DNA of 64,000 nt from Sinohyriopsis cumingii. Taxonomy: Eukaryota > Mollusca > Bivalvia > Unionida > Unionidae. Of this stretch, positions 1-64,000 are shown piece after piece. Position 1 is the stretch's first letter, and the number at the start of each line of letters is the position of its first letter. The DNA lies in assembly GCA_028554795.2 (NCBI GenBank), contig CM068831.1, positions 61,436,769-61,500,768 on the forward strand. The letters are read 5' to 3'. The position numbers were made by a program, and so were the translations under genes. Under the pieces are notes generated by a model. It was not told where the DNA came from. It saw only the letters and a program-made list of their open reading frames with translations, and searched no databases.

Positions 1-535
1 CAAGAATTGCAATTAATGGTCCATTACCCGAGTTTGATTTGACAGGATTCGCTCGTGTACTGTCGTTTGAATTTGCTAGGGATCTTCATCCATGTTGTTA
101 TGTTTGGTTTGGTAGACACTTTTCAGAAAAACGCCGGGCACCAATAGTGTTATTACGATGTATGATTGATTGTAAAATACTGATATCGTTGACGGTCAGT
201 GAGGCAATCATATCATATCGAAAACAAAGCGAAGTTTGGTTACCCACACCACAACGTATCAGTCTTTATCAGGTTATTGAAGATTATAAACAAGCGTGTC
301 CAAATATTCATATTGATGTCATCATATTCTTAAGATTAAACTCGGTAACAGTGAAAAAACCGCAAAGGATCTTGGTAGCAGAATAATCGGTAAATATATT
401 CAGGGTGGTGCATATGATCATCAACGGCATTATGCAAGATTGATTATGGATCCCGCGAATATAAATTCGTGGTCGCTGAATTTGGTGTTTAGAAAAATTA
501 AAAAGGGAAATAATACGCAATTCTTACCATTTTAG
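1..535 (+). pseudogene. Unrecognised gene remnant of a virus-like element
   Basis: A broken plus-strand coding stretch runs from near the window edge to about 535. It reads as a soluble, tryptophan- and arginine-containing protein with short motifs such as LSFEFARDLHP and EVWLPTPQ. I do not recognise the family. It has the same strand and similar base composition as the helicase remnant at 1.56-2.86 kb, so I infer that both come from one element, now separated by sequence that includes an EGF-like exon. Its 5' side lies outside the window. It is treated as a fossil part with few interruptions. Confidence 0.4.
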
Positions 536-575
536 GGTGGTTTCTCTGCTATGTTGTTTTCTGAGCACAAAAGAC

Positions 576-880
576 TTACCCGTAGCCAGCTGTAAATTTG
601 ATATTGAGTATTAGTGTCGCCCAGCCCACTGGGTTGTATTCAGTGTGATAACTAAAGTCGTCCTTTAAAGAACAATATACTGAAAGGGTGTTACGGACAT
701 ACGAAAATAGATATGGAGAGGAATAAATGTAGCACGGAGTTATATAATTTGCTGAATGGAAGATGCCAACGTGGAAAAATATTCGGAACAAGCAATTTTC
801 TCTGGTCACAACTTCGACACAAAATTTAATATCGCTTCCTATAAAAAGATGACTGTTCCTTGCATGGATATGCAAGAGTT
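576..880 (-). other. Possible host exon, unrecognised
   Basis: An open minus-strand stretch of about 100 codons ends at a strong consensus splice donor (GTAAGT, reading leftwards from about 580). At its other end, near 875, there is an AG that could serve as acceptor. The translation has no motif I recognise. It lies 250 bp from the EGF-like exon on the same strand, so it could belong to the same host gene fragment. This is a weak call based only on open length and splice-like borders. Confidence 0.2.
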
Positions 881-1131
881 TAAAAAGATCACTGTTCTAT
901 GAATGGGCATACAGGATATACAAGTCACCATGTCTTGTTGACAATTCGCTACTTCATGGGAGGATGTATTCGCATGAAATGGTTGGAGTTTCTCTGCCAA
1001 AAAAGAATGAACTATTATGGATTATAATTATGTTTATGCTATTATTTATTATTAGTTTGCTTATTATCTACAGTTTTACAAGCATTATAATGTGACAAAG
1101 AGAAACATTTTAATAAAGTAAAGAAAGATAC

Positions 1132-1369
1132 CTGAAAATGGGCAGTTTGCATCAACAGGGTTGGCATTACAAGCAGGACATCTTCCATTGTTCTGGTCAC
1201 AAGTTCCGTCTCGACATTTATACACACATACCAAATCACATTGGCCACCATAGAAACCAACCTTGCACTTGTTGCAGTTGCCAGTTACAGTGTCACACAA
1301 TCGACCATCACAGTTGTAGTTGGATGTGTTCTCAAGATATATATTGCGATCGACATGATGTTTACTTGT
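1132..1369 (-). CDS. Exon encoding EGF-like cysteine-rich repeats (partial host gene)
   Basis: On the minus strand a pyrimidine-rich acceptor (TTTTTCCCGTCAG) precedes a 238-bp open exon that ends CAG followed by GTATCT, a plausible donor. The exon starts in phase 0 and ends in phase 1. The protein is rich in regularly spaced cysteines, with segments such as CDGRLCDTVTGNC and CKVGFYGGQCD, typical of EGF-like or laminin-EGF repeats in multiple-EGF (MEGF10-type) and scavenger-receptor proteins of molluscs. Such proteins are extracellular or cell-surface and bind ligands through the repeats. No partner exon is certain in the window, so this may be a stranded exon. It lies between two pieces of a virus-like element, which is odd. 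Confidence 0.55.
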
Positions 1370-1559
1370 CTGACGGGAAAAAGTTGGGTACAATTGTTAG
1401 TTACATCGAAGGAGAATCTCCTCACTCATTTAAGATCTTCAATGCTCGCTTATGTGTCTATAAACCTGTTATCGATGATAAATACATTTCCTCACACCGC
1501 AGTCAGAGTTGCCACAGATTCATTTTATATTGATAAAAATATTTAGAATTACTGGATCG

Positions 1560-2860
1560 TTTTACAACTACCGATTTATCATGGGGTTCATGGAGAATAA
1601 AAGAAGAAATATTACATAATTATTGTGAATCCGCGGATGTTACGATTAAAGATAGTTATCGCAACGATCAGATATCAGAATTGTGGTTGGCGCCGTCCGT
1701 GTATGATCCAGTATCCAGACACAAGACGGTTTATTTGAACGGACCGGGAGTTTCTGGTAAGACGACTCGAGTGATCGAATTATTTCGGCAGCAACACGAT
1801 GACGTGATTGTGTTAACACAAACACATAGACTCGCTAGGGAGATGAAACAACGAGGAGTTAATTCTTGTACTTATCACAGCTTTTTCAAATACAGCGGTG
1901 GTACATGGACTCCTGATCGAATGGGAGAGAAATATATTCTTGACATCATTATTTGGGATGCGATATGCACGGTGTCGTTGGAAATATTAAAAACATTTCT
2001 TGATTGGTTATTAACAAAAGATACAGCTGTGATAATGTACGGAGATCACGGTCAACCACCTCCGTTTGTCCGGCCATCTCCACATTGGTGGTTAAAGAAT
2101 TTTGTAGATTATTACTCGGAAATAACTGATGATCATAGAGCACTTGATGAAGAATTAAAGGAGTTTAAAAAATTAATCAGACTACAACCGAATAAAATTC
2201 AGTGTGAGATAGCGCGTAAAATAATTTCAGAAACTTCTTTGAACGACTTTTGGGAAAGGTGGAGACCAAATGATTTGATAGTGGCAAGTAGAAAGATAGT
2301 CAGAGACATACTTCAACGGAGTTGTTTGAAACGCATAAAGAAAAAATCTCAGCATTACGTGTACCGTTGTATTATAGACCAACTAATACACGACTACAGA
2401 ATATTGACGTTGATATACCAGGACAACCCGAGAAACAGAATCCTGTACAATTGTTTGGATCGTTGATGATTATATCGAATGGTCAAATTTAGCTTATCTC
2501 GCAGTGTCACGAGTCAGAAGAATTTCTCAGTTGCGGAGAATTGTCATGGATGCGTCAGAAACCATTAATGATGATATTGACAACGATATAATAAGAAAAA
2601 AATTAGCCGGTTATAAACAAAATGACAAAAAAAAAAACATCGGGAATTTGATATCGATGCTGAATTTATTAACACGCTGAAACAGCAGCAGAATAATCAC
2701 TGCGCGAGTTGTAATTGCTTAATGTTATGGCTGTATCTGAAAAATAATCCAAGACAATTTACAGTGGATAGAAAAGATAGCAGTCGCGGTCATACACGAG
2801 AAAACATGATGCTGACCTGTCTTGAAAGTAATCGACGTAGGGGTGCTAGTTAAGTGATCG
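1560..2860 (+). pseudogene. SF1-type helicase with HNH-like zinc domain (virus-like element fossil)
   Basis: The plus-strand coding remnant carries a Walker A P-loop (GPGVSGKTT), a Walker B-like acidic strand (DIIIWD) and a motif III-like GDHGQPPP, the set expected in PIF1/RecD-like superfamily 1 helicases of large DNA viruses. Downstream, a second module has CASC and a later FTVDR...H segment, resembling the HNH-like zinc domains that follow some viral helicases. The likely role was unwinding DNA during replication. The gene is broken, with a small number of interruptions. It sits divergently from the integrase and phospholipase-like remnants at 2.87-4.36 kb, and together they suggest one virus-like element. 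Confidence 0.6.
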
Positions 2861-2869
2861 CGGTGGTAA

Positions 2870-3792
2870 TTGAGTGTCTTCGGGAATTACTTGTAATTGT
2901 TCACGTGTAAATCCACGTTGAGGAGCAGTTGAATCCAGTCTGTAGATTGCGGGTCTACCCGAGGATCTTGTTATGTTAGATATTTTGTGTGTTGTAATAC
3001 TCCAAATAGGATCAGTCGCTCTTTTTTACCACCTTCATATAAATATCTTACAGTCACATTGACCAGCACTGGTTGTTTTGAAAAATCACGTCGTTGTACT
3101 GTTATACGCGCGCTTTTGATTGCATTAATTGGTTTCAAAGCAGTTGTGAGAGTTATTTCATTGTTTAGCGCGGCTATTACACTTGGTAATCTTAATACCC
3201 ATTCGCGTGATCTCTTGTCTTGAATGAATTCCTTCGCGCACTGATATCCAAATAACCGCTCAGCAAGTGTTCGATTAAATCGCTCAACAATTGCCTGATC
3301 ATGACGAATTGCAGTATGTCCTCGTCTGATGGTGACGTTATGTTGCTTCTTTAGCGATGATAATCAACCCTGAAATTCTTTGCCAGGATCAACTTGTAAC
3401 AGCTGTGGCATTGCAAGGGTCCACGTTGATAAATCGTTTGAACGATGAAGCAACTTCAGTTGCTGTCTTTGTTGACAACGACTCTGCTACTTTATATCTA
3501 CTTGCAACATCAATGACTTTTAACGCGTCTTTATATGTTATTTGACGTCTTCGGATTTTAATGGTATCATGTGGTAAAATAAAATATCAGCCTGATAAAC
3601 TTCATTTGGAACGCCAACATAAAAATGTGCAAAGTGAATTCGTTTAGGTGTTGGTAGATAAATTTGCCATATTGCTTGTCGTGCTAACCAGGCTTCAGCG
3701 GTAGCACGTGTAACCTCTGCTGCTTCGGCGAGTTTGCTAATCGCTGCTCTACCTTTCCAATATCCTCTTGGGGAATAATAAATCGATTCCAT
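2870..3792 (-). pseudogene. Retroviral-type integrase, F54H12.3/KRBA2-like (virus-like element fossil)
   Basis: The minus-strand remnant begins with an N-terminal segment reading IYYSPRGYWKG, a helix-turn-helix-like stretch and WQIYLPTPKRI. It continues into sequence with DVASRY, VDPGKEF and IVERFN, the aspartate, aspartate and glutamate neighbourhoods of a DDE (rve) integrase core. This arrangement is typical of the transposon-derived F54H12.3-like integrases in invertebrate genomes. The encoded enzyme would insert element DNA into chromosomes. It is broken in several places. The phospholipase-like gene lies immediately upstream on the same strand. This integrase is distinct from the chromodomain-bearing integrase of the Polinton at 12-13 kb. 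Confidence 0.65.
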
Positions 3793-3819
3793 TTATAATT
3801 AATTACCTGCACCTAGCGC

Positions 3820-4363
3820 TCATTTACCTTTCATTGCGGATCTTACTAACCAATTAGCCAACGATTCCTTGAAAGATTTATTCGTAATGGAATTTAGCGC
3901 GTGAATTAATTTCATATCTGCTATATGCCTGTACTGCAGATCTTTACTTTTATAAGCTACATCATCAGCATGACACGCTTTATCGATAGCATTTATCGGA
4001 TATTCACCTGGTCTTGGTTGGTCTTGGTTGTCAAGTCTGATATCAAGTCGTGTTCCAGGGCCACAGTAATTATATCCTGGGAGATTTTTTTCTCCTGGGT
4101 ATTTAGTCCACGGAGTTCCTGGTAACTTTGTTAGTTTTGCTGCAATATCACCTCCTTGTTTTTTATATAATATTATCTGATTTTGACTCTGAGGGAATAA
4201 ATTTAAATTTCTTTGTACCACACCGCGTACACTTACCCGTAACCGCTGATCTGTTATTTTTTGAAACATCGAGATTCCATCGATTGTGAGATTGATTTAC
4301 TAGCGTTTGTGGGAAGTGATACAGCTGTACACAGTGTGTTTTCAATCTGAGACAAGGGTGCAT
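3820..4363 (-). pseudogene. Phospholipase A2-like domain protein (virus-like element fossil)
   Basis: The minus-strand gene shows the compact signature YCGPGT followed by an alpha-helical stretch with DKACHADDVAY, matching the calcium loop and H-D catalytic helix of the parvovirus-VP1u-like phospholipase A2 fold. In parvoviruses and some other invertebrate viruses this domain is part of a capsid protein and breaches the endosomal membrane. A CTRC-type pair of cysteines lies near the N-terminal side. The gene ends in a basic tail. Its position next to an integrase on the same strand supports a capsid-bearing mobile element. I cannot assign a family, though Polinton-related or adintovirus-like elements are candidates. 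It is broken. Confidence 0.6.
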
Positions 4364-4389
4364 TTATACTACATTGCGGTGGTGGGGGT

Positions 4390-5850
4390 GTTTCTTTAGT
4401 TTTCATGAGCTGACGTCTATTGCGACGATAAATGGTACCATGTTTGGTGCGAACTGAGTATGACCTTTCGTTGTATTTTCTTAGTACAACGGCATGTTCC
4501 CAGTCTTAACCTTTTAATTGAACTCTGGCTGATACCCCTTCCCAAAGGTGTTTTAGTGGTTTTGCACTTATATCATCATAATTCTTTGTTTTCTTCTTAT
4601 CTTTTTGACCTCAGCGGTGATGGGTATTTTGGGAATTAAGTTTTCGCGGGTTGTAGAGAGAATTGATCTAAGCTGTCTCCCCATCAACAATTGTGCTGGT
4701 GAGAACCCGATATAAACAGCAGCTTCTCGATACTCTAAATATGCCTATAAGTGGTTCTCTGCCGTCGGTTTTTGCTTTTGAGAGAATTCTCTTTACAGTT
4801 TGAACTGTTTTCTCCGTTCGACTGAGGGTATGTGGGACTCGATATCACATGTTTAAAGTCCCAGTCTTTCGTCAAGCTTGCAAACTCTCAGGAAGAATAG
4901 CATGTTTGATGGTCGCTGACAATGACGTCCGGTATTCCGAAGCGCGCGAATATGCTTTTCATGTGATTGACAACAGTGCAACTTCGAAGTAGCGACTGAA
5001 ATAATCTACTACAACAAAGTATTCTTTACTATCCCATGTAAATAGATCTGTGTAGACTTTTTGCCATGGGTATTCAGGGACGTCATGGGTAATGAGAGGT
5101 TCCTTTTGGTTAGAACTTCTGTGCTCTAAATAGATAGAGCATTTTGACACTAAATAGGAAATGTCAACTGAGATTCTTGGCCAAAACAAAACATATTTGG
5201 GTCTTTTCAGACACTTCTAAATACCTAAATGTCCTGAATGTACAGTTTCTAGCATTTTCTGCCTGAGGGCTTGTTGTATGACTACTTTTTTACATTTCAA
5301 GATTAACCCATCTACAAGTGAAAGTGTATGTGTCTATAATTCCAATAGTGAATTATCTCTGATTGACAGCTTGACCTCTTTTCACGCCAACCTTCAATTA
5401 TGGCCTGTTTCAGTACGACCAGCTGCGGGTCTTATTCAGTGAGAGACTGAATTTATTCTTTTTTACGATCAGATACAGGTAATGCTGACAACACCATATG
5501 CACATGCATATCTATACCTTCCGATAAGGTGGGGTGTGTATCAGATAAGAACTTACGGGAGAGCGTATCTGCTACGGGTATATTCTTACCTTGGTAATGT
5601 TTTACCTCTAGCTCATAACGCTACAGTTGCAAAAGCATGCGTTGTACTCGCGGTGGGGCTGCATAGAGGGGCTTTTTCATTATAGAGACAAGTGGAAGCT
5701 GGTCAGTTTGAACGTGTACCTTTCTCGCGTATACATATTGATGGAACCGTTTGCAACAGAACAGAATAGCGAACCTTTCTTTCTCAATCTGAGCACTGGG
5801 ACCAATGAAATGGCTTGCTATAAACCAAATTAAAAACGAATTATAGAATG
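4390..5850 (-). mobile_element. Ty3/gypsy LTR retrotransposon pol fossil (RNase H to integrase)
   Basis: Reading the minus strand from about 5850 leftwards, short stretches match the end of a gypsy reverse transcriptase/RNase H (RFAILF, HVQTD, PLYAAPPRVQRM, VADTLSRK). They are followed by an integrase zinc region and core (VFWPRIS-like, WQKVYTDLF, VVVDYFSRYFE). Order and spacing are those of Ty3/gypsy pol. No long terminal repeats are evident around it, so only an internal fragment remains. It is heavily broken, with roughly ten or more interruptions, and looks old. It lies between the virus-like element and the Polinton. Confidence 0.8.
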
Positions 5851-6170
5851 GACCAGACTTCCAAAAGGATCTGGCTATCTTCTCAGACTGTTTAAGAAGT
5901 TTGGGAGTCTCGATGGTATGGACACTGGAGATCCCATTTATATCGAATGCGAGAAAGCTCTCAGAAGCCCCGAACTTACATCCTTATGTCTGACAGCATA
6001 TGAAAATCTAATTTCAGAGTGAAAAACCAAATATTGATGAAATTAGTGTTCTAATTAAACAATACGACCCAAAAGCTGTCTACCTTTATTTCCGAAAATT
6101 GAAAAAGCGATCGAATTAATCTTAAAACAACGTACAGGAGCTATACAAAACAAAAGATAAGGTTATTAAT
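5851..6170. other. Flank of the Polinton, unassigned
   Basis: About 320 bp between the gypsy fossil and the left Polinton terminus. A plus-strand stretch can be read as roughly 55 codons near 5.86-6.02 kb, but it resembles nothing I know. The six bases next to the terminus do not match those beyond the right terminus, so no target-site duplication is visible. Confidence 0.3.
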
Positions 6171-6495
6171 AGTATAGCGGGAGTGTATAGCGTCAAGGGG
6201 ACTTTAATGTTAAAAAGGGGTATATCCACTATAGCGTCTATGTAAATTTAACATGGGAGCACAGGATATCCACTATAGCGTCAAGGGAAATTTAACATGG
6301 GAATATATCGTGGAACTGTATAGCATCAAGGGAAATTGAAATGGGAATATATTTTGGGTCTGTATAGTGTCAAGAGAAATTGAACATGGGAGATATAACA
6401 CAGACAATAGACAACAAACTATTTTTTAAAAGAAATTAGGCAAGAAAGTTAATTTCTTTTCGAGACATAGGAGGGGCCCTGAAAAGGGCCTTTGG
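6171..6495 (+). repeat. Polinton left terminal inverted repeat
   Basis: The sequence begins AGTATAGCGGGAGTG and matches in reverse complement the right terminus ending at 24984. It contains five direct units of about 44 bp, starting TATAGCGTC or a variant at 6186, 6230, 6274, 6319 and 6363. The inner end carries a histone-type hairpin at 6475-6490. Confidence 0.95.
6475..6490 (-). promoter_or_regulatory. Histone-type 3'-end stem-loop SL1
   Basis: On the minus strand the sequence is GGCCCTTTTCAGGGCC: a 6-bp stem with a TTTC loop, fitting the metazoan histone mRNA consensus GGYYCTTTTCARRGCC. It is preceded by CCAAA as in histone genes. Thirteen nucleotides after the stem comes GAAAAGAAA (6452-6461), resembling a histone downstream element that pairs with U7 snRNA. 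It lies downstream of the small gene at 6.5-6.9 kb. Confidence 0.75.
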
Positions 6496-6496
6496 C

Positions 6497-6889
6497 TTCC
6501 TCTTCTAATTTCTTCTTTTTTCCACCAACTTCTTATTTTCTCTCCTACACTTTATCTTCTTCTCCTCCTTTTCCTTTCTCTTTTTTATCCTTCTTCCCCT
6601 TCTCCTCCTCTTTCTTTATCTCCTCATTTTCTTCTTCTTTTTCAATTTGTTCGTTCCATGCCATCATCCTTATTCTTTCCTCTTCATTCTACTTCTCCTC
6701 TTTTTCTTTCTTAAGTAGATCACTTATCATTTCCTTTGATTTTCTTAAGTTGTTGATCTCCATCTTCACTCGATGGGGACTATAAGAATAGTGATCCTCG
6801 TTTAGGTTAACTAACATTTGCTCAATCATGCCCAAATTGTCAAGGACGTCTTGCAATTTTTTCATTTTGTCAAGTTGGGTTGAAGCCAT
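6497..6889 (-). pseudogene. Polinton small accessory gene, cassette 1
   Basis: The gene starts with MASTQLDKMKKLQ. The start ATG lies about 55 bp after a TATA-like element and a conserved upstream box. The product is small, charged and predicted helical, with leucine spacing suggesting a short coiled coil, then a lysine/glutamate-rich tail. I do not recognise the family. It is the first of three consecutive minus-strand cassettes sharing promoter box and 3' hairpin. The function is unknown; position and shared regulation suggest an accessory (early-type) protein rather than a virion part. The coding region appears broken. Confidence 0.5.
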
Positions 6890-6940
6890 CTTCTTTGCGC
6901 TAATTCCGTAGAATGGCGCGAACGACGAACGCTGTGAGTT

Positions 6941-6976
6941 CTTATATGTAAAGCACGGACGTGAAGGACAACATCC
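6941..6976 (-). promoter_or_regulatory. Promoter of cassette 1: conserved box plus TATA-like element
   Basis: On the plus strand the box reads CACGGACGTGAAGGA and lies beside a TATA-like TACATATAAG on the minus strand. The same box recurs at 8216-8244 and 8973-9000, each time just upstream of a small minus-strand gene. Between copies the box is far better conserved than its surroundings, so it is a credible shared promoter element. Confidence 0.7.
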
Positions 6977-7000
6977 TTTACTTTTCTCATATTATCTACT

Positions 7001-7490
7001 ATCCACACAGAAGTGAGGAGACAAATAATTAACCAAAATATACCATCCACACACGGGAGAAGCTAAAAACATAACCACAATCTACTATCCACACACGATA
7101 TCATGTCAAATCAAACCCAAAATTTACCATCCACACACGCCAAAATGCAGAAACAAACCCACAATCTACTATCCACACACGATATCATGTCAAATCAAAC
7201 CCAAAATGTACCATCCACACACGCCAAGAAGCAGAAACAAACCCACAATCAACTATTCACAAACGCTGATACGCCCAATCAAACCCAAAATTTACCATTT
7301 ACACACGCTGAGAAACTAATAACCTGACCACAATCTACTATTCACACAAGCGGAAATGCCAAATCAAACCCAGAATCTCCTATCCACACACGCGAAGCAC
7401 CATAAATATAATTATAATCTACTATCCACACAAACGTACGTGAGTGCTTACAATCCCTAATAATCTACTATTCACACAAACGTACTTGAT
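7001..7490 (+). repeat. 42-bp minisatellite inside the Polinton (about 12 units)
   Basis: The core ATCCACACACG or a close variant recurs at 7001, 7045, 7087, 7129, 7171, 7213, 7255, 7297, 7340, 7382, 7424 and 7470. The spacing is exactly 42 bp across the central units. Because 42 is divisible by three, the plus strand stays open over part of the array (7103-7327) as 14-residue repeats. I see no other sign that it is coding. The array fills the space between cassettes 1 and 2. Confidence 0.9.
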
Positions 7491-7629
7491 CTCTTTCAAT
7501 CTTTAACACACACATAAACACACACACACACACAATCACACCAGGAAAGGAGTGAGTATTTATATTCACACTACTCCACACTCACACTATTGGTAAATTG
7601 AATAGTGTTTCTTTTCTAGAGTTTTGGTT

Positions 7630-7645
7630 AGCCCTGAAAAGGGCT
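7630..7645 (-). promoter_or_regulatory. Histone-type 3'-end stem-loop SL2
   Basis: The minus strand reads AGCCCTTTTCAGGGCT: a 6-bp stem and TTTC loop, with an outer A-T instead of G-C pair. It is followed by AACCA and, 13 nt after the stem, GAAAAGAAA (at 7607-7617). It ends the cassette-2 gene. Confidence 0.7.
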
Positions 7646-7649
7646 GTTT

Positions 7650-8152
7650 TTTTTTGTTTTTTTTTTTGAACTCCAGATGCACCGATCTAATGCGGGCATC
7701 TCCCAGGTCTGGCACCGCAGACACATCTCCTACTCCAATCTCCTTGCCAATTCACCCTTGTGGCTGGGAGTGCATAGGCGGGTTGAGTGGCTTCACTATC
7801 CCAATCTTCTGTCTCTGGGATAGTGAAGACTTTCCTCTCTCTTCTCCTATTTCTAACTCGAGGATGAATTGGCATCCTTACCTCCTGTGTGTGTTGTAAC
7901 GGTTGTGTCTGTGACTATGGTGCAGCTACTGGTTGTGGTACTCAAAGTAGTTGTGGAGGTGTCAATGGCTTCACCTCATGCACAGGTCTCATCATTATGT
8001 GAGACCTGACCCCTCTCTTCTTTTCCTTCTCTTCTTTGTTTCTTCTCTGCTCCTCCTCCTCTTTCATTATTCCTTCTTCCACAATGGCCTCCGCTGCCAG
8101 CATATTCCAGGTGCATCTGGAGTTCCAAAATCTTCGCTAGTCTGCTGCTCAT
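7650..8152 (-). pseudogene. Polinton small accessory gene, cassette 2
   Basis: The gene starts at the ATG at 8152 (MSSRLAKILELQMHLE), following a TATA-like GATATAAATA and the conserved upstream box. The N-terminus resembles that of cassette 1 in being a short amphipathic helix rich in leucine. The middle is basic and glutamate-rich. It is unrecognised. It is probably one of a family of related accessory proteins with cassettes 1 and 3, although sequence identity is low. The gene appears broken. Confidence 0.45.
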
Positions 8153-8206
8153 TTTTTAAGCTGTTAACGAATCAACAGGGGTAGCCAGACTGCCGAGTGT
8201 TTCCGT

Positions 8207-8244
8207 ATTTATATCAAAAGCACGGACGTGAAGGAAAACATCCC
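8207..8244 (-). promoter_or_regulatory. Promoter of cassette 2: conserved box plus TATA box
   Basis: Contains CACGGACGTGAAGGA next to the minus-strand TATAAATA. The downstream leader also shares GCCAGACTG with cassette 3. Confidence 0.7.
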
Positions 8245-8489
8245 CTAAGACCCAAAACTTATATTACCTACATCATCACCGAAAAATGCTCGGACCTAAA
8301 AGAAACACTCACTCCCTTTTTTTACTGACCATCACTTTTTTAATTTATTTTGCTAATCACTTAACGAAAATGCTTATGCATGCACTTTCTAACCAAGATA
8401 AAGAATTCATGCGCTTATAGAAGCACTTCTAATTTGTTCCTAACATATCATAGGCAATGGATTGTTATTTCTTTTCTAGAGCATGGGGT

Positions 8490-8505
8490 AGCCCTGAAAA
8501 GGGCT
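8490..8505 (-). promoter_or_regulatory. Histone-type 3'-end stem-loop SL3
   Basis: The minus strand reads AGCCCTTTTCAGGGCT, then TACCCCA (like the ACCCA at histone cleavage sites). GAAAAGAAA follows 14 nt after the stem (8467-8476). It lies 35 nt beyond the stop codon of the cassette-3 gene. Confidence 0.75.
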
Positions 8506-8539
8506 GTTTTTTTGTGTGAACGAGGAGAATGGCAATCTT

Positions 8540-8935
8540 TTAGGGCCTAAGAGTGCGACCTCCTCTGGCGACAATCTTTCTCACAGGATAAGGTCTGCTT
8601 CTTCGGAAAGAGAAGGAGAACTCTTTGGTGTCGACACGACAGTCAACAAAGCCTCTGTCAGGTTCAGTTTGCTGCTGCTGCTGCTGCTGTTGCTGCTCTC
8701 TCTGTTCTCTCTGCGGTTTCTGAAGTCTGTACTTCTCCGTCCATTCTTCTTTTTCCCTGTTAATTTCTTCTCTGAAGAGCTCTTCTATCAGGTGTTCAGT
8801 GACTTGTATCATTCTGACATAGTCTATCTCTTCAGGCTTTGGTATCAGGCTTCGCCTGATACGATGCAAATTGACATAGGCTTTGTTCAGATTAGTTAGT
8901 CTTAAGCACATCTTCATAGGAGGATGAGTCAACAA
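8540..8935 (-). CDS. Polinton small accessory gene, cassette 3 (131 aa, looks whole)
   Basis: This is an open reading frame of 131 codons starting with MLTHPPMKMC. The N-terminal half is helical and leucine-rich (residues about 10-60, including IQVTEHLIEELFREEINRE). A run of nine glutamines lies at about 83-92, followed by a basic C-terminal tail. I do not recognise a family. The ATG lies about 30 bp after a TATA-like CATAAAAACG and the third copy of the conserved upstream box, and the histone-type hairpin SL3 follows the stop. Promoter, length and 3' end make it the clearest example of the cassette design. Its cellular role is unknown. Confidence 0.6.
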   Translation of the reverse strand: MLTHPPMKMCLRLTNLNKAYVNLHRIRRSLIPKPEEIDYVRMIQVTEHLIEELFREEINREKEEWTEKYRLQKPQREQREQQQQQQQQQTEPDRGFVDCRVDTKEFSFSFRRSRPYPVRKIVARGGRTLRP

Positions 8936-8960
8936 TGGATGGCCAGACTGGAGACTGTAC

Positions 8961-9000
8961 CGTTTTTATGGTAAAAGCGCGGACGCGAAGGAAAACATCT
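8961..9000 (-). promoter_or_regulatory. Promoter of cassette 3: conserved box plus TATA-like element
   Basis: The plus strand has GCGCGGACGCGAAGGAAAACATC, in line with the boxes of cassettes 1 and 2; the minus-strand TATA-like ATAAAAA is adjacent. A short leader segment matches cassette 2. Confidence 0.65.
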
Positions 9001-9132
9001 CTACATGGTGTTCGAGTCGGAACGCTAAATTAGTGTAATGTGAGGGATAGAGAGAAATCAAAGAGCATGAATCATGATACCCATAGCAAAACAAACGACA
9101 AAGGCATTTTTTCTTCTTCAAAACACAACATG

Positions 9133-9138
9133 TTTATT
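9133..9138 (-). promoter_or_regulatory. Polyadenylation signal of the capsid transcript
   Basis: AATAAA on the minus strand, about 65 nt beyond the last codon of the gene at 9202-9525. No histone-type hairpin is present here, which contrasts with the accessory cassettes. Confidence 0.5.
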
Positions 9139-9201
9139 CAAAAATAACTCATCACTAACAATACCCAATTTTGTGTTCAACAATAACCATTCAATATAAC
9201 A

Positions 9202-9525
9202 TTAAAACAGGTGATAATAAGTGATCAATTCGATCCTGACTTTCTCTTGGAAAATGTCTGACAAGTAAAAGGGTGTTAGCTCCGACTTCGTACCCTTGTC
9301 CAAGAGAGTTTCGATGCGACGGATCTCCAGAGGCGTTAATGGAGGACACGAATGTTCACGGAAGCCTTTATACCACTCATTCAACACGAATTCTTCCGAG
9401 ATGAGACTCCAAGTTTTTTGCAGATGCTCCTCCAATTTTTCTTCTTGACTCAACATCAGACATTTATCGTGTTGAATTTGGCTGGGATGATCGTTGTGAC
9501 ATCCATAGCAATCTTTTTTGATCAA
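9202..9525 (-). CDS. Small cysteine-motif protein of the Polinton capsid cluster
   Basis: About 107 codons with an N-terminal CYGCHNDHPSQ...H...C motif, followed by a helical region (EEKLEEHLQKTW) and a C-terminal segment ending ITYYHLF. A small protein with this CxxC-HPSQ-H-C pattern recurs next to capsid genes in animal Polintons. Its function is not known; zinc binding is possible. The gene sits directly downstream of the major capsid remnant and probably shares its transcript, which has an AATAAA at 9133. Whether the first codons are complete is unclear. Confidence 0.5.
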   Translation of the reverse strand: MIKKDCYGCHNDHPSQIQHDKCLMLSQEEKLEEHLQKTWSLISEEFVLNEWYKGFREHSCPPLTPLEIRRIETLLDKGTKSELTPFYLSDIFQEKVRIELITYYHLF

Positions 9526-9529
9526 TTCC

Positions 9530-10242
9530 TTTTTTTATCTCCCAGGACTGTAGCAAAACAGCCGGCTAAATGTACTTCTTGTTCTGGCCATCGGGATTTC
9601 ATCATTGTGCTACGATTCAGTCTCAGGCGGATATCCACTCCATTCAGCAAATACTTTTCTTGTAACCACACGTCCAAATGCAAAGAGATCTAACAGTCTT
9701 AAACTACGTCCTTGCAGAATTTTCTTACGACGGTCATTGAACCCTACATTGTGATGATCGTCATCTGCTGTCAGGGTTGTGTCGTTAAACGTGTCAGGTT
9801 TCCATACCACGCAAGCATCCATATGAGTATTCTTGGCTTCTTTTCCGTACGTCGAGAGATTTCCCAGCTACGATTGATAAGGGTAAGTATCAATGCTGCT
9901 GCTGACCAGTTTGTTATTCAAGTACAAGTCTACTTCGCTGAACAAGGAATTAATGAAATTGTTGACAGGAGCTACTCTAGCAACGTCTGCGGGATTAGTG
10001 TTGTCCGTTTTGATCACTTTGACTTTCAAGTACAGGTAACTGCTATTCAGATCAATGTAATCTTCGGGCTGACCTTTGATATCAAATTCGATGGGAGCTG
10101 AATCCGTCAAAGAGGAGACGGGATGAAATTCGACCCACTGGGATTCTTTCATCGTCATCATGGTAGGTGGCATGGCAAACAGATCCAGTTCCGACTTGGA
10201 ACAGACGCAAGACTCTCGGTGCATCATTTTTCTGTTTCTCAA
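9530..10242 (-). pseudogene. Polinton major capsid protein (double jelly roll), broken
   Basis: The N-terminal part is highly characteristic: SELDLFAMPPT, then WVEFHPVSSLTD, GQPEDYIDLNSSYLY and VNNFINSLFSEVDLYLN. This matches the start of Polinton/adintovirus major capsid proteins, which form the pseudo-hexagonal shell of an icosahedral particle. Further downstream segments such as DRRKKILQGRSLRL also fit the family. The gene follows the capsid-associated gene at 10247-10636 on the same strand, the usual order. It is a fossil with several interruptions. Confidence 0.85.
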
Positions 10243-10246
10243 TACT

Positions 10247-10636
10247 TTAAAAATAAAAAACGGCTAAGTCTCGAGCAGTTCTTCTTTTATTTGTCTTTCT
10301 AGCTTTAGAAGTGTGAAGTCTTGTGAAAGGGTGTTTTTCTCGTCGTCTTTTTCTGCCTTGTCCTTGCTGTCTCGTCAGGGAAGTAGGAATGCCTGACTCA
10401 CTACCGCTCAGGGCATTTATAGGAGTTTCTCGCCGACCCAAAAGGTCTTTACCCGTTTGCAACAAGACATTTTTGCCTGCTCTCAAGAATGCTTCTTTAG
10501 GGTTTTGTTTGTCGATGATGACATTTTGGAGAAATTCTTTACCTTGTGTCAATGCGGCATCTTTCAAGGCGTGCAATTCGCGTGTCACCATCGGTTTAAA
10601 CACCGGGGCCACCGAACGAAAGGCCGATTTTAACAT
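10247..10636 (-). CDS. Polinton capsid-associated basic protein
   Basis: About 129 codons (MLKSAFRSVAPVFKP...). The N-terminal half is amphipathic helical; the second half is strongly basic (GRKRRREK, ARKTNKRRTAR). Proteins of this size and character are encoded between penton and major capsid genes in animal Polintons, and have been compared with adenovirus core or minor proteins that bind DNA or membrane. Placement between the penton and major capsid remnants supports the assignment. The frame looks whole, but I cannot establish function from the sequence. Confidence 0.6.
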   Translation of the reverse strand: MLKSAFRSVAPVFKPMVTRELHALKDAALTQGKEFLQNVIIDKQNPKEAFLRAGKNVLLQTGKDLLGRRETPINALSGSESGIPTSLTRQQGQGRKRRREKHPFTRLHTSKARKTNKRRTARDLAVFYF

Positions 10637-10669
10637 ATCTCCTAAACCATATCCTCGCTGTCTAGCAAC

Positions 10670-11490
10670 ACGTCAGTACACTGGATACATGACTTACAAC
10701 TCGTTAGAGAACCGTTTTCGAAAATGGAGTTTCACCGTGACTTTTCCATTGGTGAATGAAATATTTTGTCCCAGATCTCCTTTTATAGCAATGTTAACAG
10801 TGGCAAAATACGACTTACTGACCGGCAAATAATACGGATGCATAAATACGCGGTGAACGTGATAGGTGTTTCCACTTTCCTCGTCCGTGGCCGTGGCAGA
10901 ATCCACTTTGAAAGGAATGACACGCAGTAACGGTACCGAGGTGTGTCCCACCACGTTTTACTTCACCACATCGGAGTATACAAAGATCAAATTCAGTCCT
11001 TGGTTCATTTCTACTGGGAAACGAAATAACTTGCTAAAAGAATCGTTGTCGGAAATGACTGGTAATTCGTTTTTCTTCATCATTGCCATCCTCATCTCCA
11101 CGTCCCCGCCCAAAATGTCAAACAATTCAGGACATGATTTTACCCCCGTCAAATTTCATCAGGAAGCGTCGAGCTACTTTGTGGTACTCAAGTGTGACAC
11201 TTTTTCTGATACTTTCCAAAGCTTTAAGAAACACGATATTAAACCTGGAGGCAATGGTGCTCACCAAATGTTGACCACTAAAATAATAGCCTGGGGGAAT
11301 GATCAAGTGATAGGTCCACTTTTAAGCTTGCTCATGATATGTTTTATTGTAACTTTTTAAATTATTCAAGTACTTTTACATTTGCTCGTCATGAACTTCG
11401 ACCGTAAAATAATTTTGATTGGGAAGGACATTGAGGACTTGGGTCGCGTGAATAATTTCCACTAAAGCTACTTACCAATAGGCTTCGTGA
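10670..11490 (-). pseudogene. Polinton penton/minor capsid protein (single jelly roll), broken
   Basis: Recognisable segments include IIPPGYYF near the middle and, at the C-terminal side, FPVEMNQGLNLIFVYSDVV, VGHTSVPLLRVIPF, HPYYLPVSKSYF and SFTNGKVTVKLHFR. These match the Polinton penton, which occupies the vertices of the particle. It lies between the membrane-segment protein (11492-11908) and the basic capsid-associated gene, in the standard order. Several interruptions. Confidence 0.8.
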
Positions 11491-11491
11491 T

Positions 11492-11908
11492 CTAATTGGA
11501 TGGCCTGAGGTAATTTATCTGTGTAACAGCACAACGTTTTATTGGGAAACACGTCCATGGAACTGTCACTGGGTAAGGTTCAGTAAAATTGGTTATGGTG
11601 ACTCTGTGGCTGTCCGAGGGGTTATTGGAAGTCAGAGGCGTGTCTCCGCCCAAAATGGGGTTGTTGTTGTTGTTGGAGTGGTGACTGGAACTGGACGCAA
11701 GATTCCCGTTGTTCCCGTTCGAGGAGAATTTCAGAGAGGGATTGGGAAGCAGGTTACCGATGCAACTGCTCAATAAAATGGTCCACAAGTTTTTGTCTCC
11801 TTGTTGCAAACTCAAATTGGCAATGGCTGAACCGATGACACAATACACCGCAACGATTTGGCAGAAAAAGACGATTTGCGTTTGAGGCACACGTTCTCGA
11901 CACCACAC
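11492..11908 (-). CDS. Polinton small membrane-segment protein
   Basis: About 138 codons. The N-terminal third carries a hydrophobic segment (IVFFCQIVAVYCVIGSAIANL) followed by LLSSCIGNLLPNPSL, a pattern seen in a short membrane protein located between integrase and penton in many animal Polintons. The centre is low-complexity (a run of asparagines, serines and histidines). Likely a membrane-inserted virion or assembly protein; that role is inferred from position and hydrophobicity. Confidence 0.5.
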   Translation of the reverse strand: MWCRERVPQTQIVFFCQIVAVYCVIGSAIANLSLQQGDKNLWTILLSSCIGNLLPNPSLKFSSNGNNGNLASSSSHHSNNNNNPILGGDTPLTSNNPSDSHRVTITNFTEPYPVTVPWTCFPIKRCAVTQINYLRPSN

Positions 11909-13102
11909 TCACATGGGTTGTTTCTGTAAATCTTGCAGACAAGAAATGGGTGAAGGAGTGGTAGCAGTAGCTGAGTCTGTGTGAAAGGGCATGATGGTCA
12001 CTTTTTTATAGTCGATGACTTGTGAAGCGTCGATCCAAGAATAAAAACTGGATGGATATCTTTTCCAACGTACTTTAACTTCTTTGACACGTCGTTTGCC
12101 CACTTTACGGATTCTGCGTTCGAGAATGCTTTCGATGTCGTACACGTCTTCTTTTTTGGTGACACGTTGTAACTCGGGTAAGTAAAACGTTCCTTTTAAC
12201 ACTTCTCCGTTCATGTCTTCCAATTTATAGACGGCAGGATGACGGCCTTGCACTCGTCCAGTGACACAAAACAATTCGGTGGTCAAATTAGGTAAGTAAC
12301 CTTTGTCAAAAGTACATTTGCTTTTGCTAATGCGCACCCAATCTCCTACGACCAACACTCCACTTTTCTTGGGGACAGCCCCCGTCGGGACGTAACAAAC
12401 AGGCGATCGGAAACCAGCACTTGGTTGTCGGGAGTCACCTCTTGCGGGGCACGTCCAATGCTTCGATGGTAAGATTGGTTGTACGCTTGCACCAGGTGCG
12501 GTAAGATGTCGATGTACTTCAGAGTATGGTGATGCGTAAAATATTTCCACATGCGTTCTTTCAAGGTACGTTGAAAAAAGTTCCACGATTCTGGCTTTGG
12601 TTTCAGGATTCTCGGTGGTAAAAAAATGAATGTCACGTTTCTTTAATTCGTTTTGGAAAGCTTGGTTCAGAAATTCGGTACCTTTGTCCGGTTGCCATCG
12701 AAGAGGCTGACGACCACTTTGTTTCAGCACACGTTGCAGGGCTCACAGTAACTCTTTGCTCGATTTGGAAGTCAATGGCACGACCCAGGCAAATTTGAAA
12801 AAGACGTGGATGACACAAAACAAATATTTGTAGCGGCCATTGTAGGTGGCCAAATGAGAGACATCGGCTAAATCGGCTTGCCATTGATGATCGATGCCTT
12901 CCACTTGGGTGCGACTTCTGGAAAAGTTGCGTCGAATGGGTTTGTGTAAAGTGTAGGTAGCTTGTTCTTGTAACCATCGTTGCACTTGAGGTAAACGGAG
13001 ACTTTTCAGTCGAGTTTTTGCAGCACGATACAATTTTTGAACTCCTCCGTAACCGGCAGGATGGGATGGATCGTAGTAAATGCCGGCTAACTCCTTTTCC
13101 AT
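11909..13102 (-). pseudogene. Polinton integrase (rve core with C-terminal chromodomain), broken
   Basis: The domain order on the minus strand fits Polinton integrases. An N-terminal zinc/HTH-like part (YYDPSHPAGYGGVQKL, VQRWLQEQATYTLHKP) is followed by the DDE core (WQADLADVSHL, FCVIHVFFKFAWVVPL, DKGTEFLN). At the C-terminal side is a chromodomain-like segment (VYDIESILERRI, VRWKRYPSSFYSWIDA). The chromodomain may have directed insertion to marked chromatin. Several interruptions make it inactive. It is unrelated in detail to the integrase fossil at 2.9-3.8 kb. Confidence 0.92.
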
Positions 13103-13109
13103 TTTTTTT

Positions 13110-13460
13110 TTAATACGGCACCCACTCTTTGATGATGCTACTCTTTTTCTCGTGTGGTATTTTCTTGGTTTGTAATGCTTTGCGTGTGCGACCAGCGATA
13201 GGTGTCGAGGAGAAGGATGTCTGAACAGGGGATATCGGTTCTTGTTTCATTTCTGTCTTCACCTTTTTTTTCTCTTCTGATGAAGAAGGGGTGGCCATCA
13301 TCTTTTTAATCCATCCAATTCTGGAGGTAGGTGGTGTTGTTAACTTGCGTACTTTTTCTGGTGGAGTTTGAAACCCTTTTTCTTCTTCTTCTTCTCTTGT
13401 TTCTGTCTTGGTCACTGGCAGTAGTAGTGGTGGTAGTGGTGGTACTGGACTTTTCATCAA
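13110..13460 (-). CDS. Polinton unknown acidic/basic low-complexity protein
   Basis: About 116 codons: proline-rich start (SPVPPLPPLLLP), glutamate run, then lysine-rich segments and EWVPY at the end. Located directly upstream of integrase. No fold or family recognised; probably disordered. The frame is open throughout. Confidence 0.4.
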   Translation of the reverse strand: MMKSPVPPLPPLLLPVTKTETREEEEEKGFQTPPEKVRKLTTPPTSRIGWIKKMMATPSSSEEKKKVKTEMKQEPISPVQTSFSSTPIAGRTRKALQTKKIPHEKKSSIIKEWVPY

Positions 13461-13464
13461 GGTC

Positions 13465-13735
13465 TTAAAATCTTTCAGAGTGGGTAGAGCTGTTTAGTCT
13501 GAGGTTTTCTGGTGAAAGAGTTGCAGTCGTTGCAAGAGTTGACCGTACTTTTGCGAATTTTCTGTTTCGGACAAATCTTGGCGATCCATCAATGACTGCA
13601 ATTCGTGTTGTAACTGGGACATCTCGGTCAAGTGGGGACTGGGAGGCAAATGCGGGGTCCGCTGTTGTTGCCAACGATAGTATTCCATCCATCGTTTGTA
13701 AGGCACTAAAGCTAGTTTTCTTCCTTCCATTCGAT
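13465..13735 (-). CDS. Polinton small protein beginning MEGRKLALVPYKRW
   Basis: A short gene of about 78 codons (13494-13730). The LALVPY motif near the start is similar to a short protein found beside the capsid or ATPase block of several animal Polintons. The rest is helical and glutamine-rich (QLQHELQSLMDR, QKYGQLLQRLQLF), suggesting a coiled coil. It overlaps the end of the next gene upstream, a compact arrangement. Function unknown. Confidence 0.45.
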
Positions 13736-13739
13736 GTCC

Positions 13740-14154
13740 AGGGTCACGTCTGAGATCTTGGGACTCAGAGGTCCTTTTGTCTTGCTTCCACGAGTCGTCC
13801 CAACATGGTTCCCAAGACTCCTTTCAGCAAAGGTCCTAACAAGAGCGGCAAAATTCCTCCACGTTGGACCAACATCTTCTTTTGAACCATTTGGCGAAGA
13901 ACGTGACGAGGTTTGCCTAAGCATTTTTTCTTGTGTTTGGACAAAGGGATTGTGCCTTTCGAAACGTTCAAACAACGTTCGCACACGGTATCGATGACCT
14001 CTTTGGAGGCTGTTTGAATGAGGTTTTTTTGCAGGGGTTGACAAGCTTTGGACAGGAGAGATAACTTGTCCCCATGTTTGACTAAACGAGGAGGCAGTCC
14101 TTTCCTTTTCTTTCTTTTGGGTTTAGATGAGCGATGCTTTTGTTTGGGTGACAT
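13740..14154 (-). CDS. Polinton membrane-active-like protein with zinc-type cysteines
   Basis: The protein starts MSPKQKHRSSKPKRKKRK, a strongly basic head. This is followed by CERC...H...C spacing that could bind zinc, and then a glycine/leucine-rich hydrophobic segment (VQRGGILPLLLGPLLKG). Such QxGG-hydrophobic segments occur in core or membrane-lytic minor proteins of adenoviruses, adintoviruses and Polintons. A minus-strand TATA box (TATAAAAAA, 14210-14216) lies about 57 bp upstream of the ATG. Likely a virion core component; this is inferred. About 129 codons, open. Confidence 0.55.
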
Positions 14155-14247
14155 CTTTGAGTCTTCAGGAGCACAAAAACACTGATACCCCTGCTTTATC
14201 TCAGGTCTTTTTTATACCGGAACGCGTCGCCCCTGATTGTCTTTACG

Positions 14248-15090
14248 TCATATCGATTTGAGGACAGGCATCACACGTCGTGCAGGGGTTAGCAACGGAC
14301 TAAATCGAGCCAGTTCTTGCTTGGACAAATCCAGTAAACTCTGTAACATGCCCGATCTCTCTTGGACTTTGATTTTGGGAGCAGGTACTTGGTGAGTAGA
14401 TGCCACTGCAACTAAAGAGGAGGGTGTCGACACTGGAGGAGAAGTTCTTGGAGACACGAGCTTCCATGGTGTCATCAATGGAGAAGTGGATGAACCTGAG
14501 GCTACCGGAGACGCGGTCACCGTCGTTGCAGGTCGTGGTTTGCGAATGTAAGGTTACGTCCTGGCTGAAGTGCCTCCCTTGCGACTAGTTTTATGTGGGC
14601 TTTCTTTTTCTGGGGGCTTCTTCTCTGTTTCTTTTTCTGGGGACTTTTCTTTTTCTGGGATTGTGACCTGGTCTTTTTTCCTTGGGGAGAACTTTGGAAG
14701 CATTAGGATCCCATCTTAAGAGGGAGCGAATGATGGCACCTCCTAGAGTACCGCTCCCTCCAGGTTTCAAAATGATTTGCTTTTTGGTTTGAGTGTCGAT
14801 GCGGGAATCGGCCAGTTGGTCAAAGCTACTTTGTTTCTATCAAAAAAGCGTTTGGTTTGATGAGGAATCTGAAAGACACCTTGCAGTAATTGACGTGATC
14901 TCACCGTAAACCATAGTAAGACTTCTCTAAGACTGGCTTCTAAGACACGAGCACGTATTTGTATATTGTTTTCGCGACTGATGCCATACAAGGCACCAAT
15001 CAATTTGACGGGAAGATGAGATTGAAGGGACGTAATGTTGACGGTGTGAGACGGACGTAAAATGTCCGAGGTTTTTTTTATAGATTTTTA
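14248..15090 (-). pseudogene. Polinton unknown Ser/Pro-rich basic protein region
   Basis: The proximal part (15.0-14.77 kb) is a helical segment, KLIGALYGISRENNIQIRAR. The distal part contains lysine/arginine-proline repeats (RKRKVPRKR-like) and a serine/proline/threonine-rich stretch ending with FSPLLTPARRVMPVLKS. No family recognised. It lies between the ATPase and the membrane-active-like gene. A TATA-like TATAAAAAAA (15073-15082, minus) precedes it. Probably one or two virion proteins; broken. Confidence 0.35.
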
Positions 15091-15109
15091 GGGGGTTAAG
15101 TCGAGGACG

Positions 15110-15797
15110 GAGACGTGTACAGGACAGGCCCTCCGTCTTGACACCAGTGGTGAAACAAATGGGTACGAAATCGCAAATAATCGGGGTTAGTGGGTTTCAA
15201 ATGGAAGAGTAAATAGGCGTGTGGAATTTCAGTGGCATCGTCATACGCATGAGTCAGCCAAGACGTTCCTGTTTGGCTAAGACTTGCACTTGCGATTTAT
15301 CTCGAGGGCTTTTAAAGACGACCACGTAGTGAGCATTGAGACTGATGGTTCGATGGGCTTTCCTTTGTTGAAACACATGTTGAGTAATGTAAATGACACT
15401 GGCATTACGATGATGCCGTTTGCGCGTAAACCACAGTTTAATTTCTTTTTCGTCTTCTCCTAACACGTCGTCGAAAATGACCAAATGGGTTTGAAGGGGT
15501 CAGACACCATTCCGTCGTCTTCGTCAGGAATGCCTTCCACAAACACGATGGAATCGCTGTGACTTTCTCGCAAGAGGCTGTACGCCACTCGATGCGTTGA
15601 GTCGGACGATCGATCAAATTATGTTTATGTTCGATCAAACGTTTGACAAATTCGGTTTTGCCTGAACCGCTAGGTCCAGCAATGAGCATGTTAAAGGGAT
15701 GGCGAAGATACAAAGCCTCCCAACTGGCACGATCTAAGTGTTCGTCGATGACTTTGACAGTAGATGAAGAAGGAGCATAGACAGCAGAGGTAGCCAT
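15110..15797 (-). pseudogene. Polinton genome-packaging ATPase (FtsK/HerA, A32-like), broken
   Basis: Near the N-terminus is a canonical Walker A (AGPSGSGKTEFVKRL). Further on comes a Walker B-like strand (MVIFDDVLGEDE), then VIYITQHVFQQRKAHRTIS and VVVFKSPRDKSQ, the sensor and arginine-finger region characteristic of Polinton and poxvirus A32-type ATPases. These pump the genome into preformed capsids. The C-terminal end includes EIPHAYLLFHLKP and LYTSPSS. Few interruptions. Confidence 0.9.
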
Positions 15798-15878
15798 GGT
15801 GTGAGAAATGTCACTTGTGACGCGAAAACAAACAAGACAAGAGTTTTTCTACTTTTTCAGGACACGTTTATGGATGTT

Positions 15879-16612
15879 TTAAAAATGAACACGAAAGACA
15901 AAAATACATAAAAGCCAAAGGCTTAAGGACAACGATAAAATGCACATGAAAACGATCAAAATGGAACAGAAACAAGTCTCTGTACATGTTTTGGGTAATG
16001 GTTTGACAAGTTCTACAGGGGGTAATGTCACACATGTGTCCTCCTGAAAGGGTCTTTCAGGAATGTCCATGACAGTCCTGTCCTGGGTGACGGGTTCTTC
16101 TGACACTGACTCTAACACAGGTTGAAAAGTTACTTTTTTCTTTGGACGCTGAAAGGAAGGATTACAATTCTCGGGTATACTGGGCCACTTCTTGGGTCCA
16201 AGTCTCAAAACCCCATTTTTTCCAGTCACGTACATCTGTCCAATGGGGGTGTAAGTCACAAGCTACATACACATCGTCATACACGTCTTCGTTAGCTAAA
16301 AGTTGACGATTCTTTTTTTCCCGTAGATATCGAGAAGTATCTAGATGAAAACGCAAGGCTTTGAGCAAAATGAGTCTCTCGTGACAATTTAAGGCCATTC
16401 GGGTGGTAAGTACTTTCGTAAAGAGTCCACAAGGAATCGGCGGAGAAACGAAATCCCAGAAAACAAGTCACAAAGACACACACCACTTGTCGACCCAAAT
16501 TCAACGGAAACAGTTCTTGTAATAATTGATGGTAAAGATTCACGGTTTGAATACTGTCATTGAGTTCCTTCCACGGAATCTGTTGAATCACTTTTGATAA
16601 AAGCCTTGGCAT
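15879..16612 (-). pseudogene. Polinton unknown genes (soluble part and membrane-anchored part)
   Basis: Two pieces can be seen. The upstream part starts MPRLLSKVIQQIPW and has a helical, aromatic-rich sequence including RYLREKKNRQLLANED. The distal part ends in a hydrophobic leucine/serine/cysteine-rich segment with a charged tail (SILIVFMCILSLSLSLWLL), a probable C-terminal membrane anchor. Family unknown. The start of the upstream part lies inside a 93-bp tandem duplication. Broken. Confidence 0.4.
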
Positions 16613-16766
16613 GGCAGCCTGTTTTTATACTCTCTTTTGTTGGAGGTAATAAGCGTACTTTCTGAACAGCATCTGTTGAATCACTTTTGATAAAAGCCTT
16701 GGCATGGCAGCCTGTTTTTATACTCTCTTTTGTTGGAGGTAATAAGCGTACTTTCTGAACAGCATC
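16578..16766 (-). repeat. 93-bp exact-type tandem duplication
   Basis: Two adjacent near-identical copies (16578-16670 and 16671-16763) carry the first codons of the MPRLLSKVIQQ gene and the last codons of the upstream gene (ending QQKRV). The absence of divergence indicates a very recent event. Confidence 0.9.
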
Positions 16767-17164
16767 GGTTTTATTTTAATTCCGTACCAATATGATTTAG
16801 TCACTAACTCACACACCACACGTCGTACAGAGGTTTCCTCTTCAACCAAGATTTCTTGGTGTAAAGGATGTTGGTAATCCTCTGTCTCGTCCGTTGGAAT
16901 TCGGTGTATTATGATCGTCTTGTAAGTAGAATTAGTGTCATCCAAAACTTTATGAATCTCATGAGAATCATCAATGTCCGACCAATGAAACACTTTGAAA
17001 TGAATCAGTGCCCTTATACCATTCAGGTACCAGTGGTTCAAACACCGGTGACGTAACGGATGCAATTGTTCTTTACGTTTGACTTGAATTTTGACCAGTT
17101 CTCGGTAAATTCGTTCTCTCAATTCTACAGGCAAACCACGAATGTTCTCTTGTAAAGTACCCAT
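16718..17164 (-). CDS. Polinton paralogue B of an unknown family (148 aa)
   Basis: About 148 codons beginning MGTLQENIRGLPVELRERIY. The first 60 residues are nearly identical to those of the neighbour at 17.17-17.62 kb. The IRGLPxELRERIYREL stretch resembles an F-box-like helix pair, which would suggest recruitment of a ubiquitin ligase, but similarity is short and this is only a hint. The C-terminal half has diverged. The last codons fall in the 93-bp tandem repeat. Confidence 0.5.
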   Translation of the reverse strand: MGTLQENIRGLPVELRERIYRELVKIQVKRKEQLHPLRHRCLNHWYLNGIRALIHFKVFHWSDIDDSHEIHKVLDDTNSTYKTIIIHRIPTDETEDYQHPLHQEILVEEETSVRRVVCELVTKSYWYGIKIKPMLFRKYAYYLQQKRV

Positions 17165-17624
17165 AATAGGTCATACTAAATCCTCTTTTTTGGAAGCAAT
17201 AAATGTACTGTCTACACAGAGATGATTTTACTACAGTAGCGAATCTAAAAGGTTCAATCACTAACCTACAAATCACAGTTCGTTCAGCAATTTCCTCTTC
17301 CACTAAGTTGACGTTGCGTAAAAGATTTTGGTAACTCTCTAACACTTCTTCTGGAATTCGTTGCAGTATGTGAATCTCGAAGTAACGAAAATAATTAACA
17401 TACCGTTCCTTCTCGTCCTCGAACCGTTTAACAAGGTATGACCACTGGAACACTTTCGTGTGAATCAGTCCTCTTATAGCATTCAGGTACCAGTGGTTTA
17501 AACACCGGTGACGTAACGGATGCAATTGTTCTTCACGTTTCACTTGAATTTTGAACAGTTCTCGGTAAATGCGTTCTCTCAACTCCGCAGGCAAACCACG
17601 AATGTTCTCTTGTAAAGTATCCAT
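17165..17624 (-). CDS. Polinton paralogue A of an unknown family
   Basis: Begins MDTLQENIRGLPAELRERIY and is clearly a tandem duplicate of the gene at 16718-17164: N-terminal part and central motif RHRCLNHWYLN are shared, with more divergence towards the C-terminus (RRIPEEVLESY-like region). The possible F-box-like N-terminus is the only functional hint. It lies just downstream of the BIR-domain gene, suggesting a block of host-interaction genes. Confidence 0.5.
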
Positions 17625-17631
17625 TCAGGGA

Positions 17632-18262
17632 TTACTGATATCGTCCCACTAAAGGTAAAGAGTGACAACTGGGAGACCATCGAGCATGTTCCAGGTAGGC
17701 CGAATCTCGTGGTTCCCAGCGGTGAAGTGACACACCGCAGCTGAAGCACTTCACTTTATCCCCTTCGCCCAAGTAGAAAAATCCGGCTCTGGCTAATTCT
17801 TCGGGGGTCGGTCCTCCCAGATGATTAGGCCATTTCCCTTTGAACGATTGGAAACGATTTTCAAAGTTGCAGTATTCAGGCAAATGCACAGGGAACGTCT
17901 CTCACAGGTTCGTTTCGATGAGGGTAGGGTGACATCGACAGGAGTTTGCTCAGGGCTGGATGACATCCGTAGGGTGGTAAACGTGAAGGTCGACATCCAC
18001 ATTTACCATGAAACCCTGTAAAGTGTCCACGATGACCGGTGGCATCTCTTTCGCATCCATCAGGTTTGACAAGCACATCATCACTTTCCATGATAGGGGT
18101 AGTGACACTAAAGTTCCCATAATGCTTTACTGCATCAATGAGGTCACAGCATCCAGCATCGCTCACATCGCAAGGTTCAGGATCGCATTCCACCTCAGAG
18201 GCCCCAAACTTGAATTGTGCCTGTCTGAACCTGTTTCGTTTTTTCTCTGAAAGTATTCATCT
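17632..18262 (-). pseudogene. BIR-domain (inhibitor-of-apoptosis) gene in the Polinton
   Basis: The C-terminal part is a full BIR domain: FENRFQSFKGKWPNHL, LARAGFFYLGEGDKVKCFSCG, then LHRWEPRDSAYLEHARWSPSC. The three cysteines and one histidine that bind zinc are all present at the usual spacing. The upstream part is cysteine-containing and not recognised. No RING is seen. Viral BIR proteins block caspases or IAP antagonists and delay host-cell death. A minus-strand TATAAAAAGAGAC at about 18311-18323 could be its promoter. A second, weaker BIR copy lies at 18.44-18.61 kb. The gene was presumably captured from a host; it is broken upstream. Confidence 0.8.
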
Positions 18263-18439
18263 TGTTCGCTTGGTCTTGGTAGTCACAATGAACTATCGAT
18301 CTTGCATATTGTCTCTTTTTATACTAGTCGCAATGAAGTCTCAAGCTTGTACATCGTTCCTTTTTTATGTCTAGTTTGGAAGGTATCATCTCTAAGGTAC
18401 CGTCATAATTGTACCGTAGTGTAATGGGTGGAAAGGCGA

Positions 18440-18610
18440 TAGAAAAGTAAGGACAGTACGGAGACTATCGAGTATGTTCCAGAATGGCTCAATCTTTATA
18501 GATACATAGATCCATTCGTAACTTCAGGCCACAACTGAAACACTGTACTTCGTATCCCAATCCAGTCTCAGGTCCCAAGTAGACAAATCCTGTTCTAACT
18601 AAAACATTCG
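18440..18610 (-). pseudogene. Second, decayed BIR-domain fragment
   Basis: Reads FVYLGPETGLGYEVQCFSCGLKL-type sequence, i.e. the core of a BIR domain with its CxxC, followed by LEHTR-like and a terminal cysteine. It is a paralogue of the BIR gene just downstream and more degraded. It abuts the end of the polymerase gene. Confidence 0.65.
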
Positions 18611-21600
18611 AAGTAGGTAAAATCCTTCCCTATCCATGGGCCGTTTTTGAAACCTTTCCAATCGATGGGCACAATCACAACAGTCAGGCAAGAAGACCGG
18701 AAAATGGTAGGGTTTGAACTTGGAGTTCTCATTGTGTCTCTCACTCGATTCTTTCTGTGGCGAAGTCATTCTTCTGGTGGGTGGATATCCTCTTACAACC
18801 AATGTTTTATACCAACATGTCCATACGGCAACGTAAAATGATTGGGAAGCCTCACTCGCTTCTGGTACACAATTTGATAAACTTTTTTCCAAAGTTTGAC
18901 TGACGATTTGGTGAGTGGGTAAACGTACAATCTTATGCGGTTCACGGGTGGTCACTTTAAAGTGTTCATCCTCTCCAGATTGCAAGGCTTCTTTCAATAC
19001 CCCAAAGTTGACCACTCGACTGGTGCGATAATTCAGAGTCAATCCTTTCACTTTACACTCCGTGTGCACTTCTCCTTGTTTGTCCCGGTATTCGTAACCG
19101 TAATTTTTAGGACCGCCACTCGCGAAACTTAAAATTTTCTCGTTGGGCTGCTCGTCTGTCCAGGCTCCTAAACGGTCTCCTTCGATGTCAGGGTGATGTT
19201 GACCTGAGCACTCGATGTAAATGCAACTGTCTGTGTCAAAGTACAGGACGCGTTCCCCTAACAGTTCTAAAGCTTCGTACAATTTTAAACGAGCATGAGC
19301 TGTCATGTAAGCCGCAATGATGACATTTCCAAATTCGTCGGCGTCTACAAAGTCCAGATCTTCTTCGTAATTGACTAAGATCAAATCCTCGCGAACGACG
19401 TCCACGTGTTTCATGTATTTGGTTTGGTAGTGAATCATCTGGAAGTAGCGAGAAGGTTCTGTCAAATACTCCGTCTTGGGTAAACACGGTCGTTGTGCCA
19501 TTTTGCCCCACAAGCAATTTAACATCACTTTGGCAAAACGATCGCCTGCCTTCGTTTTTCTCGATGTAGTCTAAAGCGATGCCTTCTTGTGACCAGTATT
19601 TGAATTTCCTTTCGTCTTCGGGAGTGTGACACCAGGAAGGATAGCCACTGGCCTCTTGCTTCATTTTCAAAAAAGTATCCACGTAGTCTGCGAAAATGCC
19701 TTTCTGAGTAGGGTCACCCCTCTGGTATTGTTGTGTCTTGGGAAAATGGTAAATTTCGTACACTTCTAACGGTTGGTATCCCATGTCCAGAGCTTTAAAC
19801 AATTCTACGCTGACCCACGTTCCCGTCAAGGCGCGTTCTTCCTGAGTGTGCTGACAAGACTGGTCTTGGTTACACGTTTCGGCACATGTACGGCACAAGG
19901 GAAACATCAGTTTGCCTTGGCAATGGTGAGGTATCACGGGATGGTACAAGTCCGTGGGAGGCAAGACTTTGTACTTGATCAAGCCTTTTATTGTCGAATG
20001 TGGTCCAGGTCGATGTGTTCCGTCAGCAATTGCGGGTGGCCTGAAGGAAAGCGACAATATTTACACACGTAGGGATACAGTGAGCACACGTCCAAGTATT
20101 TGATTTCTTCTCCTTTCTCTTCGTCGGCTTGGTACAGCAAACAGGTCCACCCACTGGTAACTTTCCACGATACGTTTAAACTCGGGATCGGTTTTCAAAC
20201 GTTCGTACTTTGTTCCCACATTTCCACCACTTGGTATCCTTGCTGTTCTAACTTCAAACGTAGCTGACAAGTGGACTGGTACAAGTCTTCCATGGTTTCT
20301 TGTAAAAACTAATTTTTAGGGTAGCAGAGGGGACATCCGTGAAATAAGCAACCGTTAAACTCGTACACGATCTTGGGGTTTTCTAAGTCCCAGCCATCCA
20401 TGAAATACGTTCCGATGGTCTTTTCGCCTCTTGCGTTGCGGGCGAGCTGAATCCATTTGTCTTCCTTGTCACACAAGTAATGTAACCAACGTAGGGTTTT
20501 GACCGAGTATTGACGTTTGACAAAGTTGGTCGTTTGAGGGATGATGACAGCCAGGGTGTTTTCGGGCATGAATCGTTGTCTGTACACTAAGGAGCACGCT
20601 TTGACAATGGTGCAAGCTTCTTTCAAAGGATGACCCCACCGTGTTCCATGAACAGTTCTCGAAATTTTCCACAGCAACGCCGTAAAATGTCCACGTCGGA
20701 ACGACAATACTTTAACATTTCTTCCTGAAAGTCCAAAGGGTCAGAGGCATGGTCCTGGTACGAAGCGTAGACAGCTTCCCATTGTTCGGTACGCATGTTG
20801 TTGCGGTCGTAGTCTTTAGTCTCAGGCAAATGAGGTAGAAAGGTAAGTTGATTGGCTTCGATATTGAAAAAGTGAGGAAAATACCCTTTAGCCATTTCTG
20901 TCATTCCCAACGTTTTAGGAATTCGACTCAAAGGCATGACCAAGTAGCTCATCGAATCTTTAAACTGTACTTGTCCCATCTGCATGCCTTGTTCCGTATA
21001 GTACCTCAAAAGAAACTGTCCATCGTATCCCGAGACATTGTGGGCCATCACCGTGGCATGGCGATGACAATCTCCATAACGTTCGATGTCCTCTTGGCTC
21101 CACGTATCGTCGATGGGGTCTAAGATCAATTGAGCGAAATCGGCTAACGTGTTCGGTCCCCGAAAGATTTTTTCACGTCCTCCAGGAATCTTGTTGCAGT
21201 GAGGGCAATGACTAAAGATAGGTTCTTGGATGCAATTCTCGCACGTCCGATGAGCCATGCAGAAATTAGGAATGTGTATGCCGGTCTCTTGCATGCATTC
21301 AAAATCGAAAAAGATGAAATTCCCTTTCTTCTTGTGGTCCTCATTTTCCTCTTGTTGGGGTTGATATTTTTGGCATGTAGCATTGGTGTTCCAAGTCCAT
21401 GATTTGGTGACAAATGTGACATTTTTTCTTTCCTGGACATACGTGTGCCTTGGCATTATTGGTACGTATGCCTTGTCCACAGGTAGGACACAATCTCAGC
21501 AGTTGACAAGCACATTTCTGTTGTGAACCTTTCGTCTTTAAATGTTTTTGGTAACAGGCAGGGCTGACAAAAGTGCGCTGACAAGCTGAACAATGTACTC

Positions 21601-22738
21601 GTTCTTGTTCTTCGTCCAGACAGGGTTGAGAGGCCAAACATCCTGAGCATTTCGATCTACAACGTTTGTGTTGCTCTCGATTGTTATAGCCATAGTCACA
21701 TTTCTCACAGTAATATTTGTATCCCAGGAATCCGGTGATGGTGGTAATGGTATCGAAATGCTTGTTGTGATGATAGACATGAATGTATTTTCCGTCCTTA
21801 AAATCTTGGCCTCGAAACAACAGAGACCCGCGCACTTCTTGAGGGTGCACTTTCAAGGTGTAGCGTGGAGCTAGGACATCTTTCAATTTTTGCATTTCAG
21901 GAATGCCACAGGGTGTGTATTTGGACTGCCCGGCTTGTTGTAACAGGAGTTCTGCTTCATTTCGTTGTTTGGCTCGGTCCGATTGTTGAATAGTTTTCAA
22001 GGCTCTTTTCCATTCTGCCGTGTCGTTCTTGTTGGCATAGGTTCGTCCCACCACGATATCCCTGGCTAAACACATCTGGTCTTGAGGGTTGTTAATTCGG
22101 ACGAGTCTACGCTTAATGTTACGAAGGTCGTCCACCAATAACACCTTTTTGCGTTGTCCGGTCCCTTGAGGAGGAGAGACGTGGGTCACGGACAGTGTGG
22201 CTTTGCCATCGATGATGTGAAACTGGTCATTGGATTATTGTATGTGTTGGATCTTGTCCATGACTTTGGATGGAATCAATTCTGCAGGGCTGCTAAACTC
22301 GATCCAAACCGGGGATTTCAAACTGTCTTGTTGTATGGAAAGGCTCAAGCGATCGTCTTCTTTGGCCTCACATTGTCGTTTCAGTGTGGTTAGCAAAGAA
22401 TCCCACATTTCGGTGATGAAGCCCTCTGCTTTCTCCAATGGTACGTCGGACTTTAAATATTTAAACTTCACCGTGTAGGTGTAAGCCATGGTTCTAAATT
22501 GTCTAGAGGAGCGCTTTTCGGTCTCTCGAATATGATAGCACTTTCCAGGGTTTACTAAGGGTGGTGAACTTGAACTGGGTGCAGAATCGCTGGGTTTGGA
22601 ATCTGGTTCACTCATGTCATTTTCAAAATCACTGGCATGAATTTGTGCCAAGACTTCAGCGATGGTACGAGGCGATAGATCACGTTTCTGCCTCTTACTT
22701 TCTTCTTCTTTCTTCACGAATTGATTCGATCGTTTCAT
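18599..22738 (-). pseudogene. Polinton DNA polymerase B (protein-primed type), broken
   Basis: The gene spans about 4.1 kb. Exonuclease motifs are clear in the first half: FFDFEC (Exo I), HNVSGYDGQFLL (Exo II) and YCRSDVDILRR (Exo III). Ahead of them is a cysteine-rich zone (CEKCDYGY, CSGC, CSACQ) that may bind zinc. In the second half are the family-B motif around LNCLWGK and the catalytic YFDTDS (motif C). The N-terminus starts MKRSNQFVKKEEESKR and is basic and serine-rich. The enzyme would replicate the element by protein priming. About six interruptions. A TATA-like TATAAAG (22786-22793, minus) precedes the start. Confidence 0.95.
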
Positions 22739-22785
22739 CTTGACTGCAAAAAGTCAAATGACTACATGTTAAACACCATGGGTCA

Positions 22786-22822
22786 CTTTATATCCATGGC
22801 AGCCCATCATACATTTATAAAG
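22786..22822. promoter_or_regulatory. Divergent promoter between polymerase and zinc-knuckle genes
   Basis: Two TATA-like elements face away from each other: TATAAAG on the minus strand at 22786-22793, serving the polymerase, and TTTATAAAG on the plus strand at 22814-22822, serving the rightward gene. Confidence 0.5.
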
Positions 22823-22875
22823 GGTGTCTTTCTTGTCCCTCCACTATTCATTTCACTCTCAAACCGATCAGAACA

Positions 22876-23350
22876 ATGGAAGAGCCTACACAGATCGAAC
22901 TTTTCATCAGATTTGCGAGGGGTCATCAGAAAATGTTCTTCAGACAAGCCGACGGACTACTCTCCCTCCTTTCGAGATAAAAGTCAAGATACTTGCTATA
23001 TCTGTAAGAATAAAGGGCATTGGTCTTCAGAGTGTCCAGACCGTCAAAAAAGCAAAACAGGGGTTAGAAGAGACAAAAGTCAAGATACCTATCATCATTG
23101 TCAAGAAAAAGGACATTGGTCTCCAGATTACCATAAGAAACAACAGAAGCAAGAAGAAGAAGAGAGGAATTATGAAGAGAAAGAAGAGGTACCTTCCCCC
23201 AAAGAAGAACCCAGACACGTGCAGAAAGAGAAACAGGAGAAGAAAAGAAGAAGGGGAGAAATTGAAGAATTGGAGGAAAAAACTGTGAAAGTGAAGAAAT
23301 TCAAAAATCAGAGTGAAGACAGACAGAAGAAGTTTATGAACTTTTTATAG
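22876..23350 (+). CDS. Polinton zinc-knuckle protein (rightward gene)
   Basis: The plus-strand open stretch encodes a CCHC zinc knuckle (CYICKNKGHWSSEC: C-x2-C-x4-H-x4-C). A degenerate second knuckle follows (HHCQEKGHWSPD), then a long acidic/basic charged tail ending KKFMNFL. CCHC knuckles bind single-stranded nucleic acid. A plus-strand TATA lies at 22814-22822, and an ATG near 22876 follows it, but the correct start is uncertain. It is the only larger gene opposite in direction to the core genes. Function unknown; a replication or RNA-binding role is possible. Confidence 0.55.
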
Positions 23351-23547
23351 TGATTATGTTGTGAATTGAATTGTAAAAAATTTCTACCAGAATAGAAGAG
23401 GCATAAAACGTAAGTGTCTCTTAGTTGTGATTTTTAGAATAAGAACCTACACTCACGCACTCACACACACAATAAGGTAAAAAGAGCTTTTTGAGTTTTA
23501 ATTGATGTTGGCAATTGAAATACTATCTCTTTTCGAGAGAAATGGGT

Positions 23548-23563
23548 GGTCCTGAAAAGGATC
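23548..23563 (-). promoter_or_regulatory. Histone-type 3'-end stem-loop SL4
   Basis: The minus strand reads GATCCTTTTCAGGACC, one stem mismatch, TTTC loop. It is directly followed by ACCCA, the canonical histone cleavage context, and by GAAAAGAGA 13 nt after the stem (23526-23534). It lies downstream of the small gene at 23.59-24.18 kb. Confidence 0.7.
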
Positions 23564-23589
23564 TTTGGGTAATTTGTTGATTTAAACAA

Positions 23590-24181
23590 TCAACTTTAAC
23601 TGTCTTAAGCCTTTGCCACAGCCAAGGCCTACCTCTGGACTGTGTACTATCGATGATGATTTGGTAGAAATCAATAAGGGTGATATGGTAGGTGCAGTCA
23701 CAGGGTTGGGTTGTTTAGCTCAGGAAGGTCTTTTTCTCTTCGGTCGTAATAAAGAAGTCTGATACATTTGTTTCAGACTTCTTAAGTTCGCTAAAATGTC
23801 TAACAGTACCGTGACAGTTTGACTTTTGCACCATTGTTTCTTTGCTGCTTCTTCTTCTTGTTTCTTTCTTACCTCTTCTTCTTGCTGCTGTTGCTGAAGG
23901 AGAAAAGCTTGTTCTGCTTTCTTTTACTGCTGTATAAATTACTCCAATTCTTCTTTCTCTCTCTGTTTAAAATTTTCCACGTGTGTTAAAGAAGGAGAAA
24001 GTGGCGAAGGTACTGATTCCAGAACAAATTGTTGCGAGGTAAGAAAATCCACAAAATCCTAATTCAAATTCACCTCTTCTGGAAGTAAGTCTGGGTTCCC
24101 TTGGGTAGTCAATGCAATTCCGTCGCTTTTCGTTGCCACGGCCGGTGCACCCCAATTCATCGTCTTTTGAGTTTCCGTCAT
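23590..24181 (-). pseudogene. Polinton small accessory gene near the right end (leftward)
   Basis: Starts MTETQKTMNWGAP at 24181, about 50 bp after a TATATAG element (24231-24238, minus). The product begins with a polar acidic segment; downstream the coding region is rich in glutamine, glutamate and lysine (a likely coiled coil) and ends near a histone-type hairpin. No family recognised. It shares the architecture of the left-end cassettes. Broken. Confidence 0.45.
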
Positions 24182-24230
24182 GTTTGAAAACTGTGTCGCA
24201 TGGATTGACTGCGCACAGACGCTAGCAGCT

Positions 24231-24358
24231 CTATATAGGGAATGTGACATCACAGACTGCTCTCATCGGATTGGACGAGTGATGACTGAATTTTGTAACG
24301 CGTGTTTGGATTGGTCAATGAAATCAATCCGTTTCGATCCTCCCTTCCCCTATAAGTA
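24231..24358. promoter_or_regulatory. Bidirectional promoter with two TATA boxes and CCAAT motifs
   Basis: TATATAG on the minus strand (24231-24238) and TATAAGTA on the plus strand (24351-24358) are about 115 bp apart. Between them are ATTGG (inverted CCAAT) motifs, at GGATTGGAC (about 24268) and GGATTGGTC (about 24308). The layout fits a shared promoter for the gene at 23.59-24.18 kb and the short gene at 24401. Confidence 0.5.
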
Positions 24359-24400
24359 ACTGCAGTTCGCTGCATTCCTTCACTTGTTCTCGTCACCAAC

Positions 24401-24535
24401 ATGTGGTCTGACGTAGAATCCTCTGCTCTCGTCTCTTCAATGCTGTTTCGTACGGACTTACCCATGTATATCCGATCATCATGGACTATTGTCAGGATGA
24501 CAGATACAAGTGTGTGGAAAAGAAAATCTATGTAG
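24401..24535 (+). CDS. Polinton 44-codon gene at the right end
   Basis: A short open frame (MWSDVESSALVSSML...WKRKSM) starts 43 bp after the plus-strand TATA at 24351. It is followed at 24662-24677 by a perfect histone-type hairpin on the same strand, in the right terminal repeat. No family recognised. It is listed because promoter, ATG and 3' hairpin line up as in the other accessory genes. Confidence 0.4.
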   Translation: MWSDVESSALVSSMLFRTDLPMYIRSSWTIVRMTDTSVWKRKSM

Positions 24536-24656
24536 AAAGACAAGGCTGTTTAAAGAGGATTTTAATTTACAGACCAGACGTGAGATAATGTTCGAGGAAA
24601 AGAAGAAGACCTAAGCGATGCCCTCTATGTTAACATGGAATAAGGTTAACATAAAC

Positions 24657-24984
24657 CCAAAGGCCCTTTTCAGGGCCCCTCCTATATCTCGAAAAGAAAC
24701 TGACTTACTTGCCTAATTTCTTTAAAAAAATGTCTGTTGTCTATTGTCTGTGTTATATCCATCTCCCATGTTCAATTTCCCTTGACACTATACAGACCCA
24801 AAATATATTCCCATTTCAATTTCCCTTGATTCTATACAGTTCCACGATATATTCCCATGTTAAATTTCCCTTGACGCTATAGTGGATATCCTGTGCTCCC
24901 ATGTTAAATTTACATAGATGCTATAGTGGATATACACTTTTTTAACATTAAAGTCCCCTTGACGCTATACACTCCCACTATACT
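24657..24984 (-). repeat. Polinton right terminal inverted repeat
   Basis: This is the reverse complement of 6171-6495, with about 14 differences by eye. It carries the same five 44-bp internal units in opposite order and a perfect 16-nt histone-type hairpin at its inner end. Confidence 0.95.
24662..24677 (+). promoter_or_regulatory. Histone-type 3'-end stem-loop SL5
   Basis: Plus strand CCCAAAGGCCCTTTTCAGGG plus GCC: perfect 6-bp stem with TTTC loop and histone-like CAAA leader. GAAAAGAAAC follows 13 nt after the stem (24691-24700). It is the mirror copy of SL1. Confidence 0.75.
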
Positions 24985-25450
24985 ACTGCTATTGGATGTG
25001 TGTTTAGCATCATAAATAACAAGACTCCTCACAACTGAATTAATCTCTATACTGCCATGTAGACTATTCCCACTTTTGTTCAATACACCTCCAGCCAGCA
25101 TTACAATCAATCAGTCTAATTTTGGCAACATTTCTGAGCAGTTACCAGCACCTTTTGTTTTACTTGGTGACGTTAATGATCACTATACATTTTGTGACTT
25201 CAGGGCTGTAAAGATACTAATGTTAGTATTTGTTTGTATATATCATCATCTGTAATCCACCTCTTCTGTTTGATTTTTATTTCGAAGCTGGTGACGGCAT
25301 CTGTGGTAGGAACCATTTTCTGTTATATTAAAGGATCAATACTCCGAAACCTAATGATCTAGGGCAGATATAGAAAATGAGCATGGCAGATTGATGAACA
25401 TTTCAATCCAAGAGCGAATAAAATTTGGCAGTTGATCGGTTTGGCAACAT
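24985..25450 (+). mobile_element. LINE fragment: endonuclease domain, decayed
   Basis: On the plus strand the frame around 25130-25200 reads SEQLPAPFVLLGDVNDHYTFC, matching the catalytic strand of an APE-type endonuclease (usually LPxPFxLLGDFNAHH) of Jockey/CR1-like non-LTR retrotransposons. A later segment (PPLLFDFYFEAGDG, then RNHF where SDHFP is usual) fits the end of the same domain. In this copy the usual F of GDFN is V and the SDHFP serine and aspartate are altered. No reverse transcriptase was recognised. The element lies directly against the right Polinton terminus. Confidence 0.55.
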
Positions 25451-28030
25451 GCTAATTAAACAGACTCCTGCTGATATCATTCGGAAGGAAGCATTCGATT
25501 TATACGTGGCAGTGTAGATGCAAATTTTAACTTCCTCGCATTCTCTGGCTCAAACTTTATCTTCTCCGACTTGCAGCAATGCCAAACGAGTCCACAACGA
25601 CAAGACGTGGGTCGATATCAAAGCTGCACAGGCCAACGTAAGTACAACGGGTATCTCGATTACCTCGATGAAAGGTTTCATGACGAAAAGCGTGGCGAAT
25701 TAAGTTACCAAATAATAATCGAAAATCATGCGAGGATAACCTGGCGACTAGCAGAGCCCCAGTCCTCGCCCACTCAGCAAACATACGAAATTACATTTAC
25801 CATCGGTGGGCTAGTCGGTCATTTATGAGGCCTACACATATTTCTAGCCAAGCAAGTGCATGCCACTTTATGTACTATAAAGTTGGAGAGTGTACTGCTC
25901 GTCTGCAGAACAGTTGAAAAAGCAGATTAATGCTGAAGTGAACTCGCGGCAATATTCTACAGCCAGTGGCGTTAATGGAGGGGCGGTAGTGACAATCAGC
26001 AAGCGGGCAGAAGCTGCCACGGTATAGCTAATTGCCGCCAAGGAATAGCTCAAGAAGCAGGTCGTGTAGCACTGATGGCTATTTAACAATCCAAACCTGA
26101 AAAAGATGCATCAGACAGACATCTTGCCCGTGTCGTACGAAGTTGGGCAATACATGTACCAGTATCCGCTCACCATTGTTGATAAAGCCAATTGTTAGCA
26201 TAAAGCTATTCCTGACCATAACAGATGCTTCCAAGATTGTCAGTTTACCAACAAGAGAGTACTACCGAGGTGGCCCAAACTAATGCAGGTTGACTCCTAC
26301 TGGGAGTTTATGAACTATGTGTTGCAACTCTTGGATAAGCAAGCATGCTGTAAAGCGAGGCATGACCTGCGGTCACTATGAACGGGGTATTGCAGAGGAT
26401 TTCAACCGTGCACTGGCCCAGTAGCTGCTTGTGTCCCAGCATGCCCAGGAGATTTGCTTACCGAAGGCTACACTGCAGTGCTTAGCCCCACACTTTCCGC
26501 AACTCGAAAGCCGATTTGGCTAAGCCGTCCCCGTTTAACGACGTCACCCTTCAGTCGCACACAGTTTACCAGTATCAGCACCAGCACGTTTTCTATAGTC
26601 GCCCTGAAGATAGAATTATTATTCAAATTGAAGACGTCTTTCTCAAACTTCGAGCTTGTAGGGTGCCGACCTTTCACTGTACTCATAACTCCAACGCATG
26701 GTGGACCTTCATAACGCGCATCCCAAGCAGGGTGTCAGGTTGCAGATTTTGGTAGTGGACCACGCATCGCTCCATAAACCACATCATCAGACAAGTGTCA
26801 TGCACGCACACTCACACATACAACCTTACAGGTTGTGAGTTAGCTTTCTGGAACTTTCGGGACAAGGGTCATCAGTAGGTAGTCGCTGAGCGCATCGTGT
26901 AGCTCCTTTTCACATTCCATGTTCACCTCATAGATGCAACTTCGTGGAAGTCTGTTGACATGGAGTTCCATGTCTCCTTACCTGTGAGACCAGACTAGTC
27001 GGTCAGCTGGAGACCAGCCATTAGCAGGCTCAGCATCATAATCCATGATATTGGAAGCTGAGAAAGCTTGTTGGCTTTCCAGAATGGTAATTGGGAAATG
27101 ATTGGTTGTTGGCCTTCGCATGCCATTTGCTGAATATTAACATACCTCTTTCGAACCAACTTGTCAGAAATAGGTACATGTCGATATTCATTAAAAACTC
27201 GAGACGAACACCAAACATTTCTTCACATCGATTATGGTCCTAATGTTCTTGGTTCTGTTGCTGATGCCCTCTAGCTTTCTAAGATTGCCCTTTACGTCCA
27301 TCTCCCTGATGTATCCAGCATGGGTGCTATTAATAGCATCATCGGCGGCAGGATCTCCAATTTATGCCAGAAGCTTGCCTGGGTGGCACTACTTGATCGT
27401 CAAGATCGTAGCATTCATACTCCTCACCTTCAGACTTGCCAAGTCATCATGCTGTAAAGCACCTCTTGGATTACCCTGCACATCAAATAGACGCGTTACG
27501 ACCAACAGCACCCTCCTTCCCTAACTTTTAGGCTAACAGTCTCAAATACAATAGCTACACGCTTTAGCTCTCATCATTTTGCGACTTGCATACGCGACCG
27601 ATGCCTGATAATACTCAACAATGATGCGGCTATCTGCGAACGTATGCTTATATGCCTTCAGAAAGCTTCACAATGTGGTGCCGACATGCTTATATCTTAA
27701 GTAGGAGAGACCACATGTCAACTGACATTCACTTCATGTAGGGCTTCTTGGCCTACCTCGTGACACTCATCCTCGCGAGCTCCTCATGACTAGAAATGGA
27801 CTGAGGATTGTGCATGGGTTTGTTAATGGCACCTGGAGCTTCAAGCTGTGATAAGCCTCTTAGATCCAAAGACGGCCTGACCATGTCAAAAAAACTTGTT
27901 GGTCCAGCAATAATGCCTACTGTATCTCTGCAAACTATCCTGTGTCCACCCCTACACGAAGAAAAGTTTAGTATCCATTGTCAGTCAAATAAGTTTTCCA
28001 CCATACAAAGCCAGCATCCTCATTAAACAC
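25451..28030. other. Decayed, GC-richer sequence, origin not recognised
   Basis: This stretch is noticeably less AT-rich than the rest of the right half. It has several short open frames on both strands (for example 26454-26714 plus, 27234-27524 plus), none with a domain I can name. A minus-strand phrase near 27.0 kb (PANGWSPADRL) faintly recalls the end of a retroelement integrase, but not enough to call. It is probably a patchwork of old mobile-element remnants. Confidence 0.3.
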
Positions 28031-29907
28031 CCCACCATGGACTTCTATTCTCGTCTGAATTGTATTTTTTTTTCTTTGCCGTGTTGTATCAACATCCCTG
28101 ATAAACGCCACTTTCAACTTGATGCCTACTCCACACCTTCTGGTTCCTACCCATTGCTCAAAGCTCTCAGCAAAGTTGATTCAACAGCGTTGTAAAAAGA
28201 TCTTTACTACTAGAGTTTGAAACCATCAAAGCATTTGCTTTTTAAAAAATTTACCAGGAAGGTTTCAATGGGAAAAAATTCCATTTTAATCTATGACTTC
28301 GCACATTTTAGTAGCAGTGGATTACTTCTTAATTTGGGAACTCTGGGTCAGTTCCAACTCCACTTTCTGAGTCAAAATGTTCTCTGTATCTTATAATTTT
28401 TCTGCATGATATGCTATCTTAATAGCTTAAATTTGAGGTAATGTTTCCTAGGATAACTGAAGTTTCCATCAATTTCTAGAATCTAGCCCAAAGTTGCAAA
28501 CATCTACCGATGCCTATACATATTTGTAGAAACCTATAATTCCTTGCAGAAAGCCATCTTATGACTGCCCTTCTCATTTATAGAAATTTGATAGTTGATC
28601 TTTGCTTGGTCTATTTAACCAAAGAATTATGAAGCACATAGACTATACAAAGCTTTCTCTCAGTAATGGATATTCATCTTCAGTTTCAGATAATAAGTAA
28701 GAAGTTCATGATGGTTGTCCTTTGATAGTTCACTGCTAGTGCCATATAGGCATTGCTTGATTTCTGATAACATTTCCCCTAAACAATTTCTAAACATGGT
28801 CTTTCCCTCATCCATTGAACATCCTTTGTTTATGTATACAATATGGAATGGTTTCACAAAATGCAAGATTATCATCCTAATGGCAAATCTGTATTTGAAA
28901 AGTAATATAGCAATGCTCTTTTATTTTTCTTCTTTTGCTTCTATTTCTATCCCCATCATCAATATTAATTTCCAAAAGTACCACTGAATGAATGGAAATG
29001 TCATTGAATTTTAAGAGAATGAATGGAAATGTCATTGAATTTTAAGTGAATGTCGAGCGTTTTCATTTTTCTATTCTGACATGGTTTACTTTTCTTAAAT
29101 AGCATGAACCACATCCCCAGGTGCATTATTTGATACTGAGAACCATAAGCAAAGTTTGAAATTGTGTATTGTGGTGTAACCAAACACATACCATGTCTAT
29201 ATTGATTACCATATAACATCGGGGGGGGGGGGGGTAGTTTTGGGGCAGGGTTTTTCAAACCAGGATAGATTTGTCTTCTACCTCAAGATAGTTTTCTTTA
29301 ACTAATACAACATATATTAATTTTTTCTTGTACAAATCAGAGTATATGTATTTAACCAAACTATTTTTTAAAAGTTCATGCTCCACCTCCTTTGCTAAAA
29401 TCAAGAGAAATGATCCTTTGCACAAACTGTCACATCTAATTTTGCATCACTGTGGACTATGTCTGCCCATACTGATGCATGAAAGCTAGTTATCACTACA
29501 AAATAAAGGATCTTTCTTCCTCTGATCATCATCTAAAAATGTTTTCCACAAATAGTGTGTTGGTAATATGTGATGCTTGTCCTTCCTTACAAGCAGTTGG
29601 TTTATATGCCAGATATTCTACAAAATGTGTACTATGCGACGAATGGTTGCATATCCCAAGAAATTTTATTTGGCTTTTGTATAAATATTCCAGCTTGTAT
29701 AGGTTTATTGCTCAAACAGATACTTTGCTACAATAATTTTGGTTGAAAAACTATATTGATATCAAATATTGGTCTTGTTTGACAAAAGTATCACATGGTG
29801 TATTTCGTCTTTTCAAATATACACACACACACACACACACAATAGTCAAGCTGAATATGGAACCACTGAATAATTTTTAGTCATTCTTAATTCTATATAT
29901 CTATTTC
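28031..29907. other. Non-coding stretch with simple repeats
   Basis: No gene seen. It holds a 31-bp tandem duplication (28986-29047, unit beginning GAATGAATGGAAATGTC), a run of 14 G (29221-29234) and an (AC)10 microsatellite (about 29820-29840). Confidence 0.5.
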
Positions 29908-31251
29908 CAGGGATGGTCCTGGCTTTTAAAAAGCTGTCGCCAAAAAAATCGCCAACCTCAATATTTTGTCGCCAATTTTCAAAAAGTGTCGCCAGAACAA
30001 GTAGTGTACATTTTTTCAAGTGTTAATTTAGTCTGTTAATGTAACAGGCAATGAAAATTACAAAAGATGGGTTGGTTAATACTCTAATTACAACAAGCAT
30101 TAACAAAATGTTACAAAGTGTTACATGAAGATACGTCGCGATTTTAGGGCTGCCCACTTGTTGAACGCAGTTTCAAAGTCTAATTTTTCACATCTGTACA
30201 TGCTGATTCTTATTAAATTCTCGAGAGATGAGATGCAGAGTTTATTTCTGATGTCAGTTTGTATGAGGTTCATCTTACTGAATCCACATTCACAGTCTAA
30301 AGTGCTGACAGGTGACACCAGTAGTCTCTCAGCAGCCCCCCCCCCCCACACCCTTATGGCTAACTTCACAAAGCTTGTAGTGAATTGCTTCCTAAATCCC
30401 AAGAATGATCACTGAATGCTGTATAAATTTTCTCAACAAACAAAATAGGATCTCCATTCCCACGAATGAAACTTACATGAGTCAACACTTGGCAATATTG
30501 TACCGTATATATAAGCATAAATTCACACCCTATTTAGGTATTCTTTCACTCCTGTATTTTGAGAAATAAATAATTATTATTAATTATGCAAAACTGTTTT
30601 CTTTTTAGCTATTTTTTGTTGCGGAGTTTAAGTCTCTGTAGCCGTAACACGGGATTGATGGCAAAAGGAAAAGATCAATGAGTAAAATGCTGCACTGGCG
30701 ACAGATATAATTGTGATTGAGATTTTTTCCATTTGCTTTGTATATATACGCAGTAGTCGGTACTTCAAAGGTTATCAGTTTTCTATGAAGGTTCAACAAA
30801 ACTATTGTATTGGTATATGTAAAAAAAACAACAAAAAAAACAGAAGGATTAGTCATTCAATTAATTGTATCTGTTCTATTCGCGTCTTCAGAAGTCGGTC
30901 AGTTGTAGGTATAGTGCGGTAGCATGAATGACTGTATCACAGCATACAGTACTCAGCCCAGATGTCAGCATAAGCAGATTATGATGTAACAATGCACTGT
31001 AAAGATGGGGTTGTCAATAAGAACAAAGGATCGTTTGTTTAACAGATTGATTCCAATGCATTACTTAGTCAAGTTTGTGGCTTCCTTTCGTTCTGGCTTT
31101 AAATTTATTCAGTCCAAATCCATGATTGTATGTACAAATTAAATAACCAAAAAGTCTGTCGCCAAAAAAATCGCCAGATGGGATATTTTTGTCGCCAATA
31201 AGGAAAAAAAATCGCAATTTGCGACATTGGCGAAGCCCAGGACGATCCCTG
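29908..31251 (-). mobile_element. hAT DNA transposon, 1.34 kb, internally deleted
   Basis: The termini are inverted repeats: left CAGGGATGGTCCTGGCTT, right (reverse complement) CAGGGATCGTCCTGGGCTT, with the CAGGG start common in hAT elements. TATTTC is repeated on both sides (29902-29907 and 31252-31257), a partial match to the 8-bp target duplication expected. Inside, the minus strand encodes a hAT C-terminal dimerisation domain. Subterminal TCGCCA motifs occur several times at both ends. The catalytic part of the transposase is not evident, so this is a deletion derivative. Confidence 0.85.
30121..30402 (-). pseudogene. hAT transposase C-terminal dimerisation domain
   Basis: A 93-codon open stretch includes CECGFSKMNLIQTDIRNKLC and LENLIRISMY, the hATC signature (usually ERxFSxMxxIKTxxRNRL) by which transposase subunits dimerise. 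Family length is normally 500-700 residues, so only the end is left. It is similar to hAT transposases related to ZNF862/KIAA1586-type domesticated genes. No start of its own is credible. Confidence 0.8.
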
Positions 31252-32689
31252 TATTTCTATTGTGCACAGTCATCCTTTAAATCAAGCACTACATCATTAT
31301 AAAACACCCCCTCTCTTTGTAAAGGGTGAAGGTTGATTGGAGGATTGTACCTTCTTTCAAAGTACCCATTTTATTCGGTTCTCGTTATCTAGGAGATGAT
31401 CGCCCTCGGTGTTGTTGCCCGGATCCAGTAAACTTATATGTAGAATAAATAGATCTCTGAGCAGATATATAGAACAGAACGACTCGAGCTCCCGTACATA
31501 GAAAATCAAAACTTAATCAATAACACAATACATTAGGAAGATACACTTCTTCTCCGAATAAATCTTTCACCAAATTTCCAAACACAAATATATTTATAAA
31601 AATAGCTCATCTGTTTTACTGATAGTATTATTTCATCATAAGATTGAGTGAACAATCAAAGTCGTTGCCTTATACAATTGCATAACCTGCTTAGCTCTGG
31701 TTCACTAAAAATTCCACTGTAGCTGTTCTCTGTCCTTTCGCTTTTTTCTTTGCTTTTTCTCTCCCAACCTCCCTACTGCCCTACCTCCTTTTGGCCCTCA
31801 AACCTTGTGTGGGTAGATGGATATGTAAGCATGTAGATACACAGATACTTAGGTCAGTGCGGAGGTACATCTGAGGATACATCTGAAGAGCTATTTTCCC
31901 CTTTTGTGCTTTCAAGTGTTGTTCATTTATACCGCCAAAATTGTGTCTGTCAACCTTCCAGATATCCAGTCCCTTGGACAAATATTTTACGAGAGAATTT
32001 TTTCCAAAATGACTCTCGGAGTCCCGTGTACCTTTACTCTTGCAGCAAAGCTTAATTAGATGTCTTGATGGGGGGAATATTTACAGCTAGGAAATTTCGT
32101 GTGGAAAACACGCCCCTATTTAGCGTAACCAATCAGGATGAAATATATTTACCGCCTTTTATCTGATGGTTCCAAAATTGGGGTCAACTTGACCTTCCAG
32201 GTTTTTGAATAACAGTTTCTGGAAATTTTCCAAGTTTGACAGTTCCACTATGAAAATCAAGTTAGCCGTGTCCCTAATAGTCCGTCTCACGGTTTAGTGA
32301 ACGAATGCTTGAATTAAAAATCTCTACCAGTGCGACCAGACATTTCGAATCACTGCTGTATAGCGATTTAACAAGCGCCTGTCCCCACAGATCTAATTAA
32401 TTGTTCTCTGGCCCGAACTAATGTGCTTTTCGTAGATCTACAGAAATTTGCCCCCTCACAATCATACAAAAAAGAATCATTCTGTTTTTAAAACAAGAGG
32501 TCCAAGCAGGTAACAGAAAGCTTAACTGGTTGGCCTAATAGCCAAATGTATGGACAGTTGGCCAGGATATCTGGGTCGGCAGGACACATTTTGTTGATAT
32601 TTCTTCCAATGTTGTTGCTTGTATGTTGTTGAAACAACTGCCTCAAGGCTTCTAAAGTTGTTTATCTTTACCCATACTTGACTGCATAA
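31252..32689. other. Non-coding stretch, nothing recognised
   Basis: No gene or clear repeat found in this AT-rich interval. Short open frames have no recognisable content. Confidence 0.4.
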
Positions 32690-33620
32690 AAGCATGACTT
32701 ATACAATATTTACAGGCCAAGAAGCATTGTTTCAAAGTTGGTCAAATTCTGTTTAGCATATTTTTTTAATATTTTCATTTTTGTTTTAATACAGCTGTGT
32801 TAATGTTTATTTGTACTTTTAGTGGCAGATGGGCATAATTTTATATAACTCAGAAAGCTTGTTATGACAAGTTGCTTTCTATAAAGTCTAGTCATAGTCT
32901 GCTCATCATTGTTTCAGAAGTCATTTAATGTTTTTGTTCTGTTTTTTATTGTTTTTTCTATTTTAATCATCAGTGGTGACATGCAAGGGAATATTGGCAT
33001 TATTTGTATAAACTTGAAAGACTTTTATGCTGGGATGCTTTCTGTGACATTTATTTCTGAAGTTGCTTAAATGTTTTTCAATTTCTTTTTTAGTAACAGG
33101 AGACATATTTGATGGTGAACATACATCTTTTGTACAAATCTGAAATGAACTTCATATCAGAATGTTTATAATAAATTTTATTCAGAGGTTTTGAATAAGG
33201 CATTTAATGTTCTTTATGTTTTTTCTCCATTTTTAGTAACAGTGGCTAATTTTGAAGGCCGACTTGGCACATATTTGAAAGGTCTTTATACCAGAATACT
33301 TTCTTTCAAGTTTAGTCAAATTCTATTCCCCAAACTTTGGAGAAGATTTATATATTTTCAGTAAGAGTGGCTTGCATAGTTTTTGCAACAGTGACCATAT
33401 TTAAGAACAGATTTTCATCATTTTGCACAAATCTGGAAAGACTTCCTGCCAGGATGTTTTCTGTCAAATATGATTAAAATCTGTTCAATGGATTCTTGGG
33501 GGAGGGATGGGGGGAGGGTTTGGATGGTCATGGCATATCATCATCTTTTTTGTACAATCAAAAAGCCCTTCAACCAAATTCAGTCAAAATTATTTCATTT
33601 TATTTTAGAATAAGCTTAAA
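32690..33620 (+). repeat. Degenerate tandem array, units about 125-170 bp
   Basis: The phrase CAGGATGNTTTCTGTC...AAGTTnGTCAAATTCTG, or a decayed form, recurs at about 32724, 32862, 33031, 33155, 33290 and 33446. Each is followed by a T-rich stretch and TAACAGTGGC or similar. Units are strongly diverged, indicating an old satellite-like array. Confidence 0.55.
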
Positions 33621-34797
33621 ATATTGATTGTCTGCAAAAGATCAGATCACAATATGTGATGCATGAGGTATGCTTGACCACACCATAAACTCACTTGATC
33701 TTTGGCCATATGAGTTAAAACAAAAGAAAAGCAATGTGCAATAATTTTACAGATCTAATTTCCTGATTTCAGCACACATGAGAGTGAATTATGGTAGATT
33801 TTTAGGGTGGTTAACACAAGTTTCTACTACTGCAGAGTGAGAGAGAAAACAAAGCTGATTTTGAGGAATTCATACCCCATTCTGCAAGAGCACAAGTTGA
33901 ACAATCATGGATCTTGGAGAGTATTTCTGGATAAACACAAAGTAATAATGTGGCACAAGAACTGCAGCCAGCCAGTGATATGAATCACAATGAAATATTT
34001 CCTAAAGCTTAAAGCTCATTTGGCCTTCAGCTAAGTTATTTTAGATTTGTATTTGATGAAAGAGCAACACACATAGCTTATATAGCGCTGAGGCAGATGG
34101 AGTAAAGGCACACTAGAGTAGCCAAACCATGCTGACCCAATGGTAGAATTTCAACCCAGTCATAGATGATTCTGGCATACTAAACAGCCACCATGACTTT
34201 ATGAGCCAAACGAGCTGCAATATAAAGTGGATTATAATACTGAAGGATAAATTTAATGCTTCTGTTATTCCTGATGAAAATCAGGCATGTGCTTTGATGA
34301 TAGCTTTATTGATAATAAACATCATATTACATTTGTGATGAAGATAAAAATTATAAAGAAGCATACCTGTTACAAAGTAACAAAAGGAAAAAGAAAACAA
34401 TATTAAATTTTGTAAAATCCGTTACATACTTGGGTAATTATGAGCAATTTTTAAACCTTGTCAGAAATAATAAATACACCACTGTCTGGCTATTCTGTTC
34501 ATGTAATATTTCCATCGCCAATATTGGCACAAAACACATACTGAATTTGACTGACTGATGAAAATAAGATACTGCAATGCTCACCATTTGAATAGCATCA
34601 ATTTTCACCAAAACATTCTGTTTAAAATAATGCTAACTTTGCATACACAGGATACCACCCGTGTTTTTATGACCTGTGATATGTCAGCCTGTTCTGCGCA
34701 TAGCTTTGAAAATATGTAATATTTATGCATCAAGCTATGGAAATGAAATGCATTACTTTGGACTCTTTCCATCAGCATTTTGGCCAAGGAACTAGGT
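33621..34797. other. Non-coding stretch, nothing recognised
   Basis: No gene or repeat signature noticed in this AT-rich interval. Confidence 0.35.
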
Positions 34798-34810
34798 CAT
34801 GTTTATAGCT

Positions 34811-35052
34811 GTTGTTGTTGTTGTAGGGTTTAACACCATTTTTCAGCACAAGATAGGCTATACATGGCGGCCAGTATAATTGGTGGAGAAAGAACCATGG
34901 AAAACCCCGGGAAGAACCACCGACCCACGAGAAGCTACTGGCAGGCTTTCTCACGTACCAACGTTAGCCAAGGCTGAGACTCGAACTCACACAGACAGAG
35001 GTGAGATGGCAGTGATCCGTAATGGTGAGCGCTTTAGACCACTCGGGGCCCC
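34811..35052 (-). mobile_element. tRNA-derived SINE, copy A (GTT tail)
   Basis: Flanked by a perfect 13-bp target-site duplication, CATGTTTATAGCT (34798-34810 and 35053-35065). On the minus strand it starts GGGGCCCCGAGTGGTC, with a tRNA-like A box; a B box follows (GAGTTCGAGTCTC). The unique body ends in a (CAA)n tail, seen as GTTGTTGTTG on the plus strand. About 242 bp. Confidence 0.88.
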
Positions 35053-35065
35053 CATGTTTATAGCT

Positions 35066-36243
35066 ATAGTTTTACAAAATTCAATGTAACAATGCCAGTA
35101 AATGGCAAGAGATATTAAGCAAACTAAACTGATCTTGTAAAAAATCAGTGAAAGTTCAACATTTAATAAAAATAAGTTATAATGCTTAAGAGAAAAAACA
35201 ATGAATAAGAAGTAATGTGCTTACAATGTCTCAATTATGGGGAAAAAAAATGACCAAAGAATTTAGAAACAGACCATATGTCCAGGAATTTCGTGAGAAT
35301 CCATTTTAGTGGCAAAATTAGAAACTTGGATTAAGATCCAGTATTGTTCTAAGGTAAACATTTCCATCTTTTAAATAATGCATTTATTTGTATGATTCTA
35401 AATGACAGAATTTAAATAGGTTTCTCTGAGTTACAAGTTCAAGAAGGTCATGGACTGGGTTTTCATGCTGACATTTTTCATATGCATTCAGAATAGAAAT
35501 CTGGGATATTTTTATACACTTAATGAATAGCACATTCCTTAATTAAAAGATGATTGTTCTCTCTTTATACAAATTGGATTTTCAATTAAAAAAAATATCA
35601 AGTGATTCAGTGTTTACAGAAATGACGTATTGTTGTGCAGAATTACACAACTAACAGAGTAGGCTGACATTGTGGTATTTAATAATAAAACCACTACCTA
35701 AACAATTAAAATCTTTTACATTTCCAAGTGTATATTGCTTCATTCATTGTAAACAATAAATGTGTCAACTTTATACATCAAATACTTCTTTATGTATAGA
35801 CTGACTTTAATTCAAGGGTAACCTTTATAATAGGAAATTTTGGAATTCTAATAGTTGTTTTCTCTCTCTCTCTTTCTATCTTATCTCACAGTCTTACCCT
35901 TCAGGATCAATTTCTCAAAACAATAAGTAATTTGTGATGATAAGAATCAGTTTACAATATTTTGATTCAAAGAGACAGACACTGCATATTTACAAAAGTA
36001 TGAAGAATGTCTGAGAAAAGTTTTTACATTTTTGGTACATGTCTATAATGTGTGGAAAAATTTAAGAGTAAAGTCCGATTGTTATAGCTGTGTATCTATT
36101 CTCCACGGAAGATTTTTTATATGCGCTTTAAAATCTTGAGTGAATTTGTTCACTGTCATGTCAGCGAGGCCAAGTGACCAACCATAGCTGCCATTTCTCA
36201 TACTCGAAATTTACAAGTTTTTCGTCTGCATCTACATCACTTA
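35066..36243. other. Non-coding stretch
   Basis: No gene seen. There is a short (TC)n run near 35.86 kb and otherwise plain AT-rich sequence. Confidence 0.35.
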
Positions 36244-36257
36244 GTCATCTGAATTTG

Positions 36258-36577
36258 TGTGTGTGTGTGTGATTTGGATTTTTAACGTAGCTTTAACAAT
36301 TTTTCAGTCATATCTCTATGATGTCTGCAGTGTGGCAGTTTTTAGTGATGTCTAGCGCTGGGGCATCATGCTGCATACATGTGGCATGATGTCCCACCCA
36401 GTCACATTATCCTGACACCAGGCCAACCAGTCCTAACACTAACCTCTTAATGCTGAGAGCCAAGCGAGGCAGCTGTTAGTACCATTTATGTAAGTCTTTG
36501 GTATGACTCGGCCAGGGATCGAACCCACGACCTCCCGCATCCGAGGCGGACGCTCTAACCACTAGGCCACCGGAGCG
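36258..36577 (-). mobile_element. tRNA-derived SINE of a second family (320 bp)
   Basis: Precisely bounded by a 14-bp duplication GTCATCTGAATTTG (36244-36257 and 36578-36591). On the minus strand the head contains a canonical A box (TGGCCTAGTGG) and B box (GGTTCGATCCC). It is followed by a body containing GTGTCAGGATAATGTGACTG, which resembles conserved central domains of metazoan SINEs, and an (AC)n 3' end. Both boxes look intact, so the copy is probably young. Confidence 0.9.
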
Positions 36578-36591
36578 GTCATCTGAATTTG

Positions 36592-38138
36592 AAAATTTAT
36601 AAAAACTAATTGCTGCCTACATCAATATCAGAGCCTTTACCTAAGTTATTGAATCTTTCATAGTTGTAATTCTCATCGTAAAAACTTCTTAAGTACTGAA
36701 TGAAATCCACGACCACCATTCTGGAGAGTGGAGATTACGACTCAATTACTTTAAATAGCAGATATTGATCAGTGCATAACAGTGACCATGTGATCTGACG
36801 TAATTGTCATTCGCAGAAATGAATGTATTATCTAATAGGGGGTTTTCCCCGAAGGTGGCGCAAAGAAAACCAGCTCAAAATGGCTGATGTTTACAGCAGG
36901 CGTCAAAAGGCGCTTCCATGCAAATGGAGTAGAGGCATCAAAGGGCGCTTCCATGTGAGAGGAGTAGAGGTGTCCAAAGACGTATGCATGAGATAAAGGT
37001 TTTAAAGAAAAGGTCACACAAATCAAGTCATGTAACACTGAAGACTAATTTAAATTTGATAAAAATAAAAATGGCTGAACTTCATTTAGCAGAGAATCTG
37101 ATCCCTACCAAATGTAGATGATTCAGTTGTGTATAAAATAACTAGGGTTGGTATCCCCATGTGCAGTAATTATCAGGAACACAGTTAAATCGATATATAA
37201 GCAATATGCATATTTTTAAAAAAACTTTGTTCTGTCAGTTTTTCACAAAAGATATTTTAAAAATATATTTTCTTCAAAACATTTGCTAAAATTGTGTGAT
37301 TTACAATTGTATTCAAATGAATAGTGTACATCCTTTATCATTTCCAATTATTGCAATTAAATACTTTGGATCAAAAGTTTTTAAAAATAAAATTGACATT
37401 TCTATTTCTCCAGGATAACACATTATTCATTTCACATGTATTTACAAAAACCAAAATCAGCATATTACACTTCTTAAATAAATAATATTCCTATTTTTCC
37501 TGGAAAATGTTTAACTAGTGTGTAAAGTAAACATCACAAGGTTACATATATGAGTTACAAAATTATTGGGTCATCCCTTACAAATACAAATTGAAACTAG
37601 GAAAGAGGAAAACACTGCAGTTATTATATTGTTGTACAAGCTATTAGAAATCTCAACAGAATATCGGCAACTAAAACTAGAAGGTTGCTAGTTTGATTCC
37701 TGCCATCTAACCAGCCTGGATACTCATTAATGTGCATGACCTTGCTCACAATCAAACTCATCTAGTCATTCATGATACAATCATACAAACTTGGGTACCT
37801 AGTTTAACTAAAATCTGATCAATATACATACATTATATATACATATAAACGTGTGCGTGTGTGAGTATTCATAACCTCACTCAGATGTAAAATCACCTCT
37901 TTAACACGTTTGGATTATGCTCATAATCAAACACCTCTGTGACCTTGATGATATGACATTAAATACCAAATCTGATCAGGTATATGAATTCTACAGTGTG
38001 CACAAGCTACAGCAATCAGATGCAAGATCATCCTCAATACAGATGTTGTTCATAATCAAAGTCTTCCAAGAGCTTAATGATATGAACTTAAACTCAAAGA
38101 CTGATTCAAATATGATTAAAACAGAAGCCTCTCATGTA
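36592..38138. other. Non-coding stretch, nothing recognised
   Basis: No gene seen. AT-rich with a short (TG)n-like tract near 37.85 kb. GGCGCTTCCATG recurs at about 36.91 and 36.95 kb, a local 50-bp-scale duplication. Confidence 0.35.
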
Positions 38139-39249
38139 AAACACTCCCTCAATAACTCACGCCCTGATAACTCACGAACCCGCTTATAATGCAGGGTCAG
38201 GCGTGGAGCCCATTTTTTAAACCAGAAAATATCCCAAAACTTGATCCCTATTTGTTGAACTTGAAGAAAATCACGATTAAATTTGGTAATGGAAACTTTG
38301 ATGTATCGCTCATTTTATTATCTAAAACGGTATATAGGAACTGGAAATTTTAATCAACACTATGAAATATCAAATTTAAAAATAGTTCACACAATATTTG
38401 ACATTTTCTTTCCAAATGACATTCCTAGTACACTACAATTAATGATATGTAAGGAAATTTCAATAAATGATGTCACTCACGCTGAGTGGAGGCAGTATTT
38501 TAATAAATAAACACAAATTAAATAATTTCTTTATCAACTGAAATTTGCGTTCTAGTTCTATCTTTAAGTTCCTTTTAAGTGTAATGGTCATAAATGCAAT
38601 GGGTCCTCTTGTAATTAAACGTAACATGCGTCAATCTACCGTGACAGCTATGTCCGCGAGCGTTTCTCTGAGAACCTAATTAAGTGCCAACTGTGTTTTG
38701 ATAACTGACTTCTGGAAGTATTTGTTGTATTGTTGCACTGAATTAAAAGCTGACCTCCTCTGTATTATCACACTAATTATGTCTTTTGAATCAAATAATG
38801 GACGTGGAATAAAAGAAAAGTTAAAAGGCAAGAAAATCCTACAAACTTAAAATCTAGCGGTCCCGGTTGTGTGTTGGGTGAACTCAATCGAATGCTTCTA
38901 AATGTTATTGTGTACGTAACATAAACTAACTTAAATTACCAATTCTTTCATAACTGTGATCAAAGATAACAAGGCAGCCAAGTGAAATGAATAATTCGTA
39001 AAATAAAGAGTTTGATTTCACAGATAGAGACCAAACGAGTCTCAGAGAATTCTTAACTGGCACTTAGAGATATCCTCAAGGATGATGAGAAGTTTCATTA
39101 TTAATTCAAAATTAATTAATTCATGACATCAATATTGTACTAACTGAGCAATATGAAAATTGAATTTCAACATAGACAATTGTCTCACAAAATAAATGTT
39201 GTGTACTTTTGAAAAAAATAAGAATCTTGTTTGGTGGTGTATGAACAGT

Positions 39250-39321
39250 TAGTCTAGTTCCCTGCTCTGTGGATTCCTGATTTGGCAGGATAATATTAAA
39301 CACCCCTACGGGAACCAGACT
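39250..39321. repeat. Short fold-back with AGTCTGGTTCCC arms
   Basis: AGTCTAGTTCCC (left) and GGGAACCAGACT (right) form a 12-bp inverted repeat about 50 bp apart. Counterparts occur at about 61113-61187 and 62614-62709. Confidence 0.55.
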
Positions 39322-39560
39322 CATCAAGAAAATAAAAAGCAGTGACGTAATACACAGATTTTTTTCCCCTACACGTGATGGTTGTTGAAACCAGCTGGAA
39401 CGATCTTTCATAAGTTGGACATTTTAGAAATAAATGTTATTTAAAGAGAATAATGAACAGCTTCATTAGAAAAGCGCGTTATTAAAAATTAATGCCGCTC
39501 CTCCCCCATGGTTTTCTCGATGTCAAAGCAATTTTTTTTAATTTTTGGAGCTCCATCGGT

Positions 39561-39795
39561 TTGTTTTGTTTTGTGGGGTTTAATGCCATTTTTCAGCACC
39601 CGATAGGTTATACATGGCGGTCAGTATTAATGGTGGAAGAAGAACCGGGGAAAACCCCGGAAAGAACCACCGACTCACGAGAAGCTACTGGCAAGCTTTC
39701 TCACATACTGAGATTCGAACCCATGCAGACAGAGGTGAGATGGCAGTGATCCGTAACAGAGAATGCTTTAGACCACTCGGCTACTTGGGGCCCCA
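39561..39795 (-). mobile_element. tRNA-derived SINE, copy B, inserted in the TA element
   Basis: Same family as copies A, C and D. It lies within copy 1 of the TA-targeting element, close to its right terminus. Flanks 39548-39560 and 39796-39808 are a 13-bp duplication with two differences (GAGCTCCATCGGT / GAGGTCCATCAGT). The matching site in copy 2 (near 61470, GAGGTCCCTCGGT) is empty, which confirms the insertion. Confidence 0.9.
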
Positions 39796-39882
39796 GAGGT
39801 CCATCAGTAACTCGCGCCTCACATATAGTGCAGTCTATGTCTGTGGACCCTTTTGTGCACGAGTTATCGAGGGAGAGGTGTA

Positions 39883-40345
39883 TATACAAGTAAGTATTTA
39901 CAGGCAGGCAGATGATGGATAATCATGTTGCATGATGACACAAGGCCTACCCATACCCCAATTGGCCTTTAACCTGGTAAGCTAAAAATCAAATATGGAA
40001 TTGTTCTTTTAAAAATTCAATTCTGTATCTTAAAAGCTATCATGCTTTTTGTATGCAAACATTTTCTTTTAAATATATACACAATGTGTCTAAAGTTGAT
40101 AATGTACTGTGAATTCATGTAATTATGCATGTATAAATTTTTATTATTTGATTTTGCTTGTTACATTCTGGCCACTGATTCAATACTTCATTAAGCGAGT
40201 GAGATCATATTCTCTATATTGATGGATCATGACTGATTGCTAGGCCTTTAAATTTTTGTGCTAATTTTGGTTTTCACTAATAACAAGATTTCAATATAGG
40301 AAAACATTTAAATTTTTTCATAATCAATATATTTACTGGAACTTA
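39883..40345. other. 3' flank of the IAP gene
   Basis: On the minus strand this is the region after the IAP stop codon, presumably 3' untranslated sequence. It is AT-rich. An AATAAG lies immediately after the stop and several AT-rich polyadenylation-like hexamers follow; none is decisive. Confidence 0.35.
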
Positions 40346-40587
40346 TTATAAAATTATAATCATCTTCCCAGTAATTGATGCTCTGCAGACTGGACACCAC
40401 TGTAAAGATGTACTGCAGTTGGCACAGGTCGCTACATGGTTACAGGGCAAATAAAGCATATTTATTTTGTTTGCAAAGCAGATCTTACAAAGAGATGCAC
40501 GACGCAGTTCCTGGAGCTCTCTCATAGTTTCTGAATCAATATTTGGTTCATGCTCAGTGGTTTCCTCCCTTGTCTCAAGTTCTGGGT
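40346..40587 (-). CDS. Last exon of a host inhibitor-of-apoptosis gene (RING finger)
   Basis: On the minus strand the exon opens after TTTGTAG and ends at TAA. It encodes 79 complete codons, after two bases that complete a split codon. The C-terminal half is a RING finger of IAP type: CKIC, then LPCNHVATC, CANC and WCPVCR, ending ITGKMIIIL. This matches BIRC2/3/7-type proteins, E3 ubiquitin ligases that restrain caspases. Upstream is an acidic linker (ETMRELQELRRAS). The exon starts in phase 1 and so joins in frame with the exon at 57800-57862. BIR-domain exons are not seen in the window and probably lie beyond its right end. Confidence 0.85.
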
Positions 40588-40879
40588 CTACAAAGAAAAT
40601 ATAAAGTGCTCTGCAAATTTTAAAGGTGAAACAAAACTAGCCTTAAATTCTGTTTCAAATTCTAAAAACAGCTTAAGCAACAAGTTCGTAAAACTTTGTT
40701 ATATAAGTATCAATGTAAATTTTATTAAATGCATTTAGAAAAATACAAAAAATATCAATGACTTAGTAAGCAGGTGAATTGTTAATATTTAATCCATGTA
40801 GCACAATGAAGACCAATATTAACTTACTTAATTCACACTGCCAGTAGTGGTCTCGCAGTGCTTGATGCAACATCTAGAT

Positions 40880-41875
40880 AGATGGATACTACGGTTCAAC
40901 ATGAATGGCTGTTAAACTAAATTTGATTGGTTTATTGGTCGTTTTAAACTTATTTTCATCATGGAAGTTTTACAAATGTGTGTTTCAAGTAAGGGCCACA
41001 CAGCAAACCAAATTGGCTGAATTACAACAGGTTTGTCTTCAGATGACGTTTTCAGTCAGCAAATACTGGCTGGTGATAGCTATGATGACAATGAATTTCA
41101 TGTATATTGGTCTGTTGGACATTGGGAAAATGTCACTGGAAATACCAGTGTGTGATTTTGAGCCCAAAATTGATGGTGAGTGCGAGTCCAACGTACGTGT
41201 TGGATGAACCAGTTATATTTATTCAACATACCCATGTCTGAACAAGCAAACTATGGAAATGTTGGATTTAAAACCCTAATACAACATTATGGAAGAGAAA
41301 AATCTGGCATAAGAGGCAGCAAAACAGTGATTCAAGGAAGTAAATCTTTGGCAGAGTTCATGTTAGTGAAAACTCAGAGGTCTTGGAAATGCTTAATCAC
41401 GGATATTGGATGTCAATTTTTTATTGGGGATGCAGAAAATCACTTAGGCGAGAGTCCTCCGTATGCATGTAATAGGTGGGCAGCAAAATTCAAGACTTGC
41501 CAGTCCTGCTTCAGCCACCTGCTTAGTGGGAAAATGTGTTGATCAATTAGTTGTGCTGATATTTACAATGACAGAATTTAGAGGCTGAACCCCTCCCCCC
41601 CCAGTACATATCACCATTATAAGAGTACATCAAAAGAGCATGCAGCAATAGCTGGGCTACAAGATCAAGGGCTTTGACTGGCAGGTGGGTGTGAAAAACT
41701 ATTGATATTTACAGTGCTTAAATTCAGAGGCAGAAAGACCCAGAGATGTACCTGTAGTCATTTATAACAGTGCATCAAAGAAACAACTTGAGCTTTCATT
41801 ATTGTGTTCACTTCTGAGTTTAGCGGAATAAGCAGTGCATGTGACCTAGGAATCATGACATGTTGACACTTAGAA
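40880..41875 (+). repeat. Duplicated segment A (forward copy)
   Basis: Matches in reverse orientation 46615-47575 (A') over nearly its whole length. It contains an open stretch for a membrane-anchored protein (see 40905-41545). Confidence 0.8.
40905..41545 (+). pseudogene. Remnant of a membrane protein gene, forward copy
   Basis: Reads MAVKLNLIGLLVVLNLF at the start, a hydrophobic signal-anchor. Then comes KYWLVIAMMTMNFMYIGLLDIG, and in another frame further on YGNVGFKTLIQHYGREKSG. A single N-terminal anchor followed by a MMTMNF-type segment vaguely recalls Golgi nucleotide-sugar transferases, but this is weak. Frames change along the sequence, so it is probably a pseudogene or unspliced genomic copy. 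An inverted homologue occurs at 46974-47540. Confidence 0.4.
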
Positions 41876-41879
41876 CTGA

Positions 41880-44800
41880 ATGAGGGCTGTCCCAGTAAAA
41901 CATATACCCCCCGGGGGGAAGGCACTTTCAAATTCAACCAACCCACAACAGAAGCAATTAAAAAAAATGATGATCCACCATCAGATGTGTTTTAATCAAG
42001 AAACACTGCCCCCTACAGAAGTATGTTTTATTAACATAATTTCTGGCTATGGGTTAGTGGGCAGTAGAAGAGATTTTAATATTGGGTTGGGGACAGAAGC
42101 GATTTAAATGACAACTGGCTGGAGGTAATCTACTTAATTCTTATAAATCATATAATCTACTGCATATTTTTTCTTTGTATTCAGTCATTATAATCAGTCT
42201 TTTGTCCTTTTGTTTGTCTATCAGCCAAGTATGTCTCTGATACTGTGAAATCACAAATTTTCATGGTGGCTTATTATTTGTAGATTTAACATCCATGAAT
42301 ACAGATTTTATAATAGATATTTCTCTTCTAATACAGAAATCATGAATTTGTATCCTTACTAAACTTTGTGTTTCCTAAAGTGATCACTGTCTTGCTATTT
42401 TTCTTTGTTCTCAGGCATGCTGCTTTTGATTAGAACAATAGTTAAATCTTCTATTGCTTTAAATGTGTGGTCAGATCTATGATTCCTTGTTATTATTTTT
42501 TTCAGTAATGTTTTGATATACTTATATGATTTGTCAGAAAAAAAACTGATGCCTGTGGAAGTGATGTTGCAACATTTGTCTACTTTTACACTATACCATG
42601 TTTTGTAAGAACATCTTTTTCAGTTACCGATGTCTTACTTTTACAACTTTTTGCAAGACTAATATAAAGTTATAAAAAAAATATAGCAAGTCAAACATTT
42701 TTATATCATAAGTTCGATTTTAAAAAATGGATGAAAGCCAAGGAATCATTTTTCCTAGAGCACTCATAAAATCAATGTCATTGCAGTTAACTGTATTGTC
42801 AACAGCATCATCATCATCACTGATGGCCTAGTAGTAACATTCTGCACTATCAATCCAGTTGTCACAGGTTCTATCTCCCACTTCTAGTCTTTCATATGAG
42901 ACTTATACCTATGGCATCAGGGGCTTTCATGGCAGAGTGGTATAAGATGCTTGTTTTGTGATACAGATCTGGGGGGCTTCCATGGCAGTGGTACAAGATG
43001 CTTGTCATGTGATTACTTGCCTCCAATGTGTAAATGAGAATGTTGCCAGTTACTTGTGGAAGGTCAGTGGTTCTACATAAGTGGCGTTTGGTGTCTCAAA
43101 AGGACTTGGATTTTCTTCAGCAGTAAAACTGGCTGCCACATATAGATTCTCTTCATCTGAAAATGGTGTAAAGGCCATAATGATCTACTGAAACCCCGAG
43201 ATCTCATGTCTAAATGACTTCGGCTGTTGGAGATAAACGTCAAATCAACAGAGGCTCCATGTGCCCAAGTGTACTAAGGTGCTTGCTTTTACATCACTTG
43301 CACATCTCGCCAAGTGAGTTTGTGTCACAGATCAACCAATTTAGGTTGGTGGTCTTTCGGGGTTCTTCCTCCACTTAACATAATATTGTTAAAAAATATT
43401 TAAAAACACAAATCAAACCAAACTAAATCAACCAACTAATCCACTGTGGCAACAGCAGCAAAGGTACTAGTCAATCATTTTTGCCTCAGCTGTATGAGTT
43501 TATAACTTTTGACTCGAGTAATTTCTGTAGACCTTTGAATATCATCAACTATGCCTTTCTGACAGTTACCTTAAAGTCATCATCAGTTGGTACAAATGGA
43601 TTTTTCATGGTGAGCATACGAGATGGAAAAGTCTTGAGCAATCCTGCATCACACACTGCCGAAAAGTTTACATTTTAGCTGAATTAAAGCTTCTCTAACA
43701 GTGTCCATTGTTCCAGCTAGAACTGTTATTCAAGCTATATTCACCGATACCTGGAGATATGCGTCTGTAATAAATATTTGTAACAAAGTGTGAGAATGCA
43801 TCAATGTTTTTCAATGATGCATTTGAACTGAGCAACAACCACAATCACCAAACCAAGAAATAAAATTATTCACATCTCTCAGGCAGAAGTAGTGTATAAT
43901 CATAATCTGCCAAAAGATTTTTCAATTTTTAAATTTGCCAAATATTTTTCTAACCATACTGATTCAGTGGACATATCACCAGAATGGACAGAAACAGACC
44001 AGAAGGTTAAAATCGATTTGATACATCTGTTAAGTAGCTAAATTCATATTGGTTTAGTTTATTGTCTTCCTTTTGATGAAATTTCTTACTGAAGCTGAGA
44101 AAATAATGTTGTACACAAAAAACAGAGGCACACTTCTACTCATTGTTGTATTTATTATACTTCTCCATTCCAGCCTCTTCTTATGATCTTATCCCCCCAC
44201 ATACTGTGTCTTGTTTATGATATGTATCTAAATTTCTAAGTAGGACAAGCTCTCAAAAGATTGTTTTTACTAAAATCTTACTTTCATTATCAACCAATCA
44301 GGGACAGTCAAACCCAAATATACTCTATTTTATCTTCACTGATTTCTAGTATGCTACACGTTCTTTCACATCTGTAGTAATGCGAGTCCTTTAGCAACTC
44401 TCAATGGTTGCAAGCCTTTTTCGACCATGCTGCATGGACACACTGTAAAATAATGTTCAAGTAACAGAAATACCATGGGATAACCAGAGACCAATAAAAT
44501 CGAAGGATGCTGCCAGGATTTCAGGATGTACTCTAAGTTTTGTGTGTGTGTGATCTCCAATGAGGAAGTGGTGGTGGTGGGAATAGCCATTGTTAAATAT
44601 CTCCCTAACACTTAAATATCTGTCACTCTTTCTTATTGTTCCATTCTGTTACGGCTCTACTGAAATCAATATTCTCGAAGAGATGTCATCTCTAGTTGTA
44701 TACCAAGTATTACTGTGATGTCATTGGGCATGGTCATGTGGTTGTGGTGGCGTCTTGGTTGGGATGGCATACAGACCATAGACTTACTCCATATCTGACA

Positions 44801-46610
44801 GCTAATTATGATGTTGTCAAAAGAATTAGAAAATTTCTAGCACTTCAGTTGGACTCGGATACTTGATTCATAGTCAATGAACAGGTTCTAAAACTGATGT
44901 GTTTATTTTGGAGCTATGTTCCTCCATCACATTCAAGATTTGGATACACCAAAGGTGAAATTGGTACAGTTGCATCCTAAACTACTATTGTGGCTACTTC
45001 AAATGTTATTTAATGTGAGACTTTAATGCAAGAACTCGTAGCTTCAGTGATTTTTGGGTTAAAAAAATTAAATTCTTCTCAAACAACTCAATTTGGTGCA
45101 GATTGCATTGTTTTCCAAAGATAAAGTGAGAATTTTTGATGTGTAAAAATTGCGCAAGAAATGAACAACATCAGATCAGAAAATTACTACCACTGGGAAA
45201 ATACTGATTGGAATATACAGAAATAAAGATATAATTATTTAAGTAGAATGTGTGGTGACAATACAAGTGCTAGTTCTACAACTTTGTGCAAAATACATCT
45301 TGTACAACTATTCTGTTGTTTCTAACAACACTGTAATATGGCAATAATTTGTGTCCACTTTTTACTTTAGTCCCTTACTAATTAATAGTTTTAGATTTTA
45401 CAACACTAAGCACATTTTACCTTTTGACAATAACACATCATTACAAATAATTAGATTATAAGAAAATAGAAGTTACAATTTTATTAAAAGCACTGGTACC
45501 AGTAAGACTAAAGGAGATGGTAAAAAACAGAATCAGGATGAACAGATTAGTAGTGTAGCAAATAATCCATATATCAGAATGACATCAAGTATTTTTTCAT
45601 CAATTTCATCATCAGTTAATGATACTGCTTAAAAATGTATTGTACTAGATAATAGGCTTTTTTAGTTATCCATTTTGCAATACAAATACCAAATGATGGC
45701 TTGGAACTAAGTGCCAAAAAGTCTGCAGAAAATACCACCATGATCAAAATATACATAGGAAGAACTGAACACAAACAGGACAAATTTTATCCATCTTTCT
45801 TTGAGTTTACACAGATCAGTCAGTCTCTTATGTTTAATGTCATTTAATTTTTGCACATAGAGAGCATGTACATCATTTGGTCATACATCTGCATGACATA
45901 AAAGTTTGTCTTTTTATTTTTCTGTTGCTCAGTGGTTCTGCCAACTAGAGATCTACACACTTAATTATGTTGTGTGGGGATTCTTTGATGTTCCCTATGA
46001 GCATTAATCTGTTAATTGTTTCTGAATTTAGTATGATCCTAATCCTCTGTGTACGAATATTATTCTGTGCTGTGAACTCCTTTCATTGCCTGCTGTCTGA
46101 AACGCATTTGCATAACTAGCTTGAACAAGTTACTGTTCTTTATGGTTGTGCAATTTTCAACATCTCACATGTATGGTCCCATGTGTATTCTCTTGGATAT
46201 CTCTGTTCCAAAAAGAAAAGTTTTGAACCAGAGGTCTCGTTAGGATTTTAAAACTAAGAGTCCATGGCTCCCATTTTTGTAAAAATATGAGTCCACCTGG
46301 AAAAGTTGCAGTCCCCTCTCAGAAAACTATGCAAATTATAAGAACTGTTGGTTGCCATAGAGTTTAATTTCCACATTCTTGATAACACTGACATAGCTCT
46401 TGCTTGTCCATCACAGTGAGTCTGAATTTATTTCGATCCAAAGAAGGTCTTATTCAAAGCACTAAGCTAGGCATCACACACTTTCTTACACTTGGCTACT
46501 GTCCCTTCCATACTATCAGGTCTAGCAACTTAAGCACACTCCTGAATCTCACAATCTTCGTCAGTTTGCCGTTGAACCCCAAAATACTCATTGAAGTCTG
46601 TCTCAACATG
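41880..46610 (+). repeat. Duplicated segment B (forward copy)
   Basis: About 4.7 kb that matches, in reverse, 48030-54930 (B'). Landmarks checked: 42240 with 52900 and 54550; 43500 with 51680; 44380 with 50270; 45120 with 49540; 46580 with 48060. The similarity is high but with many small differences. Apart from a SINE-like unit at 42.8-43.4 kb, nothing in it is recognised. Confidence 0.85.
42815..43440 (+). mobile_element. SINE-like unit with tRNA-type boxes in segment B
   Basis: An A-box-like TGGCCTAGTAG and a B-box-like GGTTCTATCTC lie 40 bp apart. The body contains two copies of GGCTTYCATGGCAG...GTGGTA.AAGATGCTTG. Inverted copies are at about 51757-52352 and 53358-53968; these three come from the larger duplication, not from independent insertion. 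Confidence 0.5.
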
Positions 46611-46614
46611 TCAT

Positions 46615-47575
46615 GATTCCGAGGTCTCGTGCACTGCTTATTCCGTTACACTCGGAAATGAACACAATAATTAAAGCTAAAGTTGTTTATTTGATATACT
46701 GTTATAAATGACCACATGTACATCTCTGGGTATTTTTGCCTCTCAATTCAAGCACTGTAAATATCAGTAGATTTTCCCACGAAGCTGCCAGTCAAAGCCT
46801 TTGATCTTGCCGCTTAGCAATTGCAGCTTGTTCTTTTGATGTACTCTTATAATGGTGACGACGGGGGCTATCAACCACTAAATTCTGTCATTGTAAATAT
46901 CAGCACAGCTAACTGATCAACACATTTTCCCACTATGCAGGTGACTGAAGCAGGACTGGCAAGTCTTTGAATTTTACCGCCCACCTAAATAAAATAGTGG
47001 CGTCAAAATACGCGTGATTATAAGCGTCTCCGAGACCTCTGTCAGTTTCACTAATATGAACCCTGCCAAAGATTCACTTCCTTCAATCAGTGTTTTGCTG
47101 CCTCTTATGCCAGATTTTTCTCTTCCATAATGTTGTATTAGGGTTTTAAGTCCAACATTCCCATAGTCTGCTTGTTTAGACATGGGTATCTTGAATAAAT
47201 ATAACCGGCATATTGTCCATCCAATACGTACATCGGACTCGCACTCAACATCAATTTTGGGCTCAAAATCACACATTGGTATTTCCAGTGACATTTTTCC
47301 GATGTCCAATAGACCGATATACATGAAATTCATTGTCATCATAGCTATCACCATCCAGTATTTGCCGACCGCAAACGATTCTGAAGTCAAACCGTGTTGT
47401 GATTCAACCATTTTGGTTTCCTGTGTGGCCCTTATTGGAAACACGAATTTGTAAAACTTCACGATGAATATAAGGCTAAAAATCCATAAAATGCGTGTTC
47501 CAGGGCCAATGAACCAATTAAATTTAGTTTAACAGCCATTCATGTCGAACCGAAGTGTTCAGATATCTGGATGTC
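46615..47575 (-). repeat. Duplicated segment A' (inverted copy of A)
   Basis: Reverse complement of 40880-41875 with moderate divergence. Its orientation is opposite to A, and it lies before B' rather than after it, so the duplication is rearranged and not a simple palindrome. Confidence 0.8.
46974..47540 (-). pseudogene. Membrane protein gene remnant, inverted copy
   Basis: Open for 162 codons from KFYKFVFPIRATQETK. It continues KYWMVIAMMTMNFMYIG and CDFEPKIDVECES, then LKTLIQHYGREKSGIRGSK. It is longer and more open than the forward copy, so this may be the better-preserved one. The N-terminal hydrophobic anchor lies just upstream. Family not established. Confidence 0.4.
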
Positions 47576-47589
47576 GCATCAAGCGCCGT

Positions 47590-47795
47590 GAGACAGCTGC
47601 AGCAGCGCGAATTACGTCGCGAAATGCACTTTTAAAGTTAAAAGTTTAATAAAAATTGCATACTGCGCAAAGCATTTTTTTTTTATCCGCGACGTTGACG
47701 TAATTTGCTTGAACGCGTATCACTGCTTTAAAAGTACGCGAATTCGTACAAATTACGTGCATTCGCGTGCACTGGCATCATTTTCTGACCCAATG
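47590..47795. repeat. Possible MITE with CG-rich inverted ends
   Basis: The left end GCGCGAATTACGTCGCGAAA followed by TTTTAAAG resembles the reverse complement of the right end (CGTAATTTGTACGAATTCGCGTACTTTTAAAGC). About 200 bp, unusually CG-dinucleotide rich, and absent from the matching flank of segment A near 40.85 kb, as expected for an insertion. Confidence 0.4.
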
Positions 47796-48029
47796 TTTTA
47801 TTCACGTTAGATCGCTAGGAGGGGATTAGATGCGATTCTAAATATATATTCGTTTTTTTTTTATTCTTTCTGACAACCCCACCAGCGATTTCTAATTTTG
47901 TTAACACAACCCACAACAGAAGTGATTTTCCTAAACAACCATCCTCTGTCAGAATCAAAATAGTTCGAAACACAACCTCCTACAGAAGTTTTTTTGAAGC
48001 GCCGTCCCCCGGGGGGGGGGGGAGTATAT

Positions 48030-51000
48030 GTTTTACTGGAACAGCCCAGAGTATTTTGGGGTTCAAAGGCAAACTGACGAAGATTGTAACGAGGTTCAGG
48101 AGAGTGCTCAAGCTGCTAGAACTGACAGTTTGGATGGGACAGTAGCCAAGTGTAAGAAAGTGTGTGATGCCTAGCTTAGTGCCTTGAATAAGACCTTCCT
48201 TGGATCGAAAAAATTCAGACTCACTCTGACGGACAAAGAAGAGCTATGTCAGTTTTATAAAGAATGTAGAAATTAAACTCAATGGCAAACAATAGTTCTT
48301 ATAATTTGCAAAGTTTTCTGGGAGGGGACTGGAACTTTTGCTGGTGGGACTCCTATTTTTACCAAAATGGGTGTCCTGGACTCCTAGTTTTAAAATCCTA
48401 GAGAGATCTCTGGAAAATTTTTGTTTTTGGAACAGAGATATCCAAGACAGAATACCCATGGGGCCATACCTGTGAAATGTTGAAAATTGCACAACCGTAA
48501 ATAACAGTAACTTGTTCAAGCTAGTTATGCATATGCGTTTCAGACAGCAGGTAATGAAAGGAGTTCACAGCACAGAATAATATTCGTACACAGAGGAGGA
48601 GGATCATATTAAATTCAGAAACAATTAACAGATTAATGCTCATAGGGAACATCAGAGAATCCACATACAACATAATTATGTGTGTGTAGATCTCTAGTTG
48701 GCAGAACCACTATGGCAACAAAAACGTAACAAGACGAATTTTCATATCATGCAGATGTATTACCAAATGAAGTACATGCTCTGTACAGGCAAAAATTAAA
48801 TGGCATTAAACATAAGAGACTGACTGATCTGTGTAAACTCAAAGCAAGATGGATAAAATTTGTCCTGTTTGTGTTCAGTTCTTCCTATTTGTATTTTGAT
48901 CATGGTGATATTTTCTGCAGACCTTTTGGCACTTAGTTCCAAGCCATCATTTGGTATTTTTATTACAAACTGGATTACTATTATCTAGTATACAACATTT
49001 TTAAGCAGTGTCATTAACTGATCATGAAACCGATGACAAAATATTTGATGTCATTCTGATATATGGATTTTTTTACTACACTGTTCATCATGATTCTTTT
49101 TTACCATCTCCTTTAGTTTTACTGATACCAGTACTTTTAATAAAATTGTAACTTCTATTTTCTTGCAATCTAAATATTTGTAATCATGTATTATTGTCAA
49201 AAGGTAAAATGTGCTTTTTTTGTTGTAAAATCTAAAACTATTAATTAGCAAGGGACTAAAGTAAAAAGTTGGTCAACTTTATGTGTAGAAATTATTGCCA
49301 TATTACAGTGTTAGAAACAGAATAGTTGTACAAGATGTAATTTGAAAAGTTGTAGAACCAGCACTTGTACTGTCACCACATATTCCATTTAAATAATAAT
49401 ATAATTATTTCTGCATATTCCTATCAGTATTTTCCCAGTGGTAATAATTTTCTGATCTGATGTTGTTCGTTTCTTGTGCAATACATATCAAGAATTCTCA
49501 AAGTATCATTAAAAAAAAAAAAATGTAATCTGCACCAAACTGAGTATTTGAGAAGAAATTCATTTTTTAAACCCAGAAATCACTGAAGCTATGAATTCTG
49601 GCATTAAAGTTTCACATTAAATAACATTTGAAGTAGCCATGAAAGTAAATTTAGGATGCATCTGTACTACTTTCACTTTTGGTATATTCAAAGATCGAAT
49701 TGATGGAGGAACATGGCTCCAAAATAAACACATCAAGTTTAGAACCTGTTCACTGACTATGAACCAAATATATAATCCGAATCCAAATGAATTGTTAGAA
49801 AAATTTTAATTCTTCTGATAGCATCGTAATTAGCTGTCAAATATGAAGTAAGCCTATGGTCTTTCTGCCATCCCAACCAAGACCCCACCACAACCACATG
49901 ACCTTGCCCAATGACATCACAGTAATAGTCACTATACAACAAGAGATGACATCTCTGAGTATTTTGATTTCAGTAGAGCCTTAACAGAGTGGAACAGTAA
50001 GAAAGAGTGACAGATATTTAAGTATTAGGGAGATACTTAACAATGGCTATTTCTCTTGCTGGGAGATATTTAACAATGGCTATTCCTCCTGCCACCACTC
50101 CCTCATTGGAGATCACACACACACAAAACTTAAAGCAAATCCTGAAATCCTGGCAGCATCCCTGCAGGGGAGATAACTTGACTATCTTAATTGATTTTAT
50201 TAGTCCTTGGCTATCCGATGGTATTTCTGTTGCGTGAACATTATCTTACAATGTGTCCAGTCAGCATGGTCGAAAAAGGCTTACAACCATTGAGAGTTGC
50301 TGAAGGACTCACTACAGATATGAAAGAATGAGAACCATACTATAAATCAGTGAAGATAAAATAGAGTATATATGGGTTTGACTGTCAATGATTGGTTGAT
50401 AATGAAAGTAAGATTTTAGTACAAAGAATCTTTTGAGAGCTTGTTCTACTTGTAACTGAAAAAAGTGAGGGACAATGTTTTATTAACATAATTTCCATCC
50501 CTTTACAGACCCGAGTTTGGAAGACTCATTCCTGAAATCAGCAGCTGACTCTTTGGTGCAGTATTGAATGCAGCCATTTCAAGTTTGTGTAGGTCCAGAA
50601 AATAGTGCAGCTGTTATGGTTTTCTTTTCACAAAATCTGTCATCATAGATGTGTCTATATTGATATAAATTTGATTATGAGCACTCAAAATTTTAAGTTA
50701 TTGAATTTTAATGTCATGGTGTTTGCACAGATTTACAGTGGGAATTGAATTAGTACAGTGAGTCCTGAATTCTTGAGTTTTTTGCAGAAATATGGAATCC
50801 AAGCAGAATACATCCAGAAATATAGAAGTTTTCAATCTTGGATTTAGTCTCCCCATTGCATTTCACACTGATATGCATATTCACAGTTAGTATAGTTGTA
50901 AGAAAAGTAAGTGACAAATTTACATACATATCATAAACAAGACAAACAGTATGTGGGGGGACAAGATCATAAGAACAGGCTGGAATGGAGAAGTATAATA

Positions 51001-54000
51001 AAACAATAATAAGTAGAAGTGTGCCTCTTTTTTATGTGTGCAACATTATTTTCTCAGCTTTAGAAAGAAATTACATCAAAGGGAAGACAATAATGGGTGT
51101 ACAGTTAACTAAACAAATGTGAATTTAGCTACATAAAAGATGTATCAAATCGATTTTAACTTTCCGGTTATATCTGGTCTGTTTCTGTCCATTCTGGTGA
51201 TTATGTCCACTGAATCAGTATGGTTGGAAAAAAAATTGGCAGATTATAATTACCAGTATACACTGTACTTCTGCCTGAGAATGTGAATAATTTTATTTAT
51301 TGGTTTCTTGATTCTGGTTGTTGCTCAATTTAAATGTATCACTGAAAAAACATTGATGCATTCTCACACTTTGTTACAAATATTTATTCCAGATGCATAT
51401 CTCCAGATATTGGTGAATATAGTTTGAATAAGTTATAACAGTTCTAGTTGGAATAATGGTCATTGTTAGAGAAACTATAAGTGAGCTAAAATGTAAACTT
51501 TTGGCAGTGTGTAGTGCAGGATTGCTTAAGACTTCTCCAGCTCATATGCTCACCATGAAAAATCCATTTGTACCAGCTGATGATGACTTTTTAGTAACTG
51601 TCAGAAAGGCATAATTCATAGATGATATTCAAAGGTCTGCAAAAATTACTAGAGTCAAAATTTATAAACTCATACAGCTGTGGCAAAAATGATGGTCCAG
51701 TACCTTTGCTGTTGTTACCACAGTGGATTAGTTGGTTGATTTCTTTGGGTCTGTTGTTGTTGTGTTTTCTTTTTTGGGGGGGCAACAATATATTAGGTGG
51801 AAGAAGAACCCCAAAGACCACCAATCCAAACTGGTTGATTTGTGACAAAAACTCTGAGATGTGCAAGTGATGTAAAAGCAAGCACCTTAGTACACTTGGG
51901 CACATGAAGCCTCTGTTGATTTGACGTTTATCTCCAACAGCCGAAGTCATTTAGACATGAGATCTCAAGTTTCGGTAGATCATTATGGCCTTTACACCAT
52001 TTTCAAATGAAGACTATATATGGCAGCCAGTTTTACTGCTGAAGAAAATCCAAGTCTTTTTGAGACACCAAACACCACTTTTGTAGAACCACTGACCTTC
52101 CACAAGTAACTGGCAACATTCTCATTTACACATTGGAGGCAAGTAATCACATGACAAGCATTTTGTACCACTGCCATGGAAGCCCCTCAGATCTGTATCA
52201 CAAGACAAGCATCTTATACCACTCTGCCATGAAAGCCCCTCAGACCATAGGTACAAGTCTCATATGAAAGACTAGAAGTGGGAGATAGAACCTGTGACAA
52301 CTGGACTGAAAGTGCAGAATGTTACTGCTAGGCCATCAGTGATGATGATGATGCTGTTGACAATACAGTTAACTGCAATGACATTGTTTCTGACGAGTAC
52401 TCTGGGAAAAATGATTCCTTGACTTTCATCCATTTTTTAAAGTCTAATTAATGATATAAAAATGTCTGACTTGCTATATTTCTTTTGTTTTTTTAAACTT
52501 TATATTAGTTATGCAACAAGCATAAAAATAAGTCATCGGTAACTGAAATATATGTCCTTACAAGAAATGATATAGTGTAAAAGTAGGCAGAAATAATGCA
52601 ACATCACTTCCACAGGCATTAATGGTTTTTTTTTTCTGACAAATCATGTATTATAAGCTGACCAAAACATTTATTGAAAAACAATAATAACAAGGAATCA
52701 TAGCATCTGACCACACATTCAAAGCAATACAAAGCAATACAAGATTTAACTATTATTTTTAATCAAAAGCAGCATGCCTGAGAACAAAGAAAAATAGCAA
52801 AACATGGTGATCACTTTAGTAAACACACAGTTTAGTAAGGATACAAATTCATGATGTCTGTATTAGAAAAGAATTCCCTATGATAAAATCTGTATTCATG
52901 GATGTTCAATTAGTAGATATTAAGGTTCTGTTCTTGGTTTGTTGATTCTGGTTGTTGCTAAGTTCAAATGCATCATTGAAAATCATTGATGCATTCTCAT
53001 ACTTAGTTAAAAATATTTATTACAGATGTATATCTCCAGATATTGGTGAATATAGCTTGAATAAGTTATAACAGAGGACATTGTTAGAGAAACTTTAAGT
53101 GAGCTAAAATGTAAACTTTTTGGCAGCGCATGATGCAGGATTGCTTAAGACTTCTCATATGTTCACCATGAAAAGTCCATTTGTACAAACTGATGATGAC
53201 TTTTTGGTAACTGTCAGAAAGGCATAACTGATGATATCCTAAGGTCTACAAAAATTACTAGAGGCAAAATTTATAAACTCATATAGCTGTGGCAGAAATG
53301 ATGGACTAGTATCTTTGCTGCTGTTGCCACAGTTGATTAGTTGGTTGATTTAGTTTGGCTTTTTTGGGGGGGGGGAGTTAACAATATATTGGGTGGAGGA
53401 AGAACCCAGAAAGACCACCAAACCATATTGGTTGTTCTGTGAAAAGAAAACCACTCTGTGAGATGTGCAAGTGATGTAAAAGCAAGCACCTTAGTACACT
53501 AGGGAACATCGAGTCTCTGTTTTTTTGATGTTATCTCCAACAGCCGAAGTCATTTAGACATGAGATCTCGGGTTTCGGTAGATCATTATGGCCTTTACAC
53601 CATTTTCAGATGAAAAGAATCTATATATGGCAGCCAGTTTTAATGTTGAAGAAAATCCAAGTCCTTTTGAGACACCAAACACCACTTATGTAGAACCACT
53701 GACCTTCCACAAGTAACTGGCAACATTCTCATTTACACATATTTGGAGGCAAGTAATCACATGACAAGCATTTTGTACCACTGCCATGGAAGCCCCTCAG
53801 ATCTGTATAATCACAAGACAAGCATCTTATACCACTCTGCCATGAAAGCCCCTCAGGCCATAGGTATAAGTCTCATATGAAAGACTCGAAGTGGGAGATA
53901 GAACCTGTGACAACTGGATTGAAAGTGCAGAATGTTACTGTTAGGCCATCAATGATGATGACGATGCTGTTGACAATACAGTTAACTGCAATGACATTGA

Positions 54001-54930
54001 TTTTATGAGTACTCTGGGGAAAATTATTCCATGACTTTCATCCGTTTTTAAAAATCTAATGATATAAAAATCTTTGACTTGCTATATTTCTTTTGTTTTT
54101 TTAAACTTTATATTAATCTTGCAACAAGCATAAAAATAAGACATCGGTAACTGAATTATATGTTCTTACAAGAAATGATATAGTGTAAAACTAGGCAGAA
54201 ATAATGCAACATCACTTCAACAGGCATTAATGGGTTTTTTTCTTCTGACAAATCATGAAGTATAAGATTACCAAAACATTTACTGAAAAACAATAACAAG
54301 GAATCTTAGCATCTGACCATACAGTTAAAGTAATACAAGATTTAACTATTATTCTAATCAAAAGCAGCATGCCTGAGAACAAAGAAATATAGTAAAATAG
54401 TGATCACTTTAGTAAACACACAATTTAGTAAGGATACAAATTCACAATTTCTGTATTAGAAATCCCTATTATAAAATCTATATTCATGGACGTTTAATTA
54501 GTAGGTATTAAGAAACTGATCAGTGACATATACAAATAATAAGCCACCAAGAAAATTTGTGATTTCACAGTATCAGAGACATACATGGCTGACAGACAAA
54601 CAAACAAAAAGGCAAAAGATTGATTATAATGAATGAATAAAAATAAAAATATGCAGTAGTTTATATGATCTATAAGAATTCAGCAGATTACCTCCAGCCA
54701 GCTGTCATTTAAATTGCTTCTGTCCCCAACCCAATATTAAAATCGCTTCTACCACCCACTAACCCACAGCCAGAAATTATGTTTAAAAAATATGCTGCTG
54801 CAGGGGGCAGTGTTTTTCGATTAAAACATATCTGATGGTGGATCATAATTTTTTAAAATTGCTTCTGTTGTGGGTTGGTTGAATTTGAAAGCGCCTTCCC
54901 CCTGAGGGGTATATGTTTTACTGGAACAGC
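48030..54930 (-). repeat. Duplicated segment B' (inverted copy of B, enlarged)
   Basis: Reverse complement of 41880-46610. It is about 2.2 kb longer because of a 1.63-kb tandem duplication (51302-54511) and an extra 460-bp block (about 50470-50930) absent from B. Confidence 0.85.
51302..54511. repeat. 1.63-kb tandem duplication within B'
   Basis: The unit starting GGTTTCTTGATTCTGG at 51302 recurs as GGTTTGTTGATTCTGG at 52936. The two units (51302-52922, 52936-54511) remain collinear to the end, including a SINE-like unit in each. Segment B has a single copy, so the duplication came after the inverted duplication. Confidence 0.85.
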
Positions 54931-55791
54931 TCTCACAGAAAAGAGATGCAGTATACACATCATGGATTTTGGGTTGTCCACTCTATCTACAGTCATGGAA
55001 AAAGGAAATGAAACTAAACTTAACTTGGAGTTCACTACATTGAGTGGTACCCACTCCATATCACGAGACTCAATCACAGATTTGAATAAAGCCTGCTGTT
55101 GATTGTATTGCTCCTGCCATGGAAGTTCACACATTAAGCAAGGAGATCTCGGGCATCACAAAAGTAACAACATTACCATATGCCAATTTCACATCTGTAC
55201 AAAACTATAGTAGCATTGCTTGTAGTATTTATCAGTGGCCTACCTAGGCATTTGAACAGATATATGTACCTAAATTAAAATTGTGAAAATATCTGGTTTT
55301 AAATTTCTTGGATATCCTTCCACCCATTGACAATGACTGCACACATGTACATCAGAAAATGAACAAAGCCATTTATCTACAAACATAAGCCTGTTTTAAA
55401 ATCTATGTTAAGTTCTGCATCAACTACTATTTCTATGCTCTTTCTCAAATTATTTTTCACAAAAATGTTCAACTGATTCTTTTTAATGTTCATACTATTT
55501 CCAAGATCAATTTATAACAAATTTTAGAAAACATTAAAATAAATACAACTATACCCCACCAAAAGCCCACAAAAAGAGCCTCATCTTATGACAAATGTGT
55601 AAGAGATTCATATATTAAGAGACTATTATTGCCTTTATCATTTAAACAAGATCTGCAACAAGATTTTATAAGCGCACAATGTATTTAAACAATTTGCCAA
55701 AACTGAACAGAAATCATCCTTTTAATCTAAAGCAACAAATATTCAACATATTTTAATACTTAAAATAGATTTCAAACTACAAACAAAAATA
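54931..55791. other. Non-coding stretch
   Basis: No gene recognised. A minus-strand open stretch at 54853-55134 starts inside B' and has no known motif. Confidence 0.35.
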
Positions 55792-56040
55792 GGGGCCCTG
55801 GATGGCTGAGTTGTCTATAGCACTCACCTCTACTAATCATTGCCTCACCTCTGTCCGCATGGGTTTGAGTCTCAAGTCTGGCCAATGTAGTTATGTGAGA
55901 AAGCTTGCCGGTAGCTTCTCATGGGTTGGTGGTTCATACAGGGCTTTTCCTGGGTTCTTCCTCCACCAGTTAGACTGGCCAACATGCACAGCATAGTGTG
56001 TGCTGATAAATAGTGTTAACCCCATAACAAAAGCAACAAC
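55792..56040 (+). mobile_element. tRNA-derived SINE, copy C
   Basis: Starts GGGGCCCTGGATGGCTGAG with tRNA-like boxes, B-like GGGTTTGAGTCTC, body matching copies A, B and D, and an AC/CAA-rich 3' end. More diverged than the others; no clear target-site duplication found. Confidence 0.75.
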
Positions 56041-56449
56041 CATCCCCTCAAATAAGCCAATTAATGCACCAGAATAGACTAAAAATCAACATGTTGTCAT
56101 TATTATTCTTGTTGAAGTGATCTGGATTCTCTTTTCAAAGACACAAATGGCAATAATAATTTTTGAGCATGAAGATAAATGTGAAGACTGATAATTATGA
56201 CCAATAAGAATTACAAATGAATGCTGTATGGTTTACAGCATATACGAGAGACAGCACATGGCACATAAAAACATATATGTCATAATTCTTTCAAAAGATT
56301 GCTGAAGAATAGCAAGGCATAATACATGAAAAAATACTACAGCAATGTTAGAAAATGTTCTTCAGTAGCCTCTTCTGTAGATTTAGAAAATGACATTGAT
56401 TTTTAGAGAGAACGACATTTTTTTAATGTGATGCATTCAGAATAAGTCG

Positions 56450-56890
56450 ATCACAAAAGTGTGAAAACTGGGTCACAGTGACATGCTTTTTAGTGCAAGT
56501 TCCTTATTCTCCTTGAGATGCCTTCAGACATCAATTTCTCGAGTGTTGTTGAAATAAGGTGCAAGATATTGGGGGCATAAGCAACAGAAAACATAACATA
56601 CAGGAAGTACTCAAGCATCAATCAATGTTAGTGAATATCTTCAATCACTCCATCACCTTTTTATTATTAAAAAATTTATCTGAAAGCAAATTCTCACACA
56701 TGGTCCACTTGCCATTTGATAACTAATACTTTCAGGTGGCACATGACCAAGCTGCAAGCTTGTGGCTAAATATATAGAGCACAACAATCCTTCATATGCT
56801 CTGACTGTCTTTTAAACCACAACTGTGAACACAAGTTTCTTTCCACAACAGTGATATTGCGAATCAAAGAGAAAAAACACGTGCAAGGAA
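56450..56890. repeat. Direct repeat, copy 1 of a 440-bp unit
   Basis: Begins GTGTGAAAACTGGGTCA and ends with CGAATCAAAGAGAAAAAACA. It matches 63065-64000, where the unit is split by about 480 bp of other sequence. Content unrecognised. Confidence 0.75.
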
Positions 56891-57033
56891 AATGTATGAA
56901 ATAGTGTTCTTTCATTATGAAAGTTTCATTCAAAAATTAAACTTCTTTAAATACACCACTTACATTCATATAATTGTTGGCATTCATATTATAAAAATTC
57001 CTGCATGTCAATATTTTACATCTATAGGAATGT

Positions 57034-57290
57034 TGTTTGTTGTTGTTGTTGTTGTGGTGTTTAGTGCCATTTTTCAGCACACGATAGGCTATGCATGGCG
57101 GCCAGTATTAATGGTGGAGAAGAACCCTGGAAAACCCCAGGAAGAACCACCGACCCAAGAGAAGCTACTGGCAAGCTTTCTCACATACCCACATTAGCCG
57201 AATCCTAGACTCGAACTCACGCAGACAGAGGTAAGATGGCAGTGATCCGTAACGGAAAGTGCTTTAGACCACTCGGCCACTTGGGGCCCC
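57034..57290 (-). mobile_element. tRNA-derived SINE, copy D
   Basis: Perfect 13-bp duplication TCTATAGGAATGT at 57021-57033 and 57291-57303. The minus strand starts GGGGCCCCAAGTGGCC with A box, then GTTCGAGTC B box, and ends in a (CAA)n tail. About 257 bp. Confidence 0.9.
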
Positions 57291-57799
57291 TCTATAGGAA
57301 TGTGATCACCTGTCATAAAATATAGAACTCCTTCTTTGTGCTACCATCACTTTATATTTTGCTAGGTAAAATTGTCAGTTTAGAAACGATGAACCAGTTT
57401 ACCAGGAGACATCACACACACTTTTAATACTTGTCAATATGATACAAATTGTAAAGTCAGTATTATTTATGTGGTTCCTGAGTTAGACATAACAACAGTG
57501 GGGTAAGCCTCTCTGAATGTCAGTAAAAATTTTAACAAAGATATATGCATCATCAGTCAATAATTCATTTTCAAATGACAATTCATGAAGTATCTTTCAA
57601 CCAAACCATAACATCTGATTTACACAAACCTCAAGTGATTCACAGTATGTAATAAATGTTACATGAAATATAAATATGTCTTCTCTACAGGAATGGTCCT
57701 AAAAAAGCTATGCCAAAACTGCATTGTTGACAAGAATGATGACCATACATGTCTATTTTATAATGGAATCTCTAAAATGGAAGAAAAGGTTAAGTTTAC

Positions 57800-57862
57800 C
57801 TGATGATTGGGTAGATATACAATCAGCTGCCTCCTTCTCTTTTAACATGGGAACAGCTTCAT
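57800..57862 (-). CDS. Internal exon of the host IAP gene (63 bp)
   Basis: On the minus strand, acceptor TTTTTCCATTAG precedes a 63-bp exon followed by the donor GTAAAC. It enters and leaves in phase 1: the final G plus the AC opening the RING exon makes GAC (Asp), keeping a single frame across both. It encodes an acidic, lysine-containing linker (EAVPMLKEKEAADCIS). IAP proteins have such low-complexity linkers between BIR and RING parts. The intron to the next exon would be 17.2 kb, filled by the inverted duplication, SINEs and other repeats. The exon is short, so the call depends on phase agreement and strand. Confidence 0.55.
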
Positions 57863-59016
57863 CTAATGGAAAAACAAGAAATGACTAAATGTCATTTTTA
57901 AACTGACACACCTGATTAGTGAAACATTAACTGAGCAATTATCACAAAACTGTTGTTTATCTGATTCTGTTTCTTTCTTTGACAAAAAGGAACAAGAATG
58001 AAGCATGGAAGAGAACCTGGCTACACATTTTAGTACACCACTCCATCAATAACTCGCGAACCTGCTTATAACGCGGGGTTAGACATGGATCCCATTTTTT
58101 AAAACCAGAAAATAGCCCCCCCCAATTGATCCCTATTTACTGAACTTAAAGAAAATCGCCATCAAAATTGCTAACTGAAACGATGATATAACACTTGTTT
58201 TATGGTTGAAAACGGTAGAGAGGACCTGGAAATTTTAATCAATGTGAAATTATCAGCTTTTCATAAGGAGTCATAATTGGTTTCATTTTCTTTCCAAACA
58301 ACATTCTTAGTACATCATAATTAAAGATATTCAAGGAATTTTGATGACTGAAAATGTCACTTACACCTAGTGTAGGCAGTACATTATTAAATGTCAATTA
58401 AATAATTTTATTAAGTGAAATTTGTGTTTTAATTCTATCTTTAGTTCCTCTTAAGTGTAATCATCATAAATGCAATGTGTATTCAAACATAACATGTATC
58501 AGCTATGTCCGCAGGCATTTCTCTGAGAACCCAATTAAGTCCTGTCCGTGTTTTGATAACTGACTTGCAGAAGTATTGGTTGTACTGTTGCATTGAATTA
58601 AAAGCTGGCCTCCCTTGTATTATCATGCCAATTATGCCTTTTGAATCAAATAAAGGAGCTGGAATAAAAGGAAAGTTAAAAGGCACAAAAATCCATCCTA
58701 CTTAAAATCTAGCAGCCCCGGTCATATGTCAGGTGAACTCACTTCAGTTGATCAATCAAACACTGTTATAAATGTCATTGTGTATGCAACATAAACTACC
58801 TTAATTTAACCAACTCATTCATAATTGTGATCAAAGACAGCAAGGCAACCAAGCGAAATGAATACTTCGCAAAATAAAAAGCTTGGTTTCACAGATACGG
58901 ACCATTGTGGGCAAGTAAGTTTCAGAGAATTCCTGAACTGGCACTTAAAAGATATCATCAAGGATGATAAGAAGTTTCACTATCACTTCCAATGAAATCA
59001 CGACATCAATACTGCA

Positions 59017-61002
59017 CAGTGTGACCCAGCTACAGCGTGCTCCATTATAACACATATTCGGATATAACACAGTCGTGGCGTGGCTCCCGAAATTTCATAT
59101 ACTTGTATTTTTCTTGTGCACAAAAAATTCTTTCTTAAAAAGTACAAAAAAAAAAAAAAAAACATAAAAAGTTTGTTATCATTTTGGGGAAGAGATTGAG
59201 TATGAATAATACAAGACAAAGTGGCTTGGATCCTGAAATTTTAATGTATTTTTCTCGTACATGAAAAAGTATTTTTCTTCTCAAAAGTACGGAAAAAAAC
59301 AGCATAAAAAGTTTATTCTGGGATCGCGTAGGTCTTTACCAATGTCACAAACTTGGATTGTTTTTCCTTATTGGCTGCAAAACATACCATGCGGCTTTTT
59401 TTTTATTGGCGACACTGTTGGCTGTTTACACTTTTATATACAAACATTGGTTTGGAGTGCAGAAAATTGGAGGCCCCATGAAAGGAAGCCGCAAACTGGA
59501 TATAAAATGCATTGAAATTTATCTATTGTTACATAAACAAATTCTTTGTCCATACTGACCAACCATTTAAATAGTGCATTTTTATATCATAATCCACTTA
59601 TCTTGACATCTAGAATGAGTTCTATATGTTGTGAAATATCCGTTTTTTTGTTGTTGACATTTCTGTAATGGAGATTAAATAGACGAGGGATTGTCTCATA
59701 ATATATCTTTCATCGGATGTTTGGCCACTTGCTAGTAATTAATATATTTACAAAGACTGATATTTGTATGTGGATGGTAATTAAAATTCCTTTTCTTTTG
59801 ACTCAGAATTAAATCCTTCAGAACACTCACATTTTCTGTAATAATCCCTGTCATCAGAATACCTGCGCCTTTATTGTTTGTTGAACCTTTTTCAGAAGCA
59901 TATGTGGAAGGCAGCATCATGCTGCTACCACAAATTTAAAAAATAAAATTAAAAAAAATACATTTACTTATTGGATTATTCAATAGGCATGGAGGGACAG
60001 TAACTAGAATAGTCCAAATGACGGCCAATTTCTTTTTAAAAATGTACCTAGATAAAATAGTCTCCTGAAATTTCAAAGTTAACAGATTACCTCTGAAGCA
60101 CTGACCGTTATGAAAACGTACTCAGCATATGGAAATAGATACCAGTCTCAATCATTTAATACAATTATTTGATGTTGCCACCACAATAAGAAATGGGCAT
60201 TTGTTTGGTTCTCCAATGACCTTTAGCGGTGACTTCAATACCGCATGCACCCTTTGTCAAAGAAAGCTGACTACAATCTTTCAATAATAGCAAAGAACTT
60301 TTCTTCAAAGGAAGTCAGTTAACTTAAATAACTTAAATAAAAGTGATGGAATCTGATAGATTTTTGCATTTTCCAACGTGACTGGAACATGTTAACTGTG
60401 CTGTGAAAGTTTCGTTTTTGTAGGGAAAAAGTTTGTGCTTATGAATGCTACCAATGGTGGCTTAAAACGCAAACTAACTTTTACCGACTTGGAATGTATT
60501 GAAATGTAAATGTGCTTCGTCATTTGTTATGTGATTATGCTGTTTTTCCAGTAATTCAGACCAATATGACCTGTTACAAAATTATTTAATATTTTAAAGC
60601 CGTGTGTGTGCATATTTTTGATGGAATCACTTGTATTATGGATTCAATGTATATGATGAGGTTCACAGGTGAATACACGGTGTTGGTAATCTTTTCATGC
60701 TATACATTAAACATTTATATATAAACAAGATTCATGTATATGTACCAATTCATAATTCTCTAAATAAACTATTATATATGTCTTCTCTGTTTTCACTACA
60801 GGTGTATTTCTCATTTAATATGCATCAATTTAAGATGTGTGATGACGTATTTTACCGCCTGCATTTATTACTTACACCCCCTACAATTTCTTGGGGTACA
60901 TTTTCTTCAGCTAACTGACCTGGTTGCTTATAACACGGTTCGGTCTATAACGTGGTAGGGTTCTATGGCTCCCAACTGCCGTGTTATAGCAGGGTCACAC
61001 TG
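59017..61002. mobile_element. Second TA-targeting transposon nested in copy 2 (1.99 kb)
   Basis: Terminal inverted repeats: left CAGTGTGACCCAGCTACAGC, right (reverse complement) CAGTGTGACCCTGCTATAAC, with further matching of CG-rich segments inside. The right flank is TA; the left is CA, read as a mutated TA. Copy 1 of the host element shows the empty site (near 39130, ATTGTACTAACTGAG). Open frames inside are short and without transposase motifs, so it is non-autonomous. Assignment to the Tc1/mariner/pogo group rests on the TA target and CAGT ends. Confidence 0.82.
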
Positions 61003-61112
61003 TACTAACTGAACAATACAAAATTTGAGTTTTGAGATAGATGATTGTCTAACAAAATAAATGTCACTAGTTATTTTAAAAGAGGAAACTTGCTTGGTGG
61101 TGTATCAACAGT

Positions 61113-61187
61113 TAGTCTAGTTCCCTGCTACTTGGACTCCTGACTTTGCAGGATAATGTTACACACCACTCTGGGAACCAGACTAAT
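61113..61187. repeat. Short fold-back, counterpart of 39250-39321
   Basis: AGTCTAGTTCCC and GGGAACCAGACT arms, carried within copy 2 of the TA-targeting element. Confidence 0.5.
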
Positions 61188-61555
61188 CAACAAAACAAAA
61201 GGCAGTGACATAATACACAGATGTTTTCACATACACGTGCTGATTGTTTAAAACAAAAAGGAACGATCTTTCACATGCTGGATATTTTGAAAATAAATGT
61301 TATTTATACAGATAAACGAACATCTTCATTAGAAAAAGCGAGTTATTAACAATTATTATCAATGTGATTGCAAAACGAGGATTCAGTCATTAAACAGCCC
61401 AGTTCCCTACACCCACACCCACCCGCAGTTTTCTCAAAGTATAGCTAAGATGATTTTTTTAATTTTTGGAGGTCCCTCGGTAACTCGTGCTCTCGCTTAT
61501 AGTGCGGTCTATGTTTGTGAACCCGTTGTGTGCAAGTTATCGAAGGAGAGGTGTA

Positions 61556-62231
61556 GCTGCCTGAAAGACAGTATGCATATATGTAGGAGCACTGTATGGC
61601 ACAAGAGAAAAATTGTTGCTATATTGTGCCAACAAAAAATTAAGTATGACAACTGTAAAAATGAATGGTTTTGGAACATACAATTAATACAGTATTTCCA
61701 ACACTGATTTCTCCTGCTTCTTACTGTAGATGAATTTGTATGCCAGAGAGTGGAATGTATCTTGGTTTATGAGTGTACATGATTTAGTAAATGGACTTAA
61801 AGACCACATCATTTGTGTAATTAATATAATTACAGAATGCTTTGGTAGTATACTCAGAAGCAATTTTGTTCATCCCGAATAAAATGCTGGTTCATTTGGC
61901 TCAAAACAGAGGCTTTCTGAGGGGAAAGTTCTAAATGTACCCAAAGTTGTACCAGATCTAGCATGTGGAGGTAGGATTTACAGGCTGATCCATGCACATT
62001 GGAGCCATTGTCAAGTTTAGTTGTTACTAATGAGCTATCTAACCAGCAGGACCTTCCAGTCTTCTCTCTAATATGTTTTGCAACAATTCTTTAACATCTG
62101 ACACTGATATGTCTATTATGGAGAAGGAAAGTTAATAATGGTAAAAAAATAAGCCATACAAAAGTGATCTTCTCCACAATATGAATAAGACAAACATCAA
62201 AATAAAGCTATGGATAATCATGAATTAAAAA
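61556..62231. other. Non-coding stretch, nothing recognised
   Basis: No gene or repeat signature noticed. Confidence 0.35.
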
Positions 62232-62233
62232 TA

Positions 62234-62320
62234 CACTGCTCCCTCGATAACTCACGTACAACAAGGTCCAAAAACATTGACCGCACTGTAAGTGAGGGCA
62301 TGAATTATCGAGGAACATCC
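62234..62320. repeat. Miniature relative of the TA-targeting element
   Basis: TA followed by CACTGCTCCCTCGATAACTCACG, then 40 bp on, the inverted form (GAATTATCGAGGA) with GACCGCACTGTAAGTGAGGG between. It looks like the two ends of the 1.5-kb element joined with little in between. Confidence 0.5.
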
Positions 62321-63064
62321 AAAACAATATGAAATGTTGCCATCCTCGCTGGAACTAGAGAAAACCACAAAGGTGGGGGGGGGGCAAACTGATGTTAAAT
62401 GGCTGAATAATCATTTTTAAGTCACATTGGGAATCATTTTCAATAAACTGCTTTTTCTAATGAAGTTATCTGTTTTGTGCAAAAACAAAAAGACCTTTAT
62501 TTTCAAGATGCCCAACCACTGAGAGATCATTAACAATATTCCAACTAGTTTCAACAACTATCACGTGTACGCGAAAACATTGAGTATTACATCACTGCTT
62601 TAAGTTGTTGTTGAGTAGCCTGGTTCCCTGATCTGTATGCTCCCTGCTTTGCTCTCTACGATAGTGGAATGCAAAGCATGGGGCATACTAATCAGGGAAC
62701 CAGACTACTTATTGATTCAAATTCATAATCAAACCAGATTCCTTTTATAAAAAACAAAACAACAAAAATAAAAAAAACACAACAAAAAACAAAAAACGGA
62801 ACACATAGTTTGTGAAACACCTGTTATTGTCGAGCTGTTTATTAAGATGGTCTACATCAAATGATAAGATAGCTCTTGTGTACAAAAGGGGCATGGAAAC
62901 AGCTGAAAATACTAATATTGCAAAGGCATGGAAATTAGGTTACAGTTACAAAGTCTTATAAATGCTGAAATCCTCTATTTAACATGCATCTGTAAAGCAA
63001 TTTTCATGGGTGGAGGTAGAATATTAACAGGTGTAACAAATATATGAGTAAAAAGACAGAAATC
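62321..63064. other. Non-coding stretch with a hairpin element
   Basis: No gene. It contains the 96-bp fold-back at 62614-62709 and A-rich runs near 62.77 kb. Confidence 0.4.
62614..62709. repeat. Fold-back (MITE-like) hairpin, 39-bp arms
   Basis: Arms 62614-62652 (AGTAGCCTGGTTCCCTGATC...) and 62671-62709 are reverse complements with about five mismatches, separated by 18 nt. Related arms occur at 39250-39321 and 61113-61187. Confidence 0.8.
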
Positions 63065-64000
63065 ACTCAAATGTGAAAACTGGGTCAGTGACATGCTTTT
63101 TTGTGTGGCTGTTTAGCTCTCCTTGAGATGCCTTCAGTCATCAATTTCTCGAGTGTTGGTGAAATAAGGTGCAAGGTATTAGTGGCATAAGCAACAGAAA
63201 ACTTAACATACAGGAATCACTTTAGCATCAACATTAGGTCACAAGAATTGTTTGGCTGGATGCAACTAGCCAAATTTTATGTGTAGGTTAAACAGGGTTC
63301 AAGATGTATTGTATGTCATATAACTCTTCACAACTTTTCATACACATGATCCATAAAAGTCATAATCTTTTGTACTAATCTTCTGTATGCATGTCAAATT
63401 TAAACTGAAATGTTCAACTGGTTAGAGAATTAGAATATAAATATATATTGGCTAGGGATGTCATATCATGGTATCAAGAGACTGCACTGCTAAACACTAG
63501 ATTATTACTTTGTATATTGTGTATTTCTGGCAGTTCAGGCTTGTAACTGACATAATGTTTGTTTTTCAATTTTAGATTTTCTCAGAATATGTGAAACATG
63601 GTTGGATGGATTGAGATAAACTGACAAAAAAAGATCAACATTCAAATCCAAAAGAATTCTCAATTGCATAAAGCTCATCTACACCACTAGGGTAATGCAT
63701 GTACCAATGTTTCAGAATATCTTCAATAGTCTTGGTGTCAGATCACTCACTCCAACATCTTTCTATTATAGTTACAGAAATTATCTGAAAGCATATTCTC
63801 ACACATAGTCCACATGCCATTAGATGCTGAACTAATACTTTCTGGTGGCACATGAACATGCTGCAAGCTTCGGGGCTAAATATTTAAAGCACAACAATCC
63901 TTCATATGCTGTGACTGTCTTTTAAACCACAACTATAAACACAAGTTTCTTTTCATAACATTGACACCGTGAATCAAAGAGAAAAAAACAGTTGCCAGGA
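63065..64000. repeat. Direct repeat, copy 2, split by about 480 bp
   Basis: Its two parts (63065-63235, about 63710-64000) match 56450-56890 in the same orientation. The intervening 480 bp is absent from copy 1, so it is either an insertion here or a deletion there. The unit runs to the window edge. Confidence 0.7.

What the first reader, a model, noticed from the sequence alone, without database searches (positions are those of the whole stretch)
6452..24700. Polinton accessory genes appear to end with histone-type mRNA 3' stem-loops
Seen: five 16-nt hairpins (6475, 7630, 8490, 23548 minus strand; 24662 plus strand) share a 6-bp stem and TTTC loop. GGCCCTTTTCAGGGCC, in both terminal repeats, fits the metazoan histone consensus GGYYCTTTTCARRGCC, with CCAAA before it. 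SL4 is followed by ACCCA, as at histone cleavage sites. In every case GAAAAG(A/G)A lies 13-14 nt after the stem, where a U7-binding histone downstream element belongs. All five stand downstream of small accessory genes in the correct orientation; the capsid side has an AATAAA instead. Known: replication-dependent histone mRNAs use this signal, are not polyadenylated and are bound by SLBP in S phase. Inference: the element ties an accessory gene set to S phase and to histone processing factors. I know of no such description for Polintons, but could not search.
Basis: partly seen in the sequence, partly recalled or inferred. Interest (0 to 1): 0.93.

Follow-up and report, generated by a model that had tools for sequence, protein, structure and literature searches.

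The report
Polinton genes with histone-type mRNA ends
The small genes at both ends of a virus-like mobile element in an animal genome carry the special end signal otherwise known from histone messages, matching the host's own histone genes in sequence and spacing, which suggests that the element borrows the host's histone RNA-processing machinery.

Summary
Rfam Histone3 (RF00032) gives five matches in the 19-kb Polinton (30.5-25.6 bits, all below the 34-bit cut-off); this copy is decayed. In the host's 2.9-Gb genome the 75 scored Histone3 matches (45.6-34.5 bits) all lie in copies of this Polinton (75 of 75), typically GGCCCTTTTCAGGGCC-ACCCA with GAAAAG 13 nt on, and usually 15-30 nt after the stop codon of a small ORF (58 of 82). 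The one host histone unit read (H1, H2A, H2B, H3, H4) ends in the same kind of stem-loop with GAAAAG 13-14 nt on in 5 of 5 genes. Partner hairpins not chosen by score mostly have a full stem (B 16/20, D 20/26, E 22/23). A distant Polinton (L021), found through its polymerase, also has one (35.8 bits). Stem pairs covary. The structural half that I checked has none. Not shown: transcripts, SLBP or U7 binding, absence of poly(A), S-phase timing; host U7 was not found. My literature searches found no such report for a virus or transposon.

The parts
6450..6495 (-). SL1: histone-type 3' end after gene A (CCAAA, stem-loop 6475-6490, GAAAAG 6456-6461), inside left terminal inverted repeat
   Evidence: Rfam RF00032 30.4 bits, E 3.2e-5
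7604..7650 (-). SL2: histone-type 3' end after gene B (stem-loop 7630-7645, first pair A-U; GAAAAG 7611-7616)
   Evidence: RF00032 25.6 bits, E 0.0019
8465..8510 (-). SL3: histone-type 3' end after gene C (stem-loop 8490-8505; GAAAAG 8471-8476)
   Evidence: RF00032 28.6 bits, E 1.5e-4
23523..23568 (-). SL4: histone-type 3' end after gene D (stem-loop 23548-23563, A.C mismatch at pair 2; ACCCA; GAAAAGAG 23527-23534)
   Evidence: RF00032 27.1 bits, E 5.6e-4
24657..24702 (+). SL5: histone-type 3' end after gene E (stem-loop 24662-24677; GAAAAG 24691-24696), inside right terminal inverted repeat
   Evidence: RF00032 30.5 bits, E 2.9e-5
6689..6889 (-). gene A, 66 aa here (129-132 aa in genome copies such as L026 and L041)
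7976..8152 (-). gene B, broken here (58 aa; up to 150 aa in copies)
8540..8917 (-). gene C, 125 aa, no Pfam family over its cut-off
24059..24181 (-). gene D, first 40 codons before an in-frame stop; the rest down to about 23590 carries further stops (182-196 aa in long-ORF copies)
24401..24535 (+). gene E, 44 aa here (76-78 aa, Arg-rich C-terminus in copies)
6950..6975 (-). shared promoter box of gene A (same box upstream of B and C, nowhere else in the window)
   Evidence: 3 matches at up to 3 mismatches, shuffles 0
8217..8242 (-). shared promoter box of gene B
8974..8999 (-). shared promoter box of gene C
24182..24400 (.). divergent promoter between D and E: CCAAT boxes, CRE-like TGACATCA, two TATA-like sites
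   Evidence: in 43 genome copies: >=2 CCAAT 42, CRE-like 40, TATA for E 43, TATA for D 36
6170..6394 (+). left terminal inverted repeat (pairs with 24761-24985)
   Evidence: 97% complementary
24761..24985 (-). right terminal inverted repeat
18599..22075 (-). DNA polymerase B region, split over several frames (decayed copy)
   Evidence: PF03175 3.3e-7 in 20623-21456
12743..13102 (-). integrase piece, no histone-type 3' end
   Evidence: 34% identity over 119 aa to the rve integrase of L021, E 3e-25
9868..10227 (-). capsid-protein piece (by likeness to L021), no histone-type 3' end
   Evidence: 34% over 108 aa to L021:4113-5399, E 8e-20; that this family is a capsid protein rests on recall
9133..9138 (-). 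AATAAA after the structural-side ORFs

Best explanation
The small genes at both ends of this Polinton end in genuine replication-dependent-histone-type 3' ends: a stem-loop bound by the host's SLBP and, 13 nt on, a downstream element that pairs with the host's U7 snRNA, so that the pre-mRNA is cleaved after ACCCA and is not polyadenylated. Shown by sequence: structure, sequence, spacing, covariation, conservation across diverged copies, likeness of the downstream element to that of the host's own histone genes, position just after stop codons, restriction to the terminal accessory genes in the window and in one further copy. Inferred: SLBP/U7 recognition and cleavage. Inferred one step further: the accessory proteins are therefore made in S phase, when host replication factors are available to the element.
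For: RF00032 matches in the window. 75 of 75 scored Histone3 matches of the host genome lie in copies of this Polinton, 45.6-34.5 bits. The host histone unit L097 carries the element after H3, H4, H2B, H2A and H1, 35.0-39.4 bits, GAAAAG 13-14 nt after the stem in 5 of 5. Over 127 hairpins located by coding homology, ACCCA follows the stem in 100 and GAAAAG starts at +13 in 108. Unselected partner hairpins: full stem in B 16/20, D 20/26, E 22/23; AAAAGA or AAAGAG at +10..+26 in 19/20, 26/26, 20/23. In E copies the stem-loop is 99.5% and the HDE core 96.4% pairwise identical, spacer 80-83%, flanks 72-84%. Stop-to-stem distance 15-30 nt in 58 of 82 hairpins. A copy picked by polymerase alone has both D and E hairpins (41.2 and 35.6 bits). 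Distant Polinton L021: 35.8 bits, found by polymerase. Covariation: pair 1 G-C/A-U, pair 3 C-G/U-A, 5 cells changed on both sides; 0 of 500 shuffles reach the covariation score. ACCCA/ACCCACA are the known cleavage sites (PMC6303110, passages); AAAGAG is the known HDE purine core (PMC7026596, passages).
Against: No RNA data. Host U7 not found (Rfam 0 matches, 65 of 801,960 candidates scored; pattern 4 matches against 9 in the reversed control; the two loci read are no U7 by their sequence). The presence of an SLBP gene in the host could not be tested (tool busy). The five window matches are under Rfam's cut-off. 12 of 127 hairpin rows have AATAAA/ATTAAA within 60 nt upstream and 14 of 127 within 100 nt downstream. 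In the D set the hairpin is not more conserved than its flanks (95% against 86-97%), so there it is uninformative. In the covariation test the number of pairs changed on both sides (2) was reached by 74 of 500 shuffles and the number of pair types by all 500. In E copies ACCCA follows the stem in only 28 of 46.
Confidence: 0.87

Rival explanations
1. The 3' ends are used as histone-type ends, but for tail-less storage and translation in oocytes or early embryos, or to save space, not for S-phase timing.
For: Nothing in the sequence dates expression; D/E promoters carry CCAAT, CRE-like and TATA sites that are not specific to S phase.
Against: In animals the signal is tied to S phase for histones (PMC5011920 passage); shared machinery implies shared timing.
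Confidence: 0.22
2. The hairpin binds SLBP (mRNA stability, export or an SLBP sponge) but cleavage by U7 snRNP does not occur.
For: In E copies the stem-loop is the best conserved part; SLBP alone would explain the hairpin.
Against: The downstream element is conserved as a second peak (E, less clearly B), at fixed spacing, and resembles the host histone element; SLBP alone does not need it.
Confidence: 0.06
3. It is a DNA-level or transcription-terminator hairpin that only looks like a histone stem-loop.
For: The identical hairpin GGCCCTTTTCAGGGCC occurs in IMG/VR viral contigs (probably phages) with A-runs before it, as in intrinsic terminators; two window copies lie in terminal repeats.
Against: Five of those 13 loci match Histone3 at all, at 20.6-24.8 bits, and none of the nine printed hairpins has GAAAAG behind it; the Polinton ones are oriented with genes, sit just after stop codons, and share the host histone element.
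Confidence: 0.03
4. Recent capture of a host histone 3' end by one element, without function, spread by copying.
For: Host and element share the downstream element.
Against: Polinton copies match the animal-wide model better (up to 45.6 bits) than the one host histone unit read (35.0-39.4); a distant Polinton in another assembly has it too; B-type stems differ by a compensatory pair.
Confidence: 0.03

Closest known systems
Replication-dependent histone mRNA 3' end (Rfam RF00032 Histone3; SLBP / U7 snRNP)
   Same: 6-bp stem with UUUC loop, CCAAA before, ACCCA(CA) after, purine-rich downstream element 13 nt on, short 3' UTR, uninterrupted ORF in long-ORF copies, no AATAAA/ATTAAA within 60 nt upstream in 115 of 127 rows
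   Different: The ORFs are not histones; they belong to a virus-like mobile element and are dispersed, not in the histone array
Polinton/Maverick elements and adintoviruses
   Same: Terminal inverted repeats, PolB, rve integrase with chromodomain, Pox_A32-like ATPase, capsid-like protein
   Different: I found no paper that reports histone-type 3' ends for them (search listings)
Hairpin-marked mRNA 3' ends of mimivirus-type giant viruses (recalled)
   Same: Viral mRNAs whose 3' end is marked by a hairpin
   Different: There polyadenylated ends form at arbitrary palindromes (recalled); here one fixed host-type stem-loop plus host-type downstream element
Intrinsic terminators with the same hairpin in IMG/VR contigs
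   Same: Identical 16-nt palindrome in 8 of 13 loci
   Different: No GAAAAG element behind it, lower Histone3 score, probably prokaryotic context

Membership tests
Histone-type 3' end (RF00032) | Score over Rfam's curated cut-off (34 bits) | tested here: met
   Not met by the 5 window matches (25.6-30.5 bits); met by 75 of 75 scored genome matches, by L021 and by L101 (2 of 2)
Histone-type 3' end (RF00032) | 6-bp stem and 4-nt loop kept by compensatory change | tested here: met
   98.8% of 84 cells paired, 2 pairs with changes on both sides; covariation score reached by 0 of 500 shuffles, number of such pairs by 74 of 500
Histone-type 3' end (RF00032) | Purine-rich downstream element at fixed distance | tested here: met
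   GAAAAG at +13 in 5 of 5 window copies and 108 of 127 genome hairpins; host histones at 13-14 nt in 5 of 5
Histone-type 3' end (RF00032) | Complementarity of that element to the host U7 snRNA | tested here: inconclusive
   Host U7 not identified
Histone-type 3' end (RF00032) | Placed shortly after the stop codon, in gene orientation | tested here: met
   60 of 82 hairpins have an ORF of at least 40 aa ending 12-36 nt before the stem; 17 more have one ending 56-253 nt before it (broken or other frames), 5 none
Histone-type 3' end (RF00032) | mRNA cleaved after the stem-loop, not polyadenylated, SLBP-bound | not testable with these tools
   No transcript or binding data
Replication-dependent histone gene | Encodes a histone | tested here: not met
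   Histone peptide motifs in 0 of 48 loci tested; all 75 loci match the Polinton by blastn; no histone family for genes A-E
Polinton/Maverick | Terminal inverted repeats, PolB, retroviral-type integrase, packaging ATPase, capsid protein | tested here: met
   for the window (decayed; ATPase piece under Pfam's cut-off); L102 rve 2.6e-14, Chromo 1.1e-7, Pox_A32 1e-7

The most novel reading that the evidence does not exclude
Animal Polintons run a two-class expression programme: structural and replication genes with ordinary ends, and a terminal accessory module whose mRNAs are processed like histone mRNAs by SLBP and U7 snRNP, so that these proteins are made only in S phase and possibly at histone locus bodies. 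This would be the first non-histone class of animal protein-coding mRNAs, and the first viral one, known to end this way.
Probability: 0.55. Interest if true: 0.93.

Novelty: new variant of a known kind. Interest (0 to 1): 0.87.

Why it matters
[quoted passage not shown] A second, mobile and virus-like class of genes with the same signal would break that rule, give Polintons, whose life cycle is largely unknown, a concrete cell-cycle link, and offer natural substrates for SLBP and U7 snRNP. It can be tested at once if total-RNA data of the host species exist. It also warns that Histone3 matches in animal genomes are not all histone genes: here all 75 that the search scored are in a mobile element.

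Tried and rejected
Chance hairpins: rejected by shuffles. Bacterial-type terminator: considered because IMG/VR contigs hold the same palindrome; rejected for want of the downstream element and by the eukaryotic context. IMG/VR relatives: PolB piece, PolB alignment A2, capsid-like alignment A3, a polymerase-motif DNA pattern and two stem-loop-plus-HDE patterns gave no relative; the pattern CTTTTCAGGGCN{10,20}GAAAAGA gave 7 loci with no Rfam match at E up to 0.1. U7: Rfam search (0 matches), pattern (4 matches against 9 in the reversed control), two of the four loci read and rejected. The gapped U7 pattern, a genome-wide count of stem-loop plus HDE, copies of gene C and the SLBP family could not be run (tool busy). 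In one search, of the five 'A unselected' rows three are wrong assignments through polypurine sequence and one (L068) is the B hairpin again; the three are dropped from later counts. therefore counts 127 rows, one hairpin twice; one search sets that one aside, which leaves 127 rows including one hairpin with only 4 pairs. In one search the type labels are crude (L057, labelled A, is an E type). Searches held faulty expressions for the D/E promoter and were replaced.

Limits of the counts: the 75 genome matches are the best of 589,472 first-look candidates, so young copies are favoured, also among the 'unselected' partners. The host histone array was not among those 75, presumably because only the best candidates were scored; it was reached through PF00125 (150 of 662 scored), and one unit of it was read.


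Full report
WHAT WAS CLAIMED. Five hairpins in a Polinton are said to be histone-type mRNA 3' ends with a U7-type downstream element, placed after accessory genes.

THE OBSERVATION. All five are present. Four have a perfect 6-bp stem and one (23548) has 5 of 6 pairs. GAAAAG begins 13 nt after the stem in 5 of 5. Against all 4227 Rfam families the five best of 11 listed matches in the 19-kb stretch are all RF00032 Histone3 (30.5, 30.4, 28.6, 27.1, 25.6 bits; E 2.9e-5 to 1.9e-3), although all are below the curated 34 bits. Five hits of stem-loop plus GAAAAG compare with 0.017 per shuffle, at most 2 (300 shuffles). SL1 and SL5 are in the terminal inverted repeats and so count as one.

THE ELEMENT. 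It is a decayed Polinton: inverted repeats, PolB broken over several frames, an integrase piece, a capsid-like piece, an ATPase piece just under Pfam's cut-off. Genes A, B and C on the left share one promoter box found three times and nowhere else in the window. D and E on the right are divergent.

A CONTROL THAT COUNSELS CAUTION. IMG/VR contigs, probably phages, hold the identical palindrome as probable intrinsic terminators (13 stretches for the pattern; the exact palindrome printed in 8, a variant in 1). Five of the 13 match Histone3, at 20.6-24.8 bits, and none of the nine printed hairpins has GAAAAG behind it. The hairpin alone is therefore weak evidence; hairpin plus element plus place is what counts.

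THE HOST GENOME. The window lies in a 2.9-Gb assembly. The Histone3 model scored 75 matches there, 45.6 to 34.5 bits, all over the cut-off. I fetched 3 kb round every one: 75 of 75 lie in copies of this Polinton by blastn to its repeats and genes A-E, the long alignments 65-86% identical to the window copy. Many copies have longer ORFs than the window: E 76-78 aa, D 182-196 aa, A 129-132 aa, B up to 150 aa. Of 82 full-stem hairpins in 48 loci, 60 have an ORF of at least 40 aa ending 12-36 nt before the stem, 58 of them 15-30 nt; 17 more have one farther up and 5 have none. Some copies (for example L025, L036, L038) have a different gene in the A position and still the same hairpin. Over 127 hairpins located by coding homology, ACCCA follows the stem in A 12/12, B 15/20, D 45/49, E 28/46, and GAAAAG starts at +13 in A 10/12, B 17/20, D 47/49, E 34/46. 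ACCCA and ACCCACA are the mapped major and minor cleavage sites of histone mRNA in the literature (PMC6303110, passages).

UNSELECTED HAIRPINS. To avoid choosing hairpins by score, I looked at partner genes located by coding homology in the same loci: full stems in B 16 of 20, D 20 of 26, E 22 of 23; AAAAGA or AAAGAG 10-26 nt on in 19 of 20, 26 of 26 and 20 of 23. In E the stem-loop (99.5%) and the downstream core (96.4%) stand out over spacer (80-83%) and flanks (72-84%); in B likewise but less cleanly (94% and 92%, spacer 73-95%, flanks 82-92%); D is too uniform to tell (95% and 98%, flanks 86-97%). The copies still come from loci with one strong hairpin, so young copies are favoured. A copy picked by polymerase alone has both D and E hairpins (41.2 and 35.6 bits), and the 9 kb read on its structural side has none (n = 1).

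THE HOST'S OWN HISTONE GENES. PF00125 led to tandem units of about 8.3 kb. One unit (L097) has H3, H4, H2B, H2A and H1, each followed by RF00032 (35.0-39.4 bits; the H3 end appears twice because the stretch spans more than one unit) and by GAAAAG 13-14 nt after the stem, TAGAAAAGA in four of five genes. The Polinton B type has TAGAAAAGA in 17 of 20; D and E have mostly TCGAAAAGA (29 of 49, 26 of 46). This is the strongest single piece of evidence: the element carries the host's kind of downstream element at the host's own distance.

STRUCTURE. Over 14 sequences (5 window, 3 copies, 5 host histones, L021) 98.8% of 84 cells pair; pair 1 is G-C or A-U and pair 3 C-G or U-A, with 5 cells changed on both sides. 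No shuffle of 500 reaches the covariation score or that number of cells, but 74 reach the number of pairs changed on both sides (2) and all 500 the number of pair types; slid versions have no change on both sides.

A DISTANT POLINTON. A scan of the genome-contig collection with a PolB alignment gave one relative, L021, an animal-type Polinton contig in a MAG (best segment 36% identical). It has a Histone3 match of 35.8 bits just after a small C2H2 zinc-finger ORF, with AAAAAAGAGA from +12 on. It is the only match at E up to 0.001 in that 2.9-Mb MAG (150 of 547 candidates scored). The organism is unknown, and the contig ends near there, so that the ORF belongs to the element is likely but not proven.

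MECHANISM. Most likely the host's SLBP and U7 snRNP process these pre-mRNAs as they do histone ones. Shown: anatomy, likeness to host signals, conservation, covariation. Inferred: binding, cleavage, lack of a tail. Inferred further: S-phase timing. What the proteins do is open; D has an invariant WDxVDFL motif and a PKRxRPSRAK stretch that looks like a nuclear localisation signal (17 sequences aligned), and 20 homologues in public contigs, and E has an Arg-rich end. Poly(A) signals near the hairpins are few but not absent (12 of 127 rows upstream, 14 of 127 downstream).

NOT SETTLED. Host U7, SLBP gene, transcripts, and how many Polinton lineages share the trait.

LITERATURE. [quoted passage not shown] Searches for Polinton/adintovirus/transposon with histone stem-loop terms found no such report (listings only; of the 504 papers only 20 are listed). 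PMC11071296 (passages) mentions histone-like proteins in adomaviruses; its text has no 'stem-loop'. PMC6210712 (passage) reports stem-loops in bivalve histone mRNAs. PMC7026596 and PMC5011920 were read in passages. The library holds only open-licence papers, so absence there is not proof.

Noticed in passing
L021:7189-7695 (-): The distant Polinton encodes a TATA-binding protein (PF00352, E 1.2e-27) next to its integrase.
   Followed up: no
window 24182-24400: D/E divergent promoter with paired CCAAT boxes, a CRE-like site and two TATA boxes, 208-222 nt long in 43 genome copies; recalls divergent histone gene pairs and adenovirus ATF sites (recalled).
   Followed up: partly
window 7015-7432: Array of 42-nt repeats between gene A and gene B; the terminal repeats themselves hold 44-nt repeats.
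   Followed up: no
window 16718-17624: Duplicated ORF pair (193 nt, 89%) and a 93-nt near-exact tandem copy at 16573-16758; a similar ORF pair is in L102.
   Followed up: no
window 22766-23350 (+): Zinc-knuckle gene (PF00098, 2e-7) with no histone-type 3' end.
   Followed up: no
G000: This Polinton family looks very abundant in the host: 98 polymerase matches scored of 25,506 candidates, many with open frames of about 1350 aa; the one copy read belongs to the window's family, so the family may be recently active.
   Followed up: partly
L097:2540-2599 (+) and L101:7121-7181 (-): The downstream element can fold a second small hairpin in host H2B and in a Polinton E copy.
   Followed up: no
IMG/VR loci L009, L011, L013, L015-L018, L020: Contigs, probably phages, with the identical palindrome GGCCCTTTTCAGGGCC as probable terminators; L020 also has hammerhead matches and a twister-like one under its cut-off.
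   Followed up: no
window 36504-36576 (-); L101:4845-4917 (-): tRNA-like matches of 32-33 bits, possibly a tRNA-derived repeat.
   Followed up: no
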